From NCBI GenBank assembly GCA_013815325.1, contig JACDGM010000001.1, forward strand, positions 1 through 64,000: 64,000 nt of DNA. The letters run 5' to 3'. Both the position numbers and the translations under genes were made by a program. The stretch comes from Chthoniobacterales bacterium. Its GTDB lineage: Bacteria; Verrucomicrobiota; Verrucomicrobiia; Chthoniobacterales; UBA10450. The number at the start of each line of letters is the position of its first letter. Within the stretch, counting starts at the first letter, position 1. Below the pieces are notes generated by a model. The model saw nothing but the letters and a program-made list of their open reading frames with translations. It was not told the DNA's origin and did no database searches. Positions 1 through 64,000 of this stretch are shown piece by piece.

Positions 1-590
1 TCTCGCCGAAGACCGGCACGACGCGGACGATGAGGAAAGTCGTGATGAGAAAGGCAATGGAAATGACGATGACCGGATAAGTCATGGCCGATTTTACCTT
101 CTTGCGCAGGCGCGCGCTTGCTTCGAGGAAGCCGGCCAGCCGATCGAGAATCTCCGAGAGCAAACCACCGTGCTCGCCCGCTCTCACCATGCTGACGTAG
201 AGGCGGGCGAAAACGCGCGGATGCTTGCCGATCGACTCGTTAAAAGTTTCGCCACCCTGGACGCGCGAGGTGACGTCGCTGATCACGGCGCGCAGATTTT
301 TCTGCCGTTTCCCATCGCATTGTTCGTAGAGCGCGGTGAGCGCCTGGACGAGCGAGATACCAGCTTCGATCATGGTCGCGAGTTGGCGGGTGAAAAGGAC
401 AAGATCGGTTTCCTTGACAGTTAGAACTTTGTTCTTTTTGCGTTTTGTGGCCGCTTTTTGAGTGAGTGAAAGCACCATGAGCCCGCGGCTCATGAGACTG
501 GTGACAGCGTTGTCCTCGTTGATCGCGTCCTGGATACCGTTTACGATATTGCCGGCGCCATCACGAGCTTGATAGGAGAAGGTCAGCATA
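1..590 (-). CDS. gspF: Type II secretion / type IV pilus inner-membrane platform protein GspF/PilC (5' part, cut by window edge)
   Basis: The reverse strand from the ATG at 590 reads as the N-terminal half of a GspF/PilC protein: a start MLTFSYQARDGAGN, a basic linker rich in KRKK, then the first GspF domain with LVLFTRQLATMIEAGISLV and a hydrophobic segment (TYPVIVISIAFLI) near the edge. No stop is reached, so roughly the last half lies outside the window. The family forms the polytopic platform on which the assembly ATPase acts in type II secretion and type IV pilus systems. A GspG-like pseudopilin gene lies far away at 57.4 kb, so the system seems dispersed. Whether it serves secretion, pili or DNA uptake cannot be told from here. 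Confidence 0.88.
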
Positions 591-662
591 TGAGGTTTAT
601 TGTAACTGTATTCTGTATAGCAGCTACGATGCCAGCTCCCGGCGCCTTCCGCTCCCGCGCGC

Positions 663-1277
663 ATGCTTCAAGCCGCTGATCTCCAACCGCTCACTCCAGC
701 GCTCACGGTTTGGCAGGCCTACGATCCGGCGGTGAAGGCTGATCTCTGTTCTACTTGTATCCGGCTGGAGAATCGTCTTTTTCTGGTCGATCCGATCCCG
801 CTTACGCCCGACGCGCTGCGCGAGTTGAGCGCCCGCGACAGCGTCTGCGCCGTCTTCGTGACAAACACGAATCACGCCCGTGCCGCGGGTTTCTTTGCCG
901 GGCAGAGCGGCGCGACCGTGCTCGCTTCAGCGACGACGGCGAACGCGCTGATCGATTTGGAAATCCTCTCGATCGCAGCTGGAGACCTCGTCGCCGATCA
1001 CATCGAAGTCATCGCGCTCGAAGGTGCGGCGGAGGGTGAGATCGCATTGCACTTGCGGAACGACGGCGGCTCGATCGTGCTCGGCGACGCACTCATCAAT
1101 TTCGAGCCTAACGGATTCACGCTTCTCCCAGCGAAGTATTGTTCGGACCAAAAATTGATGCGGCGCTCGCTGCGGCAGTTGCTCGATTTTTCCTTCGAAC
1201 GGCTCCTCTTTGCGCACGGCACCCCGATTGTTTCCTCCGCGCGGACGAAGCTGGAAGTGCTTTTAGCTGATCGTTAG
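663..1277 (+). CDS. MBL-fold (metallo-beta-lactamase-like) protein with degenerate metal site
   Basis: A 204-residue cytosolic protein. The central stretch FVTNTNHARAAGFF sits where a metallo-beta-lactamase fold carries HxHxDH, and later segments match the fold: GSIVLGDALINF (the D of the metal bridge) and LLFAHGTPI (the final His strand). Only single histidines survive in the first motif, so classical dinuclear zinc hydrolysis is doubtful. It lies 10 bases upstream of the prenyltransferase gene on the same strand, probably in one transcript. Its TAG stop lies inside a copy of the TCGTTAGG word. Substrate unknown; the fold assignment is from motif spacing only. Confidence 0.6.
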   Translation: MLQAADLQPLTPALTVWQAYDPAVKADLCSTCIRLENRLFLVDPIPLTPDALRELSARDSVCAVFVTNTNHARAAGFFAGQSGATVLASATTANALIDLEILSIAAGDLVADHIEVIALEGAAEGEIALHLRNDGGSIVLGDALINFEPNGFTLLPAKYCSDQKLMRRSLRQLLDFSFERLLFAHGTPIVSSARTKLEVLLADR

Positions 1278-1287
1278 GCGAGGTCTG

Positions 1288-2181
1288 ATGGAGTCGCTTT
1301 CCTCGCCGAACGGCCACAAAGGTCTCGATGCTCTGCCGCGTCGCGAAAACGGACTCGCCCGCTTCCTGCGCCTGATCCGCTTCTCGCACACGATTTTTGC
1401 GCTCCCTTTTGCCTTGGGCGCGTTGTTGGTGGCGACCCGAGGGCGGCCCCCGGCGCGACTCCTCGTCCTGGTTCTGCTCTGCATGGTTTGCGCGCGGACG
1501 GCGGCGATGCTTTTCAACCGCATTGTTGATTGGTCGCTCGATCGACGAAACCCGCGCACCGCGATGCGGCACGAGCTAATCTCGCGTCCCGCCGCAGTGC
1601 TGCTCCTGGTCTTGAGCGCACTTGCGTTTGTCGCCGCGGCGGGCGCGATTAATCGCTTGACCCTAATGCTGGCGCCTCTCGCGCTCGGCATCATCTTTTT
1701 CTATTCACTCACGAAACGTTTCACGGCCGCGAGTCATTTCTTTCTCGGTCTGGCGCTCGCCATCGCGCCGGCCGGGGCCTGGATTGCGGCGACCGGACGC
1801 CTCGCATTGCCTCCGCTGCTTCTCGGCGTCGGAGTGGTCGGTTGGGTGGCCGGGTTCGATTTGATTTACGCCACCCAGGATTTCGAATTCGATCGCAGTG
1901 AAGCGCTCTACTCACTGGTGGTGCGGCTCGGAATCGCGCGGGCGCTGCGGCTCGCGCAGTGGCTGCACTTGGGCATGTTTGCCGCGCTCATCGCTTTCGG
2001 CTTCGTGGCCTCGTTAGGCGTGATTTATTTTTGCGGTATGCCGCTGGTCGCCGCGGCCCTCTTTTACGAGCATCGCAGCGCCGCTCGGCTCAACCTCGCG
2101 GGTATCAATCGCGCGTTCTTCCAAAGCAACGCATTCGTCAGCGCGGTCTTTCTTGTGAGCGTGATTGCGGCTTTAGCCTAA
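1288..2181 (+). CDS. UbiA-family polyprenyltransferase (4-hydroxybenzoate/futalosine-pathway type)
   Basis: A 297-residue polytopic membrane protein with the two aspartate-rich UbiA signatures: NRIVDWSLDRRNPRT near residue 73 and DLIYATQDFEFDR near residue 190, with about eight hydrophobic helices between and after. The family transfers a polyprenyl chain onto an aromatic acceptor at the membrane. The second motif, with YATQD, resembles enzymes annotated as UbiA or MqnP, the latter in futalosine menaquinone synthesis. Which quinone is made cannot be decided without neighbouring quinone genes. The stop codon TAA lies inside a CCTAACGA word. Confidence 0.85.
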   Translation: MESLSSPNGHKGLDALPRRENGLARFLRLIRFSHTIFALPFALGALLVATRGRPPARLLVLVLLCMVCARTAAMLFNRIVDWSLDRRNPRTAMRHELISRPAAVLLLVLSALAFVAAAGAINRLTLMLAPLALGIIFFYSLTKRFTAASHFFLGLALAIAPAGAWIAATGRLALPPLLLGVGVVGWVAGFDLIYATQDFEFDRSEALYSLVVRLGIARALRLAQWLHLGMFAALIAFGFVASLGVIYFCGMPLVAAALFYEHRSAARLNLAGINRAFFQSNAFVSAVFLVSVIAALA

Positions 2182-2196
2182 CGAGAGTAAATCGGT

Positions 2197-2625
2197 TTAG
2201 AGTTCGAGCTGCGCGATACGGTTGGCGTGGCGCCCGCCCTCGAAATCGGTCGTCAGCCAGACGCGCACGATGTTCAACGCCATCTCTTCGCTGATCACCC
2301 GTTCGCCTAACGATAAGACGTTGGCGTCGTTATGCTGGCGCGAAAGTCTGGCGGTTTCTTCGTTCCAGCAGAGCGCGCAACGGATTCCGCGCACTTTGTT
2401 CGCGGCCATGGCTTCGCCGTTGCCGGAACCGCCGAGGACGATGCCGCGGTCGCACTCGCCCTTGGCGACGGCTTCGGCGGCTGGCCGGATAAACTTCGGA
2501 TAATCGACCGGATCCTCGCTGTCGGTGCCGAAATCCACGACTTCGTGGCCTAACGAGGGGAGCAGCTCCTTGATTTTTTCTTTGTAGCGATAACCGGCGT
2601 GATCGGAGCCGAGAGAAATTTTCAT
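2197..2625 (-). CDS. rpiB: Ribose-5-phosphate isomerase B
   Basis: A 142-residue protein starting MKISLGSDHAGY, the characteristic RpiB N-terminus. Other signatures are ECDRGIVLGGSGNGEAMAAN, with the active-site loop (usually Cys-Gly-Ser/Thr-Gly; here the Cys is Gly-Gly), NDANVLSLGERVI and FEGGRHANRI. It interconverts ribose 5-phosphate and ribulose 5-phosphate in the pentose phosphate pathway. The frame stays open upstream through the DnaJ gene, but the ATG at 2625 is the only start that fits the family length. The upstream space to the DnaJ-like stop holds a small hairpin repeat. The frequent catalytic Cys is replaced by Gly, as also occurs in other RpiB-fold isomerases. Confidence 0.93.
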   Translation of the reverse strand: MKISLGSDHAGYRYKEKIKELLPSLGHEVVDFGTDSEDPVDYPKFIRPAAEAVAKGECDRGIVLGGSGNGEAMAANKVRGIRCALCWNEETARLSRQHNDANVLSLGERVISEEMALNIVRVWLTTDFEGGRHANRIAQLEL

Positions 2626-2633
2626 TCTTCTTT

Positions 2634-2672
2634 GTAACACAGGCTTCCAGCCTGCCCAGGATGGTGTGTTAC
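2634..2672. repeat. Short hairpin repeat between the DnaJ-like gene and rpiB
   Basis: Eight-base inverted ends GTAACACA (2634-2641) and TGTGTTAC (2665-2672) enclose a second small hairpin, AGGCT-TCC-AGCCT. The stop codon of the DnaJ-like gene (TTA on this strand, 2669-2671) lies inside the right arm. No T-run follows on the minus strand, so it is more like a REP-type element than an intrinsic terminator. Confidence 0.55.
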
Positions 2673-3646
2673 GAGGCGGCCAACTTCGCGAGCTGCTGCC
2701 AAAGCTCCCGTTCCGCCTCGCCCAACGTTTTCGGGATCGCGATTTGCGCGGCAACATAAAGATTACCGCGACTCCCGTTGGCGGAGGGGAGACCGCGCTC
2801 GCGCAGCCGAAAGCGCTGGCCAGCCTGCGTGGCGGCCGGAACTTTGAGCCGGCGATTTCCTTCGAGCGTCGGGACTTCCAATTCTGTCCCGAGCACGGCC
2901 TGCCACGGCTCGAGCGCGACTTCATAAACCAGATCGTTGCCTTCCACGGAAAAGTCGGGATGGCGCGCCAGCCGCACGCGCAGAAAAAGATCCCCGCTTT
3001 TCCCGCCGCCCGCGCCCGCTTCGCCCTGACCAGCCAGCCGGATGCGCTGGCCTTCATGCACACCGCGCGGAATTTTGACCTGATAGGTTTCCGTCTTGTC
3101 GGAACCGCCGCGGCGCAGCGAGACCTGCCGGCGCGATCCATGGAGCGCTTCTTCGAGCGTCACCATGATGTCTGCTTCGACATCCTGGCCGCGCTCCGCC
3201 CCCGCGGGACGCCGTCCGAAGCCTCCGCCGCCAAATGCCGATTCGCCGCGGCCGCCGCCGAAAAAGGCCTCGAAAAAATCGCTGAAGCCGGTCCCGCCGA
3301 ATTCGAACTCGACACCTTCGCCATTACCGCCTCCGGCAGAACGGCGAAAGCCCCCGCCCCCGCTCGCGCCGCCCGGTCCCCAACCCGGCGGTGGTTGGAA
3401 GCCTCCCGGCTGATTCCAATCCGCCCCAAGTTGGTCGTATTTCGCCCGCTTTTCCGGATCGCTCAGGACTTCGTAGGCCTCGTTGATCTGCTTGAATTTC
3501 TCCTCGGCCGCGGCTTTTTCCTTTGGCTTGGCGACATCGGGATGATGCGTGCGCGCGAGTTTGCGGAAGGCGCTTTTGATCTCAGCGGCATCGGCCGTTT
3601 TCGCGACGCCTAACGTCTCATAATAATCCCGGAATTGAACGGCCAT
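2669..3646 (-). CDS. DnaJ/CbpA-type co-chaperone without zinc finger
   Basis: A 325-residue J-domain protein. Residues 7-72 form the J domain with the essential HPD in THHPDVAKP. A Gly/Phe-rich linker follows, dense in GGGGF, then two C-terminal beta-sandwich domains (from about 135: GQDVEADIMVTLEEAL). The four CxxCxGxG zinc motifs of classical DnaJ are absent, so it belongs to the CbpA/type II group that stimulates Hsp70 ATPase. It is not beside dnaK here. The start is immediately downstream of a decayed cyclase fragment that ends the TPR array. The TAA stop lies inside a small hairpin repeat. Confidence 0.93.
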   Translation of the reverse strand: MAVQFRDYYETLGVAKTADAAEIKSAFRKLARTHHPDVAKPKEKAAAEEKFKQINEAYEVLSDPEKRAKYDQLGADWNQPGGFQPPPGWGPGGASGGGGFRRSAGGGNGEGVEFEFGGTGFSDFFEAFFGGGRGESAFGGGGFGRRPAGAERGQDVEADIMVTLEEALHGSRRQVSLRRGGSDKTETYQVKIPRGVHEGQRIRLAGQGEAGAGGGKSGDLFLRVRLARHPDFSVEGNDLVYEVALEPWQAVLGTELEVPTLEGNRRLKVPAATQAGQRFRLRERGLPSANGSRGNLYVAAQIAIPKTLGEAERELWQQLAKLAAS

Positions 3647-3689
3647 AGCGTGGAGAGGAATTTCCCCGCATCATTGGAATTGCGCAACT

Positions 3690-3950
3690 GGAGGGAAAAA
3701 AAGCGCGAGCGCACATTGCGCCGGTTCCTCCGACTATTCCCGAAAGACCAGCGCCATTCCATCCCGGCCGTCAACCTAACGAGGCCGTCGATCGCCGCCT
3801 TCACCTCCTGCGCCATCGCCAGCACGATCTCGTTGAGCTGGCGCGAGCGCTCCTTCTGCTCTTGGATCAGCAGCTTGGATAACCGGTAAGGTCAAGGAAG
3901 AGCACATGCCCAATTTCGAGCCTCGGATTGTTCTCAGATTCGGGCGCCAT
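3690..3950 (-). pseudogene. Remnant of a class III adenylate cyclase gene (5' end only)
   Basis: From the ATG at 3950 the reverse strand reads MAPESENNPRLEIGHVLFLD, the usual start of a cyclase domain. A one-base deletion then breaks the frame just after LTGY. In the next frame KLLIQEQKERSRQLNEIVLA continues the domain, and after another shift DGMALVFRE appears, followed by TAG. Only about 85 codons of a domain normally near 180 residues remain, and the sequence runs into the DnaJ-like start. The same domain is also broken at 11.07 kb, so the two pieces bracket the TPR array. Confidence 0.75.
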
Positions 3951-3955
3951 ATCCC

Positions 3956-5939
3956 TCAAACCTTCCAACCGATGACAAGTCGAGTCATTCCCTCGTACGG
4001 GATCGAGAGCAGTTCTTGCAAAGCGGCGATGGCGCGGTCGGGCTCTCCGAGTTGCGCCGCCACTCGGGCGAGGATCTCGATGGGAGCGGGCCCATCAAAG
4101 GCATCGCGCTCGATTGGCATCGCGGCCATCGCCCGCTGCGAGAAAGTGAATGCGGCCGCTTTATTACCGAGACCCATCTCCGTCAGGGCGAAATCGTAAA
4201 GGAGATTGTAATTATCCGGTTGTTTTTTGAGGAAAGGTTCCGGATCGCGGCGCGCCTGGCGCCAACTTTCCTGGGCGGCGGCCTGGTCGCCGACGACGGC
4301 CTGGGCCCAGCCTAACCAAAAACGGAGTTCGCCATGGAAATAACCCCACGCTGGATCAGGATGGGCGAGTAACTCCTTTAGCCGAGGGATGACTGTGCAG
4401 GCTGGCGCTCCAGGATCGCCTGATAAACCTGGGTGTATAAGACATTGGAATCGTCCACCGGAGGGTGGAGTGGAGCGAGGAGCGCGGCCGCCCGTGGGAG
4501 ATCACCCTGGGCTTGGGCGACCGACGCCTGGACCGCGAGAGTGTCCATGTCATCAGGGATAATCTCGATAATCTGGTCAAACTTCCGCAGCGCTTCCGCA
4601 AACTGACGGCGCGCAATGCAGGATTACCCATGCTGTCCAAGCACGTAAGCATTCCGTGGGTCGAGACGTTCAGCTTCGACAAAGTAGGACTCACTCCGGT
4701 CCTACTGCCTTGTCTGCGCGTGACATAAGCGAGCGATTCAGGAATCCGGCTGCTATTCGGGAGGAGCGGACGCGCCCGTTCAAAGTAACTCACCGCAGTG
4801 CCGTAATCCTTCAGGCAGGCATAGTGGTAATAACTCTTGGCATGCAGAGCCTCACCGAGGTTGGGTTCGAGGGTGAGCGCGGTAGCGGCTGCCTCCCGTG
4901 CCTCTTCCCGGAGAGCAGCGGTTGGCTGCAAAGGCTGGGTGAGATAGCCGGGCGCATCAACGAATGAGAGCAGCGTCCAGGCCAGGGCAAACGTGGGATC
5001 GAGCCGGACCGCTTCTCTTAGATACTTCTGCGCCGCGCGCGAGTTGGCGGCGGAGTTAGCCGTTTCAAATTGTAGGCCAGCCCGCGCAGGTAGGCATCGT
5101 AGGCCTCGGGATTGTCCGTGGGCCGGGCGGCGCTGACCTTTTCTTCCCGCCCGATAAGTTTGGCCTGCAATTGGTCGGCGATAGTTTTGGCGATCTCAGT
5201 CTCGACCGAAAAAATGTCAGTCAGTTTGCGATCAAAGGTATCGCCCCAAACGTGGGAGTCATCGGCTGCCTTGCTTAGCTGCACGTTCACGTGCACGGCG
5301 TCGCCCTGCTTCTGCACGCTACCTTCCAGGATGTGAGCGACACCCAGTTGGCGGGCGATCTCGGGCAGGTTTTCCGGCGCACTCTTGTAATGCTGGGTCG
5401 ACGTGCGCGAGATGACTTTGAGTTCAGCGATCTTGGATAAGCGGGTCAAAATCTCGTCCTGGATCCCATCGGCAAAGTAAGCATTCGCTTTTTCTGCGCT
5501 CAAGTTTTCAAAGGGCAGGACCGCAATCGATTTGCTCTCGATTTCAGCGGTAAGTGCGGTCTGTTTCTCTCCGTCGCTGCCTGAGTGCGAACGTACAAAT
5601 CGAAAGACCATCACCCCGGCTGCCATGGCCGCCACCACCACAATCAGGGCGGTCAGTTTACTCCCGGTCCGGCGGGTGCTCGATCGGGTGCGATCGACGT
5701 CTTCTTCGCGCTTGATTCCTTCCGGCGTGATTTCGAAAGGCCCACGACAGAAGGAGCGCAATAGGAAAGCCGAGCGCCAGGATCAACACGACAAGGCGCA
5801 CAGCCCGGTTCGGCACTTCAAAAAACGGGAAGACCTGTGTCGCGACTTGAATGAGCAGCCACGCGGCCACTACGTAAGCGCCCGCGACCTTGTAAACATT
5901 GCGCCGCTTCAGCTCGGCAAAGAAATTGCGCAGGTTCAT
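3956..5939 (-). pseudogene. Frameshifted TolB/FlgO-like TPR membrane protein, copy D
   Basis: The start at 5939 gives the complete N-terminus of the family: MNLRNFFAELKRRNVYKVAG and a transmembrane pair. A shift near 5745 follows (expected AFEITPEGIKREED is found in another frame). That frame carries a transmembrane segment, then SIAVLPFENLSAEKANAYFADG and the TolB/FlgO-like domain with ISRTSTQHYKSAP. A further break near 5040 precedes TPR segments, which are again broken near 4700. The last open piece ends at 3956 with LSIPYEGMTRLVIGWKV. At least three indels are needed to rebuild about 650 residues. In intact relatives a membrane-anchored domain precedes a TPR scaffold of unknown partner. 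Confidence 0.82.
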
Positions 5940-7747
5940 CTGGCGGCCGAGGCGGTTCCTTTGGCTTGAGGGATTCGACGATCTTCTGAAAGCGCGGATC
6001 GCCCCGAATAGGATCCCAATGCGGGCTGAGGCGCAGGTCAGCCGTGGTCAGACTTTGGGCGGAAGGCTGAGTGAGGGCGTCCTGGATTAACGGTATCGCG
6101 TGATCGAAATCACCGAGCTGGACGTAACCAATCCCCGCCGCCGTTTCGGAGTTTGGGAACTCCCACTTATCCATTCTAGTCTTGGCAAACAGTTCCTGGA
6201 TTTCCTGTTCCACTTCAGCGCGATTCCCGAGGAGCGATTCCATCTCGATGTAAAAGCCATGGAGCTGCAAACTAATCGCGCCGTTTTGGCGCAGCTCTTT
6301 CCGGTCGCGCTCGGCGCGCTCAAGGTAAGGAAGGGCAGAAGCACGGTCGCCTTTCGCCAGATAGAGATTTGCCGCACCCGCGAGGACCAACGCCCGCAAC
6401 GGCGGGGGGAGGTGTTGCTCCTCTCTGGCAACGGCTAACCCTTGCGCCATCATCTCGTCGAGTTGTCCTCGTTTCGACAGCAGATCCATCAAAAGCCCGC
6501 CACCGTTATCGGCCGGTGAAATGTGCAGCTTGCTGACCATTCCCCACGCCGTGTCGATGTCGCCCTGAGCCAGATAGGTTTCCGCCTTCACGCAGATGAT
6601 TGCAGGATCGTTAGGCGCAATGGTAAGGGCGCGATCGAACATGGCGCGCGCTTCCTCAAATCGGCGTAACCCGCGCTAGGTATTCCCTAGATTCACCAGG
6701 ATGTCTTGATTCAACGGATCGAGGACTGCAGCTTGCTGCATCCCGCTAAGGCTATCGTCGAACTTTCCCTGGCGGCGTTGCACCAAGGCAATCAAGTATG
6801 CGATCCCGCCGTTGTTAGGCGCGCCTTCCTGCGCGGCTCTTAACTCGGCGATGGCCGCGTCGTAATCGCGCAGACAGTAATAATTAAAAACGCCCTTGGC
6901 CATTTGCTATCCGCCAGCTCGGGCGCGAGCCGCAGCGCCGTCTCGACGGCCTTGCGCGCGCGCTCCTTCTCCGCCCCGATTGCGTCGTTGAAATAATCCA
7001 AGGCCTCGGCCTGACTCAGGAGCGCCCAGGCTTGCGCATAGTTCGAATCGAGCTGGACCGCGCGTTGCAGAAACGCTTTCTGTTTCTCGGATCCTTCTTT
7101 ACTCTGCGCGCCGCGTAAGGCCAGCGCGTGCAGAAAAGCATCGTAAGCTTCCGGGGTTTTCGTCCCAACGAAACCTATTTCCTTCCTTTCACGCCCTGTT
7201 AGCTTGGCTTCGAGCGATTCGGCGATTTTCTGCGCGACGTCGCTTTCCACACCGAAGATGTTGCTCATGGTGCGGTCGTAGGTATCGGCCCAGAGATGGT
7301 CGTCCTTCAGCGCATTAATTAGCTGCACGGTGATGCGCACCTCATCACCGGCTTTCTGCACACTGCCGTCCAGAATATTAGTGACACCAAGTTGCTGCGC
7401 TATCTCGCGCAAGTTTGCCGGCGCGCTCTTATATTTCTGGGTGGACGTGCGCGAGATGACCTTCAAGTCCGCGATCTTGGAAAGACGCGCCAGGATTTGA
7501 TCCTAAATGCCGTCGGCGAAGTAGGCGTTGTTCTTATCTTCGCTCAGACTCTCGAACGGCAATACTGCAATCGATTTGTTATCGGAGGTCGTCGTTCCGA
7601 ATTCATTCGCAGGACTCTGCCTGCTCGACGCGGTATAGCGTCCGAGAAAGAACAAGCCAGCCAACAAGGCCCCCGCGATTAACACCACATAAATCCACGC
7701 CCGGCCTTGTAAACGTTGCGCCGTCTCAGCTCGGCGAAGAAGTTCGT
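5940..7747 (-). pseudogene. Decayed TolB/FlgO-like TPR protein, copy C
   Basis: The 5' end reads NFFAELRRRNVYKA and jumps straight to GRAWIYVVLIAGALLAG: the first membrane pair has been deleted. The domain SIAVLPFESLSEDKNNAYFA follows, then an in-frame TAG where relatives have Gln (GI-stop-DQIL, near 7504). The frame continues through LKVISRTSTQKYKSAP to LAPELADS, breaks near 6905, resumes as AKGVFNYYCLRDYDAAIAEL, and meets a second in-frame TAG near 6677. The rest is open to about 5950 and ends as PRFQKIVESLKPKEPPRPPD before running into copy D. At least two nonsense codons, one frameshift and one deletion make it a clear pseudogene. Confidence 0.83.
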
Positions 7748-7749
7748 TT

Positions 7750-9612
7750 TCAAGGTTTGCTCTCTAATAACTTCTGGAAACGCGGATCGTCGCGCACGCT
7801 ATCCCAGGCCGGGTTTAATCGAAGGTCAGCGATCGTGATGCCGTTTGGTTTAGCAAGCGAGTCTTGGAGAAGAGGCAAGGCTTTATCGAAATCTCCCAGC
7901 AACGCATAACCGGCGGCGGCCCAGGATTCGGCGGCGGGCAAGCGCCACTTATTGTCGCCCACTTTCGCGAAGACGTAGTCGATTTCGCGTTGCACCTCGG
8001 CGCGATTCCCAGCCCTCGCCGCCATCTCGATGTAAGCGGCGGAAACCTCATACAAAACGAGTTTCTGTGCCCGTAACTCCTGCATCTCGCGCTCGGCTTT
8101 TTGCGCATGCGGAAGGGCGAGGTCGCGCTCCTGGTTAAGCAAATACAGATTGGCCGGCAAGACGTCATTGGCCGCGTTGACGATGGGCGGGTAACTCTTA
8201 CTCCCGAGGTTCAGCGGCTTGATCGCCTCGATCAGAAAACCATAATCGCGCCAGAGGTAGTATTGCTCGTGGTAGATGACGAACGCCCACTGCGTAGGAG
8301 GAGAAAAAGGATGCGAGCTTAGTATTTTCCAGGCGGCATCGAGATTACCCTCCGCTTGATAGCTCGCCGCCATTGCGCCAATGACATCGAGTTCTTCCGG
8401 TTCCAGGGTAAGGGCGTGTTCGAGCACGGAGCGAGCCTCCGCGAATTGCCGGAGCCCGTTGTAAGTGAAGAATAGCGTCTTCCAAACATCGACATTGAGT
8501 GGGTCAAGGTCAGCCGCTTTTTTCATCGTCGCGATAGCCTCGTCCACCTTGCCTTGGGCGCGTTGGAAAATGCCGAGATCGCTCAGGATTCCGCCATCAT
8601 TCGGGGCAAGCTCCCGCGCTAGCTCGAGTTCGGCCAGGGCGGCGGCGTTATCATTTCGACAGTCGCCATAATACAAACTCATCGCCTCGTGCGCCCGCGC
8701 GGAATCCGGCGCCAGACGGAGCGCGGTCTCGGCCGCGACGCGGATGTTCTTCTCCAGTTCTTCACTCTTTTGCGGACCGTCGAAGTAGTTTGCCTGCTCG
8801 ATGGCGAGCATGGCCCAGGCATCGGCGTAATTTGGATCCAACTCGACCGCGCGCCGGTAAGCATTGATCCGTCGCAAAATATCAGGATCGCTCGAACGGT
8901 TTCGCTCGGCCAGCGCGCGAAGATAGAACTCATAAGCCTGAGGGTTCTTAGTCCCGACCGACCTGATAGCCGCCTTTTCACGTCCCGTTAGTTTGGCTTC
9001 GAGCGAGCTCGCGATCTTTTGCGCAATGTCGCTTTCGACTCCAAAGACATCGCTCAATTTGCGATCGTAAGTCTCGGCCCAAAGATGGGAATCGTTCGCC
9101 GCATTGATCAACTGCACCGTCACCCGCACGGCATCGCCGCTCTTTTGAACGCTGCCTTCGAGAACATTGGCCACGCCGAGTTTGGCTGCGATCTCAGGCA
9201 GATCGGAAGGCACGCTTTTGAAACGTTGGGTCGATGTGCGCGAGATAACCTTCAAATCACCGATTTTGGAAAGGCGTGCCAGAATTTCATCCTGAATTCC
9301 ATCAGCGAAGTAAGCGTTGCTCTTATCTTCGCTCAAGCTTTCGAACGGTAATACTGCGAGCGATTTGTTATCTGAGATTACCGTCACACTTCGCCTGTTC
9401 GACGCGGTATATCGGCCGAGAAAGAATAACCCTAGTGACAGTGCTCCGGCAATTAGCGCCACATAGATCCACACTCGACTGCGAGATCGGTGAACTTCAC
9501 CTTCAGCCGATTCCGCGCGCCTGATTCCCTCCGGCGTTAGCTCGAAAGCCCATGCCAGGATCAATGCAATAGGACAGAACGAGCCCATTGAGCTTCGCAT
9601 CCGGCCATTCAT
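7750..9612 (-). CDS. TolB/FlgO-like domain TPR protein, copy B (open but N-terminally truncated)
   Basis: A 620-residue open frame, the only uninterrupted member of the array. Residues 12-30 resemble the end of the lost first membrane pair (PIALILAWAFELTPEGIRR). A transmembrane helix near 52-72 (WIYVALIAGALSLGLFFLG) follows, then a TolB/FlgO-like domain (about 85-215: SLAVLPFESLSEDKSNAYFA, ISRTSTQRFKSVP, SHLWAETYDRKLSDVFGVES), then many TPR-like repeats to the end (WDSVRDDPRFQKLLE). The FFAELKRRNVYKV start found in copies A, C and D is missing, so the ATG at 9612 is secondary and overlaps the remains of copy A. Expression is uncertain. The family's role is not established. Confidence 0.75.
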   Translation of the reverse strand: MNGRMRSSMGSFCPIALILAWAFELTPEGIRRAESAEGEVHRSRSRVWIYVALIAGALSLGLFFLGRYTASNRRSVTVISDNKSLAVLPFESLSEDKSNAYFADGIQDEILARLSKIGDLKVISRTSTQRFKSVPSDLPEIAAKLGVANVLEGSVQKSGDAVRVTVQLINAANDSHLWAETYDRKLSDVFGVESDIAQKIASSLEAKLTGREKAAIRSVGTKNPQAYEFYLRALAERNRSSDPDILRRINAYRRAVELDPNYADAWAMLAIEQANYFDGPQKSEELEKNIRVAAETALRLAPDSARAHEAMSLYYGDCRNDNAAALAELELARELAPNDGGILSDLGIFQRAQGKVDEAIATMKKAADLDPLNVDVWKTLFFTYNGLRQFAEARSVLEHALTLEPEELDVIGAMAASYQAEGNLDAAWKILSSHPFSPPTQWAFVIYHEQYYLWRDYGFLIEAIKPLNLGSKSYPPIVNAANDVLPANLYLLNQERDLALPHAQKAEREMQELRAQKLVLYEVSAAYIEMAARAGNRAEVQREIDYVFAKVGDNKWRLPAAESWAAAGYALLGDFDKALPLLQDSLAKPNGITIADLRLNPAWDSVRDDPRFQKLLESKP

Positions 9613-11053
9613 TTATCGCTTGCTGAGCTTCGCCAAGTTTGTCCTGGTAGATCAGATTATAGATGCCGTTGACGCGTCTTGCCCAATCGTCCGGCGCCAG
9701 CGCCCTGGCTTTTTCATAAAGTATCTGCGCTTCGGAATATCGCCCCAAAGCGTCATAGGTACCCGCGAGGTAGCCGAGATAGTTGCTGTTACGGGGATCG
9801 AGTTCAGTCGCGCGCAAATATCCAGCGAGTCTTCCCATTTTATCGCCAATGCGCCCTTTCCCATAACCCAGGCCCGCGGCGAATTGTGCGTCGTTTGGCG
9901 CAATCTTTTGCAGGAGCTCTAATTGAGTCACCGCCTTCGCATTCTCTCCTTTACTCCCAAGAATCGCTGCTTGCGCATAACGTCCTTCCGGCAAATCGGG
10001 CTGGAGCTGGAGCGATTTTGCCGCATCAGCTTCTGCCTTGGCTAAACGCTCCGGAGAATAGTCCTCATTGGTCATGTACATCCGTACCTGCGACCGGGCC
10101 AACCAGGCATAGGCCAGGGCGAAGTTCGGATCGAGTGCGATCGCTTGCCGATAAAGCTCAAGGGCAGGTTTCACGGTATCTACTTCACCGTTCCAATATT
10201 GCTGGTCGATGTATTTGGCCCGCAGATATAAATCATACGCTCTAGGGTTAGTCGTCGGCACGCGAGCTAGCTCAGTCTTTTCTTGCGGAAGCAGGTTGGC
10301 TTTGAGTTCGCCCGCAACCGTCTCCGCGATCTCGCGTTCTACGCCGAAGATATTCTTTAACTCCCGATCGTAGCTCTCCGCCCAAACGTGCTCGTCGGTG
10401 GCGGCACGAATGAGCTGCACGTTGATGTGCATCTGTTCACCGGCCTTCTGGACGCTGCCTTCCAGGATGTTGGCGACGCCGAGTTGTTGTCCAATCTCGC
10501 GCAGGTTATCAGGCGCGCTCTGATATTTCTGAGTGGACGTGCGGGAGATAACTTTAAGTGCACCCGATTTTCGTCAGGCGTGTCAGTATCTCATCCTGCA
10601 TGCCGCTGGCGAAGTAGGCGTTGTTCTTATCTTCGCTCAGACTTTCAAAGGGCAGCACCGCGATCGATTTCTGGGCCACGCTGGCAGCCGTTGTTGAGGT
10701 GTGTATGCGCCGGAGTTGAAAGATGAGCAGTCGGGCGGCCAACAGCGCCAGACTTACAATCAGTGTCGCGAATTTGCGTTTGCTCCACTGAGGAGTAAAC
10801 TCGTTAGGCGGAACGTTCGCGGTCCGCTTCATCCCTTCCGGGTCATCTCGAAGGCCCAGGCAATGATCAGCGCTATAGGGAAACCGGCGGCGACAACCGT
10901 GACAAAGACCTTCATCACCCAAGCCGGCGCTTCGAAGGTGGGGAAGAGGATTGAGCCTGCCTGGATAAGGAGCCAGGCTATGACCGCATAAGCAATCCCA
11001 ACCTTGTAGACATTGCGCCGCTTTAGTTCGGCGAGGAATTGTGTTGGATTCAC
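9600..11053 (-). pseudogene. Frameshifted TolB/FlgO-like TPR protein, copy A
   Basis: The start at 11053 (MNPTQFLAELKRRNVYKVGI) is complete and followed by two membrane segments. A one-base deletion near 10839 breaks AFEMT-PEGMKRT, and a one-base insertion near 10560 separates LTRLTKIG from LKVISRTST. After that the TPR part is open through LGYLAGTYDALGRYSEAQIL to about EWPDAKLNG, where it fuses into the truncated start of copy B near 9590. The 3' part is therefore lost. Together with copy B's missing 5' part this suggests one deletion by recombination between tandem copies. Confidence 0.82.
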
Positions 11054-11065
11054 GGCATCACCCCG

Positions 11066-11370
11066 TTACGCGATGTTTATCCCAGCGCCGGCGATGTTGG
11101 CGCGTTCGTTCACGTCGGCCACTTCGCTCACTGGCCCGCTGTGGATTCCGATCCGCAGCTGGAGTTGCGGGCGATTTTTTGCCGCCTCCGAAATTTCCAG
11201 CGCGCACAGCGCAGGTGCTTCCAGGTTTTCTCGAAAGACCAGGGCCATGCCGTCGACGTTGGGCAGCCGAATCAATCCTCCCGCTTTCAGATCAAGTTTG
11301 TGGTCGTTAGGCATGCTGCATTTTGGTCGCGCCATCTCTTTGACCATTTCGCTCCGGCGCAGGCGATTTC
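11066..11370 (-). pseudogene. Remnant of a class III adenylate cyclase gene (middle part)
   Basis: In the reverse frame, LIRLPNVDGMALVFRENLEA, PALCALEISEAAKNRPQL, RIGIHSGPV and ANIAGAGINIA give the central and C-terminal core of a class III cyclase domain, including the usual RIGIHSG strand. The 5' third and the end after GINIA are missing, and the stop at 11066 sits 13 bases before the start of TPR copy A. In related genomes cyclase and TolB-TPR modules occur side by side, so this is the upstream partner of copy A in decayed form. Confidence 0.75.
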
Positions 11371-11485
11371 GTTCAGGATTGATAAGCGACTTTCGCGCGC
11401 GCCGCGAGCCGCTTCGGAGGGGCCTGCCCCACGTGCTTCCGGGCAAGGCACCCGGACCGAGCCCGAACCGTCTCTCCCCGGCCGT

Positions 11486-11902
11486 TTAGGCGGGGCGGCG
11501 CACTTCCCGGAGTAACTGTTGCAGAGTGATTTCGCGCAGATGCTGGCGCACCGCCTCTTCCGTGCCGGCGGCGACGCCGCTCATGATCTCCCGCATCTTG
11601 CAGCTCACCCGGCAATGCCTAAGAACCTTGCGCTTGTTTATAGCGATGACGGGCCGCGGCTGAACCGCGTCGTAGACCTGGAGCAAGGAAATCTGGGCTG
11701 GTTTCTTGCTCAGTCGCGTACCGCCGTGCTTGCCCGCGCAGGTCTCGATGAGGTGCGCGCGGCGCAAACCGATGAGCAGGCGGCGGATGACGACGGGATT
11801 GGTATTGACGCTCGCGGCCAGACGCTGCGAATCCATCTTCTCCCCGGCAAAAGCGAGGGCCGTCAGGATGTGGACGGCAAAGGTGAATTGTTGATTGACC
11901 AT
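11486..11902 (-). CDS. Rrf2-family transcriptional regulator
   Basis: A 138-residue Rrf2 protein. The winged helix spans residues 1-80 (VNQQFTFAVHILTALAF; VVIRRLLIGLRRAHLIET; GKHGGTRLSKKPAQISLLQV). It keeps a cysteine pair in HCRVSCKM, shorter than the three-cysteine cluster of IscR/NsrR, so Fe-S binding is possible but unproven. The divergent gene on the other side is a broken Vgb-like propeller. The spacer 11903-12141 should hold the regulator's own promoter. The target is unknown. Confidence 0.88.
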   Translation of the reverse strand: MVNQQFTFAVHILTALAFAGEKMDSQRLAASVNTNPVVIRRLLIGLRRAHLIETCAGKHGGTRLSKKPAQISLLQVYDAVQPRPVIAINKRKVLRHCRVSCKMREIMSGVAAGTEEAVRQHLREITLQQLLREVRRPA

Positions 11903-12141
11903 CTCTAAACTCTAACGGTGTTCATTACAAAAGGGCGAAATGCCGGGTCACTTCCTTCGGAGCTGGACCAGCTTGCCACAGGACGAAGCGGATCGCATCT
12001 CCATCCTTACAATTGGCCGCCGCCTAACGAAGAATCGGTCTGGCAAAGAGATGGCAGTACGTCCGCTTGGAAAGTAACAGGCCCGTAACTTTTCCCGATT
12101 CGCCTTTGCAACCTCTCCCGGCGAAATGACTGCCACCAAAT

Positions 12142-13009
12142 ATGACAAAACTATCTAAACAACTCCGTCCAGCCGGTGCGGCTTTCATCGCTTCCCGGCA
12201 TCACTTACGTTCAAAATTCGCCTTCGGTCTTACGCTGATTGCGCTTTCGTTAGGGGGAATCGCGCAGGCCGATGCCCGGACTCGCGCCATCCCGATTCCG
12301 ACGCCCAGCAGCCAGCCGATCTCGATCACCTCGGGCCGGATGGCAATCTCTGGTTCACGGAACAAAATAGCAGTCGAGTCGCTCGAATCACGCCCCAGGG
12401 AGTGATCACTGAGTTCGTGACACCTACCTTTAGCTTCCCTTCTGATATTACTCCAGGCCCCGATGGCAACGTCTGGTTCTCCGAGGGTTCGACCGGTCAG
12501 ATTGGCTTGATCACGCCCGAGGGCCGGATTACCGAGATTGTGTTTTCGAGTTTCGATGCGTCTTCCGGCATTACAACAGGGCCAGATGGCAACATCTGGT
12601 TTTGTGACCTGACGGGTAATAACATCTGGCGCTACAATCTCACCACGCAAGCTCTTACCAAGTTCCCGGTCCCGACGCCTAATTCTTTCCCGGAAGACAT
12701 CACCGTTGACGCCGATGGTAACCTTTGAGCTTCACCGCGGAACTCGGTAGGATCACTCCGGCTGGCGACATTACTTTCTTCTCGACGCCGACTCATCCGG
12801 AGCAGATAGCGCGCGGCCATGGTAACACTCTTTTGTTCACCGAGTTTGGCCTCACCAAGATTGCGCAAATGACGACTGATGGAGTCGTCACAGAGTCCAA
12901 AGAGTTTCGCTTCAGTGAGCCGACGGGTATCACGGCAGGAGCGGGTAAGAGCATCTGGTTCCTGGGATACGGTAACAATAATCTCTATAGCACCGCCTTT
13001 CCGCGTTAG
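12142..13009 (+). pseudogene. Virginiamycin B lyase (Vgb)-like beta-propeller, frameshifted twice
   Basis: A signal-peptide-like start (12142, MTKLSKQLRPAG; hydrophobic FGLTLIALSLGGIAQA) is followed by PIPTPSSQPI, where the frame breaks near 12330. The next frame reads repeated propeller blades of the type GPDGNVWFSEGSTGQIGLIT and GPDGNIWFCD, and ends at a TGA near 12727 exactly where DADGNLWF is expected. The third frame continues with LGRITPAGDITFFSTP to 13009. About 290 residues can be rebuilt with two single-base changes. Intact relatives are secreted propellers; only some are streptogramin lyases, so no resistance function should be read into it. Confidence 0.8.
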
Positions 13010-13022
13010 TCATAAAAAACCG

Positions 13023-13056
13023 GCGGGCGGAATCTTGTCAAGGATATCCCGCCCGC
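13023..13056. terminator. GC-rich hairpin between two propeller genes
   Basis: GCGGGCGG (13023-13030) pairs with CCGCCCGC near 13049-13056 across an 18-base loop, with an A-run (AAAAAA) just before the left arm. Read on the minus strand this would be hairpin plus T-run. On the plus strand there is no T-run, so a terminator role for the plus-strand genes is weak. It may only be a REP-like hairpin. Confidence 0.35.
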
Positions 13057-13172
13057 TGCGCGGTTTCGGATGGGCGGCGTCGGAGGAAGTGCGGGCCTTC
13101 TGGACCGCCTTCGGAGTTCGTTCTATCTCGATCGAAGCGTGCAATTCGCTCGGATTGTCGTAGCAGTCTGGC

Positions 13173-14207
13173 ATGTGTTTCAAATTTGTCCTTCTGGTTC
13201 TGTTTTCGTTGCTGTTGCAAAGCGCCGGGGTCTCCGCTCAGGCGCCCTACAAATTTAGAAAGGAAATCCCAATCGGAGGCGAAGGAGGCTGGGATATTTT
13301 GACGATCGATCCCGCGGCGCATCGGCTCTATCTGTCTCACGCCACCAAAGTGATCGTCGTCGACCTGGAGAAAAACGCGGTCGTTGGCGAGATCGCTGAC
13401 ACCCCGGGCGTGCACGGTTTTATTGCGGTGCCGGAAGTGGGGCGCGGGTTTTCCTCGAATGGCAAGGAAGCGAAAGCGAGCGTCATCGACCTCAAGACGC
13501 TGCAGACTCTGACGAAACTCGACACCGGCGAAAGTCCCGATGCGCTAGTCTATGAGTCGAAGCACGGGGAGGTTTATATTTTCAATCATCGAGGAAACTC
13601 CGCCACGGTGATCGATGCGAAAACGGCGAAAGTGGTGAGCATGATTTCGTTAGGGGGCAGCCCGGAGTTTGCCGTGACCGACAGCGAAGCGGGACGCGTT
13701 TACTGCAACATCGAGGACAAAAACGAAGTGGCGGCGATCGACACCGCCACGCACGAAGTGGTCGCGCGCTGGCCGCTCGCGCCGGGCGCAGGGCCGAGTG
13801 GCATCGCCCTCGACGCAGCGCATCATCGCTTGTTTAGCGCTTGCGATAACAAGATGATGACGATGCTCGACACCGGGAGCGGCAAGGTGCTCGCAAACGT
13901 GCCGATCGGCGAAGGCCCCGATGGCTGCGCCTTCGATGACAAAGCGCAACTCGCCTTCGCCTCCTGCGGTGATGGCACGACAACCATCGCGAAAGAGGAA
14001 ACGCCAGGGAAATTTGCCGTCGTCCAGACCCTTAAAACAGCGCCTCGTGCGCGCACCATGGCGCTCGATCAGGTGACGCATCGGATCTATTTGCCAACCG
14101 CACAATTCCAGCAGCCACCGCTTGGCACGACTCCACAGCGGCCGGCGATTGTGCCGAACACGCTCAAGCTTTTGATCTACGGCCCGGGCGAATCAGAAAA
14201 GCCATAG
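13173..14207 (+). CDS. Secreted YncE-like seven-bladed beta-propeller protein
   Basis: A 344-residue protein with a signal peptide (FVLLVLFSLLLQSAGVSAQ). YncE-type blades follow: GGWDILTIDPAAHRLYLSHA, ESPDALVYESKHGEVYIF, GSPEFAVTDSEAGRVYCNI, GPSGIALDAAHHRLFSAC, GPDGCAFDDKAQLAFASCGD and ARTMALDQVTHRIYLPTAQ. Such proteins are periplasmic or exported, usually of unknown ligand. It follows a broken propeller gene of a different subfamily and is probably transcribed alone. Codons for SLGG near residue 160 are written with a TCGTTAGG word. Confidence 0.85.
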   Translation: MCFKFVLLVLFSLLLQSAGVSAQAPYKFRKEIPIGGEGGWDILTIDPAAHRLYLSHATKVIVVDLEKNAVVGEIADTPGVHGFIAVPEVGRGFSSNGKEAKASVIDLKTLQTLTKLDTGESPDALVYESKHGEVYIFNHRGNSATVIDAKTAKVVSMISLGGSPEFAVTDSEAGRVYCNIEDKNEVAAIDTATHEVVARWPLAPGAGPSGIALDAAHHRLFSACDNKMMTMLDTGSGKVLANVPIGEGPDGCAFDDKAQLAFASCGDGTTTIAKEETPGKFAVVQTLKTAPRARTMALDQVTHRIYLPTAQFQQPPLGTTPQRPAIVPNTLKLLIYGPGESEKP

Positions 14208-14270
14208 TGGAAGGGTCCTCGAGCGGAATTAGGATAAAAGCAGGAGGGTAGGAGTAGAGTCCTTTACTCG

Positions 14271-14630
14271 TTAGCCGAGCCGAAAACGCAGGTCGCGAAT
14301 GACCCGGCCCCCGAAGCGTTGCTTCAGCTTGCGCAGGATTTGCGGTTTTGTGATCCGCTCCAGCTCGTAATGCAAGGCCGGCTGGAGAACGTGCACGTAA
14401 AGAATCCCATCGCGCAAAGCGACGGGACAGGAATGCGCCGCGATGAAATCGCCGACGAGCAATTTCCACGCACCCAGCACTTCGCTCTCCTGCAGCCTCT
14501 CTTTCAGCCCAAGTTTCTGCATCACTTTGGGAAGCAGATCGGCCATCGATTGCGCCCGATTGGGGCGAGGCGGGTCGGAAGGCAATCCGCGCCATTCCGT
14601 GATGAGGGCGCGGCGAAGAGAGGGAGTCAC
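14271..14630 (-). CDS. dciA: DUF721/DciA-like protein (replicative helicase loader family)
   Basis: A 119-residue protein with the DUF721 core: LKERLQESEVLGAWKLLVGD, then IAAHSCPVALRDGILYVHVL and WELERI-like LHYELERITKPQILRKL, ending FGGRVIRDLRFRLG. In bacteria lacking DnaC/DnaI this family (DciA) assists loading of the replicative helicase DnaB. It lies just downstream of rpoN on the same strand, about 75 bases away, possibly in one transcript. It lacks the long C-terminal tail of actinobacterial members. Confidence 0.75.
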   Translation of the reverse strand: MTPSLRRALITEWRGLPSDPPRPNRAQSMADLLPKVMQKLGLKERLQESEVLGAWKLLVGDFIAAHSCPVALRDGILYVHVLQPALHYELERITKPQILRKLKQRFGGRVIRDLRFRLG

Positions 14631-14705
14631 GGGGATGAAATTTAGAGGGTTGATCCGGCTGCGACCGCTTCCGCTTATCAGTTCAACGCTTTATCGCTGC
14701 GTCGA

Positions 14706-16124
14706 TCAATACTTCCGCCGCATGTTACTCGGCAAGATATTAAGTTCGGTGCGGTATTTCGCGACCGTCCGCCGCGCGATCGGTATCCCGCGCTGGCCCA
14801 GAATCTCGACAATTTCCTTGTCGCTCAAGGGCGCGCTGCCTGACTCGCCTTTAACCAGATCGAGAATCGTTCCCTTTACGCTGGTGTTGCTAATCGACTC
14901 GCCGCCCGCCGTCTGGTAGCCGGGGGTGAAAAAGTATTTCATCTCGAAAACACCCTGCGGCGTGGAAATGTATTTGCCCGAGATGGCGCGGCTCACCGTT
15001 GTCTCGTGCACGCCGACGGCTTCGGCGATTTGCACCATCGTCATCGGTTTCAACTGCGCCGGGCCGTGCTCCAAAAATTCCTTCTGCCGGTCAACGATCT
15101 GGTGCGCGATGTTCGAAATCGTCTGCTGACGTTGGTGGATCGATTTGATGAGAAATTTTCCACTGCGAATTTTGTCGCGGATGTAATCCTTCACTTCGCC
15201 ACCGCTGCCGTCCTGCGACATGATGTCTTTGTAAGTGTTGCTGATGCGCAGGTGCGGAATTTGTTCACCGTTCAGGATGATCTGGTAAACGCCTTCGATT
15301 TTTTCGACGGTCACGTCGGGCAGAACGTAATTTTGCGGGGCCTCAGCGAAGATCGCTCCCGGGCGCGGATCGAGTTGGGCGATGCTGTTGGCACACTTCT
15401 GCACTTGTTCGGCGCTGATCCCGATGCGTCGCGCAATCTCCGGGAAACGGCGTTTACCAAGATCCTCCATGTGATCGGAAATGATCCGGTACTCGAGGCT
15501 GGTTTGCCGCGCCTCGCGCTTCAACTGGATAAGGAGACACTCGCGCAGATCGCGCGCGCCCACGCCCGGCGGATGGAAGCTCTGGATGAGCGTGAGCATG
15601 ACCTCGAAATCCTCCTGCGGAATGCCGGTGTTCATCGACATATCCTGGGGCGTAGTCTGAAGGAAACCGTTGTCGTCGATGTTGCCGATGATAAGCTCGG
15701 CGGTCTTGCGATCGTCGCTGCTCAAGGCGGTCTGGTTGAGTTGGCCGACGAGGTGCTGTTGCAGGGTTTCCTGGGTCGCAATCGAGTCGAAGAAAAATTG
15801 CCGCTTGTCCTCCTCCTCCTTCGAGCGGCCGCTAAAGCTGCTCGATTGCGCCATGTAATCGCGCCACTCGTCATCGAGCTTGGCGAGTTGATCGAACTCC
15901 TGCTTGAAGTTGTCCTCCTCCGGTTCGCTCTCGGATACCTGGCGCTCCTCGTCCGTCGGGTCGGCCAATTCTTCGAGCACTGGATTGGTCTCCATCTCCT
16001 GCTGCACGAGATTGCGCAGCTCGAGGAGCGGGGCTTGTAGAATGAGGAGGCTCTGCTGGAGTTGCGGAGCGAGGACCTGCTGCAGCGAGAGATTCTGCGA
16101 TTGAAACATTCCAGGCCCGGCCAT
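14706..16124 (-). CDS. rpoN: RNA polymerase sigma-54 factor
   Basis: A 472-residue full-length sigma-54. Region I is at residues 6-50 (QSQNLSLQQVLAPQLQQSLL, Gln/Leu-rich activator-interaction helix). An acidic linker near 55-90 follows, then the core-binding region with PGVGARDLRECLLIQL. The DNA-binding region has IAEAVGVHETTVSRAISGKY (HTH), and the RpoN box ARRTVAKYR lies near the end, before a C-terminal MRRKY. It directs RNA polymerase to -24/-12 promoters and needs AAA+ activators, none of which are in this window. No exact GCCTAACGA word lies in rpoN or dciA. Confidence 0.97.
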   Translation of the reverse strand: MAGPGMFQSQNLSLQQVLAPQLQQSLLILQAPLLELRNLVQQEMETNPVLEELADPTDEERQVSESEPEEDNFKQEFDQLAKLDDEWRDYMAQSSSFSGRSKEEEDKRQFFFDSIATQETLQQHLVGQLNQTALSSDDRKTAELIIGNIDDNGFLQTTPQDMSMNTGIPQEDFEVMLTLIQSFHPPGVGARDLRECLLIQLKREARQTSLEYRIISDHMEDLGKRRFPEIARRIGISAEQVQKCANSIAQLDPRPGAIFAEAPQNYVLPDVTVEKIEGVYQIILNGEQIPHLRISNTYKDIMSQDGSGGEVKDYIRDKIRSGKFLIKSIHQRQQTISNIAHQIVDRQKEFLEHGPAQLKPMTMVQIAEAVGVHETTVSRAISGKYISTPQGVFEMKYFFTPGYQTAGGESISNTSVKGTILDLVKGESGSAPLSDKEIVEILGQRGIPIARRTVAKYRTELNILPSNMRRKY

Positions 16125-16237
16125 GGGCAGAGGCTACCAATGGCTCCCCCAGTCGCAAGCAAATTCCACGCCGCGCGCGCCTTCTCCGGCCGAAGGAACG
16201 TGACTTGCTTCGTATCGCGGCGAACACTTTCCCCATC

Positions 16238-16462
16238 ATGAGAAAAATAACTCTGCTCGGCCTGCTCGCTCTCTTCGCGACTTCGCTCGGCGCGCAATCC
16301 ATGCTGCCCGCCGATCAGAAACAACTCGAGGCCCTGATGAAAGAAGTGCAGAACCAACAAACTCAGATGGCCGCGAACCAGGCGAAGATCGACGGCAAGC
16401 TCGTTACCCTCGCCGAAGCGATACGGGTCGCGAAAATCTATGCGAGCCGGGGGGGGCGCTAA
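16238..16462 (+). CDS. Small exported protein, paralogue 1
   Basis: A 74-residue protein when started at the ATG at 16238 (MRKITLLGLLALFATSLGAQ, a clear signal peptide). The mature part is a Gln-rich helix (ADQKQLEALMKEVQNQQTQM) ending AEAIRVAKIYASRGGR. A longer frame exists from 16205, but the extra residues would bury the signal. Its stop TAA is followed directly by the ATG of the next gene (TAAATG), so the two are co-translated. Both share the end pattern xKIYxSxRG. I do not recognise the family. Confidence 0.7.
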   Translation: MRKITLLGLLALFATSLGAQSMLPADQKQLEALMKEVQNQQTQMAANQAKIDGKLVTLAEAIRVAKIYASRGGR

Positions 16463-16771
16463 ATGAGAGTGCTCTTTCTCTTTGCCGCGCTCTCTCTCGG
16501 GACGCTGGCTATCAGCTCGATCAGCGGACAATCACCGGCCCCCGTTATCATCCAGGCCGCGACACCCGCTCCTGCCGCGCCCGCAGCCGCCGCGCCCGCA
16601 GCCGCCGCGCCCGCGACGACTGCCGCCGACCCGAAACAAATGACTCAGCTCCTGCAAGAGATGCAGGCGACCAATGCCGCCACGATCAAGAAACAGGAAG
16701 CGGCGCTGCAGACCCTCGACGGCCTGCAAAAGGCGGCCGAGGAAATCAAGATCTACAGCAAGCGCGGTTGA
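16463..16771 (+). CDS. Small exported protein with Ala/Pro linker, paralogue 2
   Basis: A 102-residue protein: signal peptide (VLFLFAALSLGTLAISSISG), a low-complexity Ala-Pro linker (about residues 34-55), then a Gln/Glu-rich helix (PKQMTQLLQEMQATNAATIK) ending AAEEIKIYSKRG. The helix and its end resemble the preceding gene, pointing to an old duplication with a linker gained in this copy. It is probably periplasmic, perhaps coiled-coil. Function unknown. Confidence 0.7.
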   Translation: MRVLFLFAALSLGTLAISSISGQSPAPVIIQAATPAPAAPAAAAPAAAAPATTAADPKQMTQLLQEMQATNAATIKKQEAALQTLDGLQKAAEEIKIYSKRG

Positions 16772-16916
16772 GTCTTTTTCGTACTTAGACTCGTTAGGCG
16801 TAAATTCAAGGTCTTGGCGCCTGCCTTGGAGTGAATGCTGCGACCGCTCGTCACGGCGCGGAACCGCTCATCACTTTCTCCCAGCGCACGGCGGGCCGTT
16901 GCGCTTTGCTGGAGGC

Positions 16917-17792
16917 ATGAAAAAACTCATTACCTGCCTCAGCGCCGCGCTCCTCTTCGCGGCATCGCAAGCGGGCGCCGCCGAAGCGCCCAAAGTCATC
17001 GACGTCAAAGTCACCGGCCATGGCCAGCCGGTCATCTTCATTCCCGGCCTAACGAGTCCCGGCGCGGTCTGGGACGACACGGTGAAACATTTGCAGGATA
17101 AATACCAATGCCACGTCGTGACCATCGCCGGCTTCGGCCCGATGCCGCCGGTCAAGACCGATCATCTCCTGGATGACGCCCGCGGCCAGATCATCGCCTA
17201 TGCGCGCGCGCAGAAACTCGAAAAGCCGGCGATCGTCGGCCACAGTCTGGGCGGCACCCTGGCCCTCGCCATCGGCGAACAAGCGCCCGAGCTGCCGGGC
17301 GACATCGTTTGCGTCGATAGCCTGCCGTTTCTCGCTGGGACGATGCTCAATGCGACCACCGCCGAAGAGGCGAAGAAAGGCGCCGAGGCGATGCGCCAGC
17401 GAATGACAGGCGGAACGCCGGAGCAGTTCGCAGATTATCTTCGCAAAGTTTCCATTCCCTCGATGGTCACCAAACCGGAAGACATGCAGCGCCTTGTCAC
17501 GCTCCTCGAGAAATCCGATCCCACGACCACCGGCCAGGCGATGTATGAATTGCTCACGACCGACCTGCGGCCCGACCTCGGCAAAATCAAATGCCCAATC
17601 CTCGTCATGTGTGCCTTGGCCGATAAGTTGCCCTACGTGCGGCGGGCCACGCTCGACCATAATTACAAAACCCAATACGCCAACGCGCCGCAAACCCGCT
17701 TCGCCTTCTTCGAAAAAGCAAAGCACTTCATCATGATCGACGATCCGGCCGGCTTCTACGGCGCGCTCGATAAAGAGCTCGCGGCGCATTAA
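16917..17792 (+). CDS. Secreted alpha/beta-hydrolase
   Basis: A 291-residue protein starting at the ATG at 16917 (MKKLITCLSAALLFAASQAG, a signal peptide). The frame is open upstream but lacks a plausible start there. An alpha/beta-hydrolase fold follows: VIFIPGLTSPGAVWDD (oxyanion strand), nucleophile elbow VGHSLGGTLA near residue 110, acid candidate in CPILVMCALADKLPY, and catalytic His in KAKHFIMIDDP. The substrate is unknown; the fold includes peroxidases, esterases and lactonases. It precedes a sensor kinase gene by 24 bases. Confidence 0.85.
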   Translation: MKKLITCLSAALLFAASQAGAAEAPKVIDVKVTGHGQPVIFIPGLTSPGAVWDDTVKHLQDKYQCHVVTIAGFGPMPPVKTDHLLDDARGQIIAYARAQKLEKPAIVGHSLGGTLALAIGEQAPELPGDIVCVDSLPFLAGTMLNATTAEEAKKGAEAMRQRMTGGTPEQFADYLRKVSIPSMVTKPEDMQRLVTLLEKSDPTTTGQAMYELLTTDLRPDLGKIKCPILVMCALADKLPYVRRATLDHNYKTQYANAPQTRFAFFEKAKHFIMIDDPAGFYGALDKELAAH

Positions 17793-17816
17793 GTTACTCG
17801 TTAGGCCAATCACCAG

Positions 17817-18896
17817 ATGAAAAACCGCTCCACGCCGCCGCGACCGCCCGCCGCTTACTGGTGGTGCCAGGTCGGCGGCTGGGGCGGGTTTTTCTTCTTC
17901 ACGGTTTTCACCAGCCCGGGATTTGCCGCCTTTAGCTGGCATATCGTCGGCGGTTATTTCCTTCTTTGCAGCGGCGGCCTTCTCCTCACCCACGCTTTGC
18001 GCGCGCTCATCTGGCGCCGTGGCTGGATCGATTTCCCGATCGCGAAACTGCTGCCGCGCATCCTCGCGGCGAATCTCGGTCTCGCCTTCGTCCTCGTCGC
18101 GCTCGTCTGGGTTTACTTTATTTTTCTGCCGCCGCCGAACCGCGTCTCCTGGCGGCACGATCGTGCAGCCACTGTGGCCATCGCGGCGACTTTTGTTTCC
18201 AACGACTTTATCCTACTCACTCTCTGGTCGGGCATCTATTTCGGTGTCGCCTTTTTCAAACGGCAACGGCGGATTGAGATCGAGCGTTACCAGGCGCAGA
18301 CCGCGCTCGCCCAAGCGGAGCTGCGCGGCTTGAAGAGCCAGCTCAATCCGCATTTCTTTTTTAACTCGCTCAACAGCCTGCGCGCGCTTGTCCTGGAAGA
18401 TCCCGCGCGGGCGCAGGAGGCGATCACGCAAATGGCCGCGATCCTGCGCTACCATTTGCAGTCGGGCGAACGCTCGCTCGTTCCGTTGGCGGAAGAAATC
18501 GAAACGGTCGAGCAATATCTCGCCCTCGAGCTCATCCGCTTCGAGGATCGCCTAACGACTGAGCGCGCGATCGATCCCGACGCTCTCCCTTGTTTGGTTC
18601 CGCCGCTCGCCCTGCAAACGTTGGTCGAGAACGCCGTAAAATACGGCGTCTCGCGCGACAGCGGGCCGGGCCTGCTCCGGCTCACCGCAGGAGTGAATGA
18701 CACCGTCCTCGAAATTTCCGTCGGCAACACCGGCTCTCTGCGCGACGTTTCCAGCGTTCAATCGACCGGTCTTGGCCTAACGAATCTGCGAACCCGTCTG
18801 CGCCTGCTCTTCGCCGAGCAAGCTTCCCTCGATCTGCACGAGTTGCCGTCAGGTTGGGTGAAAGCGCGCATGACTCTTCCGGTGACGAAGCCATGA
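17817..18896 (+). CDS. LytS/YehU-type membrane sensor histidine kinase
   Basis: A 359-residue kinase with about four hydrophobic helices in residues 15-155 (GGFFFFTVFTSPGFAAF; LGLAFVLVALVWVYFIFLPP). The His_kinase domain follows, with the phospho-acceptor His in LKSQLNPHFFFNSLNSLRAL near residue 178, and a HATPase region (LQTLVENAVKYGVSR; GLGLTNLRTRL). The short, non-HisKA architecture and the immediate downstream LytTR regulator identify the LytS-AlgZ class. Its TGA overlaps the ATG of the regulator (ATGA at 18893). The signal is not evident. Confidence 0.93.
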   Translation: MKNRSTPPRPPAAYWWCQVGGWGGFFFFTVFTSPGFAAFSWHIVGGYFLLCSGGLLLTHALRALIWRRGWIDFPIAKLLPRILAANLGLAFVLVALVWVYFIFLPPPNRVSWRHDRAATVAIAATFVSNDFILLTLWSGIYFGVAFFKRQRRIEIERYQAQTALAQAELRGLKSQLNPHFFFNSLNSLRALVLEDPARAQEAITQMAAILRYHLQSGERSLVPLAEEIETVEQYLALELIRFEDRLTTERAIDPDALPCLVPPLALQTLVENAVKYGVSRDSGPGLLRLTAGVNDTVLEISVGNTGSLRDVSSVQSTGLGLTNLRTRLRLLFAEQASLDLHELPSGWVKARMTLPVTKP

Positions 18897-19615
18897 AAGC
18901 CCTCCTCATCGACGACGAACGCCTCGCCCGCTCCGAGTTGCGGCGCCTCCTCCGCGCGCATCCGGAGATCGAAATTGTTAGCGAGGCCGCCAACGCCGCC
19001 CAGGCCGAGGAAAAGATTTCCGCGCTCAAACCCGATCTCATCTTCCTTGATGTGCAAATGCCCGGACGCACCGGTTTCGAGTTGCTCGCCGATCTGCCTG
19101 ATGCTCCGCGGGTTATTTTCACCACGGCTTACGATCAATACGCGCTCAAGGCTTTCGACTTCGGTGCGCTCGATTACCTCCTCAAACCAATCGAGCCGGT
19201 GCGCCTCGCCCAAGCGATCGCCCGTTTGCAGTCGCAAGACGAAAACCCCGCGCACACCGCCGGAGCCCGAGGCGTGCTCGGCTCTGACGATCAAGTCTTC
19301 CTCAAAGACGGCGAACGTTGCTGGCTCGTTAGGGTGAGCGACATCCGCGTCCTGGAATCTGAAGGCAATTATACGCGCGTCTATTTCGCCGAGAATCGCC
19401 CGCTCATTCTGCGCTCTCTGCAAACCCTCGAAACCCGGCTCGATCCCCAGCTCTTCCACCGGGTCAGCCGGCAGCACATCATCAATCTGCGCTTCGTCCG
19501 CAAAGTAGAACCGTGGTTCGACGGCGGGCTGCTTCTCCGCCTCGGCGAAAAGGATCCCGAGGTCAAAGTCGCGCGCCGCCGCGCCCACGAATTGCGCGAG
19601 CGCTTGAGTTTGTAG
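18893..19615 (+). CDS. LytR/AlgR-type response regulator (REC-LytTR)
   Basis: A 240-residue response regulator beginning at the ATG overlapping the kinase stop. The receiver domain at 1-115 has the acidic pair DDE at the start, the phospho-acceptor Asp in LIFLDVQMPG near residue 54, and Lys in DYLLKPIEPV. The LytTR DNA-binding domain spans about residues 140-238 (VSDIRVLESEGNYTRVYF, RVSRQHIINLRFVRKVEPW). It forms a pair with the upstream LytS-like kinase. Genes of this class often control envelope or polysaccharide functions, but no target is visible. Confidence 0.95.
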   Translation: MKALLIDDERLARSELRRLLRAHPEIEIVSEAANAAQAEEKISALKPDLIFLDVQMPGRTGFELLADLPDAPRVIFTTAYDQYALKAFDFGALDYLLKPIEPVRLAQAIARLQSQDENPAHTAGARGVLGSDDQVFLKDGERCWLVRVSDIRVLESEGNYTRVYFAENRPLILRSLQTLETRLDPQLFHRVSRQHIINLRFVRKVEPWFDGGLLLRLGEKDPEVKVARRRAHELRERLSL

Positions 19616-19652
19616 CGCGCCGCTGCTTCGTTTGCCTCTGCCGTTCCGCGCT

Positions 19653-19682
19653 GTCATCCTGAGCGCAGCGAAGGACCTCGCG
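19653..19682 (+). repeat. Half of a dispersed GTCATCCTGAGC-type repeat, abutting thrS
   Basis: The word GTCATCCTGAGCGCAGCGAA followed by GGACCTCGCG matches one arm of the inverted elements at 24301 and 41941. Only one arm is present here. It ends 4 bases before the first possible ATG of thrS, so the 5' end of that frame may be partly repeat-derived. Confidence 0.7.
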
Positions 19683-19686
19683 AATC

Positions 19687-21813
19687 ATGCCCGACGAACG
19701 CAAAACTCCCGACGAACGCGCCGGAATGACCGACCTCGAGCGCTTGCGCCATTCCGCCGCGCACGTCCTTGCCACGGCCATTCTTCGCCTCTGGCCGGAG
19801 GCGCAATTGGCCGCCGGTCCGCCGGTCGAGAATGGCTTCTACTACGACGTCGAGCTACCGCACCACATCTCGCCCGACGATTTCGGAAAGATCGAGGCCG
19901 AGATGAAAAGAGAAACCAAAGCCAACCATCCTTTCGAGCGCGTCGAGGTTTCCCGGGATGAAGCCCTGGATATGGCGAACCGTGGTCTCCTTGGCGCCCT
20001 TGGTGCGAGATCCGCGCCGAGTAAGTTCAAGCTCGATATCATTGAAAACATTCCCGAAGGCGAAAAAATCACTCTCTATCGCAACGGCGAGTTCACCGAT
20101 CTCTGCGCCGGCCCGCACGTTATGCGCACCGGCAACATCGGCGCCTTCCGCCTAACGAACATAGCCAGTGCCTACTACAAGGGAGACGAAAAGAACCCGC
20201 AACTCCAACGCATCTACGGCACCGCCTTCAAAAACAAAACCCAGCTCGACGAATACTTCGCCATGCTCGAGGAAGCGAAGAAGCGCGACCACCGCAAGCT
20301 CGGGAAAGAGTTACAACTCTTCGCCTTTGACGACGACGTCGGTCCCGGCCTGCCTCTCTGGCTCCCGCGCGGCGCCGCGATCATCGAAGAACTGGAGAAG
20401 CTCGCGAAGGAAACGGAGTTCGCCGCCGGGTATCAACGCGTCCGCACCCCGCACATCGCGCGGGAACAGCTGTATAAAACAAGCGGCCACATTCCGTTGT
20501 ATAAGGAGTCGATGTTCCCACCGATGACGGTCGACGAGCACGAAATAGAGCGAGCCGAGTGGGAAAAATCCAAAGCCGGGGCTGAATTCGGCATCACGCG
20601 ATTCATCGAAGACAGATTGGTTGCGGAAGGAAAGAGCAGCGACGCTGACCAGGCCGCATTCAAAAAACGCTGGGGTGAGGAAGCTTGGGAGCAATTCATC
20701 ATCAACACAGGCGGTGATGCTTTAGACGCTGGAATTGGCGGTGAAGAGCTCAAACGCAGCCTCGCCAATTACAAGGAGCGAGTTAATCACTTAAGACGGT
20801 TAGGATTGCCGGACGTTTACTACCTCAAAGCGATGAACTGCCCGCATCACCACAAGCTCTTCGGAGCGGTGCCGCGCAGTTATCGCGACCTGCCTCTGCG
20901 CCTCGCCGAATACGGCTGCAACTACCGCTACGAACAAAGCGGCGAACTCTTCGGCCTCATGCGCGTGCGTTCGCTGCAGATGAACGACGCCCACATCTAC
21001 TGCACCGAAGAGCAGTTCGAAGAAGAGTTCCGCGCCGTGAACGAAATGTATCTGAAGTATTTCAAGATCTTCGGGATCGATAAATACATCATGCGTTTCT
21101 CCACCCACGATCCGGCCAAGCTCGGCCAGAAGTTCGTCGATAACTCAGAGCTCTGGCTCAAAACCGAAGAGATGGTCCGCGGCGTTCTGCAACGCAGCGG
21201 CATCAACTACATTGAAGTGCCTAACGAGGCCGCCTTTTATGGACCGAAGATCGACGTCCAGGTCTGGAGCGCGATCGGCCGCGAATTCACCATCGCGACT
21301 AACCAAGTCGACTTCGCTGTCCCGGCGCGGTTCGGTCTCGTCTATAAGACCCGCGAGAACACTGAAGCGACGCCGCTCTGCATCCATCGCGCGCCGTTAG
21401 GCACACACGAACGTTTCATCGGGTTCCTAATCGAACATTACGCCGGCAATTTCCCCCTCTGGCTCGCCCCCGAGCAGGTCCGCATTTTGCCCATCGGCGA
21501 CGAGGCCCCGCTCCTTGAATACGCCCGCTCCATCGAGAACGAACTCCGCGCCCACGAAGTCCGCGCCGAGCTGGACGCGGGCAGCGACCACATAAAATCA
21601 AAAATCGCGAGCGCCGAGCAGATGAAAGTCCACACCATGCTCGTGCTCGGAAAGCGCGACCTGGAAGCCAACGCCGTGAGCCTGCGCGTCCACGGCCAGG
21701 GCAACCTCGGCGCCAAGCCGCGCGCGCAAGTCGTCGCGGGCATTCTCGCCGCGATTAAGGAACGCCGACCCCTAGCGACCCATGGAAGTTGGGGCAGGGA
21801 ACTCGCCCGTTGA
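19687..21813 (+). CDS. thrS: Threonyl-tRNA synthetase (no TGS domain; large insert)
   Basis: A 708-residue class II aminoacyl-tRNA synthetase. The editing domain starts almost at once, with HSAAH near residues 22-26 and DLCAGPHVMRTG (Cys and His of the editing site). The TGS domain of most ThrRS is missing. The catalytic core has LYKTSGHIPLYKESMFPP, then MNCPHHHKLF (zinc Cys/His) from residue 383, motif 2 NYRYEQSGELFGLMRVRS, motif 3 GTHERFIGFLIEHYAG and a C-terminal anticodon domain. About 90 extra residues (roughly 287-375, rich in Glu/Lys) lie between MTVDEHE and YYLKAMNCP. An ATG at 19726 (MTDLERLRH) is an alternative start. Confidence 0.95.
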   Translation: MPDERKTPDERAGMTDLERLRHSAAHVLATAILRLWPEAQLAAGPPVENGFYYDVELPHHISPDDFGKIEAEMKRETKANHPFERVEVSRDEALDMANRGLLGALGARSAPSKFKLDIIENIPEGEKITLYRNGEFTDLCAGPHVMRTGNIGAFRLTNIASAYYKGDEKNPQLQRIYGTAFKNKTQLDEYFAMLEEAKKRDHRKLGKELQLFAFDDDVGPGLPLWLPRGAAIIEELEKLAKETEFAAGYQRVRTPHIAREQLYKTSGHIPLYKESMFPPMTVDEHEIERAEWEKSKAGAEFGITRFIEDRLVAEGKSSDADQAAFKKRWGEEAWEQFIINTGGDALDAGIGGEELKRSLANYKERVNHLRRLGLPDVYYLKAMNCPHHHKLFGAVPRSYRDLPLRLAEYGCNYRYEQSGELFGLMRVRSLQMNDAHIYCTEEQFEEEFRAVNEMYLKYFKIFGIDKYIMRFSTHDPAKLGQKFVDNSELWLKTEEMVRGVLQRSGINYIEVPNEAAFYGPKIDVQVWSAIGREFTIATNQVDFAVPARFGLVYKTRENTEATPLCIHRAPLGTHERFIGFLIEHYAGNFPLWLAPEQVRILPIGDEAPLLEYARSIENELRAHEVRAELDAGSDHIKSKIASAEQMKVHTMLVLGKRDLEANAVSLRVHGQGNLGAKPRAQVVAGILAAIKERRPLATHGSWGRELAR

Positions 21814-21890
21814 ACCGCGCAGTTCCTTCCTGGCCGATGCGTCAATTTTAATGCTCGCCAGAAAGCGAAGCGCCCTGTATTCACGCCACC

Positions 21891-21968
21891 GTGAACAGAA
21901 ACATCTTCTACATCATCGGAGTCATTGTCGTCATCGTTATCGTTCTGAAATTGCTTGGGCTGTTTTAG
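21891..21968 (+). CDS. Possible 25-residue single-pass membrane peptide
   Basis: A GTG-started frame (VNRNIFYIIGVIVVIVIV, then LKLLGLF and TAG) encodes one hydrophobic helix with a short polar N-terminus. Very small proteins beginning MNRNxxYxIIG with a single helix occur in many bacteria, which is why I call it. The start GTG has no strong ribosome site, and the evidence is composition plus resemblance only. It lies alone between thrS and recQ. Confidence 0.45.
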   Translation: MNRNIFYIIGVIVVIVIVLKLLGLF

Positions 21969-22084
21969 ACCCGACGACTCCGAATGGTTGGCCGTAAGGT
22001 GGGGGGCGATCACTCTCTCGCGGGCCGCCGGTTGTTGAAACAGGAGCTTGAGAAACTGCGGCGCGCGGTTCACCGGACAAAGGC

Positions 22085-24232
22085 ATGGATCTCCGCGGCC
22101 CGCTCAAGAAACACTTCGGCTACTCGGCTTTCCGGCCGTTGCAGGAGGAGATCGTGCGCGATGCGCTCGCGGGGCGCGATGTCTTTGCACTCATGCCGAC
22201 GGGTGGCGGCAAGTCGCTTTGTTTTCAATTGCCGGCGCTCCTGCGCCCTGGCCTAACGATCGTCATTTCACCGCTCATCTCCCTGATGAAGGACCAGGTC
22301 GATGCGCTCCAGGCGAGCGGAGTGGCGGCGACGTTTCTCAATTCCACACTCGATGGGCCGCAAGCGCGCGCGCGTTTGCGCGGGTTGTACAACAGCGAGT
22401 ATCGCCTGCTTTACGTCGCCCCAGAGCGACTCATGCTCGATTCGTTCATCGCCAAAGTGCAGGAGTGGAATGTCGCGCAGGTCGCGATCGACGAAGCGCA
22501 TTGTATCAGCGAATGGGGCCACGATTTCCGCCCGGAATATCGCGAGCTGGCCAAGCTCCGCTCGCTCTTGCCTAACGTTCCCCTCATGGCGCTGACCGCG
22601 ACCGCGACCGAGCGGGTGCGGGCGGATATTGTCGAGCAACTGAAATTAACCGGCGCGCGCTGTTACGTCGCCAGTTTCGACCGGCCAAACCTGACTTATC
22701 GCGTCGTGCCGAAAGCGGCGCCCTACGAGCAACTGCTCGCCTTCCTGCACGCCCGGCCTAACGAAAGCGGGATCGTTTATTGCGCGAGCCGCAAAGCCGC
22801 CGACTCGATTGCGATGAAGCTGAACGACGACGGCATTCCCGCAAAGCCCTACCACGCGGGCCTCGAAAGCGACGAGCGCGCGCGCAATCAAGAGGCGTTT
22901 CTGCGCGACGACGTGCGGGTGGTGAGCGCGACGATCGCCTTCGGGATGGGGATCAACAAACCGGACGTCCGCTTCGTCGTGCATTACGATCTGCCGAAAA
23001 ATATCGAGAGCTATTATCAGGAGACGGGACGCGCCGGGCGCGACGGTTTGCCGAGCGAATGCGTGCTTCTCTTCAGCGCGAGCGATGTCATGAAGCAGAC
23101 GCGCTTCATCGACGAAAAGAGCGAAAGCGAACAGCGGATCGCACGCGAGCAACTGCGCCAGATGGTGCATTACGCCGAGACGCGGGAATGCCGGCGCAGG
23201 ACCCTGTTGCGCTATTTTGCGGAGGAAAGGCCTAACGAATCTTGCGACGGCTGCGACAATTGTCTCAATCCGCCGGAGACCTTCGACGGCACGATCGCCG
23301 CGCAAAAATTTCTCTCCTGTGTCTTGCGCGTGCAGCAGAAAAGCGGCTTTGCCTTTGGACTCAATCATATCGTCGAAGTGCTGACGGGCGCGGACACGGA
23401 AGCGATCCGGCAACGCGGGCATAACGAACTCTCTACTTACGGCATCGGTCGAGAGCTGAAGCGCGATGCCTGGCAGGCGCTCGGGCGGGAGCTTTTGCGA
23501 CTCGGGATGGTGGAAGTGGCGCCGGGAAAATTTGCCACTCTCGAGGTGACCGCGGCCGGCCGCGCCGCGCTGCGCGAGCGAACGCCGATTACCCTAACGA
23601 AACAGCCGGAAACGCCGGCCGCGCGGGCGAAGGATCGCGCCGGTGCGATCGAGTGCGATGAAGCGCTCTTCGACGAACTGCGCGGGGTGCGCCGGACGCT
23701 CGCGGACGAACGCAATGTCCCGGCCTACGTCGTTTTTTCGGATGTGGCTTTGCGCGAAATGGCGCGGAGTTATCCCGTCACGCCGGTCGAGTTCCGCCGG
23801 ATACCGGGAGTGGGCGAGCAGAAGCTGAAGGATTTCGCCGAGCCGTTTCTCGCCGCCATCGTCGAATTTCTCCGCGAACATCCGCGGCACGATTTTACGG
23901 CGACAGCCGCGGCGCCGGCGGGCCGGCGGTTAAACGAAAGCGAAGAGGAAACTCTGCGCCGGTTTCAGAGGGGTGAGTCGATCGATCAGATTGCGCTGGC
24001 TCGCAGCTTTGTCCGCGGCACAATTTTGAGTCACCTCGTGCTGGCGATCGAAGCGGGCGTTCCCCTAACGAGCAGGCAATTCTTCGGGCCGGCGCAGGAG
24101 GAAGAAATCGCCGCGGCGTTCAAGCGCAGCGGGCCGCGCAATCTCACCGGTCTGCGCGACGATCTCGGCGGCAAATACGATGTGAGTGAGCTGAGGCTTT
24201 TCCGCGCGCTGGCGGCGCGCCGCGGAATGTAG
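22085..24232 (+). CDS. recQ: ATP-dependent DNA helicase RecQ
   Basis: A 715-residue superfamily 2 helicase. Motif I is MPTGGGKS near residue 40, motif II DEAHC near 135, and motif III ALTATATERVR. Helicase lobe 2 has IVYCASRKAADSIA and QETGRAGRDGLPSE. The RQC zinc cysteines are near 369-395 (CRRRTLLRYF ... ESCDGCDNC). One HRDC domain lies near 520-600 (VPAYVVFSDVALREMA), and a C-terminal helix-turn-helix near 620-700 (EETLRRFQRGESIDQIA). It unwinds DNA 3'-5' in recombination and repair. Five CCTAACGA words fall inside the gene. Its TAG stop lies within a TGTAGAGGCGG repeat. Confidence 0.96.
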   Translation: MDLRGPLKKHFGYSAFRPLQEEIVRDALAGRDVFALMPTGGGKSLCFQLPALLRPGLTIVISPLISLMKDQVDALQASGVAATFLNSTLDGPQARARLRGLYNSEYRLLYVAPERLMLDSFIAKVQEWNVAQVAIDEAHCISEWGHDFRPEYRELAKLRSLLPNVPLMALTATATERVRADIVEQLKLTGARCYVASFDRPNLTYRVVPKAAPYEQLLAFLHARPNESGIVYCASRKAADSIAMKLNDDGIPAKPYHAGLESDERARNQEAFLRDDVRVVSATIAFGMGINKPDVRFVVHYDLPKNIESYYQETGRAGRDGLPSECVLLFSASDVMKQTRFIDEKSESEQRIAREQLRQMVHYAETRECRRRTLLRYFAEERPNESCDGCDNCLNPPETFDGTIAAQKFLSCVLRVQQKSGFAFGLNHIVEVLTGADTEAIRQRGHNELSTYGIGRELKRDAWQALGRELLRLGMVEVAPGKFATLEVTAAGRAALRERTPITLTKQPETPAARAKDRAGAIECDEALFDELRGVRRTLADERNVPAYVVFSDVALREMARSYPVTPVEFRRIPGVGEQKLKDFAEPFLAAIVEFLREHPRHDFTATAAAPAGRRLNESEEETLRRFQRGESIDQIALARSFVRGTILSHLVLAIEAGVPLTSRQFFGPAQEEEIAAAFKRSGPRNLTGLRDDLGGKYDVSELRLFRALAARRGM

Positions 24233-24251
24233 AGGCGGCCGTGTCAGCCGC
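24228..24251 (+). repeat. TGTAGAGGCGG-type short repeat at the recQ stop
   Basis: TGTAGAGGCGGCCGTGTCAG followed by CCGC is repeated with changes at 59988 (plus) and, inverted, at 31645. The recQ stop codon is the TAG in the repeat. The inner GCGGC/GCCGC can pair. It is a dispersed, probably non-autonomous element. Confidence 0.65.
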
Positions 24252-24300
24252 AGAGACTCGGGCTGACCGCGGAAGACTGAGGCCATTTCATAATAGGATT

Positions 24301-24379
24301 GTCATTCTGAGCGCAGCGAAGAACCTCCCGGATAACCCCGAGATGGCCCGCGAGGTCCCTCGCTGCGCTCGGGATGACA
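24301..24379. repeat. Inverted GTCATTCTGAGC-type repeat pair
   Basis: A left arm GTCATTCTGAGCGCAGCGAA and a right arm ending CGCTGCGCTCGGGATGAC form a long imperfect hairpin around a 20-30 base core (24301-24379). The arms match the elements at 19653 and 41941. No reading frame. Similar REP-type elements occur widely in soil-bacterial genomes. Confidence 0.8.
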
Positions 24380-24493
24380 CGCTTCGCGGCACATCTTACG
24401 AGATGACTTCCAGTGCTTTCGGACAGGCGGCCTGACGAGGCTTCGCGCCAGCGGACGACACGCCCGGCTTTACAACTCCGTCCGACCCAAACC

Positions 24494-25570
24494 CTACGAC
24501 TGATCTTGCGGCACCTTCGGCAGGTCCTTTTCGTGCAGCGTCCCTTCAAAGGCCTTGATGATGGCGTTGCGGAAAACATTCACGACCGTGGTGAGGATCG
24601 CGGGTTCGGGGTTATCGAAACTCCCATGCACCGGTACGCGCGTGCCGAACCGATCGGTCGGATGATTGCGGATTAATTGTGTGAGGCCGCCGACGATCGC
24701 CTGCCAGACAAAGCTGATCGGGTTATCCGAGTCATGCTTCGGACTGAAAATCGACATGTGCTCGAAGACCGGTTCGACATAACCGTCGAAGTCTCCTTTC
24801 CTGGCGTTGAACTCAGTCGCCAGCCGCAGCGTTCCCTTTTCAAAAGTGATCGCCGCATAGGCCTTCGCAAAATCATTCAACTTCACTAGTGGCAACTCCT
24901 TTATCTCGGTCTCGAGGTTGAAGGTCGGTTTGGTCGCGTAGGGATTGAGGTCGAGCTTCATCCGCAGGTCGCCGGCGCGGAGCGGGCGGCCTTCCATCGT
25001 GACGCTGGCGTGGAGCGTTTTCGAAAGTTTTTTGCTATTCGTTAGGTTGGTGGCCAGCATCCGCACCTCGTCGATGACCACGTCCACCTTGGGCGACGCA
25101 TGGAAATCGCGGTAATGAATCTCCCCGTCGTGCACCACCGCGCGATTGATCTTGAGCGGGAAGAGTTGCTTGATCTTCAGCGTCCACGGCTCGTCCAGCG
25201 GCGCTTGGGAGCCGGCTTTGCTCGGCGCCTTGACGAAGTTGATCACCGGATGCTGGAAGCAAATCTCGCCCACGAATGCCCGATTAAAGAGTGCTTCCCA
25301 TTCGACCGAGAGATCGATCAATGGCGCTGAGAAAAACGGCACCGGCACATCGCCCGAAGTCTTCACCACCTTGACGTTTCGAATTTTGTAAGCGCCACGC
25401 CAGAGGCTCAGATCCACCTCTTCGACGTGGCCGCGGTAGTCCTTCAACTCGGATAATCTCTTGTTCACATAATCGCGCACCCAGAACGGCAGGAGCATCC
25501 GAATGACGACCAGCGCAACCGCGAGGCCGACGAGGAACCAGAAAAGTTTCGAGCGATGAATCAGCTGCAT
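24494..25570 (-). CDS. DUF748 (AsmA-like) membrane-anchored protein
   Basis: A 358-residue protein. An N-terminal transmembrane anchor (FWFLVGLAVALVVIRMLLPF, residues 10-30) is followed by a long beta-rich extracytoplasmic region typical of DUF748/AsmA-like proteins: YVNKRLSELKDYRGHVEEVD, NVKVVKTSGDVPVPFFSAPL, LKINRAVVHDGEIHYRDFHA and VDVVIDEVRMLATNLTNS. The family is related to repeating-groove lipid-transport proteins, but the shorter members are uncharacterised. It is transcribed alone, convergent with recQ across a hairpin repeat. Confidence 0.82.
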   Translation of the reverse strand: MQLIHRSKLFWFLVGLAVALVVIRMLLPFWVRDYVNKRLSELKDYRGHVEEVDLSLWRGAYKIRNVKVVKTSGDVPVPFFSAPLIDLSVEWEALFNRAFVGEICFQHPVINFVKAPSKAGSQAPLDEPWTLKIKQLFPLKINRAVVHDGEIHYRDFHASPKVDVVIDEVRMLATNLTNSKKLSKTLHASVTMEGRPLRAGDLRMKLDLNPYATKPTFNLETEIKELPLVKLNDFAKAYAAITFEKGTLRLATEFNARKGDFDGYVEPVFEHMSIFSPKHDSDNPISFVWQAIVGGLTQLIRNHPTDRFGTRVPVHGSFDNPEPAILTTVVNVFRNAIIKAFEGTLHEKDLPKVPQDQS

Positions 25571-25658
25571 CCTCTCTTACTAACGAAGCCGAAAGGCGCG
25601 ACGGACGTGTGCGCTCGAATTCCCATTGCCCTCGGCGAATGCTACTCTGCCAGTGCTA

Positions 25659-27386
25659 ATGACAGAAACATCGCCGCCTGAGGAACAATCCCGCCTAACG
25701 AGTCTGGAAGCGGACATCGGACGACTCCTGATGCAGGCGGAAGCCGTCGAGCGGTTGCTGCAAGGTTGTGTCGAAGCGCTCGTCGCGCACACCGGCGCCG
25801 CTTTCGCGCGCATTTGGACCTTCAACGAAGCCGAGCAGATGCTCGAGTTGCAAGTCAGCGCCGGCCTTTATACCCATATCGACGGGCTCCACGGGCGAGT
25901 GCCGTTAGGCCAGTTCAAGATCGGCCTGATCGCATCGGAACGAAAACCGCATCTCACCAACCAGGTCGTTGGCGATCCGCGAGTCAACAATCAGGAGTGG
26001 GCGCGGCGGGAAAAGATGGTGGCGTTCGCCGGCTACCCGCTGCTCGCCGGCGGCAAGCTCTATGGGGTCCTCGCGATCTTTGCGCGGCACGAACTATCCG
26101 AGGCGACGTTGAATGCGCTCGCCCTCGTCTCCCAGGGAGTCGCACTCAGCTTGCAGCGGCGGGAGGCCGAAGCCGAGCGCGAAGGATTATTGCGCGAAGC
26201 GCAGAGCGCGCGCGCAACCGCCGAGCTCGCCAATAGAGCGAAAGATGAATTTATCGCGACCGTCTCGCATGAGCTGCGCACGCCGTTGAACGCCATCCTC
26301 GGCTGGGCGCGGCTCCTTGAGGGCGGCGACCTAACGAAGGACGAAATCGCCCAAGCCGCGGACGTGATCGAGCGCAACGCCCGTGCCCAGACGCAGTTGA
26401 TCGAGGACCTGCTCGACGTCTCGCGCATCGTCGCGGGAAAGCTGCGGCTCGATCTGCGCACGATCGATTTGCCCGAGGTGGTGCGCGAGGCCGTCCGCAT
26501 CATCGAGCCGACGGCGAGCGCGAAATCGATCAAGCTCGATTGCGTGCTCGACCCGTGCGCCGGTCCGATCTCCGGGGATGCCGATCGCTTGCAGCAGATC
26601 GTTTGGAATCTTGTTTCCAACGCGGTCAAATTCACCTGCAAAGGCGGGAGAGTGCAGGTGGGGTTAAAGCGCGAGAACTCCCATGTGGAGCTGACCGTGA
26701 GCGACAATGGAATGGGAATTCCCGCGGATTTTCTGCCGCACGTCTTCGAGCGTTTCACTCAGTCAGACACGACCAGCACGCGCTCCCATACCGGGCTCGG
26801 GTTGGGCCTGGGAATCACGCGCCATCTCGTCGAACTGCACGGCGGCGCGATCTATGCCTTCAGCGACGGGCCGGGCAGCGGCGCGACTTTTTCGGTGCAC
26901 CTGCCCATTATTATTCTCCATCACCGGCCGGATGTGCCGGGCCTGCATCCAGAGGCGCCGGCGAGCACGACTTTCGATCGGTGCGCGGAGCTTGCCGGCG
27001 TGCGGATCGTCGCAGTGGATGATGACGCCGACGCGCGCAAGTTGCTCGAGACGGTCTTGACGCGCTGCCAGGCGGTCGTGACCGTCGTCGCGACCGCGGC
27101 GGAAGCTCTCGCGGCGGTGCGGGCATTGCGGCCGGATGTGCTCTTGAGCGATATCGAAATGCCTAACGAGGACGGTTATGACCTCCTCCGCCAGGTGCGT
27201 GCGCTTCCCGCGGACGAAGGCGGGCGCACACCCGCCGCAGCCCTCACCGCCTACGCCCGGGTGGCCGATCGCACGCGTGCTTTGCGTGCGGGGTTTCAGC
27301 TCCATGTGCCGAAGCCGGTGGAGCCGAGCGAGCTCCTCGCGGTGGTGGCCAATCTTGCGCGCCGTGGCGATGGCGCTGGCGCCTAA
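25659..27386 (+). CDS. Cytosolic hybrid sensor kinase: GAF - HisKA - HATPase - receiver
   Basis: 575 residues from the ATG at 25659; a TTG at 25626 would add 11. Residues 20-180 form a GAF-like domain (VERLLQGCVEALVAHTGAAF ... VAFAGYPLLAGGKLYGVLAI). The HisKA helix has the acceptor His in FIATVSHELRTPLNAILGW. The HATPase has LVSNAVKFTC, SDNGMGIP and TGLGLGLGIT. A C-terminal receiver carries VDDDADARKL, Asp in DVLLSDIEMPNEDGYDLL and KPVEPSEL. There is no transmembrane segment, so it senses an internal signal. The PNE codons in the receiver and the stop codon coincide with CCTAACGA words. Confidence 0.95.
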   Translation: MTETSPPEEQSRLTSLEADIGRLLMQAEAVERLLQGCVEALVAHTGAAFARIWTFNEAEQMLELQVSAGLYTHIDGLHGRVPLGQFKIGLIASERKPHLTNQVVGDPRVNNQEWARREKMVAFAGYPLLAGGKLYGVLAIFARHELSEATLNALALVSQGVALSLQRREAEAEREGLLREAQSARATAELANRAKDEFIATVSHELRTPLNAILGWARLLEGGDLTKDEIAQAADVIERNARAQTQLIEDLLDVSRIVAGKLRLDLRTIDLPEVVREAVRIIEPTASAKSIKLDCVLDPCAGPISGDADRLQQIVWNLVSNAVKFTCKGGRVQVGLKRENSHVELTVSDNGMGIPADFLPHVFERFTQSDTTSTRSHTGLGLGLGITRHLVELHGGAIYAFSDGPGSGATFSVHLPIIILHHRPDVPGLHPEAPASTTFDRCAELAGVRIVAVDDDADARKLLETVLTRCQAVVTVVATAAEALAAVRALRPDVLLSDIEMPNEDGYDLLRQVRALPADEGGRTPAAALTAYARVADRTRALRAGFQLHVPKPVEPSELLAVVANLARRGDGAGA

Positions 27387-27465
27387 CGAACGCTATGCAC
27401 TTATAAGAACGAACGACTGCACCTTGCAGGAACGGGCGCTGTCCCGTCCGTGTTTGCTGAACGCG

Positions 27466-27531
27466 CTGGAGGACAGAGCTCCGCGACGCCAGGGGTGGCG
27501 CTACGCCGGAGTCGCGGAGCTCATCCTCCAC
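27466..27531. repeat. Long imperfect hairpin between two convergent genes
   Basis: TGGAGGACAGAGCTCCGCGA (27467-27486) pairs almost perfectly with TCGCGGAGCTCATCCTCCA (27512-27530) across about 25 bases. It lies between the hybrid kinase and the oppositely oriented DUF2254 gene and could slow or terminate transcripts from both sides, although no T-run follows. A similar GC-rich unit (CAGGAACGGGCGCTGTCCCG) precedes it. Confidence 0.7.
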
Positions 27532-27560
27532 TCGTGCCTGCGGAAAGTGCATGACACGCC

Positions 27561-28892
27561 TTAGCTCGACCTCCGCACCGCGGCGAGGACTCGGTCGTAG
27601 GCGAGTTCGATGTCGTGTTTGTCGCGATCGTTCTTCGCTCCGGCGAGCCCATCTTCGCGCACGGCGTCGGCGTGCCCCTGGATGACGGCGCGATCTTCCG
27701 GTCGGGTTAGTTCCGCGGCGACGCGTGCGATCACGTCCAGCATGCGCGTGACCACGGCGATGCTGTCACAGCCGTATTGCCGAATCTGATTGAGCGCCGA
27801 GGCCGCGATCCCGGCGTAATCGGTCACGTCGCTGATCAGGCGGAGGTGGCTCTCCTCGTCGTAATGGCAGACGGAAGGGATTTGGCGTTTCCCCACCTGG
27901 ATGAGGGCGACGCCGAGCCACTCGAGACAACTCATGGCGGTGAAAGGATCGTTGATCCCGGGCGACAAGGCGCGCACCGCCACTTCGACCAGTTGATCGA
28001 TCGCGTACTCGATGTCCTGCGTCGGCGTGCGATGCCAGCCGAAGAAATAGCAATCGTTGATTTGGGCGAGGCGGTGCTCATTCAGCTTGTCGGCCGGCCA
28101 AGCCACCGCGAGGGCGGCGTCTTTCGCGGCAAAATCGCCTGGCCGCCGGCAGAGGCGAATGATCATGCCTTCGCGTGTCGCGAGGTCGAGCAGTCGCTCA
28201 TGATTGATCGCCTGGATAAAGCCGCTCACTTCGGAAGGCACCGCCAGCGCGTCGCTCTCGAAGGCGCGCGGCAACTGCGTCGCGACGTCCGTTTTTTTCT
28301 CACGCGGACCGGCGCCTAACGAGTCGGGATAAAGACTCTCGATGCGCGATTGCAGCTCCTGCGCGACCCGGCCGATGAGGTTCTCGGCGAGGATCGAGGT
28401 GGGCACATGGTGGATGAAAAAAATGAGAAATCCGACGCTGGCGACGGCGAAGAGCAGGCCGCAGGTGACCGAAAGAAAGGGGACGAAACTGTTCGCGTCC
28501 GTGCCGCGAATCGTGCGCAACACGAGCAGGCTGTAGAGAAAGGTGGCGACGAAAACGCCGAGCACGATCTGGGTCGAGCGATCGTTCATGAAATTGCGCA
28601 GGAGGCGCGGGCCGAACTGCGAGGAAGCGAGCGTGAGAGCGACGATCGTGATCGAGAAAACGACGCCCGCGACCGTGATGGTGGAGCCGGCGATGGTGGC
28701 GAGAACGTTGCGCGCGCCCTCCGGACCGCCCGCCCAGATCCAGCCGGCGGTGCGCGCCCACTTGGCATTGATCTGGGTGTCGATGTGGACGGTGAGAAAG
28801 GAGAGGCCGGCGGCCAGCACGGTTATGATGCTGGGGAGAAACCAGTAACTGCTGCGGAGCCGCTCCCAGAGAGTGCTGAGGAAGGTTTTCAT
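27561..28892 (-). CDS. DUF2254 family membrane protein
   Basis: A 443-residue protein with four to five hydrophobic helices in the first 170 residues: YWFLPSIITVLAAGLSFL, TIAGSTITVAGVVFSITIVA, IVLGVFVATFLYSLLVL and GLLFAVASVGFLIFFIHHV. A soluble C-terminal half has conserved-looking segments RALSPGINDPFTAMSCLEWL and SHLRLISDVTDYAGIAAS. These match the DUF2254 family of predicted integral membrane proteins. Function unknown. The start MKTFLSTLWERLRSSYW is preceded by an inverted repeat (28905-29000). Confidence 0.88.
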   Translation of the reverse strand: MKTFLSTLWERLRSSYWFLPSIITVLAAGLSFLTVHIDTQINAKWARTAGWIWAGGPEGARNVLATIAGSTITVAGVVFSITIVALTLASSQFGPRLLRNFMNDRSTQIVLGVFVATFLYSLLVLRTIRGTDANSFVPFLSVTCGLLFAVASVGFLIFFIHHVPTSILAENLIGRVAQELQSRIESLYPDSLGAGPREKKTDVATQLPRAFESDALAVPSEVSGFIQAINHERLLDLATREGMIIRLCRRPGDFAAKDAALAVAWPADKLNEHRLAQINDCYFFGWHRTPTQDIEYAIDQLVEVAVRALSPGINDPFTAMSCLEWLGVALIQVGKRQIPSVCHYDEESHLRLISDVTDYAGIAASALNQIRQYGCDSIAVVTRMLDVIARVAAELTRPEDRAVIQGHADAVREDGLAGAKNDRDKHDIELAYDRVLAAVRRSS

Positions 28893-28904
28893 GCGCCAGC
28901 CAAC

Positions 28905-29000
28905 TGTAGACGCTTCGCTCTGCGAAGCGCGGGGGAAAGGCCGGAGTGCGCCAGAAGCAGGCGCGCGCAGACCCGCGCTTCCCAGAGGGAGGCGCCCACA
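28905..29000. repeat. Inverted repeat, TGTAGACGCTTCGCT family, copy 1
   Basis: The left arm TGTAGACGCTTCGCTCTGCG plus AAGCGCGGG and the right arm CCCGCGCTTCCCAGAGGGAG plus GCGCCCACA are imperfect complements enclosing about 40 bases. A second copy lies at 29987-30092, so the L,D-transpeptidase gene is flanked by this family at both ends. Confidence 0.8.
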
Positions 29001-29009
29001 GAATGCGCC

Positions 29010-30056
29010 CTAACGAATCGTGACATGGATACCGGGGAGCACTTTCTTCCCAAGATCGAGCGCGTCCCAATTGGAGAGTCGGATGCAGCCGTGGCTCGTC
29101 GTCCGCCCGATCGTTTCCGGCACTTCCGTGCCATGGATGCCGCTGCCTTTGTGATTGAGCTCCATCCAGAGAATCCCGACGGGATTGTTCGGCCCGGGCG
29201 GGAGATTGAAGAAATCCTTGCTCCGCTCGTCGTGGTGGAGCATCGCTTCGTCCCAGCGGAACGCAGGCATCCAGGAGAATCCCCTAACGAACCATTCGCC
29301 AATCGGCGCAGGTAACGACGTCGACCCCGGTGTGATCGGATAGCTCCCGGCCAGCTTGCCGTTTTGTTTCAGCTCCAGGATTTTTTCCGAGACCTTGACG
29401 AAGAGGGAAAACTGTTCGTTCTCCGGCTTCTTGCCTTCTGTCGTTAGGCTGTTCGCCTTCTCCGCCTGCTCGGTTTTTGTTTTCAGGTCGATCGCCTCTT
29501 GCAGGTCGAAGGGAGCGCCCACATTCGGCACCTGCACCGAGTCGCCCGGCTTCGCTTTGCTCCAGTCGTAAGCCGGATTGATCTGCCGCAGGAAATCCTC
29601 GCGGGCGTGAAATTTCTCAGCCACGAGCTCGAGGAAATTCTCGTAGGGCAAGCTCGCCTGCTTGGCCTGTCGCGCATGACTCCTGGCAACGGGACCTTTG
29701 AATTTTTCATCGTTAGGCGAAAGCTCATAACTAATCAACGGCGGCTTCGCGGTGTCGAGCGGGAGATCGAATTGCGCCGGCGCTTTCCCGCTGTAGCTCG
29801 CACCGCTCTTCCCCTGCGCCTGCTCGTAACGGGCCAGCGCTTTCCCCATAAATTCACCCCACTTCGCATCGATCACACCGGGCTTGAAAGCGGAGCCATC
29901 GAGGAAAAGCTGAGCGCGCAAAACCTGTTCGTTAGGCGTGGGCGCCGGGGATTGCGCGACCGCGAGAGTGGCTGCCAGGCCGAGTATGTAAACGCTTCGC
30001 TCCGCAAGGCGCGGGAGAAGGCGTCGTCTGCGTCGAAGCGAAGTGCGAAAAAGCAT
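29010..30056 (-). CDS. L,D-transpeptidase (YkuD domain) with LysM-like region
   Basis: 348 residues from the ATG at 30056 (MLFRTSLRRRRRLLPRLAE), whose basic stretch plus VYILGLAATLAVAQS resembles a signal peptide. Near residues 160-190 a LysM-like segment occurs (DFLRQINPAYDWSKAKPGDS). The YkuD catalytic domain follows, with GIHGTEVPETIGRTTSHGCI and the Cys in SHGCIRLSN. The enzyme cross-links peptidoglycan stems or attaches lipoprotein in the periplasm. The codons before VYILG lie inside an inverted repeat, so the N-terminus may be repeat-derived. The TAG stop is inside a TCGTTAGG word. Confidence 0.9.
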   Translation of the reverse strand: MLFRTSLRRRRRLLPRLAERSVYILGLAATLAVAQSPAPTPNEQVLRAQLFLDGSAFKPGVIDAKWGEFMGKALARYEQAQGKSGASYSGKAPAQFDLPLDTAKPPLISYELSPNDEKFKGPVARSHARQAKQASLPYENFLELVAEKFHAREDFLRQINPAYDWSKAKPGDSVQVPNVGAPFDLQEAIDLKTKTEQAEKANSLTTEGKKPENEQFSLFVKVSEKILELKQNGKLAGSYPITPGSTSLPAPIGEWFVRGFSWMPAFRWDEAMLHHDERSKDFFNLPPGPNNPVGILWMELNHKGSGIHGTEVPETIGRTTSHGCIRLSNWDALDLGKKVLPGIHVTIR

Positions 30057-30092
30057 ACCTATACCCGCGCCTCGCAGAGGGAGGCGTCTACA
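29987..30092. repeat. Inverted repeat, TGTAAACGCTTCGCT family, copy 2
   Basis: The left arm TGTAAACGCTTCGCTCCGCA plus AGGCGCGGG is complementary to the right arm CCCGCGCCTCGCAGAGGGAG plus GCGTCTACA. The spacer is about 48 bases, with its own TCGTCTGCGTCGAAGCGAAG run. It overlaps the start of the L,D-transpeptidase frame. Confidence 0.8.
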
Positions 30093-30246
30093 ACGGGCCG
30101 TCGCGCGAACGCGCGCTTTGCTTCTCTTTTCAATCACTCCGTCAATACGCACTCCGCCTCGCCGACGGCCTTATCTTCAGTCTGCCGCTCGTGACTTCGG
30201 ATCGGGCTTTTGCGATCGGACACGTGTTGAGGCACGTTGAGTAACA

Positions 30247-30684
30247 ATGAGATTCTTTTCCGCTGGCAGCGTGGCGGCAGTAGCTTGTCTACTTATAGGT
30301 TGCGCCAGTAGCTCTTCGCGGCTCCTCGCTCCGGCGCGTCCGCCGATCGGTGCGGATCAGGTCCGAATTTATCAGGCGCCGCCGGCGAAGTATGAGCAAA
30401 TCGCGACGCTCGACGCGAGCAGCGGAGCGCGGTTTTTTCATGGTAGCGAACAGACCGACGCCGAAGCGATCCAACGGCTGAAGGAAGAAGCGGCCAGGCT
30501 GGGCGCGAACGGAGTGCTCCTAACGGTCGTCGGTGATGAGCCGAGTGGCTCAATCGGTATCGGAGTGGGCGGCGCCGGCTATGCTTCGCCCCGGAGTGCG
30601 GTGAACGGAGAGGCGAGCGGCGCGGCGCCGTTGGTCAAGACCGGCGCGCACGGGATTGCCATTTACGTTTCGACTCAGCGTTGA
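30247..30684 (+). CDS. Hypothetical lipoprotein
   Basis: A 145-residue protein with a lipoprotein signal: hydrophobic AGSVAAVACLLIGC with the lipobox Cys at about residue 19, so probably membrane-anchored. The mature part contains QVRIYQAPPAKYEQIATLDA and IQRLKEEAARLGANGVLLTV, a pattern common in small lipoproteins that handle heterogeneous ligands. The Gly-rich tail is probably flexible. No domain is recognised. It lies 80 bases upstream of mtfA on the same strand. Confidence 0.7.
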   Translation: MRFFSAGSVAAVACLLIGCASSSSRLLAPARPPIGADQVRIYQAPPAKYEQIATLDASSGARFFHGSEQTDAEAIQRLKEEAARLGANGVLLTVVGDEPSGSIGIGVGGAGYASPRSAVNGEASGAAPLVKTGAHGIAIYVSTQR

Positions 30685-30765
30685 GCGCTGCGCCGGGTCC
30701 AACCGTACGGTAAACGACAGGCCCGGATTGGCGCGCGGGAGTTCCGCCGCTACGTTCACAGTCTG

Positions 30766-31572
30766 ATGTTTGGATTCTCGCGGGAACGGCGGCGGCGGCA
30801 ATTGCGCCAAGTAGCGGTGCCCGCTGCCTGGCGCTTAATCATCTCGCGCAATGTGCGCTTCTTCGACCGGCTTCCGCTTGATGACCAGCAAGAGCTGCTC
30901 CGACACGTGCAAGTGTTTCTCGCGGAGAAGCGTTTCGAAGGCTGCGCCGGGTTGGAGCTGAGCGATGAAATCCGGGTCACGATCGCGACGCAGGCGTGCC
31001 TCCTCCTTTTACACCGCAAGACCAATTACTATCCGCGGCTCCTGACCATTCTCGTTTATCCATCGGGCTACGTGGTGGAGGATAAGCGGCACGTCGAAGG
31101 GGTGATCTGGGCCGATGGCGCAGTGGGCCGGCTCGGCGAGACGGCGGGACAAATGGGTTCGCTCGTGCTCGCGTGGGACGCGGCGAAAGAGGGCGCAACT
31201 GATCCCGCAGACGGCAGGAACCTGGTCATTCACGAATTTGCGCATCAACTGGACTTCGAGGATTTCGCGGCGGACGGCGTCCCCGCCCTCGCTTCGCGGA
31301 ACGACGAACGCTCCTGGGCGGCGGTGATGAGAACGGAGTTCTCGCTCCTGCGTGCCTCCGACGACACCGGAATGCCGACGCTGCTCGATACCTATGGGGC
31401 GACGAATGCGGCGGAGTTTTTCGCTGTCGCGACCGAGACGTTCTTCGAGCGCCCGCGAGCGTTGCGCCGTCTCCACCCGAAATTATATGGCGAAATGCAG
31501 CGTTTTTTCCGGCAGGACCCTGCGCTCTACTCGAGCGAGCATCTGACTGGCGCCGGCGTGGAATCTGCCTAA
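30766..31572 (+). CDS. mtfA: MtfA-like zinc-dependent peptidase
   Basis: A 268-residue protein with the MtfA pattern: FFDRLPLDDQQELLRHVQVF, FLAEKRFEGCAGLELSDEIR, VTIATQACLLLLHR, YPRLLTILVYPSGYVV, the zinc motif VIHEFAHQLDFEDF near residue 160, and AAEFFAVATETFFERPRAL with the third ligand Glu. In enterobacteria MtfA binds the Mlc repressor and is a gluzincin-like peptidase; here only the peptidase function can be inferred. The TAA stop lies in a CCTAACGA word. Confidence 0.93.
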   Translation: MFGFSRERRRRQLRQVAVPAAWRLIISRNVRFFDRLPLDDQQELLRHVQVFLAEKRFEGCAGLELSDEIRVTIATQACLLLLHRKTNYYPRLLTILVYPSGYVVEDKRHVEGVIWADGAVGRLGETAGQMGSLVLAWDAAKEGATDPADGRNLVIHEFAHQLDFEDFAADGVPALASRNDERSWAAVMRTEFSLLRASDDTGMPTLLDTYGATNAAEFFAVATETFFERPRALRRLHPKLYGEMQRFFRQDPALYSSEHLTGAGVESA

Positions 31573-31644
31573 CGAGCGCCGGTTTTTCGGGGGCGCCTTC
31601 CATCTGTTCAACCTGTTGTTTGCGGTTACATTCGGCCGTTGTTT

Positions 31645-31668
31645 GCGGCTGACACAGCCGCCGCTACA
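31645..31668 (-). repeat. TGTAGCGGCGG-type short repeat abutting lysS
   Basis: GCGGCTGACACAGCCGCCGC followed by TACA is the reverse complement of the element at 24228 (consensus TGTAGmGGCGGmyGTGTC). It ends two bases before the lysS ATG, so the leader of lysS is built from the repeat. An 11-base direct repeat, GTTGTTTGCGG, lies just upstream. Confidence 0.65.
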
Positions 31669-31670
31669 CC

Positions 31671-33125
31671 ATGGACGAGGAAAACGAACTCATCGCGAAT
31701 CGGCGCCAAAAGCTCGAGACGTTGCGCGCGCGCGGCGAAGCGCCGTTTGGCCGCAGCTTCGAAATCAGCGGCACGATCGGCGAGATGCGAGACAATTTCG
31801 CTGAAGGCGAAACCCGTCGCGCTGCAGGCCGCATCACCGCCCATCGCGACATGGGCAAAAGCCATTTCCTCGACCTGCGCGACGCGACCGGGCGCATGCA
31901 GATTTATGTGCAGGCAAAAGAACTCGGGCCCGAACGAATGGAAATCTTCGGGCTGCTCGACCTCGGCGATTTTATTGGAGTGGAAGGAACCTGTTTCCTG
32001 ACCAAAACCGGCGAGCCGACGCTGAAAGTGCAGCGCTTCGAAGTGCTCGCGAAAACGCTCCGCCCGCTCCCGGAAAAATGGCATGGCCTAACGGATGTGG
32101 AAGCGCGCTATCGGCAGCGCTATCTCGATCTCGTGACGAACGAGCGCTCGCGCGAAATCTTCGTCCAGCGCATCGCCATCCTGCGCGAGACACGGCAGTT
32201 CATGCAGGCGCGCGGGTTCCTCGAAGTGGAAACGCCGATGCTGCAAGCCGTCCCGGGTGGCGCGGCGGCGGAGCCTTTCCGCACTCACCATAACGCGCTC
32301 GGGCTCGACCTCTACCTGCGCATCGCGCCGGAGCTTTACCTCAAGCGGCTGCTCGTCGGCGGGTTCAACAAAGTCTTCGAAGTGAATCGCAACTTCCGCA
32401 ACGAAGGTATCTCACGCCGGCACAACCCGGAGTTCACGATGCTGGAGGCCTATTGGGCTTACGCCGATTTCGAGAAAATGGCGGAGCTGGTCGAGGAATT
32501 AATCTGCCATCTGGCGGCGACCGTGATCGGCTCGCTCGAGGTGCAGCACCGCGACGCTGAAGGCAACGTGACGCGGACCATCAACCTCGCAAGACCTTGG
32601 AGGCGCGCGCCTTACCGCCAGCTCGTGCGCGAGGCTGCGGGGGCCGATTGGTTTGACCTAACGAGTGAAGGACGCCGGGAGAAATGCGTGGAACTCGGGG
32701 TCGAGATCAACCCGCGAATGGCGGATTACGAAGTGACGCAGCAGGTGTTTGAAAAGCTGGTCGAAGAAAAGACCTTCGATCCGTGCTTCGTCACGCAGTG
32801 CCCGAAGGAGCTTGTCCCGCTGGCGAAACAAAACCTGGTGGACGATTCGCTCGTCGATGTCTTTGAGCTGATCATCAACGGCCAGGAAATCGGCCCCGGT
32901 TATTCCGAGTTGAACGACCCGCTTTTGCAGCGGCAGCGTCTCCTCGAGCAAGCCGGCGAGGAAACGCAAAACCTGGACGAGGATTTCCTTCTCGCGCTCG
33001 AACACGGGATGCCGCCAGCCGGCGGCGTCGGCATCGGGATCGATCGCCTAACGATGTTCTTGACCGGCGCGCAATCGATCCGCGACGTCATCCTTTTCCC
33101 CCTCCTCAAACCGAAGCGCGATTGA
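31671..33125 (+). CDS. lysS: Lysyl-tRNA synthetase, class II
   Basis: A 484-residue class II LysRS. The OB-fold anticodon domain is at residues 45-140 (RITAHRDMGKSHFLDLRDAT). The catalytic domain carries QRYLDLVTNERSREIFVQRI, the motif around GGAAAEPFRTHHNALGLDLY, motif 2 NRNFRNEGISRRHNPEFTML and motif 3 GGVGIGIDRLTMFLTGAQSI. The ATG at 31671 gives the usual family start (MDEENELIANRRQKLETLR). An unusual insertion-like loop SLEVQHRDAEGNVTRTINLA is common in bacterial LysRS. The CCTAACGA words encode L-T in FDLTSE and RLTMFL. Confidence 0.97.
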   Translation: MDEENELIANRRQKLETLRARGEAPFGRSFEISGTIGEMRDNFAEGETRRAAGRITAHRDMGKSHFLDLRDATGRMQIYVQAKELGPERMEIFGLLDLGDFIGVEGTCFLTKTGEPTLKVQRFEVLAKTLRPLPEKWHGLTDVEARYRQRYLDLVTNERSREIFVQRIAILRETRQFMQARGFLEVETPMLQAVPGGAAAEPFRTHHNALGLDLYLRIAPELYLKRLLVGGFNKVFEVNRNFRNEGISRRHNPEFTMLEAYWAYADFEKMAELVEELICHLAATVIGSLEVQHRDAEGNVTRTINLARPWRRAPYRQLVREAAGADWFDLTSEGRREKCVELGVEINPRMADYEVTQQVFEKLVEEKTFDPCFVTQCPKELVPLAKQNLVDDSLVDVFELIINGQEIGPGYSELNDPLLQRQRLLEQAGEETQNLDEDFLLALEHGMPPAGGVGIGIDRLTMFLTGAQSIRDVILFPLLKPKRD

Positions 33126-33129
33126 GAGG

Positions 33130-35336
33130 CTGAAACGAGGCAGATTCGGTTCTCGCCAAGCGTCGAGAAAACCGCGGATGAGGTCGGCGAAACAATCTCC
33201 CCGTGCGCTGCCGCGCTGCCATCCCCGGAGGTACGGGATGAAACTGCCGGACGGAACCGCGCCGATCTCGAAGAAAGATCGAAGACTGTTCGCTGAACAA
33301 CCGACACCGTGAGGGACAGCACAAGGCGCGCGTCTTCCTTTCGGCACTCGGGGTCGGGTTTGGGTTGCGTCCGTCACTTCCGCCGATGAATTGCAGCCGA
33401 TCACCAACCTTGCAGGTCACCGGAAACCGAATGCTCAAACTCGCGATACCGCTTTGGAGACTGGTGTTGCTGGAGAAATCCAAATCCTTTGCCGCAACAT
33501 TTACGTTCTCCTTGACGAGCCATAGATTGAAACGTCCCGCATCAATCGAGCGGGTGAAGTAGTCGTTCACCGCATTGGTTTCAAACGCGATGCGGGTGCG
33601 CGCGTTTAAATGACCTTCGCGTTGCAGGTCGCTGTGAACAGCGCGTCCCTTGAATTTGAAATACGTCGGATACTGCTTTCCTTCGTAAGGCCTCTCTTCC
33701 GCGCCCGTGTTGATGGTCTTGAAAGGATTCGAGGCGCGATTGCCAAACTGGAAAAGATTCGCCAGCGTAGGCGAATGCTTGAGGAGCGATTCGAGGATTT
33801 GTTCGAGGGGCTTTTGACTCTTCGATGCGCGATTCAATCTCCTCTCGCCGACGCCGTTCGCAAAGCGCACGAAGGCCAGGGTGGTTCCGCAGCAAGTCTT
33901 CCAATTCCCGCTCAACTTCTTTGTGCAGCACTCCACCACGTAGCCGGGCGCGGCTATTCTTTCGGCGAACGAAAGTAGGAATGCCGTACCTCGCTGATTC
34001 GATTCTCGTCATCGTCGATTGCACCGGCATAAGTGGGCGGGGCCGCGAGCTGCTGTTCATGAGAAATCCGCCGTGAGATACCCGTGCGTCTGGCCGTTCA
34101 CGGTGAAGATGATTCCTTCCGTGCACCGGTAGGTTTCCGCTTCGGCGCGCCCGCCTTCGTCCAGACGCACGCTCAGGCCCGTAAGAGTTGTTTCGTAGCT
34201 GCAAGCGTGACCGCCATAGCCGGGACGGTATTCGTGGAGCCGAATCGGCAGCGCGAGTTCCGCCAGGAGCAATTCGAGACGAGCGAGCAAACCGCTCTTA
34301 CGGCGGATGTGGGTGCGATGGCCAGGAAGTGAGTATTCGTAGAGCTTGATCAACGTGCCCCATTCGGCATCGCGAACATACGGTTGCCGCGCCATCGAAA
34401 ATAGAGGCGTCGTCGCCGGGGCAAAAGTCATCACATGGCCATTCTGCGATACTTCGTCTGCACCGACAGGTGCGAGAAGATTGCAGGACGAACTGCGTCG
34501 GGCGCCGTCCCGGTCTTCGCGCCGAACAAGGGTGAATCCCCACTCCTCATCCGTGGAATGCTCGAAATTGCCGTTCAGGATCGCGGGCTGCGCCGGCTGA
34601 TGAGAAGCTGAAAATTCTGTTTGCCGCAGAACTCCAACACGCCTGTTCCACCCATATTGAATTTTCCCTGCACAAACCGGATGCGAAGTTTGTGCGGTTT
34701 TTCGAGCGAGAGAAACGTGTCTGGAAATTTCGAGGCGTTTGTCCTTCGCCCAAGTCTGCGATGCTCAGGCACGGATCGCCGCCTTGACCTTTTACGCCGG
34801 TTGCTGCGAGCGTGATGCCTCGCGCGACTTCGCGCCGCTTCTCGTCCGGCCATGCTTGGACTTGTCCGCTGAAAACGCTGCCTGCCGGATGCCCTTCCTC
34901 AAAAAACCGTGCAACTGCGTTGCGGATATTCTTTGGCGCAGCCGGCGATTCCGTTTGGACTCCGCACGCCATGCACTCCTCCATCAGTCGCATCGACCGA
35001 ATTGACCAGCTTCTCTACTAAAGCGGCGTCGGGTCGGTTTTGCTGATTGCCAATGGTCCTGAAATTGTTTTCTCGGTCGCCATAAAGCCGCCAGACCCGT
35101 TTGTTGTCCCATAGTCCGAGGGCACTCAGAATGCCGACAACTTCTACCTCGCTGTCCGCTCGAATGAGCGACAGACACAATTCGCGTTTTTCTTCGTTGG
35201 GATGCGCACAGCGGGCTACTGTCTCTTCACCTCCCGCGTCCCCCTAACGAGATTGTTCCATGCTGGCTTCGAGTTGTGACGCGATTTCTGCGTTGTAGTT
35301 GCCTGACTGATTGCTTTCTCTGGTTTGGTGTTTCAT
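33130..35336 (-). pseudogene. Shattered GHKL (Bergerat-fold) ATPase gene
   Basis: Translating the reverse strand with frame changes rebuilds one protein of about 700 residues. The start MKHQTRESNQSGNYN at 35336 meets an in-frame TAG after codon 30 (within a TCGTTAGG word). Then RVWRLYGDRENNFRTIGNQQ, the N-box ALVEKLVNSVDA, a break near 35000, GITLAATG and the G1 box IADLGEGQTP follow. After a break near 34720 comes LRIRFVQGKFNMGGTGVLEF (G2 box), a further break near 34590, then EWGTLIKLYEYSLPGHRTHI, GIIFTVNGQTHGYLT and PYEGKQYPTYFKFKG. At least five indels. The ATPase motifs are clear; the biochemical role of this GHKL subgroup is unknown to me, though such genes tend to sit in variable or defence-rich regions. 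Confidence 0.75.
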
Positions 35337-35759
35337 TCACGTGTCTGCCAGCCAGGTGATTTTGATTTCCTTCTCCAGTGCATGGAATTCCCGGTCCCCA
35401 GTGACCAGCTGCGCTTTCTTCTCTCTGGCAAGCGCGGCGGCGAAAGCATCAGCGAGGCTGAGTTTGTAACGCGATTTTAAATCTGCCGCGACTTCCGCGA
35501 GCGCACGTGAGGCGGGGTGGAATTCGATCGGCAGAGCCGGCAGCTCGCCGGCAATTTCCTCCCAGCGCTCTTTGCCGCCTTTTCGCACGACGATATATTT
35601 GACCTCCGCGTAATTGACTTCGGTCATGTGCACTGGCTCGTCGCGAACACCCGCGCGTTCCAAAAGCGTGGCAACCTTCTCCTCCCCCGGCTCGCCCCGC
35701 AGGAATGCCAGCAAGGCATAGCTATCGAGAACGACCCGGCCCGCGCTCATACTTCGCAT
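35337..35759 (-). CDS. vapC: VapC-type PIN-domain toxin
   Basis: A 140-residue PIN-domain protein with the four acidic positions: Asp in VVLDSYALLAFLRGE, Glu in NYAEVKYIVV, Asp in LSLADAFAAALA and Asp in LVTGDREFHAL. These coordinate Mg2+ for RNA cleavage. It overlaps the antitoxin gene by about 30 bases; either ATG at 35759 or 35750 can serve. The pair lies between a decayed ATPase gene and a methyltransferase, typical of accessory DNA. The stop region is only one base from the start of the GHKL pseudogene. Confidence 0.93.
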   Translation of the reverse strand: MRSMSAGRVVLDSYALLAFLRGEPGEEKVATLLERAGVRDEPVHMTEVNYAEVKYIVVRKGGKERWEEIAGELPALPIEFHPASRALAEVAADLKSRYKLSLADAFAAALAREKKAQLVTGDREFHALEKEIKITWLADT

Positions 35760-36012
35760 TTTCCAACGCCTTTTCCGACGCGCTGTGTTCGGCCCATTCT
35801 TCCGGGAGCGGCTTGCTTCCGGCGCGCCGCTTGAGAATCCCGCGTAGGCGGGAAATCGCGTGCTTGGTCACAGGCCGAAGCAGTATTCCCTCGGCTGTAG
35901 CCTGAACGATGGCGCGGGTTCCATTTTCAATGTGAAACTCTCGCCGGAGCCGCGCCGGGATTACGACTTGCCCTTTCGTGGTGAACCAGACGGACTCGGA
36001 CTTCGATGTCAT
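35722..36012 (-). CDS. vapB: VapB/AbrB-type antitoxin
   Basis: A 96-residue protein. The N-terminal AbrB/MazE-type swapped-hairpin domain reads VWFTTKGQVVIPARLRREFH. A charged tail (RLRGILKRRAGSKPLPEEWA) would wrap the toxin. It is translated just upstream of and overlapping vapC, the usual antitoxin-first order, and likely represses its own promoter in 36013-36140, where several AT-rich words (TTGAATATCCTACTTTT) are visible. Confidence 0.9.
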   Translation of the reverse strand: MTSKSESVWFTTKGQVVIPARLRREFHIENGTRAIVQATAEGILLRPVTKHAISRLRGILKRRAGSKPLPEEWAEHSASEKALENAKYERGPGRSR

Positions 36013-36140
36013 ACTTTGGTTGAATATCCTACTTTTCGCGTCAAGTGTGTCAACACAAGAAACCGCTCAGCCGCACGACGTGAGATGTCGCGTTGCACTC
36101 GACAAAGCGCGATTAAGACGCGATCGGCGTTTGCGACCGC

Positions 36141-36959
36141 ATGACTACCTTCCATCTCCGCGACGCCGAGACCTATCGCGCTGAATACGCCCGTCTGGCC
36201 GACGCGCTCGGGGTTCCGCCGGTCGCGCCGGCGCCGGGCGAGGTGGAGTTCCTCAGTGAGGTCGCGACGCCCGGCCGTTTTCCTTTCGGGATGATGCCGG
36301 CGCCGGATCTTTTCTTTGCCGGCGCGGTCGCCAGCCTGCTGCGCCCGCGGCTCACAATCGAGATTGGAACCGCTTCGGGGTTTTCTGCCTCGGTTTTGGC
36401 CAAAGTCATTGTGCTGCGCTGGCAGGAATCGGGGGAGTTACCGACCGGTCCCATCGTGCACACGATCGATCTGAAGACAGAGGATCAGCGCGACGAAGTC
36501 CGACCGGTAGGCTATGCCATCGAGCGGGTGACGCCTGAGCTGGGCGCGCAGATTGGCGTCCATCCTTTGCGGGACTCATCTTATGTCTCGCAGCTCGTTC
36601 GCGGCGAGGAGCTGACTCTCGCGTTTGTCGACGGCAACCATCAACACCCGTGGCCGCTGCACGATGTGATGCAGCTCCAAACTCTGATGAAGAGCGGTTG
36701 GATTCTCCTCCACGACATCAATCTGCCGGCAATCTCCGGGCAGGCTTACGCGCCGCGGTTTGGGGCGAAGTATGTTTTCGATTTTTGGCCGGAAGAGAGG
36801 GTGGGCGCCGGCAACATCGGCGCGATCAAACTCCCGGATAATCGCAACTCGTTAGGCGATTTGGTGGCCCGACTGCGCGAGTTGCCGTCTGAGGTGAGTC
36901 CAAATGGCTGGAAAAAGCGCTGGCGTGAGATCGACGCGCTAGTCAAAAAACTCCCTTAG
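36141..36959 (+). CDS. Class I SAM-dependent methyltransferase-like protein
   Basis: A 272-residue protein with a glycine motif IEIGTASGFSASVLAK near residue 75, the usual SAM-binding loop. Later, IVHTIDLKT (acidic ribose ligand), TLAFVDGNHQHPWPLHDVMQ and WILLHDINLP follow, typical of the Methyltransf_24 and cephalosporin-hydroxylase-like group. The FDFWPEERVGAGNIGAIKLP stretch is near the C-terminus. The substrate is unknown, possibly a glycan or small molecule. It is divergent from vapBC and ends 20 bases before a repeat-rich spacer. Confidence 0.75.
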   Translation: MTTFHLRDAETYRAEYARLADALGVPPVAPAPGEVEFLSEVATPGRFPFGMMPAPDLFFAGAVASLLRPRLTIEIGTASGFSASVLAKVIVLRWQESGELPTGPIVHTIDLKTEDQRDEVRPVGYAIERVTPELGAQIGVHPLRDSSYVSQLVRGEELTLAFVDGNHQHPWPLHDVMQLQTLMKSGWILLHDINLPAISGQAYAPRFGAKYVFDFWPEERVGAGNIGAIKLPDNRNSLGDLVARLRELPSEVSPNGWKKRWREIDALVKKLP

Positions 36960-37043
36960 GGACGCTCAATGAGCCTGCTGCTGAGATTCGCTTCGGTCGT
37001 GAAGAGACACCGGACCGAGAGTCAAGCGATCTTCCCGGCGATT

Positions 37044-37077
37044 GGAAACTGGACTTGCGGAAGCAAGTCCCTCCGGA
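37044..37077 (+). repeat. Hairpin repeat, GGACnTGC-GGAA family, single unit
   Basis: GGACTTGC-GGAA-GCAAGTCC (37051-37070) flanked by AAACT and CTCC matches the two units at 40089-40165. The loop GGAA and flanks are constant, while the stem base pair at position 5 varies with its partner (T-A here). The rest of 36960-37246 holds more GC-rich inverted words but no gene that I can support. Confidence 0.75.
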
Positions 37078-37246
37078 GGGAGGAGCTTTCGCCTCCGCCG
37101 TGGACGGGCACGCCGTGGCGCTTCCGCGGGTCCATGTTCTGCGCACCTGCTCGCGCTCTTGCGCAGGCGCGGTTTACCAGATGGAGCAACTCTGAAACGG
37201 TCGTTGAAAACGGTGGCTGAAGCGCCACCCGGTGCTACTTTCCCGC

Positions 37247-37582
37247 ATGGAAAAGCCACAAATCACCGCCTATTTGAAAACCCATTGCGGCTGGAGCGGC
37301 GGCGTCCGCGCCGTGCTCGCCAAATACAACCTTCCTTTCACCGAGAAAGACATCATCCAAAATCCGGCCTTCCGCTGGGAGATGGAGAGCAAGAGCGGCC
37401 AGCCGCTTTCGCCCTGCATCGAGATCAACGGCGAAATGCTGGCCGACGTAAGCGGGGAGGATGTGGAGCGTTACCTGATCGAGCGGAAGCTGACTCAGCC
37501 TAACGATGCTGACGCCGGAGTGCCGATCAACGCCCCCTGCGCCAATGAACAGCACGGCGAACCGGTGAAGATGAAGTTTTAA
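37247..37582 (+). CDS. Glutaredoxin-like protein with CxxS active site
   Basis: 111 residues from the ATG at 37247 (MEKPQITAYLKTHCGWSGGV). The thioredoxin-fold active site is CGWS, monothiol CxxS rather than CPYC. It continues RAVLAKYNLPFTEKDIIQNP, PLSPCIEINGEMLADVSGED and VERYLIERKL. The TVP-like cis-proline loop is replaced by SPCIEI with an extra Cys that could form a disulfide with the active-site Cys. It is followed by a strong intrinsic terminator, so it forms its own transcription unit. Confidence 0.85.
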   Translation: MEKPQITAYLKTHCGWSGGVRAVLAKYNLPFTEKDIIQNPAFRWEMESKSGQPLSPCIEINGEMLADVSGEDVERYLIERKLTQPNDADAGVPINAPCANEQHGEPVKMKF

Positions 37583-37610
37583 GCAGACGCTTTTCGTTAG
37601 GCTATGCGAA

Positions 37611-37641
37611 GACCTTCTCCGACGCCGGAGGAGGTCTTTTT
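37611..37641 (+). terminator. Rho-independent terminator after the glutaredoxin-like gene
   Basis: The stem GACCTTCTCC pairs with GGAGGAGGTC around a GACGCC loop, followed by TTTTT. It stands 28 bases after the stop codon. Further GC hairpins at 37670-37692 (GTCTCCGGC / GCCGGAGAC) and 37775-37795 (GAGCGTGC / GCACGCTC) make the whole spacer up to the PBP gene highly structured. No other feature is seen there. Confidence 0.88.
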
Positions 37642-37883
37642 GCTGGGGAGCGCGTGCGCATCACGCGCCGTCTCCGGCGCGCCGCCGGAGACTTCCAGCT
37701 TGGAGCGACGGTGAAATCTCCTTGCCCTGAGGAATGCCGGGTATCGGCAGAGCTTTTCGGCGGGGCGCCAAAAAGAGCGTGCGCGGCGCACGCTCGCCGG
37801 ATAAAGGCGCGGCTTTGCTCGTTCCCCGGCCGCGATTAAGTTCCCGCCGCGAAGCTTTCTTAACCTTCCTTTCTTGATCATCC

Positions 37884-40070
37884 ATGAAACTTTTTGTGCG
37901 CACCGCCGCCCGAAACAAATCGGGTAAGCCGGGGAAAAAGCGCAAGCACGGCTGGCGCTGGCTGCTGGCGTTTCTGCTCATCGGGCTGCCTGCAATCGCG
38001 CTCATCGCGATTCTGGCGCTCTACGCCGTTTGGGCCCAGACCTTCGACCTGAAGCGCCTCGGCACGATGCCGGAACGCAACACCGTCTTCGACGTGGATG
38101 GTAAAATCTACAGCCGCCTCGCGGGCGCCAATCGGCTGAAAGTTTCTCTCAAACAAGTCTCGCCGCTCTTTCTCCAGGCGCTGCTCGCGCGCGAAGATAC
38201 TCGCTTCTACGAGCATGGCGGGATCGATTGGCGCGGCGTGGCGCGCGCGCTCTTCCGCGATATAACGAGCGGCTCGGCCAAGGAAGGAGCGAGCAGCATT
38301 ACGCAACAGCTCGCGCGCAACAGCCTCCCGTTAGGCGGCCACACCCTGAGCCGCAAAATGCTCGAAGCGATGGTGGCGCTGCGCATCGAACGCGAGCTGA
38401 CCAAGAATCAAATTCTCGAGCTTTATGTGAATCGAATCTATTTCGGCTCCGGTTGCTACGGGGTCGAGACCGCGTCGCAAGCTTACTTCGGGAAGAATGC
38501 GGCGAAGCTCGATCTGTCGGAGTCCGCCGTGCTGGCGGGATTGATCCGCAGCCCCAATCGGTTCTCGCCTTTGAAGAATCCCAAGGGCGCGGCGCTGCAA
38601 CGCGAAGCCGTTCTTGACCGCCTCAGCGATCTGAAAAAAATTTCCGCAGCGCAGGCCGCGCAGGCAAAGCACGAGAAGATCGCCTCGCACCCGCGCCGCC
38701 TCACCTTGATCCAGGAAAACTACGCGATGGATGCGGTGCAGCGCGATCTCAACGTCCTCCTCACGCCCGACCAGATCGATAACGGCGGCCTTTTCATCTA
38801 CACGACCCTCGATCCGATGGTGCAAAGAGCGGCGACCGACGCGGTGGAAAAACAGCTCGCCAAGGTGGAACGCCAGCCGGGTTTCCATCATCCGTTGAAA
38901 TCGCAATATCACGCGCCGGCTGAGGGCGAAGACAATGCAATGCCCTATCTCGAAGGCGCGCTCGTCGCGATCGATAACGAGAGCGGCGGCATTCGTGCCC
39001 TCGTCGGTGGGCGCGATTATACGCAGAGCAAATTCAATCGCGCGTTGCCGCCCGCGAATCGCCAGATCGGTTCATCGTTCAAACCGTTCGTGTATACGCT
39101 CGCCTTTATGCACGGGTTGCTGCCAGGCGCCGCGGTCAGCGACGGACCGATCCAGCCGGGCGAAATTGCGGGCGCCGGAACCTGGTCGCCGGGAAATTCC
39201 GATGGGCGCTACGGCGGCATCCAACCGGTCTCTTACGGGCTCATCCAATCCCGCAATACGATGAGCGTTCGCGTCGGCGAATTTGCCGGGCTTGACGACA
39301 CCCAGAAAACGGCGAACACGCTCGGCCTCGGTCCGGACATCCCACACGGCGCGGCGATTTACATCGGCTCGTTTGAGAGTGACCTGAAAGATCTCACCGC
39401 AGCCTACACCGTTTTTCCGAACGCCGGCATTCGCAAACAGGCCTACATCATCGAGCGGATCGACGACCCCGATCATCATCCGATTTATCGCGCAGCCCAC
39501 CTCACGATCCCGGCGCTCGATCCCGGCGCAGCCTGGATGACGACCGAGCTGATGGAGGACGTGATGACGCGCGGGACCGCGTCGAGCGCACGCTCGTTAG
39601 GCTTCAAACTTCCGGCCGCGGGCAAGACCGGAACAACGAACGATTTCAAGGACGCGTGGTTTGTCGGCTTCACCAGCTCGATTACTTGCGGCGTTTGGGT
39701 TGGTTTCGATCAGCCGACCACGATCATTCCGCACGGCTATGGGTCGGCCCTAGCATTGCCGGTCTGGACACAAGTGATGAGCCGCGCGGCAGAGCGCTAT
39801 CCGGCCGAGCGACTGCAGCCGACTGTGACGCTGCAGCACGCGACCGTCTGCTCGATCTCGAACGCGATCGCGACGAGCGGCTGCGTCGCGGCGGGTGCCG
39901 CCTACGACATCAATCTCCCCGTCGCGCGCATCCCGCGCGGCACCTGCCAGGTGCACGGCGGCAGCCCGACATTGCTCGGGCAACGGATCGAGCAGATTGG
40001 GCGCAAAGTGCAGCAGGCGCCACGGAGCATTCTTCAGTCGTTCAAAAGCTTTTTCGGCGGCGGCAAATAA
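37884..40070 (+). CDS. Class A penicillin-binding protein (PBP1A-type)
   Basis: A 728-residue bifunctional enzyme. A basic cytoplasmic head and transmembrane helix (LLAFLLIGLPAIALIAILAL) open it. The GT51 glycosyltransferase has ALLAREDTRFYEHGGIDWRG (catalytic Glu near residue 104), GASSITQQLARN and RIERELTKNQILELYVN. The transpeptidase has SSFK (Ser about 397), SRNTM as the SxN motif, and GKTGTTND. It polymerises and cross-links peptidoglycan at the periplasmic face. A cysteine-containing C-terminal extension lies after residue 650. TCGTTAGG encodes S-L-G in ARSLGFKL. Confidence 0.95.
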   Translation: MKLFVRTAARNKSGKPGKKRKHGWRWLLAFLLIGLPAIALIAILALYAVWAQTFDLKRLGTMPERNTVFDVDGKIYSRLAGANRLKVSLKQVSPLFLQALLAREDTRFYEHGGIDWRGVARALFRDITSGSAKEGASSITQQLARNSLPLGGHTLSRKMLEAMVALRIERELTKNQILELYVNRIYFGSGCYGVETASQAYFGKNAAKLDLSESAVLAGLIRSPNRFSPLKNPKGAALQREAVLDRLSDLKKISAAQAAQAKHEKIASHPRRLTLIQENYAMDAVQRDLNVLLTPDQIDNGGLFIYTTLDPMVQRAATDAVEKQLAKVERQPGFHHPLKSQYHAPAEGEDNAMPYLEGALVAIDNESGGIRALVGGRDYTQSKFNRALPPANRQIGSSFKPFVYTLAFMHGLLPGAAVSDGPIQPGEIAGAGTWSPGNSDGRYGGIQPVSYGLIQSRNTMSVRVGEFAGLDDTQKTANTLGLGPDIPHGAAIYIGSFESDLKDLTAAYTVFPNAGIRKQAYIIERIDDPDHHPIYRAAHLTIPALDPGAAWMTTELMEDVMTRGTASSARSLGFKLPAAGKTGTTNDFKDAWFVGFTSSITCGVWVGFDQPTTIIPHGYGSALALPVWTQVMSRAAERYPAERLQPTVTLQHATVCSISNAIATSGCVAAGAAYDINLPVARIPRGTCQVHGGSPTLLGQRIEQIGRKVQQAPRSILQSFKSFFGGGK

Positions 40071-40088
40071 GCCGCCTTGGCGGCGCTC

Positions 40089-40165
40089 GGAGGGACGTGC
40101 TTCCGCACGTCCAGTTTGTTAAAGCGTTAGGTTGGGAAACTGGACATGCGGAAGCATGTCCCTCC
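40089..40165. repeat. Paired inverted hairpin repeats, GGACnTGC-GGAA family
   Basis: Two units in opposite orientation: GGACGTGC-TTCC-GCACGTCC (from 40092) and GGACATGC-GGAA-GCATGTCC (from 40142). Their flanks GGAGG...CAGTTT and AAACTG...CCTCC are complementary, so the pair can fold into one long stem or two hairpins. The same unit occurs once at 37051. Together the three show compensated stem changes (TTGC/GCAA, GTGC/GCAC, ATGC/GCAT). Confidence 0.88.
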
Positions 40166-40341
40166 GAACCGCGGCCTGCGCCACGTCGTTAGGCGAGGAC
40201 GACGCGCTGGCTCCGCGGACGCTCCAACCGCGCGTCGTGTGTTGCGCAAGTACGTTATCTGTCCTGTGATGTTTCTAGCCCGCGCTGTCAGAGCACTGCT
40301 TGGCGGGCGACGATTGACAATTTAGGCCCCAGTATGAGCAA

Positions 40342-40923
40342 TTAAACGGCTTGGTGAAAAGCGAGTTTCGCAAGGTCGCCGGCGGTATCAATATCGATTT
40401 CGCCGTCCGGAAACTCGACGCGCGTGATGTCGTCGGGATGGGCCGCGATGACCGCCTTCGCGCCCTGCGTGTCGGGCAACGAGAGGAGCGCGTCGAAATG
40501 CGGCCGCGCGAAAAGAGCCGGCACTCCCAGCGTCCCGGCGTAGGCGGAGGCAATGATGGACTTTTCGGTTTGAGCGCGCGCGCTGATCAAGCGGCGAATC
40601 GCCTCCGCGCTTATCGACGGCTGATCGCAGGCCAGGATAATAACGGCATCACATTCTGTCGCCGCATGGACGCCGGTCCGAATGGAAGTACCAATGCCGC
40701 GCTCCCACCATTCGTTAGGCAAAAGGCGGGCGGACACATCACGCAGTTCCATTTCGACTGCGGCGCGATCACGTCCCACCACTACGAGCACCGGAGAACA
40801 GCCCGCTGCGAAGGCGGCTTCGGCTGTTCGCCTAACGAGACTTTGCCCCTGGTAGGGCAATAATTGCTTGGGCTGCCCGAGCCGACTCGACCCCCCCGCC
40901 GCAAGCACGAGCGCGGCGATCAT
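40342..40923 (-). CDS. mocA: MocA-type molybdenum cofactor cytidylyltransferase
   Basis: A 193-residue nucleotidyltransferase. The signature is ALVLAAGGSSRLGQPKQLLP at the N-terminus (nucleotide-binding loop), then VLVVVGRDRAAVEMEL, NEWWERGIGTSIRTGV, VIILACDQPSISAEAIRRLI (the catalytic Asp in DQP) and IDIDTAGDLAKL. The family converts Mo-molybdopterin to the cytosine dinucleotide form used by xanthine-oxidase-type enzymes. Its position after XdhC and the Mo-hydroxylase subunits supports this choice over MobA. Confidence 0.9.
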   Translation of the reverse strand: MIAALVLAAGGSSRLGQPKQLLPYQGQSLVRRTAEAAFAAGCSPVLVVVGRDRAAVEMELRDVSARLLPNEWWERGIGTSIRTGVHAATECDAVIILACDQPSISAEAIRRLISARAQTEKSIIASAYAGTLGVPALFARPHFDALLSLPDTQGAKAVIAAHPDDITRVEFPDGEIDIDTAGDLAKLAFHQAV

Positions 40924-41017
40924 AAATATTCGGGTGGACGCTTCGCCTGCTCAGTTCGATGAAGCGACTTGGGTAATCGGAGCGGTCGCCCTACAACACA
41001 AAGCGCGCTCTTCATGC

Positions 41018-41923
41018 CTAACGAACGAGCGCCAGACCCAGCTCGTCTGCAATATGAATCGGCGCCTTTCGCGTGCGCAGCGATTCGACCTTCGCGTCGG
41101 CAAATATCGATTGAATTTCCGTCACGATCGCGAGCGCGATCTGCTCGGGCGACTCCGCGCCGATGTCGAGGCCGGCGGGGGCGAAAAGCTCCGAGCGCAG
41201 CTCCACGCCCTCCGCCATGAGCGCGTGCAGCAGTTGATCCCGGCGGCGGCGCGGCCCGAGCAACGCGACGTAGCGCAGGCCGAGCGGGAGCAGCCTTTGC
41301 AAGGCAGCGTAGTCGCGGCCGTAGTTATGGGTTTTCACGATCGCCGCGGTCCATTCGTCGTGTTCGTTAGGCAAATTGCCGCCTTCTTCGGTCTCGACGA
41401 CTTTCCAGCCGAGCGTGAAGGCAAAGGCGCGCAGAGCCGCGCTGTCGGGTCCTTCGCCGATGAGGAGCAGCTGCAACGGTGGAGGGATCGCCTGGGTGAA
41501 GGCGTCCGCGGGAGCGGCTTCTTTCACGACGATGCGACTGCCTAACGAGTCTCTGCCAAGAAAAACGGTGGCTGCGAAGCAAATGCGCCGCTCTCGGGCG
41601 GCGGCTGCAATCTCATCGAGAAATTCCGGGCGCACATGCTCGATGAAAATGTCGATCGCGCCGTTGCAGCCATAGCGCAGACGGGTATCGAAGCTGAGCA
41701 GGCGCGGTTCGCCGCTCGCCATCACTTCCTGGGCGCGGCAGGCGACTTCTTCCTCGAGACAACCGCCGCTCAACGTGCCGACGCAGCTCCTGTCCGGTGC
41801 GATCAACATGCGCGCGCCCGGCCGGCGATAGCTGGAACCACGCGCCCTAACGAGGGTGGCAAGAGCGAGCGGCTCGCCACGGCGACGCTCGAATACCGCA
41901 ATGATGTCGCGAATTTCTTTCAC
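41018..41923 (-). CDS. xdhC: XdhC/CoxI/PaoD-like molybdoenzyme maturation protein
   Basis: A 301-residue protein. The N-terminal XdhC/CoxI domain has LVRARGSSYRRPGARMLI and TLSGGCLEEEVACRAQE with the conserved Cys. The C-terminal Rossmann-like XdhC domain has LLLIGEGPDSAALRAFAFTL, TAAIVKTHNYGRDYAALQRL, RYVALLGPRRRRDQLLHALM and GAESPEQIALAIVTEIQ. It binds the molybdenum cofactor and loads the sulfurated form into the hydroxylase. It is the maturation partner of the genes upstream (42-48 kb). The TAG stop lies in a TCGTTAGG word. Confidence 0.93.
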   Translation of the reverse strand: MKEIRDIIAVFERRRGEPLALATLVRARGSSYRRPGARMLIAPDRSCVGTLSGGCLEEEVACRAQEVMASGEPRLLSFDTRLRYGCNGAIDIFIEHVRPEFLDEIAAAARERRICFAATVFLGRDSLGSRIVVKEAAPADAFTQAIPPPLQLLLIGEGPDSAALRAFAFTLGWKVVETEEGGNLPNEHDEWTAAIVKTHNYGRDYAALQRLLPLGLRYVALLGPRRRRDQLLHALMAEGVELRSELFAPAGLDIGAESPEQIALAIVTEIQSIFADAKVESLRTRKAPIHIADELGLALVR

Positions 41924-41940
41924 GGTTGCCCAAAAACGTT

Positions 41941-42044
41941 GTCATCCCGAGCGAAGCGAGGGACCTCACGATTGTTCAAATAGGTTGATGCAATTCGCGA
42001 GGCCGTCGCACGCCCGTGAGGTCCCTCGCTTCGCTCGGGATGAC
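41941..42044. repeat. Perfect 30-bp inverted repeat, GTCATCCCGAGCGAAGC family
   Basis: The left arm (41941-41970) begins GTCATCCCGAGCGAAGCGAG; the right arm (42015-42044) is its exact reverse complement, ending TCGCTCGGGATGAC. The 44-base spacer has no frame. It separates the Mo-hydroxylase structural genes from xdhC-mocA and belongs to the same family as the elements at 19653 and 24301. Confidence 0.9.
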
Positions 42045-42056
42045 AGGTCGGGAGCT

Positions 42057-44306
42057 TCACGAGAGCAACTTGTCGGGCGTGATCGGAAGATCGCGCACCC
42101 GTTTGCCCGTGGCGTGATAGACCGCATTCGCCACTGCCGCCGCGATCCCGGTAATGCCGATCTCACCGATGCCTCGCGCGCCGATTGGATTGAATGCGAA
42201 GTCCGGCTCGCCCACAAAATGCACGTCGATCTGCGGGATATCCGCGTTCGTCGGCACGTGGTAATCCGCGAGATTCGCGGTCGCGGGCAGACCGGTGTGC
42301 GGATCGTAGGCGGTCTCTTCGTGCAAAGCCATCCCGATGCCCATGACGACGCCGCCGAGAATCTGGCTGCGCGCCGGCTTGTAGGTGACGACGCGGCCGC
42401 AGTCGATCACGGTGACGACGCGCGTCACCTGCACGCGCGGCAGAAGCGGATCGATTTTGACCTCGCAAAAATGCGCGCCCCAGGATTGGAAAGCCATCTT
42501 TTCGTTCTCCTCCGGCTCCTCCAGTTTGCTTTCCACTGCGATCGATTCCTTCCCGGCGCGCTGGAGGATGTCGGCGTAACTGTCGGACTTCAAAGGATCG
42601 TTTTTCAATCCGATGCGACCAGGCGCGACCATCGCGATCTCGTTAGGCTGGAGATTGTGGAGGGGCGATTTCGGATCCTTGGTCGCGAGCACTGCAAGCG
42701 CCTGGTGCAGCAGCCCTGCGACCTCGTGAATCGCGGTGCCGACAGTCCCGGTGGAATTCGAGCCGCCGGCGACGGGACCAAACGGGTAATCGGATTTACC
42801 CAGCTCGAAGGTGACTTTCTCAAAGGGCACGCCGAGCTGCTCGGAAGAAATTTGCGTGAACGCGGTGTAAGCGCCCGTGCCAAGATCGTGCGTCGCGCAT
42901 TGCACGGTGGCGCTGCCGTCGGCGCGCAAGATTGCCTTCGCCGCGGCCGCCATTTTGTGCGCGGGATAAGTGCAGGTCGCCATCCCCCATCCGACAAGCA
43001 GTTCGCTATCGCGCATCGAGCCCGGCTGCGCAGAGCGCTTCGACCAGCCGAACTTTTCGGCGCCGAGTTGGTAAGCTTCCTTGAGATGCTTGGCGCTGAA
43101 GGGCACATCCTTGATCGGGTGGTTGTCCGCGTAATTCGTTAGGCGGAGCTCCACCGGGTCGATCTGGAGCAGATAGGACAATTCATCGAGCGCGCATTCC
43201 AGCGCATAGACCCCGGGACATTCGCCCGGGGCGCGCATAAAAGTGGGCGTGGCGACGTTAACCGGGTAAACGATTTCCTCCACGCGGATGGCAGGGCTCG
43301 CATACATGACAGCAGTGGAGCGCGCGCCGCACGATTCCGTCCACTCGCCCACCGGCGAGGTGAGCGTTTGGCTGACGTGTTGCATCGCCTGCAGCTTCCC
43401 GTCGTGCGTGGCAGCGAGCGCAAGGGTCTGGCTCGTGGGCGTGCGATGCCCGGTCGCGGTAAACATTTCCTTGCGCGGGACGTGAAACTTGACCGGCACG
43501 CCGACGACTTTGGCCGCCATCGTGGCCAGAAGCTCGTGCGGCCAGACCGCGCCTTTGCAGCCGAAGGCGCCGCCAACAAACGGGCAAATGACGCGCACAT
43601 TTTCCAAATCCAAATCGTAGGTGCGCGCGAGAAGGCTTTGCACTCCCTTGACGAACTGGGTCGCATTCCAAACCGTCAGTTTATCGTCGCCCTCCCAGGC
43701 CGCGATCGTGCCCGACATCTCGATCGGGTTATGCGTTTCCGTCGGCGTGGAGTAAGTCTCGCGCAGCCTAACGAGGCTTTGGTTGGCCAGGGCCGGGTTC
43801 ACGTCGCCTTTCTTCGGTTGCACGTTTTCCTCCTGATTTTTTTTCGGCTCTTGCGCCTGCTCCGCCGCCTCGGCCATTGTCAGGGTCGGTTTTTCCGGCG
43901 CGTAGCTGACCCGGACTAACGACGCCGCGTAGCGCGCCTGCTCGAGCGTCTGCGCCACGACGAGCGCGACGTATTGGCCGGCGTAATGAACCTGATCGTC
44001 GCTCAAGGGATTGCGATCTTCGATCCGAATGCCGCTCGCGCGCGTCACTTCTTTTTTCTTGGACTTCGCTTCATCCGGCTTGGGTGCGTTCTGATGGGTC
44101 AGAACTTTGAGCACGCCGGGCGCGGACTCCGCCGCTTTGCTGTCGATCGCGGTGATCGTTCCCTTCGCCAGATTGCTGACCACCGGCCAGGCGTGCACAC
44201 ATCGCGGCACTTCAAACTCGACGGCGTATTTTGCCCGTCCGGTCACTTTTAACGGGCCATCCACGCGATTTCTCGCTGGCCCCAGGATTTCTGTATTCGG
44301 CGTCAT
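42057..44306 (-). CDS. Xanthine-dehydrogenase-family molybdopterin-binding subunit (copy 2)
   Basis: A 749-residue Mo-binding large subunit of the PaoC/YagR-like xanthine oxidase family. Segments: RVDGPLKVTGRAKYAVEFEV, NPIEMSGTIAAWEGDDKL, CPFVGGAFGCKGAVWPHELL (substrate/cofactor loop), FMRAPGECPGVYALECALDE and the catalytic Glu in GARGIGEIGITGIAAAVANA near the C-terminus. It carries an extra Lys/Gln/Glu-rich linker (near residue 160) absent from copy 1. It directly follows copy 1 in the operon, its start being three bases from copy 1's stop. Substrate unknown; the family covers aldehydes and N-heterocycles. Confidence 0.93.
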   Translation of the reverse strand: MTPNTEILGPARNRVDGPLKVTGRAKYAVEFEVPRCVHAWPVVSNLAKGTITAIDSKAAESAPGVLKVLTHQNAPKPDEAKSKKKEVTRASGIRIEDRNPLSDDQVHYAGQYVALVVAQTLEQARYAASLVRVSYAPEKPTLTMAEAAEQAQEPKKNQEENVQPKKGDVNPALANQSLVRLRETYSTPTETHNPIEMSGTIAAWEGDDKLTVWNATQFVKGVQSLLARTYDLDLENVRVICPFVGGAFGCKGAVWPHELLATMAAKVVGVPVKFHVPRKEMFTATGHRTPTSQTLALAATHDGKLQAMQHVSQTLTSPVGEWTESCGARSTAVMYASPAIRVEEIVYPVNVATPTFMRAPGECPGVYALECALDELSYLLQIDPVELRLTNYADNHPIKDVPFSAKHLKEAYQLGAEKFGWSKRSAQPGSMRDSELLVGWGMATCTYPAHKMAAAAKAILRADGSATVQCATHDLGTGAYTAFTQISSEQLGVPFEKVTFELGKSDYPFGPVAGGSNSTGTVGTAIHEVAGLLHQALAVLATKDPKSPLHNLQPNEIAMVAPGRIGLKNDPLKSDSYADILQRAGKESIAVESKLEEPEENEKMAFQSWGAHFCEVKIDPLLPRVQVTRVVTVIDCGRVVTYKPARSQILGGVVMGIGMALHEETAYDPHTGLPATANLADYHVPTNADIPQIDVHFVGEPDFAFNPIGARGIGEIGITGIAAAVANAVYHATGKRVRDLPITPDKLLS

Positions 44307-44309
44307 GGC

Positions 44310-46469
44310 TTAAATCAATTTGTCGGGAGTAATGGGAAGATCGCGCACGCGCTTCCCGGTTGCGTGAAAAATTGCGTTCGCAATCGCGGCGGGCGCGCCG
44401 ACGATGCCGATCTCGCCGATGCCACGCGCGCCCAGATCGGGCATGTGCGGATCAGGTTCGTCGAGGAAATCGATGTCGAACTCGGGAATGTCGGCGCAGA
44501 CCGGGACGTGATACTCGGCCAGATTGGCATTGACGATCCGGCCGGTTTGCAAATCCGGGATGGTCGCTTCCATCAGCGCCATCCCGAGGCCGAAGATGAT
44601 CCCGCCATAAATCTGGCTGCGCGCGAGGCGCGGATTGAGAATGCGGCCGACGTCGTAAACCCCGGTGGCGCGCGTGACGCGAACTTGGCCTAACGAATCG
44701 ACGCGCACTTCGACAAAAAGCGCGCCGAATGAGTGGAAGGAAAACTTTTCTCGCTCCTCCTTATCTGGCTCCGCTTTGGCCCCGGCCTCAATCTGCGGCT
44801 GGTCGCTGCGAGCGAGCGCGTCCTTCAACCCCGCGATGTCGTTAGGCCAACTCCCGGCCAGCTCGACGACTTTTTTCTTTAGCTCCGCGCAGACGGCAAG
44901 AACAGCGCTGCCCACGCTCGCGGTCAGCCAGGAGCCGCCGTTGACCGGCGCTTGCGGAAACTGCGAGTCGCCCAGCTCGAAGTGCACATTCTCCAGAGAG
45001 AGGCCGAGGGCGTGGGCGGCCAACTGCGACATCGTCGTGTAGGTGCCGGTGCCGATCTCGTGCGTCGCGCTCCGAATCGTTAGGAGAGCGTCGGCTGAAA
45101 GAATCGCATGCGCCGCGGCAGGTTGCTGTTTCGCCGGATAAATCGCCGTCGCCATGCCCCAGCCGAGCAGGCTGCCATCTGGCGCGGGCATCGAGCGCGG
45201 TGCCGGTTGGCGTTTCGCCCAGCCGAATTTCTCCGCCCCGCGCGCGTAACATTCCCGCAGCCGCTTGCCTGACCAGGGTTTCTTTTCGAACTCGTCCTCC
45301 TCCGCATAATTCGTTAGGCGGAATTGCAGCGGATCGATCCGCAGTTGGTGCGCCAGCTCATCAACGACGCATTCGAGCGCGAAGACACCGGGCGCTTCGC
45401 CCGGGGCGCGCATCGGACAGGGAGTCGTGTAGTTGAGGTGGACGAGCCGATGACTGACTTCGACCGCCGGGCAGGCATAAAGCATCCGGGACATGTTCCC
45501 GCACGGCTCGGGATATTCGGCGACCGGCGAGCAATGCGTTGTCGTCTGATGATGCAGGGCAGTAAGCTTTCCGTCGTTGCCAGCGGCGACCGCGAACTGT
45601 TGCACCGTTTCGGCGCGCTGCCCGGCGGAGTCGAACATTTGAGCGCGGGTGAACGTGAGCTTGACCGCTCGCCTAACGAGCCGGGCGGCGGCCGCGGCGA
45701 GGAGGGTGTGGCTCCATTGGAAACCTTTCGAACCGAAGGCGCCGCCCACGAATGGACTCACGATGCGCACATTCTCGAGCGGAAGCTGAAAGGCGTTCGC
45801 CACCACTTTTTGCAGTTGTTTGATCCCGCGCGTCGCGTCGTGGAGCAGGAGCTGGTCGGGCGCGGTCCAGTGCGCGGTCGTCGAGTAAGCTTCGATCGGG
45901 TTATGGTTCTCGATTGGCGTCGTGTAGATGACTTCGAGCCGGTACTCGTTAGGCGCGAAAGCGAGCGCCGCCGCCACCTCGCCGCGCGCGACCTGCAGCT
46001 CTTCCGTGCCGACCCATTTCTCCGGCATCGTGGCGTTTTTTTGCGCGGCTGGATCGTCGAGGGTGAGCAACGGCGCCGCCGCTGCGCAATCCGGCCTAAC
46101 GAGTGAGACGGCGTAGCGTGCGTCATCGAGCGATTCCGCGATTACCACGCCGACGTGCTGGCCGACCCAATGCAGCTCGTCATCCTGCAACGGCACGCGA
46201 TTCTCCCCGGGTGAACCTGGTTTCGTGAGATCGGCCGGATAGGGCGGGAAATGGGGCCCGTTCGCGCGCGTCAGGATATCGATCACGCCTGGCGCGGCCT
46301 TCGCCGCGGCCAGGTCCAGAGTCGTTAGGCGGCCCTTCGCGATCGGGCTTTGGATGAGCGCGGCATGAACCAGTTTGGGCAGCGCAAACTCTGCCGCATA
46401 GCGCGCGCTACCCGTAACTTTGAGCCAGCCATCGACCCGCTTGAGCGGTTGTCCGATCGTCGGGTTCAT
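44310..46469 (-). CDS. Xanthine-dehydrogenase-family molybdopterin-binding subunit (copy 1)
   Basis: A 719-residue paralogue of the next gene, with the same block order: RVDGWLKVTGSARYAAEFAL, NPIEAYSTTAHWTAPDQLLL, SPFVGGAFGSKGFQWSHTLL, PMRAPGEAPGVFALECVVDE and the catalytic Glu in LGARGIGEIGIVGAPAAIAN. Both end with nearly the same tail (ATGKRVRDLPITPDKL). The GAFGSKG loop has Ser where copy 2 has Cys, so substrate choice may differ. It lies in the operon after the FAD subunit. Such proteins bind MCD with the Fe-S and FAD subunits. Confidence 0.93.
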   Translation of the reverse strand: MNPTIGQPLKRVDGWLKVTGSARYAAEFALPKLVHAALIQSPIAKGRLTTLDLAAAKAAPGVIDILTRANGPHFPPYPADLTKPGSPGENRVPLQDDELHWVGQHVGVVIAESLDDARYAVSLVRPDCAAAAPLLTLDDPAAQKNATMPEKWVGTEELQVARGEVAAALAFAPNEYRLEVIYTTPIENHNPIEAYSTTAHWTAPDQLLLHDATRGIKQLQKVVANAFQLPLENVRIVSPFVGGAFGSKGFQWSHTLLAAAAARLVRRAVKLTFTRAQMFDSAGQRAETVQQFAVAAGNDGKLTALHHQTTTHCSPVAEYPEPCGNMSRMLYACPAVEVSHRLVHLNYTTPCPMRAPGEAPGVFALECVVDELAHQLRIDPLQFRLTNYAEEDEFEKKPWSGKRLRECYARGAEKFGWAKRQPAPRSMPAPDGSLLGWGMATAIYPAKQQPAAAHAILSADALLTIRSATHEIGTGTYTTMSQLAAHALGLSLENVHFELGDSQFPQAPVNGGSWLTASVGSAVLAVCAELKKKVVELAGSWPNDIAGLKDALARSDQPQIEAGAKAEPDKEEREKFSFHSFGALFVEVRVDSLGQVRVTRATGVYDVGRILNPRLARSQIYGGIIFGLGMALMEATIPDLQTGRIVNANLAEYHVPVCADIPEFDIDFLDEPDPHMPDLGARGIGEIGIVGAPAAIANAIFHATGKRVRDLPITPDKLI

Positions 46470-46553
46470 CTCATGCGGGATCCCAGGTGGCCAGCCCGTT
46501 GAACGTAGCGGGTCGCCACGACGGGTCTGCTCTACGCGGGCGGAGCGGGCGCA

Positions 46554-47546
46554 TCACGCCATCGTCGCGACCGTCGTGAGCGCCTGCCGGATGGCGCGCT
46601 TCGCCAGCTCGATCTTAAATGAATTGTATTTGTAGCCTTTGGCGGCGGCCAGCTCGGCCTCGGCCGCGGCGCGGAAGGTGGTTTCGTTAGGCTGCTGCCC
46701 GGCCAGTTTCTTCTCCGCCTGCGTCGCTCGCCACGGTTTGTGGGCGACGCCGCCGAGCGCGACGCGCGCGCTTCGAATCGTGCCGCGATCCATTTCAAGA
46801 ATTGCCGCGACACTTACGAGCGCGAAGGCGTAGCTCGCCCGGTCGCGCACTTTGAGATAATGCGAGCGAGTCGCCAAGGGCATCGCGGGCAAATCGACTG
46901 CCGTAATTAATTCGTTAGGCCGAAGATTCGTCTCGATGTTCGGAGTAGCGCCGGGCAGGCGGTGGAAATCGGCGAAGGGAATCGTGCGCTCGCCTTGCGG
47001 GCCTTGCACGCGCACGACCGCATCTAACGCGGCCATCGCCACGCACATGTCGCTCGGATGAGTGGCGATGCATTGCTCGCTCTGGCCGAGAATGGCGTGG
47101 ATGCGGTTGTAACCTTCGAGCGCGCCGCAGCCGCTCCCGGGGTTGCGCTTGTTGCACATCGGGAAGGCCGGGTCGTAGAAATAATAGCAGCGGGTCCGCT
47201 GCAGCAGGTTGCCACCGGTAGTGGCGAGATTGCGCAGTTGCGGGCTCGCGCCGGAAAGGAGCGCTTCACTCAAAACCGGATAACGCGCGGTGATGAGTTG
47301 ATGCTCGGCCAGATCGGAGTTGCGCACGAGCGCGCCGATGCGAACGCCGCCATTGTTAGGCAACTCCTCAACCTGGGTGAGAGCGAGCCGATTGATGTCG
47401 ACCAGTTGCGCGGGCGTCTCGACCCCCATTTTCATGAGGTCGACGAGGTTGGTGCCGCCGCCCAGAAACTTTGCCTGCGCGTTGGCGGCGACGCCCTCGA
47501 TTGCGCTCTGCGGATCGCTTGCGCGCGAATAAGTAAACGGGGTCAT
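46554..47546 (-). CDS. FAD-binding subunit of Mo-hydroxylase (PaoB/YagS-like, with extra Fe-S cysteines)
   Basis: 330 residues from the ATG at 47546 ([18 protein letters not shown]). The FAD-binding signature is [20 protein letters not shown], with [20 protein letters not shown] following. Cysteines in [20 protein letters not shown] and the following SGCGAL match the [4Fe-4S] insertion known for YagS/PaoB. The C-terminal CO_deh_flav region has [24 protein letters not shown] sequence ([18 protein letters not shown]). It passes electrons from the Mo and Fe-S centres. The start overlaps the stop of the 2Fe-2S gene by one TCAT. Confidence 0.93.
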
Positions 47547-48226
47547 GATTTTTGCGCTGGCCCCATTTTGCCGCACGCTTCCTTGATTGCGTCGACGATG
47601 TTCGGATATGCGCCGCAGCGGCAAAGATTGCCGCTCATCCATTCGCGAATCTGCGCGTCATCTTTTGCGTGGCCTTCCTGCACGCAAGCGACCGCCGAAC
47701 AAATCTGCCCGGGCGTGCAGTAACCGCATTGGAAACCGTCGTGCTCGACGAACGCCGCCTGCATCGGATGCAACTGGTCGCCCTGCGCGAGGCCTTCGAT
47801 CGTCGTGATCTCTTCGCCGTCGTGCACGATCGCGAGCGCAAGGCAGGAATTCACCCGCCGGCCATTGATCAAGACGGTGCAGGCGCCGCATTGCCCGTGG
47901 TCGCAGCCTTTCTTCGACCCGGTGAGCTGTAGATTTTCCCGCAGCAAATCGAGCAGCGAGGTGCGCGGATCAAGCCGCAGCTTGTGCACCGCGCCATTTA
48001 TTTTGAGCTGAACATCAACCATCTTTATTGGATCGTTTGTCGCCCCAGCGCCCGCCGCCTGCGCGCCGGAGAAACCGATGAGATGCGGACCGAGCGTGAG
48101 CGCCGCGCTCGTCCCCGCGACCTTTTTTAGAAATTTCCGACGCGTCTCCAGATTGCCGAAGATGAGCAATTCATCAAGCGGATCGCCTGCCCCGCCCTGG
48201 GCTGGAAGATCGGATTCAGCGGGCAT
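47543..48226 (-). CDS. [2Fe-2S] subunit of Mo-hydroxylase with twin-arginine signal (PaoA/YagT-like)
   Basis: A 227-residue protein. A twin-arginine signal [20 protein letters not shown] near residues 24-45 means export of the assembled enzyme by Tat. The plant-type ferredoxin cluster is in [20 protein letters not shown], and the second [2Fe-2S] set in [15 protein letters not shown] and [16 protein letters not shown]. It heads the operon 2Fe-2S - FAD - Mo copy 1 - Mo copy 2, as in periplasmic aldehyde oxidoreductase PaoABC. Upstream, 48227-48455, I see no gene and no recognised regulatory site. Confidence 0.94.
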
Positions 48227-48455
48227 GTAGAATTTATTCGCGTTACAGCGGCCTGGAGGATTTGCCGGAAAACATTTTCAACTGGATGAATTGGTCGATT
48301 AGTCGAAAAGCGCCGCGACAAATTGACAATCAAGGCGTCGAATCCGGTGGCGTTTTTCTCACTCCTTGCCCGTTCGATACATTTGGAATGTCGCGAGATC
48401 CGGTGGCATTCGAGCCAAGCCACCACCGCAGGAAGCGCGGCGGCGAGCGCCGGAA

Positions 48456-48962
48456 TCAAATGCTGCGCGAATCATAGGCCCAATGGAGAAGAGCTTGCCT
48501 TTGCCCCCGGCGGCACGTGCAGTCACCAGCCCGGCATGCCTTTCTCAGCTGCGCGACATGTCTCCGAATAGCGCGCCACCGTTTGACTTGTCGTTGATCA
48601 TCCAGGCCACGCCGGCCGAGATAGTAGCGGCAATACCATTGGAACCATCCCCGAGGATCTTCCGGATAAATCCAGCCTTTGGCTCGCCAAGCCGCGAGCG
48701 GCTGCGAGGCATTAACCCCAAAATAGTTTAGCTTCGGGTTCCGGTTGTGAGGGGATAGCTTCGCGTGGGCAAACCAATCCGCCGGGAACTCACTCCTGCA
48801 GTCGGTGAGATATCGGCCACCGAAAATACCCAGCTCAAGCATTTCCTTCGGCGTGAGATCCGGACGGAAATCAGCCGCGAAATCTTTGCCACAACGCTTC
48901 GTCAGAAAATAGACGTAGCCTGTCTGCATGAGATCGTTGACTTCGACCGCGATCGGTTTCAT
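48456..48962 (-). CDS. Conserved hypothetical protein, first gene downstream in the carotenoid cluster
   Basis: 168 residues from the ATG at 48962 (MKPIAVEVNDLMQTGYVYFL); a start at 49001 would overlap the glycosyltransferase. It is rich in Trp, Tyr and Arg, with striking blocks ELGIFGGRYLTDCRSEFPAD, KLNYFGVNASQPLAAW, YPEDPRGWFQWYCRYYLG and RRGQRQALLHWAYDSRSI. These look like a well-conserved soluble family present in several phyla, but I cannot name a function. The absence of a signal or membrane helix argues for a cytosolic role. Confidence 0.75.
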   Translation of the reverse strand: MKPIAVEVNDLMQTGYVYFLTKRCGKDFAADFRPDLTPKEMLELGIFGGRYLTDCRSEFPADWFAHAKLSPHNRNPKLNYFGVNASQPLAAWRAKGWIYPEDPRGWFQWYCRYYLGRRGLDDQRQVKRWRAIRRHVAQLRKACRAGDCTCRRGQRQALLHWAYDSRSI

Positions 48963-48972
48963 TCGGGTGAAC

Positions 48973-50116
48973 TCAAGCAGCGTTGACGTTTGCGACGGCA
49001 TATCGCCGCCCTCTCCATTCCGCCGGCTTTCCGAGGAGACTTCGGAAGAAAGCGTGCCATTGAATCCCGATCAGCGCGACGACGCCTAACGGATGAAGAA
49101 GCGCGCTGAACACCGATTGCTTGAATCGAGGGATCGAAACGAAGCGCGGCAGCAAAACCAGCACTGCGGCGGAGCCCGAGACGACTAGCGCCAGTCGTGG
49201 AATTGAACCCGCAAAAGCAAGAAGGAGAAACGGCAACACCTGGCCGCCGAACAGCACAAAAGACATCGGCAGGATAGCCTTCGGAGCGCCAAGTCCTTCA
49301 GTGGCGTTCTTGCTCAGCCCACGCCAGACCTCCGCATTGGTTCGATACATTCGGCACGTTGCCAGATCTGTCGCGTCGAACAGGTCGGTGCGGAAACCAG
49401 CGCTGCGAAAGGCACGCGGCAACTTTAGGCCGTCGTGCATTTCGGCGCGGAACCCGGCGTGACCGCCTGACGCAAAGTAGGCATCCCGCCGTGTCAAAAT
49501 CAGTTGACCGCAACCGGCGGAACATGCCGGTGATGAATCGCGCCGTCGCATGATGGCCAGCGGAAGAAAGCCCAAAAGCGAAATGGATGAACGGAAGCAG
49601 GAGATGATCGGAGAAGGTTTCGAGCTTTTGGCGAGGGACGCCGCTGACAAGATGAGCGTCGCTCTCCTCCACATAATCAGCCAGGCGGACCAGAGCATTC
49701 GGCGCAAGACGAACGTCGGCATCGAGAAATACGAGCAGCGGATTGCGCGCGAGATTCGCGAGGACGTGACACGCGTGCTGCTTGCCGCACCAATCGTCAG
49801 GCAGTGGCGGTGCAGCCTCGAGGCGCACACGCGAATCGCGTTTTGCATATTCCGCGACGATCTTCGCAGTCGAATCAGCCGAGTCGTCATCGAGCACAAT
49901 CACTTCAAAATCGATGGCCCCATTGGCGAGAACAGCGTCCAGCGTGGGGCGGAGATTGCTCTCTTCATCGCGCGCCGGAATCAGAACCGATACTGCGGGA
50001 CAATCATGTTTTGGATGGTCGCGCAACGGCCGGTAGAGTCCCAGATTCACCAGCAGAAGTGCGCAAGGAATTGCTGCCAGCACGAGAGCAATAAACGCGA
50101 GCGTGGTCCAGATCAT
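48973..50116 (-). pseudogene. CrtQ-like family 2 glycosyltransferase, one-base frameshift
   Basis: About 381 residues if one base is removed. The first frame (from 50116) has a membrane anchor (TTLAFIALVLAAIPCALLLV), then the GT2 domain VSVLIPARDEESNLRPTLDA, VIVLDDDSADST and the DxD-type LVFLDADVRLA. After IHFAFG an extra C in CCC at 49571-49573 shifts the frame. The second frame continues FLPLAIMRRRDSSP, GCGQLILTRRDAYFASGGHA and ends in C-terminal membrane helices (VLPFLLLAFAGSIPRL). CrtQ-type enzymes glucosylate C30 carotenoid acids. The single lesion could be real or a sequence error. Confidence 0.8.
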
Positions 50117-50964
50117 TTCGCTCCGTGCTCACGCACAAATGTTTCGCCGCGGAATTTCGCCTTGACGGCGCGATACCAATCGTAGATTCCTCCCTGGCCC
50201 GCGTGACCGCGCAGGATCGTCTGAAAATCATTCGGATCGCGACGTTGCGATTCCGCCGCGAGAGCGTCCTGCACCTCCTCGAGCTTTTGCTCGAACAAGG
50301 TTGTCCAGCTCTCCGCGTCCTTTCTTTCATCAGGCGCGGCGAGTTCGATCGGCTCTCCGAAGCGCACCAGAATCTCCGGTAGCCGTTCCTCCCAAAAAAC
50401 GAACTCCGAGGCCATCGGGAGAAATACCGCCCCTTCAACATGCGTGGCTAGACGTCCCAATCCTATCTCGAAACGGACGGGCCGTTCTCGTGCGTCCGCA
50501 AACCGCCCCTGCGGCGTCAGCGCCAGAATATTACCAGGCCGACGCAGGGTCTTCTCGGCAGTTCGCAAAAAATGAATCGCTCCGCGACCTGTCTTTCGCT
50601 CCACGCCAAAGAATCCCAGCCGCCTGAGAATTTTGTATTGCGTTAAAGCCTCTGCATCGATCGGAGAAAACGCCAGTCGCGACGGGAAGAATTCACTTTT
50701 CAATGCGAGCCACAGCAGTGGATCCCACCACGAAGCGTGGTTCGCGAAAACGACAAGCGGCAACTCGCAATCGCGGGGCGGTAGGCCGGCCAGCGAAATG
50801 CGAAGCGAATGGAAGTGCCGGCGCAGATATCGCCGTGAGTAGGAAGTAAACCAGCGAGACAGCAACGGCGTCGCGGCGGGAAGCTCATTCCGCCGTTTCG
50901 AACGCGGTCGATCGATTCCGCGAGTAGAAATGCTCGCTGTTGTAACGGATCGCGTGGGCATCAC
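50113..50964 (-). CDS. PlsC-like acyltransferase of the carotenoid cluster
   Basis: A 283-residue protein. The acyltransferase motif NHASWWDPLLW (HxxxxD) lies near residue 75, followed by FFGVERKTGRGAIHFLRTAE and the glycerol-binding-like LALTPQGRFADARERPVRFE. There is no classic membrane helix, only an amphipathic N-terminus. In C30 carotenoid pathways a final acyltransferase esterifies the glycosyl carotenoid; CrtO is a different fold, but PlsC-like enzymes occupy this place in several clusters. Its TGA overlaps the glycosyltransferase ATG (ATGA). Confidence 0.82.
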   Translation of the reverse strand: MMPTRSVTTASISTRGIDRPRSKRRNELPAATPLLSRWFTSYSRRYLRRHFHSLRISLAGLPPRDCELPLVVFANHASWWDPLLWLALKSEFFPSRLAFSPIDAEALTQYKILRRLGFFGVERKTGRGAIHFLRTAEKTLRRPGNILALTPQGRFADARERPVRFEIGLGRLATHVEGAVFLPMASEFVFWEERLPEILVRFGEPIELAAPDERKDAESWTTLFEQKLEEVQDALAAESQRRDPNDFQTILRGHAGQGGIYDWYRAVKAKFRGETFVREHGAK

Positions 50965-50966
50965 TA

Positions 50967-52505
50967 CTATGCAGGAACCAGCTCGGGCTCGGCCAAGCGA
51001 TTCACCGAATTCTTCTCGACCACGCCGTCCCGATCGAGCGCGTCCGCAGCAATCCAGCCGCTCATCATCACCATGGGCATACCGGGTCCCGGATGCGCCG
51101 CACCGCCAGCGAGATAGAGACCGCGTAGATCCGGCGAACGGTTCCCCGGTTTAAACGCGCCGAGGAATCGCCCGTGACTTGCAAGCCCATAAATCGCGCC
51201 GTTCAAAACATGATAGCGATCGTGAATGTCTTGCGGCGTCAGCGCGCTTTCCATGACGATCCGCTCTTCGATGTCCGGCATTCCACCGGTCCGTTTGAGT
51301 TTATCGAGAATTACTTTGCGATAGGCTGGAAACATCTTTTTCCAGTCGTGATGCGGTCGCAAATAAGGCGTGTGGACCAGAACGTAGAGCGCCTCGCCGC
51401 CAGCAGGCGCGGCCGCCGTTTCGGTGCAACTGGCTGCGGCCAAATAGCAGGTCGGGTCGGGTGCAGGTTCGCCTTTCTTGTAGATCCACTCGAACTCCTC
51501 GTGGGGATTGCGACTGAAAACGAAATCGTGGTGCGCGAGATGGTCGTAGCGTCTGCGCAATCCTAGATACAAAACGACGCCGGAACACGCCGGCTCGTAC
51601 CGACGGCGCTTCTCGAATGCCTTTGCGACGCGGCCGTTGATGAGTTCGCGATGCGTGTGGACGGAATCGCAGTTTGAAATGAGCGCGGCGAGCGGAATTT
51701 CTTCGCCTGTGTTAGTGCGAACGCCCGTCACTCCCTCGGCGTCCGTAAGGATTTTATCAATCGCAGTGTTTTTGCGAATTTCGACGCCTAGTTCCTGGGC
51801 GAGCATCGCCAGCGCACGCGGAACAGCCCCTGTTCCCCCAATTGGATACCAAATCCCTTCGTCGGTTTGCATATGGGCGATGCCGCATAAGACCGCCGGC
51901 GATCCGTAAGGCGACGACCCGACATATTGCGTGAAGTGATCCATCATTTGCGCGACACGCGGGTCCGAAGTGTGCGAGCGAACAACGCCCGCGACGCTGC
52001 GGCCCATCTTCATCGTCATGACGTCGCGGAGCATCTTGGGGTCGAACGATGCCTTCAAATCGAACATGTCACGCAGACCACCGATCGGTTTGTAAAAGAA
52101 GAACCGCTCGGAGATATCGCTCAACTTTTTCGACAGACTGGAAAAACGTTGATAGCTGTCGCCCGCATCATTGCCGGGCGAAAACGTGTCGAGCTTCGCC
52201 GCCATCGCACCGACGTTTTGCACGAGATCGAGCTGCGAGCCGTCCTCGAAAAAGAAGCGCCATTGCGGATCGAGCCTGACGAGATCGACGTAATCTTCCA
52301 GCTGCCGGCCGGCTTCAGAAAAGATGCGGCGTAGGACGGAAGGCAACGTGACGATGGTCGGGCCCATATCGAACCGAAATCCATCCTGCTCGAGGACGGC
52401 CGCCTTCCCCCCGAGCCATTCGTTTCGCTCGAAAAGCGTAACGCGATAGCCGCGTGCAGCCAGCACGCAGGCCGCGGCCAGACCGCCCAAGCCGGAGCCG
52501 ACCAC
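50967..52505 (-). CDS. CrtI-family carotenoid desaturase/oxidase 1
   Basis: A 512-residue FAD-dependent CrtI-like enzyme. The dinucleotide motif VGSGLGGLAAACVLAARGY is at the very start (GTG at 52505; no better start upstream, and the aldehyde dehydrogenase frame overlaps). Others are GGKAAVLEQDGFRFDMGPTI, YVGSSPYGSPAVLCGIAHMQ, GIWYPIGGTGAVPRALAMLA and the C-terminal LYLAGGAAHPGPGMPMVMMS. With a second CrtI homologue and an aldehyde dehydrogenase nearby, it likely acts on a C30 (4,4'-diapo) carotenoid as desaturase or terminal oxidase; which of the two cannot be settled from motifs. Confidence 0.88.
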   Translation of the reverse strand: MVGSGLGGLAAACVLAARGYRVTLFERNEWLGGKAAVLEQDGFRFDMGPTIVTLPSVLRRIFSEAGRQLEDYVDLVRLDPQWRFFFEDGSQLDLVQNVGAMAAKLDTFSPGNDAGDSYQRFSSLSKKLSDISERFFFYKPIGGLRDMFDLKASFDPKMLRDVMTMKMGRSVAGVVRSHTSDPRVAQMMDHFTQYVGSSPYGSPAVLCGIAHMQTDEGIWYPIGGTGAVPRALAMLAQELGVEIRKNTAIDKILTDAEGVTGVRTNTGEEIPLAALISNCDSVHTHRELINGRVAKAFEKRRRYEPACSGVVLYLGLRRRYDHLAHHDFVFSRNPHEEFEWIYKKGEPAPDPTCYLAAASCTETAAAPAGGEALYVLVHTPYLRPHHDWKKMFPAYRKVILDKLKRTGGMPDIEERIVMESALTPQDIHDRYHVLNGAIYGLASHGRFLGAFKPGNRSPDLRGLYLAGGAAHPGPGMPMVMMSGWIAADALDRDGVVEKNSVNRLAEPELVPA

Positions 52506-52509
52506 AGCG

Positions 52510-53965
52510 GATGATTTCCAGGGATGCGGCCAGCCGGTTCCGCCAGCCGCGTCCGTACGCCGTGCGAAGATATGCGTCGAACAGTTCCACGTCGCCGTTC
52601 TGCGGCTCGTCGAAATGCCGGTGCGACTTGCCGCGCCGGACGCTGGTTACCTTGGGGTCGTCATCTCAAGCAAACCCTCGGCGCCACGCGTTGTGCCGAA
52701 GCCGCTGCGGCCGCGTCCGCCAAACGGTAGGCGCGGATCGGCGGTGGGAACGATGAGGTCGTTGATGACGACAACGCCGGCGCGAACCTTTCCCGCGAAA
52801 CTGTGTGCAGCGGCCGCGTCGCGACTGAAAATCGCTGCGCCTAACGCGTAGGGGCATTGCAACGAGAACGCGAGCGCCTCCGCGTCATTAGCAACCGGAA
52901 TAAGTGAAAGGACCGGCGCAAAAATATCTTCGCAGGCGATCCGCATCGATGATGCTACCGCGCTTAAAATAATTGGAACGGAAAGAAGCTGGCCATCAGA
53001 TTGGATGCTTCCCTTGACGAAATCCGCGCCCGCCACCAAAGCGTCGGTCACGCACCCAAGGCGACGCGGATCGAGGATCAACGAAGTTTCGAAGATGGCC
53101 GCGCGCAGGCGCGTCTCAAGTTCTGAGACGAGGTCACGGTTCACAAAAACGCGTCGGGGTGCAATGCAGGTCGCGCCGTTGTTCAGGCGGAGTCCAAACC
53201 GAAGCGCGCGCACGACCAAATCGAGGTCAGCATCGGCGCGCACAAAGACGGCGTCACAGCCCGATAGCTCGATCGTTGTCGGCGTCAGCGTTTTCGCGCA
53301 CTGCGCCAGCACCGCTTGGCCCGTGCTCGCGCTGCCAGTCAGAATAACTTTGTCGATGCCGAGTTCGATCGCGGATTGGGCAGCGATCGCCTCTTCCGAA
53401 AGCACGTGAGCAAGATTTTGCGGCAAGCCTGCTCGATGCAAAATTTCGACAAACGCTTGCGCAGCGCGCGATCCGTTGTCGCCTGGTTTGATGAGAACTG
53501 CATTGCGGGCGACGAGCGCCTGGAGGGTCTGAACGGCCGGCAAAAAGAGCGGGTAGTTTCCTGGAGCGATGATGAGAATCAGACCGTGCGGCTCGCGCTG
53601 GATTTCGCTGTGAACGCCGCTAAGCCAGAGGGGGCGCCGCCGCCATCCGAGTCGCCGTCCTCGCAAGATGCGCCCGCTTTCGTCCTCAAGAAATCGGCAC
53701 GCGGCCGCGAGCGGAACGACTTCCGACGTCAGGATTTCAGCCGTCGGACGCTGCCGAAAGTGATTGGCGGCTTCAGTGAGCGATGCTGCTTCTTCGACAA
53801 TGAGCAACCGGGCGCGCCGGATGATTTTTAGTCGCTGCGACAGAGCGCATTCCGTCCAGCCGCATTGTGCGTTCGCGCTGATGCGATCGCCCGCTGAACG
53901 TTCACGAGCATGGAATTCGCATTTGCTTCTTCTTCCGAAATCAAGAATGGAACGACTACGTTCAT
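52510..53965 (-). pseudogene. Carotenoid aldehyde dehydrogenase-like gene (CrtNc type), two frameshifts
   Basis: The start at 53965 (MNVVVPFLISEEEANANSML) meets a frame change near 53870. The second frame then runs RLKIIRRARLLIVEEAASLT, PHGLILIIAPGNYPLFLPAV, VILTGSASTGQAVLAQ, catalytic-loop equivalent NNGATCIAPRRVFV (Cys nucleophile) and LPFGGRGRSGFGTTRGAEGL to TAA at 52647. Shifting one base in the CCCC run (52654-52657) restores a natural tail, KVTSVRRGKSHRHFDEPQNG then DVELFDAYLRTAYGRGW. Relatives oxidise diapolycopene aldehydes to acids. The body of the enzyme is intact, so sequence error is a real possibility. Confidence 0.78.
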
Positions 53966-55516
53966 GCGAAGGTTGGCTGGGAGTTCTTTTCGGTCCGTTG
54001 AGTCGACGGCGCATTTGCGCTTTCTTGCCAGTCCACATCGAAGCCGAAATCTTCAAGCAACAGACGCGAACTGATCCGCGCGCTCTCGAAGATTACCGGT
54101 AACCCGCTGCCTGGATGCGTTCCGCCGCCGACGACATAGACACCGTTCAAATCTTCGAATCGATTGTGCGGCCGGAGATGCAACATCTGGTCAAGGGTGT
54201 GGGCCAGATTAAAGGTGGCCCCACGATAGACTTCGTAACGCGTGTCCCAATCCGCCGGCGTAATCACACGCTCGTACCGTATGCGCGATTCGACACCTCT
54301 GAATCCTAACTTCGCAATCTGTTTCAACATCAGGTCGCGAAACGCACTCCGCTCTTTGGACCAGTCCACATTTGAATGTTGGTGCGTAACCGGAGCGAGA
54401 ATGTAGAGCGCGCTATGTCCGCGCGGCGCGAGAGTCGAGTCGGTCGCGCTGGCATTCTGGACATAAAATGACGGGTCGCTGCTTAACACATGCCGGTTCT
54501 CGATTTCATCGAGGTTTCGCTCGTAATTTTCCGAGATGTGAATGTTATGATGCGGCAGGTCGTAGCGGCCTTCGATCCCGAGATACATCATGAAAGTCGA
54601 GCAGGAGTACTTTTTTCCAGCCAGCTTCCGATCGGTCCAACGTCGCCGCAGTTTGTCCGGAACCAGCTTCTGCATGGCGCGGGCAAAATCGGCGTTCACC
54701 ACTACTGCGTCTGCCTTGTAAGTTTGGCTGCCGGTGCGAATTCCGGTGGCCCTGCGACCGGCAAAAAGAATCTCTTCCCACCGGTTCGTTTAGGTGAATC
54801 TCAACGCCCTGCCGGTGCGCGACACGTGCCATCGCGGCGGTGATGGCCCCGCAACCGCCGATCGGATGCCAAACGCCGTGCTCGTACTCGAGAAAGCTCA
54901 GGATACTGAACAAGCTCGGACAGCGGAAAGGCGACATGCCAAGATATTTCGACTGGAAACAAAACGCGAGCCGCACGCGCTCGTCGCTGAAGAAACGCTT
55001 TAGGTAAGTGTCGAGTGATTGGTGCGGCCGCAGCATCGGGAGCATTCGCAAGAGGCGTTTATTGAATACACTTCGCCAGCCCTCAAATGACGTCTCCAGA
55101 CACGGCTCCATCAACGCGAGTTTGGCGCGGTTTTCGAAGAGAAAACGGTGAAACCCTGGAGCGTCATGCGGCGACAGCGCGGAAATTTGCGCTTCCATCC
55201 GCGCAACGTCCGGTGTGCAATCCATTTCTCCGCCACCACCGAATTGGACTCGATACTGTGGATCGAGCCGCACGAGCTCAATCTCTTCGCGAAGTTCCGC
55301 GCCGGCGACGCGGAAAATTTCCTCAAGCACCCGCGGGTAGAGGAAGAAGGTGGGACCAAGGTCGAACTTGTAACCGTCGGCCTCGATGCTCGAGGTGCGT
55401 CCGCCAACAATCGGCAGACGCTCGATGATCTTTACCTTCACTCCCTGGCTTGCTAGCAGAATTGCGGAGGCGAGGCCGCCCGGGCCGGCGCCGATGATGA
55501 GGATCTGTTTCGCCAT
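53962..55516 (-). pseudogene. CrtI-family carotenoid desaturase 2 (CrtN-like), one frameshift
   Basis: From the ATG at 55516 (MAKQILIIGAGPGGLASAIL): FAD motif, RTSSIEADGYKFDLGPTFFL, FCFQSKYLGMSPFRCPSLFS and VWHPIGGCGAITAAMARVAH. After LNEPV an extra C in CCC at 54777-54779 shifts the frame. The next frame gives EEILFAGRRATGIRTGSQTY, NADFARAMQKLVPDKLRRRW, FMMYLGIEGRYDLPHHNIHI and VYVVGGGTHPGSGLPVIFES. About 518 residues when repaired. The sequence resembles diapophytoene desaturases. No phytoene or diapophytoene synthase is present in the window. Confidence 0.82.
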
Positions 55517-55524
55517 GGCACCAG

Positions 55525-55734
55525 CTAAAATCTGGTCCGGATGCCGCACGCCCGGAGCGCGCACCAACCGCGCAGCGCCTCAAAAAGGACGAACGCTCCG
55601 CCCAGAAACAAAACAACGCTCAGGATGAAATGGGGGCGCAGGTAGAGCGCACCGCCGATGAACAGGGGCACCGACGCGACGCCGCGGAGCCAACGGCCCG
55701 TGGTGTTAAGTTTGCTGCGAAGGCGACGCTCGAT
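55525..55734 (-). CDS. DUF2892-like small membrane protein (start unclear)
   Basis: The reverse frame reads SKLNTTGRWLRGVASVPLFI, then YLRPHFILSVVLFLGGAFVL and FEALRGWCALRACGIRTRF before TAG at 55525. Two hydrophobic helices and the RGWCALRACG end are typical of DUF2892 (YgaP-like transmembrane) proteins. No ATG precedes it: the frame opens just after TAA at 55735, and an internal GTG at 55671 would give 48 residues. Either a rare start, that GTG, or a 5' frameshift. It lies nine bases upstream of the CrtN-like gene. Confidence 0.55.
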   Translation of the reverse strand: MERRLRSKLNTTGRWLRGVASVPLFIGGALYLRPHFILSVVLFLGGAFVLFEALRGWCALRACGIRTRF

Positions 55735-55775
55735 TTAAGCGGTCGAGCCGAACCGCAGAATGGCTCGCGCATCGA

Positions 55776-55952
55776 TCAGGCGTGATTGATTTGCGTCGCG
55801 ATGACTGGGGGTGGCACGAACACGCTCTGAGCGGCCGGTGAAACAAAAACCTCGTAATCCCGGTTCACGAGGAACCAGAGGGTTACGCCGACGATTAAGC
55901 TGGCGAACGCCGCTATCAGAAAAGGACGATCAACTTTTGTGAACATAGACAT
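55776..55952 (-). CDS. 58-residue single-pass membrane protein leading the carotenoid operon
   Basis: ATG at 55952 (MSMFTKVDRPFLIAAFASLI) to TGA at 55776. One transmembrane helix (LIAAFASLIVGVTLWFLV) is followed by a short external tail rich in Val, Ser and Pro (VFVPPPVIATQINHA). It is the first gene on the minus strand from the divergent promoter shared with the CarH-type regulator and probably the first gene of the carotenoid transcript. The start region ATGTCTATG resembles one of the putative operator words. Function unknown. Confidence 0.6.
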   Translation of the reverse strand: MSMFTKVDRPFLIAAFASLIVGVTLWFLVNRDYEVFVSPAAQSVFVPPPVIATQINHA

Positions 55953-56002
55953 TTGGGTTGGCGACGGTTTGAAATCGAACGACCGTCGGTGTTTCGAAAT
56001 AG

Positions 56003-56024
56003 TTTGTCAACTATTTGTCTATGT
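56003..56024 (+). promoter_or_regulatory. Candidate CarH operator, two 11-bp direct repeats (pair 1)
   Basis: TTTGTCAACTA and TTTGTCTATGT follow each other with an 11-base period. CarH-type regulators are known to bind tandem 11-bp repeats, one per helix-turn-helix. The pair lies in the spacer between the small-protein/carotenoid operon and the regulator gene. The match to a known CarH box is only general (TGTC-TA instead of TGTACA), so this is a proposal. Confidence 0.45.
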
Positions 56025-56102
56025 TTTTTAGTGCCTACTTCCATTATTCTCCTTGCTATGCCTTTTATGATCCGGCGAAGATAATTGAAAACTATTTTGC
56101 AT

Positions 56103-56124
56103 TCTGTCTATGTCATGTCTACAT
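56103..56124 (+). promoter_or_regulatory. Candidate CarH operator, two 11-bp direct repeats (pair 2)
   Basis: TCTGTCTATGT and CATGTCTACAT are again spaced 11 bases and share TGTCTAyrT with pair 1. The pair ends 13 bases before the regulator's ATG at 56138, a position suited to autorepression. A single related word in reverse (ACATAGACAT, 55943-55952) overlaps the start of the divergent small gene. Confidence 0.45.
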
Positions 56125-56137
56125 TTCTAACCCAAGG

Positions 56138-57103
56138 ATGAAACAAGTCGATAACCCCATCCGCGTTGCGTCGGCGCGGAGCGGACTTTCTACACACGCG
56201 ATTAGGGTTTGGGAGAGGCGTTACGGCGCAGTCAAACCGAAGCGCACCGGCACGAATCGCCGCCTTTACTCAGACGTTGAGATCGAGCGTCTGACTCTCC
56301 TTCGGCTGGCGACTGCTTCCGGACACAGCATCGGAAATATCGCCACGCTCCCGCTCGCGAAGCTGAAATCGCTTGTCAGCGAAGCCGAGCCTGAAGGACG
56401 CCGCGCACGGCCAGGCTCCCCGGCGCAGAGTTTTCATGATGCTTGCCTCCAGGCGGTGAAGGCGCTCGATGATCGCCAGTTAGGAGAACAACTGCAGCGC
56501 GCGCTCGTCGCTCTCGGTCAGCAGGGATTACTTCGGCAGCTGGTGGCGCCGCTCGCCCAGAGAACTGGGGAACTTTGGCGTGCCGGTGTCATCACCGCTG
56601 CGCATGAACATTTTCTAACCGCGGCTTTGAAAGTCTTTCTGGGGAACGTTGCGGGGCAGTTTGCGTCTTCACCGATTGCACCTGCCATCGTGATCGCTAC
56701 GCCGGCGGGACAGCTTCACGAACTTGGCGCAGTCATTATCAATGCTGCCGCCGCGCAGCTCGGATGGCGTACTACCTATCTCGGCGCCAGTCTCCCAGCG
56801 GCAGAGATCGCCGGTGCCGCCATCCAAAGCAAGGCCGTCGCGGTAGCACTCAGCATAGTGTATCCCGAAGATGATCCCCATCTCCCTCACGAACTGATCA
56901 GCTTGAAGCATTTTCTTCCGGCAGAGGTCAAGATCCTGAGCGGTGGCCGAGCTGCAGCCGCGTACAGCGAAATACTGACCCGCATCGAAGCGATCCAGCC
57001 CACGGATCTCGATGCCTTCTCGCTGCAGCTCGACGCACTCCGCAAGGCGGCGAGTGGCCGCGAGGTCGGGGTCAATACGCCTTTTCTATCCCGAACTATC
57101 TGA
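56138..57103 (+). CDS. carH: CarH/LitR-type MerR regulator with B12-binding photosensor domain
   Basis: 321 residues from the ATG at 56138 (MKQVDNPIRVASARSGLSTH). The MerR helix-turn-helix has HAIRVWERRYGAVKPKRTGT. A four-helix cap carries the adenosylcobalamin motif W-x9-EH in LWRAGVITAAHEHFLTAALK. The Rossmann B12 domain keeps the His ligand in GQLHELGAVIINAAAAQLGW, Ser/Val in ALSIVYPEDDP and GG in ILSGGRAA. The family binds AdoB12 in the dark as a tetramer, represses carotenoid genes, and is released by light. It is divergent from the carotenoid cluster, as expected. A longer frame from 56015 has no support. Confidence 0.92.
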   Translation: MKQVDNPIRVASARSGLSTHAIRVWERRYGAVKPKRTGTNRRLYSDVEIERLTLLRLATASGHSIGNIATLPLAKLKSLVSEAEPEGRRARPGSPAQSFHDACLQAVKALDDRQLGEQLQRALVALGQQGLLRQLVAPLAQRTGELWRAGVITAAHEHFLTAALKVFLGNVAGQFASSPIAPAIVIATPAGQLHELGAVIINAAAAQLGWRTTYLGASLPAAEIAGAAIQSKAVAVALSIVYPEDDPHLPHELISLKHFLPAEVKILSGGRAAAAYSEILTRIEAIQPTDLDAFSLQLDALRKAASGREVGVNTPFLSRTI

Positions 57104-57255
57104 ACGGGTCCAGGCGTCTGCCGCCATTGTTTCGCGCCGCTCTGCACGGAAGCGGACGTTGCCGGATGAACCTGCAAATCAATGGACATGTTATGACTTT
57201 CGGCACACGGCTTATGACCGAAGGCATTTTCTCCCTCGTGACCAATAGGGAAAAG

Positions 57256-57326
57256 AGCGGGTGAGGGGAATCGAACCCCCGTATGCAGCTTGGGAAGCTG
57301 CCGTTCTGCCATTGAACTACACCCGC
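57256..57326 (-). tRNA. tRNA-Gly (anticodon CCC)
   Basis: The reverse strand folds as a full cloverleaf. Acceptor GCGGGTG pairs with CACCCGC; D arm GTTC-AATGGCA-GAAC; anticodon arm GCAGC-TTCCCAA-GCTGC with anticodon CCC; variable loop ATAC; T arm GGGGG-TTCGATT-CCCCT; discriminator T. It reads GGG glycine codons. The 3' end points toward the carotenoid cluster, the side on which islands usually integrate. CCA is not encoded. Confidence 0.96.
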
Positions 57327-57369
57327 GGGGTGAGCTGAGAGCTTATAGTTGAGAGTTGAGAGACCGCAA

Positions 57370-57984
57370 CTACTGCCAGGAAATCACGTCGTCGTCTGCA
57401 GTGCCTGTATTCTTGCCCGACGGAGTTGCCGATGAGCTGCCATCCTTGCCAAAGGACCACGCGATCACTCCTAATTGGAGAGGCGCGGCCCCGGCGTCTT
57501 GTGAATAGGGATTGGCAACTTGATTGTTATAGTCGGCATCTATCCGGACGACATAATTCTGGCCCCACGGATCAAAAAACTGCCCGGTTCCCGTAGTGGT
57601 TCCAATACCTGATCGCGGGCTGGCGCTGTCCTTCACGTCAGGCGGTGAAATGAAAACGATTTGACGAGGATTCAACGTTGGTATGGCTTCGACACCGCGC
57701 AAAGGGTCGAAAAGTGTTTGGTTCGTGGTCGGGCTACCTCCCGGTCCCAAAGTCGTTTCGACCGTCGCCGCGGTCGGATACTTGCCGTACTCGGTATAAA
57801 ACGCATTCACCGCCGTCACGATCTGCGTCACGTCGTTCTTCGCCTGCGTCCGTTTCGCCTGATCCTGGACGCCTTTGAAGGCCGGGAAGAGAAGCGCGAT
57901 TAAGATCGCTATGATCGTGATGACAACCAGCAGCTCGATCAATGTGAAAGCGCTCTGGGGTTTTGGATTTCCTCTCACGTCCAT
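57370..57984 (-). CDS. Type II secretion-like pseudopilin (GspG-like)
   Basis: 204 residues from the ATG at 57984 (MDVRGNPKPQSAFTLIELLV), which gives a short leader, a prepilin peptidase site before FTLIELLVVITIIAILIALL and the conserved Glu5. The C-terminal domain has KRTQAKNDVTQIVTAVNAFY, YTEYGKYPTAATVETTLGPG and a FFDPWGQNYVVRIDADYNNQ segment characteristic of GspG-like major pseudopilins. The frame is open further upstream, but the N-methylation signal fixes the start. It slightly overlaps the 3' end of the DUF2851 gene. Solitary pseudopilins of this type are abundant in Verrucomicrobia. Confidence 0.88.
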   Translation of the reverse strand: MDVRGNPKPQSAFTLIELLVVITIIAILIALLFPAFKGVQDQAKRTQAKNDVTQIVTAVNAFYTEYGKYPTAATVETTLGPGGSPTTNQTLFDPLRGVEAIPTLNPRQIVFISPPDVKDSASPRSGIGTTTGTGQFFDPWGQNYVVRIDADYNNQVANPYSQDAGAAPLQLGVIAWSFGKDGSSSATPSGKNTGTADDDVISWQ

Positions 57985-59342
57985 TTTTGCATCTGCTCGG
58001 GGAAAGGACATTGCGCGCAGTCGGAGTTGTCTTGCAAGCAAAAGTCCTCGTAGATCTGGAGGAGACCCTGCTGCTGCGCCACGGTCTTGAGAAAGCTCGC
58101 CCGGCGCGGGTCGTCCCCGAAGAGTCGCGCGGCGCCGGTTTCCAATCGGCGGTTCGTTAGGCGGGCGGGTAGTTTTTGATAGTCCGGCCAGACTTCGCGC
58201 CCTTGCGCCTGGCGCAACGGGAGGACGACGTTCGCCAGAATTTCGGTGGCGCGCGTCTCACCGATGAGCGCCATTTCGGCGGCGGCCGGAGCCGAGGTGA
58301 GGGTGTAATGAAAGTTCCAATAGGGATGCGCGCAGGAGAGTAAAAAATCGCGCGTCGCCTTGAGATCGTCTTTGCCTAACGACCGCAGGAATTGCGGCCA
58401 ATCCGCGGCCAGGGCGGCGAGAGCAGCGAGCCGGCGCTGCGGATGATTGAGCGGCCGCGTTCCACTCAATCGCCAGGTGCGCGGCGGCAGGACGAGACGC
58501 TCCAGCTCGCTCCGGCGCGGCCACCATTTATCCCAGAGAGCGCGCAGATAACTCCGCGTGGCGGCCTCGAACTGCGCCAGGTCCGGCGCAGCAAGGAAAC
58601 CGCCGACGCCAAAGAGGGTGGCTTCGATCTCGTTAGGCAAAGCTCGCAGCACCTTCAGAGGTAGCCGCTGCGCGAGCAGGGTGAAGGGCAATTTGTTCTG
58701 TTTGTAACCGAGCGCGGTGGCCAGTTCCTGGAAGAGCGCTTCGTCGCGACCGTGCAATTCGGCGAGGCGCCCGAGCCGTTGCGCTTTCCGGGCGAGCCGG
58801 AATTGCGCGGCCGCGTCGAGAATATTTCGCACCTTTTCCTCCGGCAGATCGCGCAGCGGCGCCTGACAGCGACCCGGTCGCGCAAGCGGAAGATTCGCCG
58901 CCAGTCCGGCGGGCAACGTCGCGGGATCGACCTGCACTTGCGGCACGTTGCGTTGCGCGCTCGTCCGGCTGAAGAACGCGCGCGGCCCCGCCTCCACGAA
59001 AACGTGAAGGACAGTGTCATCGAAGGCGGGATTGGTAGCGTGCCCGTGGGCTTCCCAATTTTGGTCCGCGAGATCGAACTCGATGCTTCCCCTTACGATC
59101 TCGCTGTGGCCGATGCGAATCGCGGCGTCGGAAAAATCCGGCCCGGCGGCGCGGTTCCAGGTGCCGAATTGCACGATCTCGACCTCCTCGCCTGCGGTGC
59201 TCGTGAAGCTGCGGCCGAAGTCGCCCGCAAACCAGCGCGCCTGTAATTCCAGCTCGCTGAAATGACGCGGAAGGAGCAGGAGCGGGCGCTCACGAATTCG
59301 AGCGGTTGCCAGCAACTGCGCATAACGCTCTGCGCTAGACAT
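57975..59342 (-). CDS. DUF2851 family protein
   Basis: A 455-residue protein with the DUF2851 pattern: FAGDFGRSFTSTAGEEVEIV, GTWNRAAGPDFSDAAIRIGH, GSIEFDLADQNWEAHGHATN, VLHVFVEAGPRAFF and the C-terminal Cys cluster FCLQDNSDCAQCPFPEQMQK. The GPDF-D-A-I-EFH-type core suggests a nuclease-like fold, but no activity is known. Six iterated words resume here: 58154, 58375 and 58640 lie within it after the motif-free carotenoid region. Confidence 0.85.
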   Translation of the reverse strand: MSSAERYAQLLATARIRERPLLLLPRHFSELELQARWFAGDFGRSFTSTAGEEVEIVQFGTWNRAAGPDFSDAAIRIGHSEIVRGSIEFDLADQNWEAHGHATNPAFDDTVLHVFVEAGPRAFFSRTSAQRNVPQVQVDPATLPAGLAANLPLARPGRCQAPLRDLPEEKVRNILDAAAQFRLARKAQRLGRLAELHGRDEALFQELATALGYKQNKLPFTLLAQRLPLKVLRALPNEIEATLFGVGGFLAAPDLAQFEAATRSYLRALWDKWWPRRSELERLVLPPRTWRLSGTRPLNHPQRRLAALAALAADWPQFLRSLGKDDLKATRDFLLSCAHPYWNFHYTLTSAPAAAEMALIGETRATEILANVVLPLRQAQGREVWPDYQKLPARLTNRRLETGAARLFGDDPRRASFLKTVAQQQGLLQIYEDFCLQDNSDCAQCPFPEQMQKWT

Positions 59343-59507
59343 TCGCGCAGGCTAGGCCGCGAGGAACACCCGCCGCAAGAGGGAAAGGCGCGGGGCAGGA
59401 TTTGCATTGCATCGCGTCCGGCGCCCCGAGTACACCGCACTTCAATGGCATGCCAGCCGTCAATTGCGCGGCCCACAGCCTACCTAACAAAAGAGAGAAA
59501 GCAAAAG

Positions 59508-59981
59508 ATGAAATCAAAAATCCCACTCATTACTGGCGTCTGCGTCGCGGCGGCCATCGCGCTTTGCGCGGCGCCTAACATCCCCGCCCAGGGCAAAAAA
59601 TCTCCGGCTCCCGAAGCGGCCGCTTCGGCCTCGTCGATGGCGACAGAGACCAGCGGCAAGCCCGCACGTGCCATTCCTTATCGCGGAAAAGTCGCGTCGG
59701 TTGACGCCGCGGCGAAGACTTTCACGATCGCGGGCAAGACGGGCTCGCGCGTGTTCAAGATCACCGATCAAACTCAGATCATGAAACAAGGTGCACCGGC
59801 GACGATGGCCGACATCGTGGCGGACGAAGAAATGCGCGGCTCATATTGGAAGAAGAGCGACGGCTCGCTCGAAGCCAAAAAGGTCAATCTCGGCCCGAAT
59901 ACGGACGCCGCGGAAACCAGAAAACGTTCGAAGAAGGAGAAGAGCGCTGATTCGGAAGCGGCGCCGACGGCGACGCCGTAA
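59508..59981 (+). CDS. Hypothetical secreted protein
   Basis: 157 residues from the ATG at 59508, preceded by AAAGAGAGAAAG as a possible ribosome site. Signal peptide KIPLITGVCVAAAIALCAAP, then AIPYRGKVASVDAAAKTFTI, FKITDQTQIMKQGAPATMAD and EMRGSYWKKSDGSLEAKKVN. This resembles small periplasmic proteins with a DUF5666-like beta fold (KVASVDAAAKTFTIAG ... DQTQI). The Lys/Arg-rich tail (ETRKRSKKEKSADSEAAPTA) is probably disordered. Function unknown. Confidence 0.75.
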   Translation: MKSKIPLITGVCVAAAIALCAAPNIPAQGKKSPAPEAAASASSMATETSGKPARAIPYRGKVASVDAAAKTFTIAGKTGSRVFKITDQTQIMKQGAPATMADIVADEEMRGSYWKKSDGSLEAKKVNLGPNTDAAETRKRSKKEKSADSEAAPTATP

Positions 59982-59987
59982 TTCCGA

Positions 59988-60011
59988 TGTAGAGGCGGAC
60001 GTGTCGCCCGC
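59988..60011 (+). repeat. TGTAGAGGCGG-type short repeat
   Basis: TGTAGAGGCGGACGTGTCGC followed by CCGC; same family as 24228 and 31645. It lies between the convergent secreted protein and UdgX genes, with no T-run. Confidence 0.6.
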
Positions 60012-60030
60012 GCGGCTCGAATCGCGACCG

Positions 60031-61452
60031 CTACTTTTCGTTAGCCGCGCGCAAGGCCACGCCCAGATCCTGTACGAAAAGCGCATACTCTCGCGCGCGT
60101 GATTCCTCGTCGGGCTGGCGCAACAGTGACGACGGATGGACCGTCGTCACTACCCGCGGTGCCAAGGCTGATTCCAGCACCCGCCCGCGCTCGCGCGTGA
60201 CGCGGAAAGACGGCCCAAAGAGCGCTTGCGCCGCCGTCGAGCCGAGACAGACGAGGACGCTTGGCCTAACGATTCGCAGTTCCGCTTCGAACCAGGGGCG
60301 ACAGGCGGCGATGTCGCGCGAGCTCGGTTTCTGGTGGATGCGGCGTTTCCCGCGCGGTTCCCATTTAAAATGCTTCACCGTGTTCGTCACGTAAACGTCG
60401 GCGCGGTCGATCCCGGCCTCTTCGAGCGCGCGATCGAGCAACTTGCCCGCCGGACCGATGAACGGTTTGCCGCTGAGATCTTCCTGGTCGCCCGGTTGTT
60501 CGCCGAGGAGCATGAGCGTCGCGCGTTTCGGGCCTTCGCCGAAGACTGTCTGCGTGGCATTTTTATAAAGGGGGCAGGCGGTGCAGCCACGCGACGCTCC
60601 GCGCACGGTCGTTAGGCTGGAGGTCTCCGGAACGGGCGCGGGATACCACTCCCCGTCCATTGCGGCTTTTTTTGCTGCGCTTTTTTCCATCATCATCTCC
60701 ACCCTCCGCGGCGCCTCGTGCAGGAGCGACGGAATGAGCGTCGCCTCCGGCAGATTACGCCAGTATTTCTTCGGCATCTCCGCCTGCATCGCGTGCACTT
60801 TCACGCGCGCCGGGTTGAAAATATTCGCATAATACGTGCGCCACAGCTCCTCCATCTGGTCCGCGCCGGGGGCATCCGATCGCGGAACGCCAGCGGTAAA
60901 TGAGAGCGTTTTGCCGTTCCAGTGCGCACAACGATCCGGCGTCAGGATCGACCAGCGCATCGAGGCGAAGCGATCGGCGAAGAAGGGCGCGTTCTGCTCC
61001 ACGATGTGATGCTGCGGTTCGAACCAGGCGACGAACCATTTTTCCCCGCCATGCTCGACTTCCCGAAACCGCACGAAGGCCCGCATTTTGTGGATGTCCT
61101 GCCTAACGGATTTCTCGAAATCGCCCGCCTGGGCGACGTCGGAATCAACCGCAATCTCAAGCAGGTGCGTTTCGCCGTGAGTCAGCCGCCAGAGGAGCCG
61201 ATAAAGGAGCGGCCAGCGGCCTGCTTCGCGATGGAGCGAAACGAGTTTGGCGAGCGCGAGAAAGCGTTTCGGTACGCGGAACTTCGATGGCGGCGTCGAC
61301 GCAGGATCGGCCTCTTCGAAAAGATAGAGCGCCGGCTGGTCCTCGCCGATTTCCTCCCACACGATCTGACCAGGCTCGATCGCGTTCTGCAGCGCGCGGC
61401 GCGCCGCGGCCTGCCAGCGCTCGAAAGTGGGCAGGAATGAAATTTGTTCCAC
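60031..61452 (-). CDS. udgX: UdgX-type uracil-DNA glycosylase fused to DUF4130
   Basis: A 473-residue protein. Residues 1-250 form a DUF4130-like domain (FRVPKRFLALAKLVSLHREA, WFVAWFEPQHHIVEQNAPFF, LWRTYYANIFNPARVKVHAM). The C-terminal half is a family 4-like Fe-S uracil-DNA glycosylase: GCTACPLYKNATQTVFGEGP, MLLGEQPGDQEDLSGKPFIG, NTVKHFKWEPRGKRRIHQKP and VHPSSLLRQPDEE. The RRIHQKP loop is the UdgX hallmark; its His links covalently to uracil-containing DNA in characterised UdgX. It follows a radical SAM gene by only six bases, the usual pair. Confidence 0.95.
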   Translation of the reverse strand: MEQISFLPTFERWQAAARRALQNAIEPGQIVWEEIGEDQPALYLFEEADPASTPPSKFRVPKRFLALAKLVSLHREAGRWPLLYRLLWRLTHGETHLLEIAVDSDVAQAGDFEKSVRQDIHKMRAFVRFREVEHGGEKWFVAWFEPQHHIVEQNAPFFADRFASMRWSILTPDRCAHWNGKTLSFTAGVPRSDAPGADQMEELWRTYYANIFNPARVKVHAMQAEMPKKYWRNLPEATLIPSLLHEAPRRVEMMMEKSAAKKAAMDGEWYPAPVPETSSLTTVRGASRGCTACPLYKNATQTVFGEGPKRATLMLLGEQPGDQEDLSGKPFIGPAGKLLDRALEEAGIDRADVYVTNTVKHFKWEPRGKRRIHQKPSSRDIAACRPWFEAELRIVRPSVLVCLGSTAAQALFGPSFRVTRERGRVLESALAPRVVTTVHPSSLLRQPDEESRAREYALFVQDLGVALRAANEK

Positions 61453-61458
61453 GCGGTC

Positions 61459-62715
61459 CTAGAATTGACCGCTAACGACCGAGGGCTCGTTCGCGAAGAG
61501 GTCGAGTTGCTTTGGCCTAACGATTAACGATGAGAGCAGGTCGTCGCGCTCGAGACTGCGCGTCTCTGCATTGGAGCCGATGGCGATCACGAAAGGGAGA
61601 AGTTTTTTCAGCGGCAGATGCAGGCGCACCAGATCCTCCAGCCGCAGTTTATGCCAGCGGCGGATCCGCAGGATGCGCTCTACGTTTTTCGTCCCGAGCC
61701 CAGGAACACGAAGGAGCAAATGGCGCGGTGCCTTGTTTAAATCGACTGGGAACAGCTGCCGATGGCGCAGCGCCCAAGCCAGTTTCGGGTCGATTGTCAG
61801 GTCAAGATTCGGGGCCGCTTCCGTCGTCAGCTCATGCGCGGCAAAGCCGTAAAAGCGCACCAGCCAATCCGCCTGATAGAGCCGATGCTCGCGCACGAGC
61901 GGCGGCGCCTGCAGCGGCAGCTTGTTCGACGCATCGGGAATTGGACTGAAGGCCGAATAGTAAACGCGCCGCAATTTCTGTCGCGCGTAGAGCGAGGAAG
62001 CCTGCCGCAAAATCGTCGCGTCCGAAGCGTCGGTCGCGCCGACGATCATTTGCGTGCTTTGGCCCGCGGGCGCGAAGGCGGGCGCTTTGCGTGATTGCTT
62101 GCGTTCCGCTTTTGCTTCATCAATCCGCGTCTTGATGCCGCTCATCGCCCGTTCGGTGTTCTGGAAATTTTTCTCCGGCGCGAGCGTCTGCAAGGCCGCG
62201 GGGGTTGGAAGCTCGATGTTGATGCTGATCCGGTCCGCCCAGCGGCCCGCTTCCTCGATTAAAGCAGGCGACGCTTCCGGAATCGTTTTGAGATGGATGT
62301 AGCCGCGAAACTCGTGCTCGACGCGCAGCGTCCGCGCCACCTGTATCACCTGCTCCATTGTGTAGTCGGGGTTACGAATGATCCCCGAACTGAGAAAGAG
62401 GCCTCCAATGTAATTGCGCCGGTAAAAGTCGAGCGTCAGTTGCACCACTTCCTCAGGGGTGAAGCGGGCGCGCTGCACATTGCTCGAGACGCGGTTGATA
62501 CAATAGAGGCAATCGTAAATGCAGAAATTCGTGAGCAGAATTTTCAGGAGCGAGACACACCGGCCGTCCGGCGTGTAGCTGTGACAAATGCCGGTGCTGG
62601 TGGTGGAACCGATGCCGCTCGAATTGCGAGAATTGCGCGCCGTCGTTCCGCTGCTCGCACAGGAAGCGTCATACTTCGCGGCGTCGGCGAGGATGGCGAG
62701 TTTGCGGTGGAGTTC
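61459..62715 (-). CDS. Putative DNA modification/repair radical SAM protein (UdgX partner); start defective
   Basis: About 418 residues. The frame opens after TAG near 62730, with no ATG or GTG before the motifs: ELHRKLAILADAAKYDASCA, GICHSYTPDGRCVSLLKILL and the radical SAM cluster NFCIYDCLYC (CxxxCxxC). Then ARFTPEEVVQLTLDFYRRNY, RGYIHLKTIPEASPALIEEA, MIVGATDASDATILRQASSL, VYYSAFSPIPDASN and a helix-hairpin-helix LLLRVPGLGTKNVERILRI. An out-of-frame ATG at 62717 directly before ELHRK suggests that one base (ATG-G) is missing. The family always accompanies UdgX and is presumed to act in DNA repair. Confidence 0.82.
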   Translation of the reverse strand, partial: ELHRKLAILADAAKYDASCASSGTTARNSRNSSGIGSTTSTGICHSYTPDGRCVSLLKILLTNFCIYDCLYCINRVSSNVQRARFTPEEVVQLTLDFYRRNYIGGLFLSSGIIRNPDYTMEQVIQVARTLRVEHEFRGYIHLKTIPEASPALIEEAGRWADRISINIELPTPAALQTLAPEKNFQNTERAMSGIKTRIDEAKAERKQSRKAPAFAPAGQSTQMIVGATDASDATILRQASSLYARQKLRRVYYSAFSPIPDASNKLPLQAPPLVREHRLYQADWLVRFYGFAAHELTTEAAPNLDLTIDPKLAWALRHRQLFPVDLNKAPRHLLLRVPGLGTKNVERILRIRRWHKLRLEDLVRLHLPLKKLLPFVIAIGSNAETRSLERDDLLSSLIVRPKQLDLFANEPSVVSGQF

Positions 62716-62889
62716 ATAACGGCGCGCTAATTTCCGCGACTAACGCCGAAACGCCAACCTCTCGATTTCGACTCCGACGAGATTGATCTCGGCCGGAATG
62801 AGGAAGAGATGCTCGAGTCGCGTGGGCAGGAGAATATCCTGCGACCGAGCCTTGGCTCACAATGGTTCGTAAAGACTATGCCCTTCCAT

Positions 62890-63060
62890 GTCCCCTGCAG
62901 CCTACCGTCCTTCGCCGAAGACCGTCTGCCCGGCGTTTTATAAAGCGGACAGGCGGTGCAAGCGAGCGCCGCTTCGCGCACCGTCGCTAGGCCAGAGCTA
63001 TCCGGAACGCCGCGGGATGCCACCACAGCTCATCAGCGCTCCTGGCCTAAGGATGATGGG
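62890..63060 (-). pseudogene. Fragment of a second UdgX-like gene
   Basis: The frames together read DELWWHPA, then VPDSSGLATVREAALACTAC, PLYKTPG and QTVFGEGR. This matches the segment of the intact UdgX around EWYPAPVPETSSLTTVRGAS and CTACPLYKNATQTVFGEG, with two frame changes. Nothing of the catalytic part survives. It lies just upstream of the radical SAM gene and may be the remains of an older partner or of a tandem duplication. Confidence 0.65.
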
Positions 63061-64000
63061 CCCGGCGAGATTTTACTGCGCGTCGCGGATTGGTGAGTGA
63101 TTCCGAGCAGAGCATTTCGCGCCGCCCAATCCCTGATTGCTATGCTCGCTTTCTTCGCTTCTTCGCGCACGGCGCCGTGCGAGGCGTTGCTGATGACCAA
63201 TTCAGAATTGGGGATCAGGTGATTGAGCATCTCTCCCTGTTCGATAGGCGTTAGAGAATCCTCTATGCCGTAGCTCAAGAGCGCCGGCACGCTGATCGTC
63301 GGGAAAAGAGAGGTAAAAGTCGGGGCGGGTTTCTAAAGCCAGCGCACCACCGACCAGCCCTTTGACCGAGGCGGCGAGAATTAAATCGGTAAACGCGGCG
63401 ACGAGTGCAGGCGCCCGCAGACGGTCTTCTCCGGTTAGAAATTCCGGCAGCAAAAGTGGCAGGAGAGACGCGACACCCTCCTGTTTCGACTGCACCTAAT
63501 AGCGCCTCCATAAAAACTGTTCGACCGTGGGCGGCGGAAAGGCAACCGGATCGAGCAAGATCATCCCGCGAAAACGCTGCGGGGCCAGCCGATACATTTC
63601 CAGGGTGATCGCCCCGCCCATCGAATGCCCGCCTATGATGGCGCTATCGATCTTGAGGAAATCGAGCAAACCCAGGACGTCGGTCGTGTACAGATGAATG
63701 GAAGCAAAATCGCTCGGTGCGGTGCTCCGCCCGAAGCCGCGCAGATCGATCGTGATCACCTGGAACTAGCCGCTGAGAAACTGGCGCTCTTTCACGAAGA
63801 GATCGCCGTTAAGCGGATAGCCGTGGATCAAAACCAGCGGCACGCCCTGTCCGGTGATGGTGTAGTAAATTCGCGTCCCGTTGATCTCCACAAATCCGTC
63901 GGTCGATTGGACGTTCGGGGTGATTTCCACCTTTTGCTGCGGCCTGGCCCGGAAGGACGCAGCAAAACGTGAGCAGCAGTGTCGCAAAGCCGATGAGGCA
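63040..64000 (-). pseudogene. Decayed secreted alpha/beta-hydrolase (cut by window edge)
   Basis: Pieces in order from the right edge: a signal-like IGFATLLLTFCCVLPGQAAA (one frame), then NGTRIYYTITGQGVPLVLIH and GYPLNGDLFVKERQFLSG (another), an in-frame TAG near 63766, FQVITIDLRGFGRSTAPSDF, the nucleophile elbow IIGGHSMGGAITLEMYRLAP, a second in-frame TAG near 63496, then a frameshift near 63290 before VPALLSYGIEDSLTPIEQGE and the catalytic-His region SNASHGAVREEAKK. Two nonsense codons plus two shifts make it non-functional. Substrate unknown. Confidence 0.8.

What the first reader, a model, noticed from the sequence alone, without database searches (positions are those of the whole stretch)
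1271..61523. A non-palindromic word, GCCTAACGA / TCGTTAGGC, iterated about 70 times in 64 kb
Scanning both orientations by eye I find 38 exact CCTAACGA and 32 exact TCGTTAGG; about 2 in total are expected by chance for an 8-mer counted on both strands of 64 kb. In 56 of the 70 the core is preceded by G on the CCTAACGA strand. Copies occur within genes, in spacers and on stop codons, in both orientations, so it is neither a gene-family motif nor a transposon end. The behaviour is that of DNA uptake sequences (Neisseria, Pasteurellaceae), of Chi-like words, or of a methylation/binding label. I know of no description of this word for such a genome. The GspF and pseudopilin genes in the window show only that pilus-like machinery exists.
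Basis: partly seen in the sequence, partly recalled or inferred. Interest (0 to 1): 0.95.

Follow-up and report, generated by a model that had tools for sequence, protein, structure and literature searches.

The report
Likely DNA-uptake word in a verrucomicrobium
A nine-letter DNA word is repeated about once per thousand bases, on both strands, across the genome of this Verrucomicrobiota bacterium, and half or more of the copies checked sit at the same places in sister species; it is likely a self-label that a predicted DNA-uptake machine would recognise so that DNA of relatives is taken in, a trick that the reviews consulted report from only two other bacterial families.

Summary
CCTAACGA occurs 70 times in the window (shuffles: mean 0.9) and 3430 times in the 4.15-Mb genome (letters reversed: 162). 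It has no strand polarity, sits in genes in every frame that avoids a stop, occupies rare codons, and is kept at the same sites in sister species at 76-79% DNA identity (26 of 33, 18 of 34, 10 of 19, 5 of 10; matched 8-mers 14-19%). In the genomes searched it is strong only in one family of Verrucomicrobiota. A second, unrelated word, AAGATCGACA (up to 4653 copies), marks one clade of that family; one genome, G014, carries both. The first word looks ancestral: relics in some genera, nearly erased where the second is used. ComEC, DprA, PilT and pilins are present. The pattern matches the uptake words of Neisseriaceae and Pasteurellaceae and does not fit Chi/KOPS, attC, HIP1 or codon readings. 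Uptake is untested, no receptor was identified, and ComEA is not clear in this genome. If right, this is the first uptake word outside two families of Pseudomonadota, with a dialect change in progress.

The parts
1271..1278 (-). word A core CCTAACGA, over the stop of gene 663-1277
2011..2018 (-). word A
2177..2184 (+). word A, over the stop of UbiA gene 1288-2181
2306..2313 (+). word A
2549..2556 (+). word A
3775..3782 (+). word A
6608..6615 (-). word A
10801..10808 (-). word A
11304..11311 (-). word A
12023..12030 (+). word A
12247..12254 (-). word A
13647..13654 (-). word A
16791..16798 (-). word A
17048..17055 (+). word A
17798..17805 (-). word A
18551..18558 (+). word A
18776..18783 (+). 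word A
19326..19333 (-). word A
20151..20158 (+). word A, inside threonyl-tRNA-synthetase-like gene
21220..21227 (+). word A, same gene
22252..22259 (+). word A, inside recQ-like gene
22757..22764 (+). word A, inside recQ-like gene
23231..23238 (+). word A, inside recQ-like gene
23593..23600 (+). word A, inside recQ-like gene
24064..24071 (+). word A, inside recQ-like gene
25039..25046 (-). word A
25694..25701 (+). word A
26330..26337 (+). word A
27162..27169 (+). word A
27382..27389 (+). word A, over the stop of gene 25626-27386
28315..28322 (+). word A
29009..29016 (+). word A, over the stop of gene 29010-30152(-)
29283..29290 (+). word A
29441..29448 (-). word A
29710..29717 (-). word A
29929..29936 (-). 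word A
31568..31575 (+). word A, over the stop of gene 30766-31572
32657..32664 (+). word A
33047..33054 (+). word A
35243..35250 (+). word A
36849..36856 (-). word A
37499..37506 (+). word A
37594..37601 (-). word A
39594..39601 (-). word A
40186..40193 (-). word A
40712..40719 (-). word A
40831..40838 (+). word A
41017..41024 (+). word A, over the stop of gene 41018-41923(-)
41364..41371 (-). word A
41541..41548 (+). word A
41846..41853 (+). word A
42640..42647 (-). word A
43136..43143 (-). word A
43767..43774 (+). word A
44689..44696 (+). word A
44839..44846 (-). word A
45077..45084 (-). word A
45311..45318 (-). word A
45672..45679 (+). word A
45946..45953 (-). word A
46095..46102 (+). word A
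46322..46329 (-). word A
46684..46691 (-). word A
46912..46919 (-). word A, last copy before the word-free stretch
46920..58153 (.). word-free stretch (carotenoid-type gene cluster next to tRNA-Gly), possibly acquired DNA; acquisition not shown
   Evidence: P about 1e-4 for so long a gap in 20,000 random placements
58154..58161 (-). word A
58375..58382 (+). word A
58630..58637 (-). word A
60265..60272 (+). word A
60609..60616 (-). word A
61516..61523 (+). word A
2..664 (-). T2SSF/PilC-like gene (cut by the window edge); pilus-type machinery, link to the word not shown
57370..58041 (-). prepilin-like gene (N_methyl), link to the word not shown

Best explanation
GCCTAACGA is a DNA-level label, repeated about once per kilobase in both orientations across this Verrucomicrobiota genome and kept at half or more of the same sites in sister species, and it is likely a DNA uptake word that a predicted pilus-borne receptor would bind so that DNA of relatives is taken up preferentially. 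Shown: density, orientation, use of all stop-free frames, use of rare codons, conservation at homologous sites, strong enrichment in one family only among the genomes searched, a second unrelated word in one clade of that family, and genes for ComEC, DprA, PilT and pilins. Inferred: a type IV pilus carries a minor pilin that binds the word (CTAAC strict, flanks tolerant); bound DNA is pulled in by retraction and passed to ComEC; DprA would load it for recombination; biased uptake followed by recombination spreads the word through the genome (molecular drive), so the word tracks receptor specificity. Inferred too: the receptor changed specificity in one branch of the family, so that AAGATCGACA replaced GCCTAACGA there, and G014, which holds both, stands between the two states.
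For: Genome-wide 3430 copies against 162 reversed; strongest 8-mer in 396 kb. No strand polarity: heterogeneity p 0.20-0.85 in five sets, G-rich/C-rich strand 155/148 (segments with fewer than 4 copies, and for the second figure those with little skew, left out). In 396 kb, genes called by my own simple script: 298 of 370 in genes, 52 between genes (14.1%; 14.6% of the DNA is between genes), 19 over stops, 1 over a start; the four stop-free frame/orientation classes hold 77, 93, 64 and 64. Of all CTA, TTA and AGG codons in the sample, 93 of 458, 64 of 488 and 64 of 386 lie inside the word. Kept at the same sites at 76-79% identity: 26/33, 18/34, 10/19, 5/10, and 4/6 in another genus at 75%; matched 8-mers 13-19%. 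Similar mismatch tolerance in G000 and in G014, a different genus. Second word AAGATCGACA: 4653 in G014, 147-1509 in the other 15 genomes of genera g5, g6, g9, g12-g14, 11-85 in the remaining 21 of the family, 1-21 in 21 genomes of other families; 13 of those 16 genomes, from all seven genera, are on a ComEC tree and form one clade, 100/100. Of second-word copies in aligned DNA, 9 of 11 in G016 and 11 of 16 in G009 sit at G014 sites. ComEC 53/58 genomes, DprA 13/13, PilT family 19/19. The only word-free stretch over 4.2 kb between copies in the window is a carotenoid-type cluster beside a tRNA gene.
Against: No uptake experiment. No receptor: of 19 multi-member pilin groups in 7 genomes none is present in all four first-word genomes and absent from the two second-word-only ones (a few listed pilin hits were not fetched); the basic tandem PilA-like pilins occur in word-poor genomes too. 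An over-threshold ComEA-type HHH_3 domain was not found in G000, G005, G016, G009, G010 or G022 (G000 has two weak hits). ComEC, DprA and PilT are equally present in genomes without either word, so they show only that uptake is possible. Few close inverted, terminator-like copies as in Neisseria. Conservation is not unique to the word: in the G004 comparison 9 of 333 other 8-mers, in G003 1 of 84, are kept as well or better. Seen from G014, only 9 of 53 second-word copies are kept in G016 and 11 of 27 in G009 (matched 10-mers 8-9%). Preference for genome-maintenance genes was not tested.
Confidence: 0.74

Rival explanations
1. A binding or modification label not tied to uptake: a chromosome-organising, repair or defence protein (or a methyltransferase) recognises the word and needs it at high density.
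For: Site conservation, use of rare codons and frame independence fit any DNA-level function. Methylation and protein binding were not measured, and methyltransferase genes were not surveyed.
Against: Restriction-modification sites are as a rule avoided, not enriched (recalled). Unrelated words in sister genera, with both in one genome, recall uptake dialects; for a nucleoid protein this would be unusual (judgement). The density resembles uptake words: PMC7811141 (passages) gives a spacing of about 1,000 bp.
Confidence: 0.18
2. A recombination or segregation signal of the Chi or KOPS kind.
For: Short, non-palindromic, genome-wide.
Against: No polarity with strand or GC skew: 155 against 148 in G000; 65/59 (first word) and 120/101 (second word) in G014. 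Both known kinds are strand-biased (recalled).
Confidence: 0.03
3. Scattered integron attC sites or another mobile element: GCCTAAC/GTTAGGC equals the usual outer box of attC (recalled).
For: In G038, of another family, six copies lie in one orientation about 410-640 bp apart, as in a cassette array; no integrase was looked for.
Against: In G000 only 17 of 370 copies (4.6%) have an attC-like partner, against 7.4% at random places; the flanks carry only a few weakly preferred letters.
Confidence: 0.02
4. Mutational or codon-usage by-product without function.
For: A Markov model of order 6 leaves almost no excess (70 against 65), though it is built from fragments of the word itself.
Against: Kept about three to four and a half times more often than matched 8-mers at homologous sites in four congeners, in all open frames, in codons that the genome otherwise avoids.
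Confidence: 0.02

Closest known systems
DNA uptake sequence (DUS) of Neisseriaceae and its dialects
   Same: Non-palindromic word, hundreds to thousands of copies, both strands, in and between genes; dialects in sister taxa (PMC5031613, passages; PMC2346458, part 1 of 3 read); T4P and ComEC present here.
   Different: Other phylum; word unrelated to ATGCCGTCTGAA; copies not arranged as inverted pairs; no ComP identified; two unrelated words co-occur in one genome.
Uptake signal sequence (USS) of Pasteurellaceae
   Same: About one copy per kb; evolves by point mutation at homologous sites (for USS: PMC7811141, passages); two word types in one family (PMC2346458).
   Different: Words unrelated to AAGTGCGGT and ACAAGCGGT; weak flanks for the first word; other phylum.
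HIP1 of cyanobacteria (recalled)
   Same: Extreme genome-wide enrichment of a short word, function uncertain.
   Different: HIP1 is palindromic; these words are not.
Chi / KOPS (recalled)
   Same: Short non-palindromic word read by a DNA-handling machine.
   Different: Those are strand-polarised; here polarity was tested and absent.

Membership tests
DNA uptake sequence (DUS/USS) | Short non-palindromic word at about one per kb, genome-wide | tested here: met
   3430 in 4.15 Mb; 0.93/kb in the 396-kb sample
DNA uptake sequence (DUS/USS) | Both orientations, no replication-strand bias | tested here: met
   (GC skew as stand-in for the replication strand; draft genome)
DNA uptake sequence (DUS/USS) | Found in genes irrespective of frame as well as between genes | tested here: met
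DNA uptake sequence (DUS/USS) | Single-base evolution at conserved homologous sites, not insertion | tested here: met
   kept 50-79% in four congeners; where lost, 1-2 mismatches in 24 of 30 sites in G001, G002 and G004 but in only 1 of 7 in G003; sites with gaps were not counted
DNA uptake sequence (DUS/USS) | Competence machinery (T4P, ComEC, DprA) | tested here: met
DNA uptake sequence (DUS/USS) | ComEA-type periplasmic receptor | tested here: inconclusive
   over threshold in G001, G003, G004, G007, G014; only weak hits in G000; none in G005 (drafts, 92-94% complete)
DNA uptake sequence (DUS/USS) | Cognate DNA-binding minor pilin (ComP; PpdA proposed) | tested here: inconclusive
   many pilins, none tracks the word by presence
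DNA uptake sequence (DUS/USS) | Scarce in recently acquired DNA | tested here: inconclusive
   one 11.2-kb word-free cluster; acquisition itself not shown; other word-poor stretches (L169 5 in 20 kb, L185 and L186 none in 4.4 kb each) not examined for origin
DNA uptake sequence (DUS/USS) | Preferential uptake or transformation by word-bearing DNA | not testable with these tools
   needs experiment
DNA uptake sequence (DUS/USS) | Bias to genome-maintenance genes | not tested
Chi / KOPS | Strand polarity | tested here: not met
Integron attC | Paired R''/R' boxes, tandem same-orientation arrays | tested here: not met
   17 of 370 with partner, below random
HIP1-type word | Palindrome | tested here: not met
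   sequence of both words
Methylation label | Modified base in the word | not testable with these tools
   no long-read signal data

The most novel reading that the evidence does not exclude
A whole bacterial family in Verrucomicrobiota has its own uptake language: GCCTAACGA is ancestral, AAGATCGACA was invented in one branch, and the genome G014 keeps both, a dialect switch caught midway, with the old word surviving as relics in genera that stopped maintaining it and all but wiped out where the new one reigns.
Probability: 0.42. Interest if true: 0.95.

Novelty: new variant of a known kind. Interest (0 to 1): 0.88.

Why it matters
Reviews and papers state that sequence-specific DNA uptake is known in two families, Pasteurellaceae and Neisseriaceae (PMC5031613, PMC7811141; passages read), and PMC7811141 suggests that it may matter most in respiratory and other mucosal habitats. 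A third, independent case in another phylum would show that uptake words are a general outcome of biased uptake plus recombination, and would point to natural transformation in a group that one search found almost only as metagenome-assembled genomes. Having the old word, both words and the new word in sister genera makes the open question of how a population changes its uptake specificity directly testable: the receptor should be a gene that changes on those branches.

Tried and rejected
Order-6 Markov null: absorbs the word in its own 7-mers; not informative. Chi/KOPS polarity: absent. Terminator pairs: few close inverted copies. attC: below random. Gene-family or codon motif: excluded by use of all open frames. 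PilA-like tandem pilins as the receptor: present in word-poor genomes, no match at E 1e-10 in the four g5 genomes that carry the second word; not supported. GspH/FimT-like minor pilin: single copy in all 7 genomes, globular pI 7.9 in G000, not telling. Pilin presence/absence profile: pilins picked by my own pattern from fetched stretches; hits at G022:C24, G023:C13 and G014:C7 were not fetched; no group fits; two groups (types L300 and L296) are in some first-word genomes but not in G000. ComEA profile: imperfect. Conversion of the first word into another fixed word in G016: 37 different octamers at 37 aligned sites, so erasure, not conversion. Order of branching of G014: ComEC has it outside the other 12 second-word rows with support 76/90, eight concatenated proteins put it with G016 at 40/56; unresolved. 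ComEC tree: midpoint root, very long branch of G044; 28 of 37 genomes of the family, genus g4 not represented. No structure prediction, protein-database search or methyltransferase survey was run. Papers: searches; none of six spellings of the words occurs as a whole word in the held library, and the only paper holding both 'uptake sequence' and 'Verrucomicrobi' is PMC6777429, on detecting horizontal transfer in metagenomes, seen in the search listing only. The library holds open-licence papers only. Read: PMC2346458 part 1 of 3; passages of PMC12616744, PMC5031613 and PMC7811141.
Full report
OBSERVATION. The window holds 70 exact CCTAACGA/TCGTTAGG, 38 and 32 on the two strands; 100 shuffles give a mean of 0.9 and at most 3. 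56 of 70 have G in front. The whole genome (4.15 Mb, 209 contigs, 94% complete) has 1811 + 1619; the same letters read backwards give 162. In 396 kb of it (window plus 20 stretches) CCTAACGA is the most over-represented 8-mer and GCCTAACGA the most over-represented 9-mer under an order-3 model (370 against 13.4; 300 against 4.9).

ANATOMY. The logo beyond the core is weak: G at -1 (81%), T or C at -3 (74%). The mismatch spectrum shows which letters matter: within CTAAC most single changes are near or below chance (the largest are 10 against 3.1 and 11 against 6.6), while C for G at the first place (43 against 2.1), A for G at the eighth (27 against 2.4) and G for A at the ninth (32 against 3.7) are enriched; G014, of another genus, shows a similar tolerance. 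Copies lie in genes in proportion to coding DNA (298 of 370 in genes, 52 between; 14.6% of the sample is between genes), 19 over stops and 1 over a start; genes were called by my own simple script. All four frame/orientation classes without an internal stop are used (77, 93, 64, 64). The word forces rare codons: 93 of 458 CTA, 64 of 488 TTA and 64 of 386 AGG codons of the sample lie inside it. It has no strand polarity, few close inverted pairs and no attC partner (17 of 370, 4.6%; 7.4% at random places).

WHO. The closest named threonyl-tRNA synthetases belong to Spartobacteria / Chthoniobacterales assemblies of Verrucomicrobiota. A genome of the same genus, G004, is palsa_1392: its contig C23 and record PNAA01000057.1 have equal length and are identical over the 14,523 bases held. 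Among 58 relatives, the genus (5 genomes) has 1795-5493 copies of CCTAACGA, genus g2 2672 and genus g11 (G014) 2254; the other 30 genomes of the family have 97-771, two of them (G016, G026) below their reversed control; 21 genomes of other families have 3-86, all below their reversed control. Among 387 genomes of the phylum, three of them of this family, only G000 and G014 are high for the 9-mer (2754, 1802); next come three genomes of one genus with 61-133 and G428 with 59, mildly above their reversed controls.

KEPT IN PLACE. In DNA aligned to sister species at 76-79% identity, the word is kept at 26 of 33 (G003), 18 of 34 (G004), 10 of 19 (G001) and 5 of 10 (G002) sites, and at 4 of 6 in genus g2 at 75%; 8-mers of equal G+C are kept at 13-19%. 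Against single 8-mers the word is near the top, not alone: 9 of 333 do as well or better in G004, 1 of 84 in G003. Where it is lost, 24 of 30 sites in G001, G002 and G004 show one or two changed letters, but 6 of 7 in G003 three to five; sites with gaps were not counted.

A SECOND WORD. Counting all k-mers in relatives turned up AAGATCGACA in G014 (244 in 160 kb, 1.9-3.8 expected). Whole-genome counts: G014 4653; the other 15 genomes of genera g5, g6, g9, g12, g13 and g14 147-1509; the remaining 21 genomes of the family 11-85; other families 1-21; reversed control 0-8. It too has no polarity in G014 and is used in five of the six open frames, hardly in the sixth (2 of 278). In a tree of ComEC the 13 second-word genomes that could be placed (of 16; all seven genera) form one clade, 100/100. 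Of second-word copies in aligned G016 and G009 DNA, 9 of 11 and 11 of 16 stand at G014 sites; seen from G014, 9 of 53 and 11 of 27 are kept; matched 10-mers are kept at 8-9%. Small samples: G012 2 of 3 at G014 sites, G015 0 of 2, G023 2 of 2, G008 and G017 no copies in aligned DNA.

HISTORY OF THE FIRST WORD. Copies in G014 share sites with the window's genus (9 of 24, 8 of 18, 5 of 19; about 9% expected), although G016 and G009, which share its ComEC clade, keep 0 of 35 and 0 of 14. Over all seven second-word genomes sampled, 2 of 64 are kept (one each in G012 and G017). Genus g7, with few copies, keeps only 2 of 29 of G014's sites, but 14 of its 20 aligned copies stand at sites of the window's genus (control 11%; a site may be counted once per genome compared); with g3 it is 1 of 2; between the window's genus and G016 0 of 80 are kept (control 10%). 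At erased sites G016 shows 37 different octamers in 37 alignments, so the word decayed and was not converted. The simplest reading: the first word is ancestral in the family, survives as relics in some genera, is nearly gone from those that use the second, and coexists with it in G014. Whether G014 branches first in its clade is unresolved.

MACHINERY. ComEC is found in 53 of 58 relatives, DprA in 13 of 13 tested, the PilT family in 19 of 19 (five copies in G000), and 16 places in G000 match the prepilin motif at E up to 1, 11 of them over the cut-off. Since these genes are equally present where neither word is enriched, they allow uptake but do not prove it. A ComEA-type domain is over threshold in G001, G003, G004, G007, G014 and two outgroups, but not in G000, G005, G016, G009, G010 and G022. 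Pilins from seven genomes fall into 19 groups of two or more and 20 singletons; no group has the distribution expected of a word-specific receptor.

MECHANISM. In the two known families, DNA is bound at the cell surface by a pilus machine; in Neisseria the binder is the minor pilin ComP, and PpdA is proposed for Pasteurellaceae (PMC12616744, passages; PMC7811141, passages). Biased uptake plus recombination is thought to spread the word, which evolves by point mutation (PMC7811141, passages). The computed features that bear on that scheme fit it: density, both strands, frame independence, maintenance against codon preference, strict core with tolerant flanks, family-bound dialects, and replacement of one word by another. 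The missing receptor and the unclear ComEA do not yet fit. The receptor and the act of uptake are inferred.

WORD-FREE STRETCH. No copy lies between 46919 and 58154 (so long a gap came up in about 1 of 10,000 random placements, 20,000 trials). It covers two amine-oxidase/desaturase-like genes, an aldehyde dehydrogenase, an acyltransferase and a MerR/B12-type regulator, in the manner of a carotenoid cluster, and a tRNA-Gly gene near its right end. That would suit DNA acquired without the word; an empty site was not looked for. Other word-poor stretches exist (L169, 5 in 20 kb; L185 and L186, none in 4.4 kb each) and were not examined for origin.

VERDICT. Confirmed, genome-wide, strong in one family only among the genomes searched, and under DNA-level maintenance. 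Most likely a third, independent system of uptake words, the first outside Pseudomonadota, with two words in one family. Uptake remains to be shown.

Noticed in passing
window 24299-24390: Intergenic REP-like inverted repeat (TGTCATTCTGAGCG... / ...CGGGATGACA); 39 of the 44 BLAST matches listed for G003 fall on it; it does not contain the word.
   Followed up: partly
window 46920-58153: Carotenoid-type gene cluster with MerR/B12 regulator next to tRNA-Gly (57255-57326), free of the word; may be acquired.
   Followed up: partly
window 60031-61452 (-): Fusion of DUF4130 and uracil-DNA-glycosylase domains, next to a gene with a weak helix-hairpin-helix match.
   Followed up: no
L335 8047-10651 (G038, another family): Six GCCTAACGA in one orientation about 410-640 bp apart: looks like an integron cassette array, where the word would be the attC outer box.
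   Followed up: partly
L187, L188, L192, L193, L196, L198, L199, L202: Tandem pair of short PilA-like pilin genes side by side in these eight loci of the family; function unknown.
   Followed up: partly
L143-L146 (G022): AACGTCCAAC/GTTGGACGTT, 12 in 80 kb with 0.14 expected: a further enriched word or repeat in genus g7.
   Followed up: no
L337-L340 (G242): Mild enrichment of CCTAACCAA and GCCTAACAA (5 each in 80 kb) in a genus of another family; possibly integron-related.
   Followed up: no
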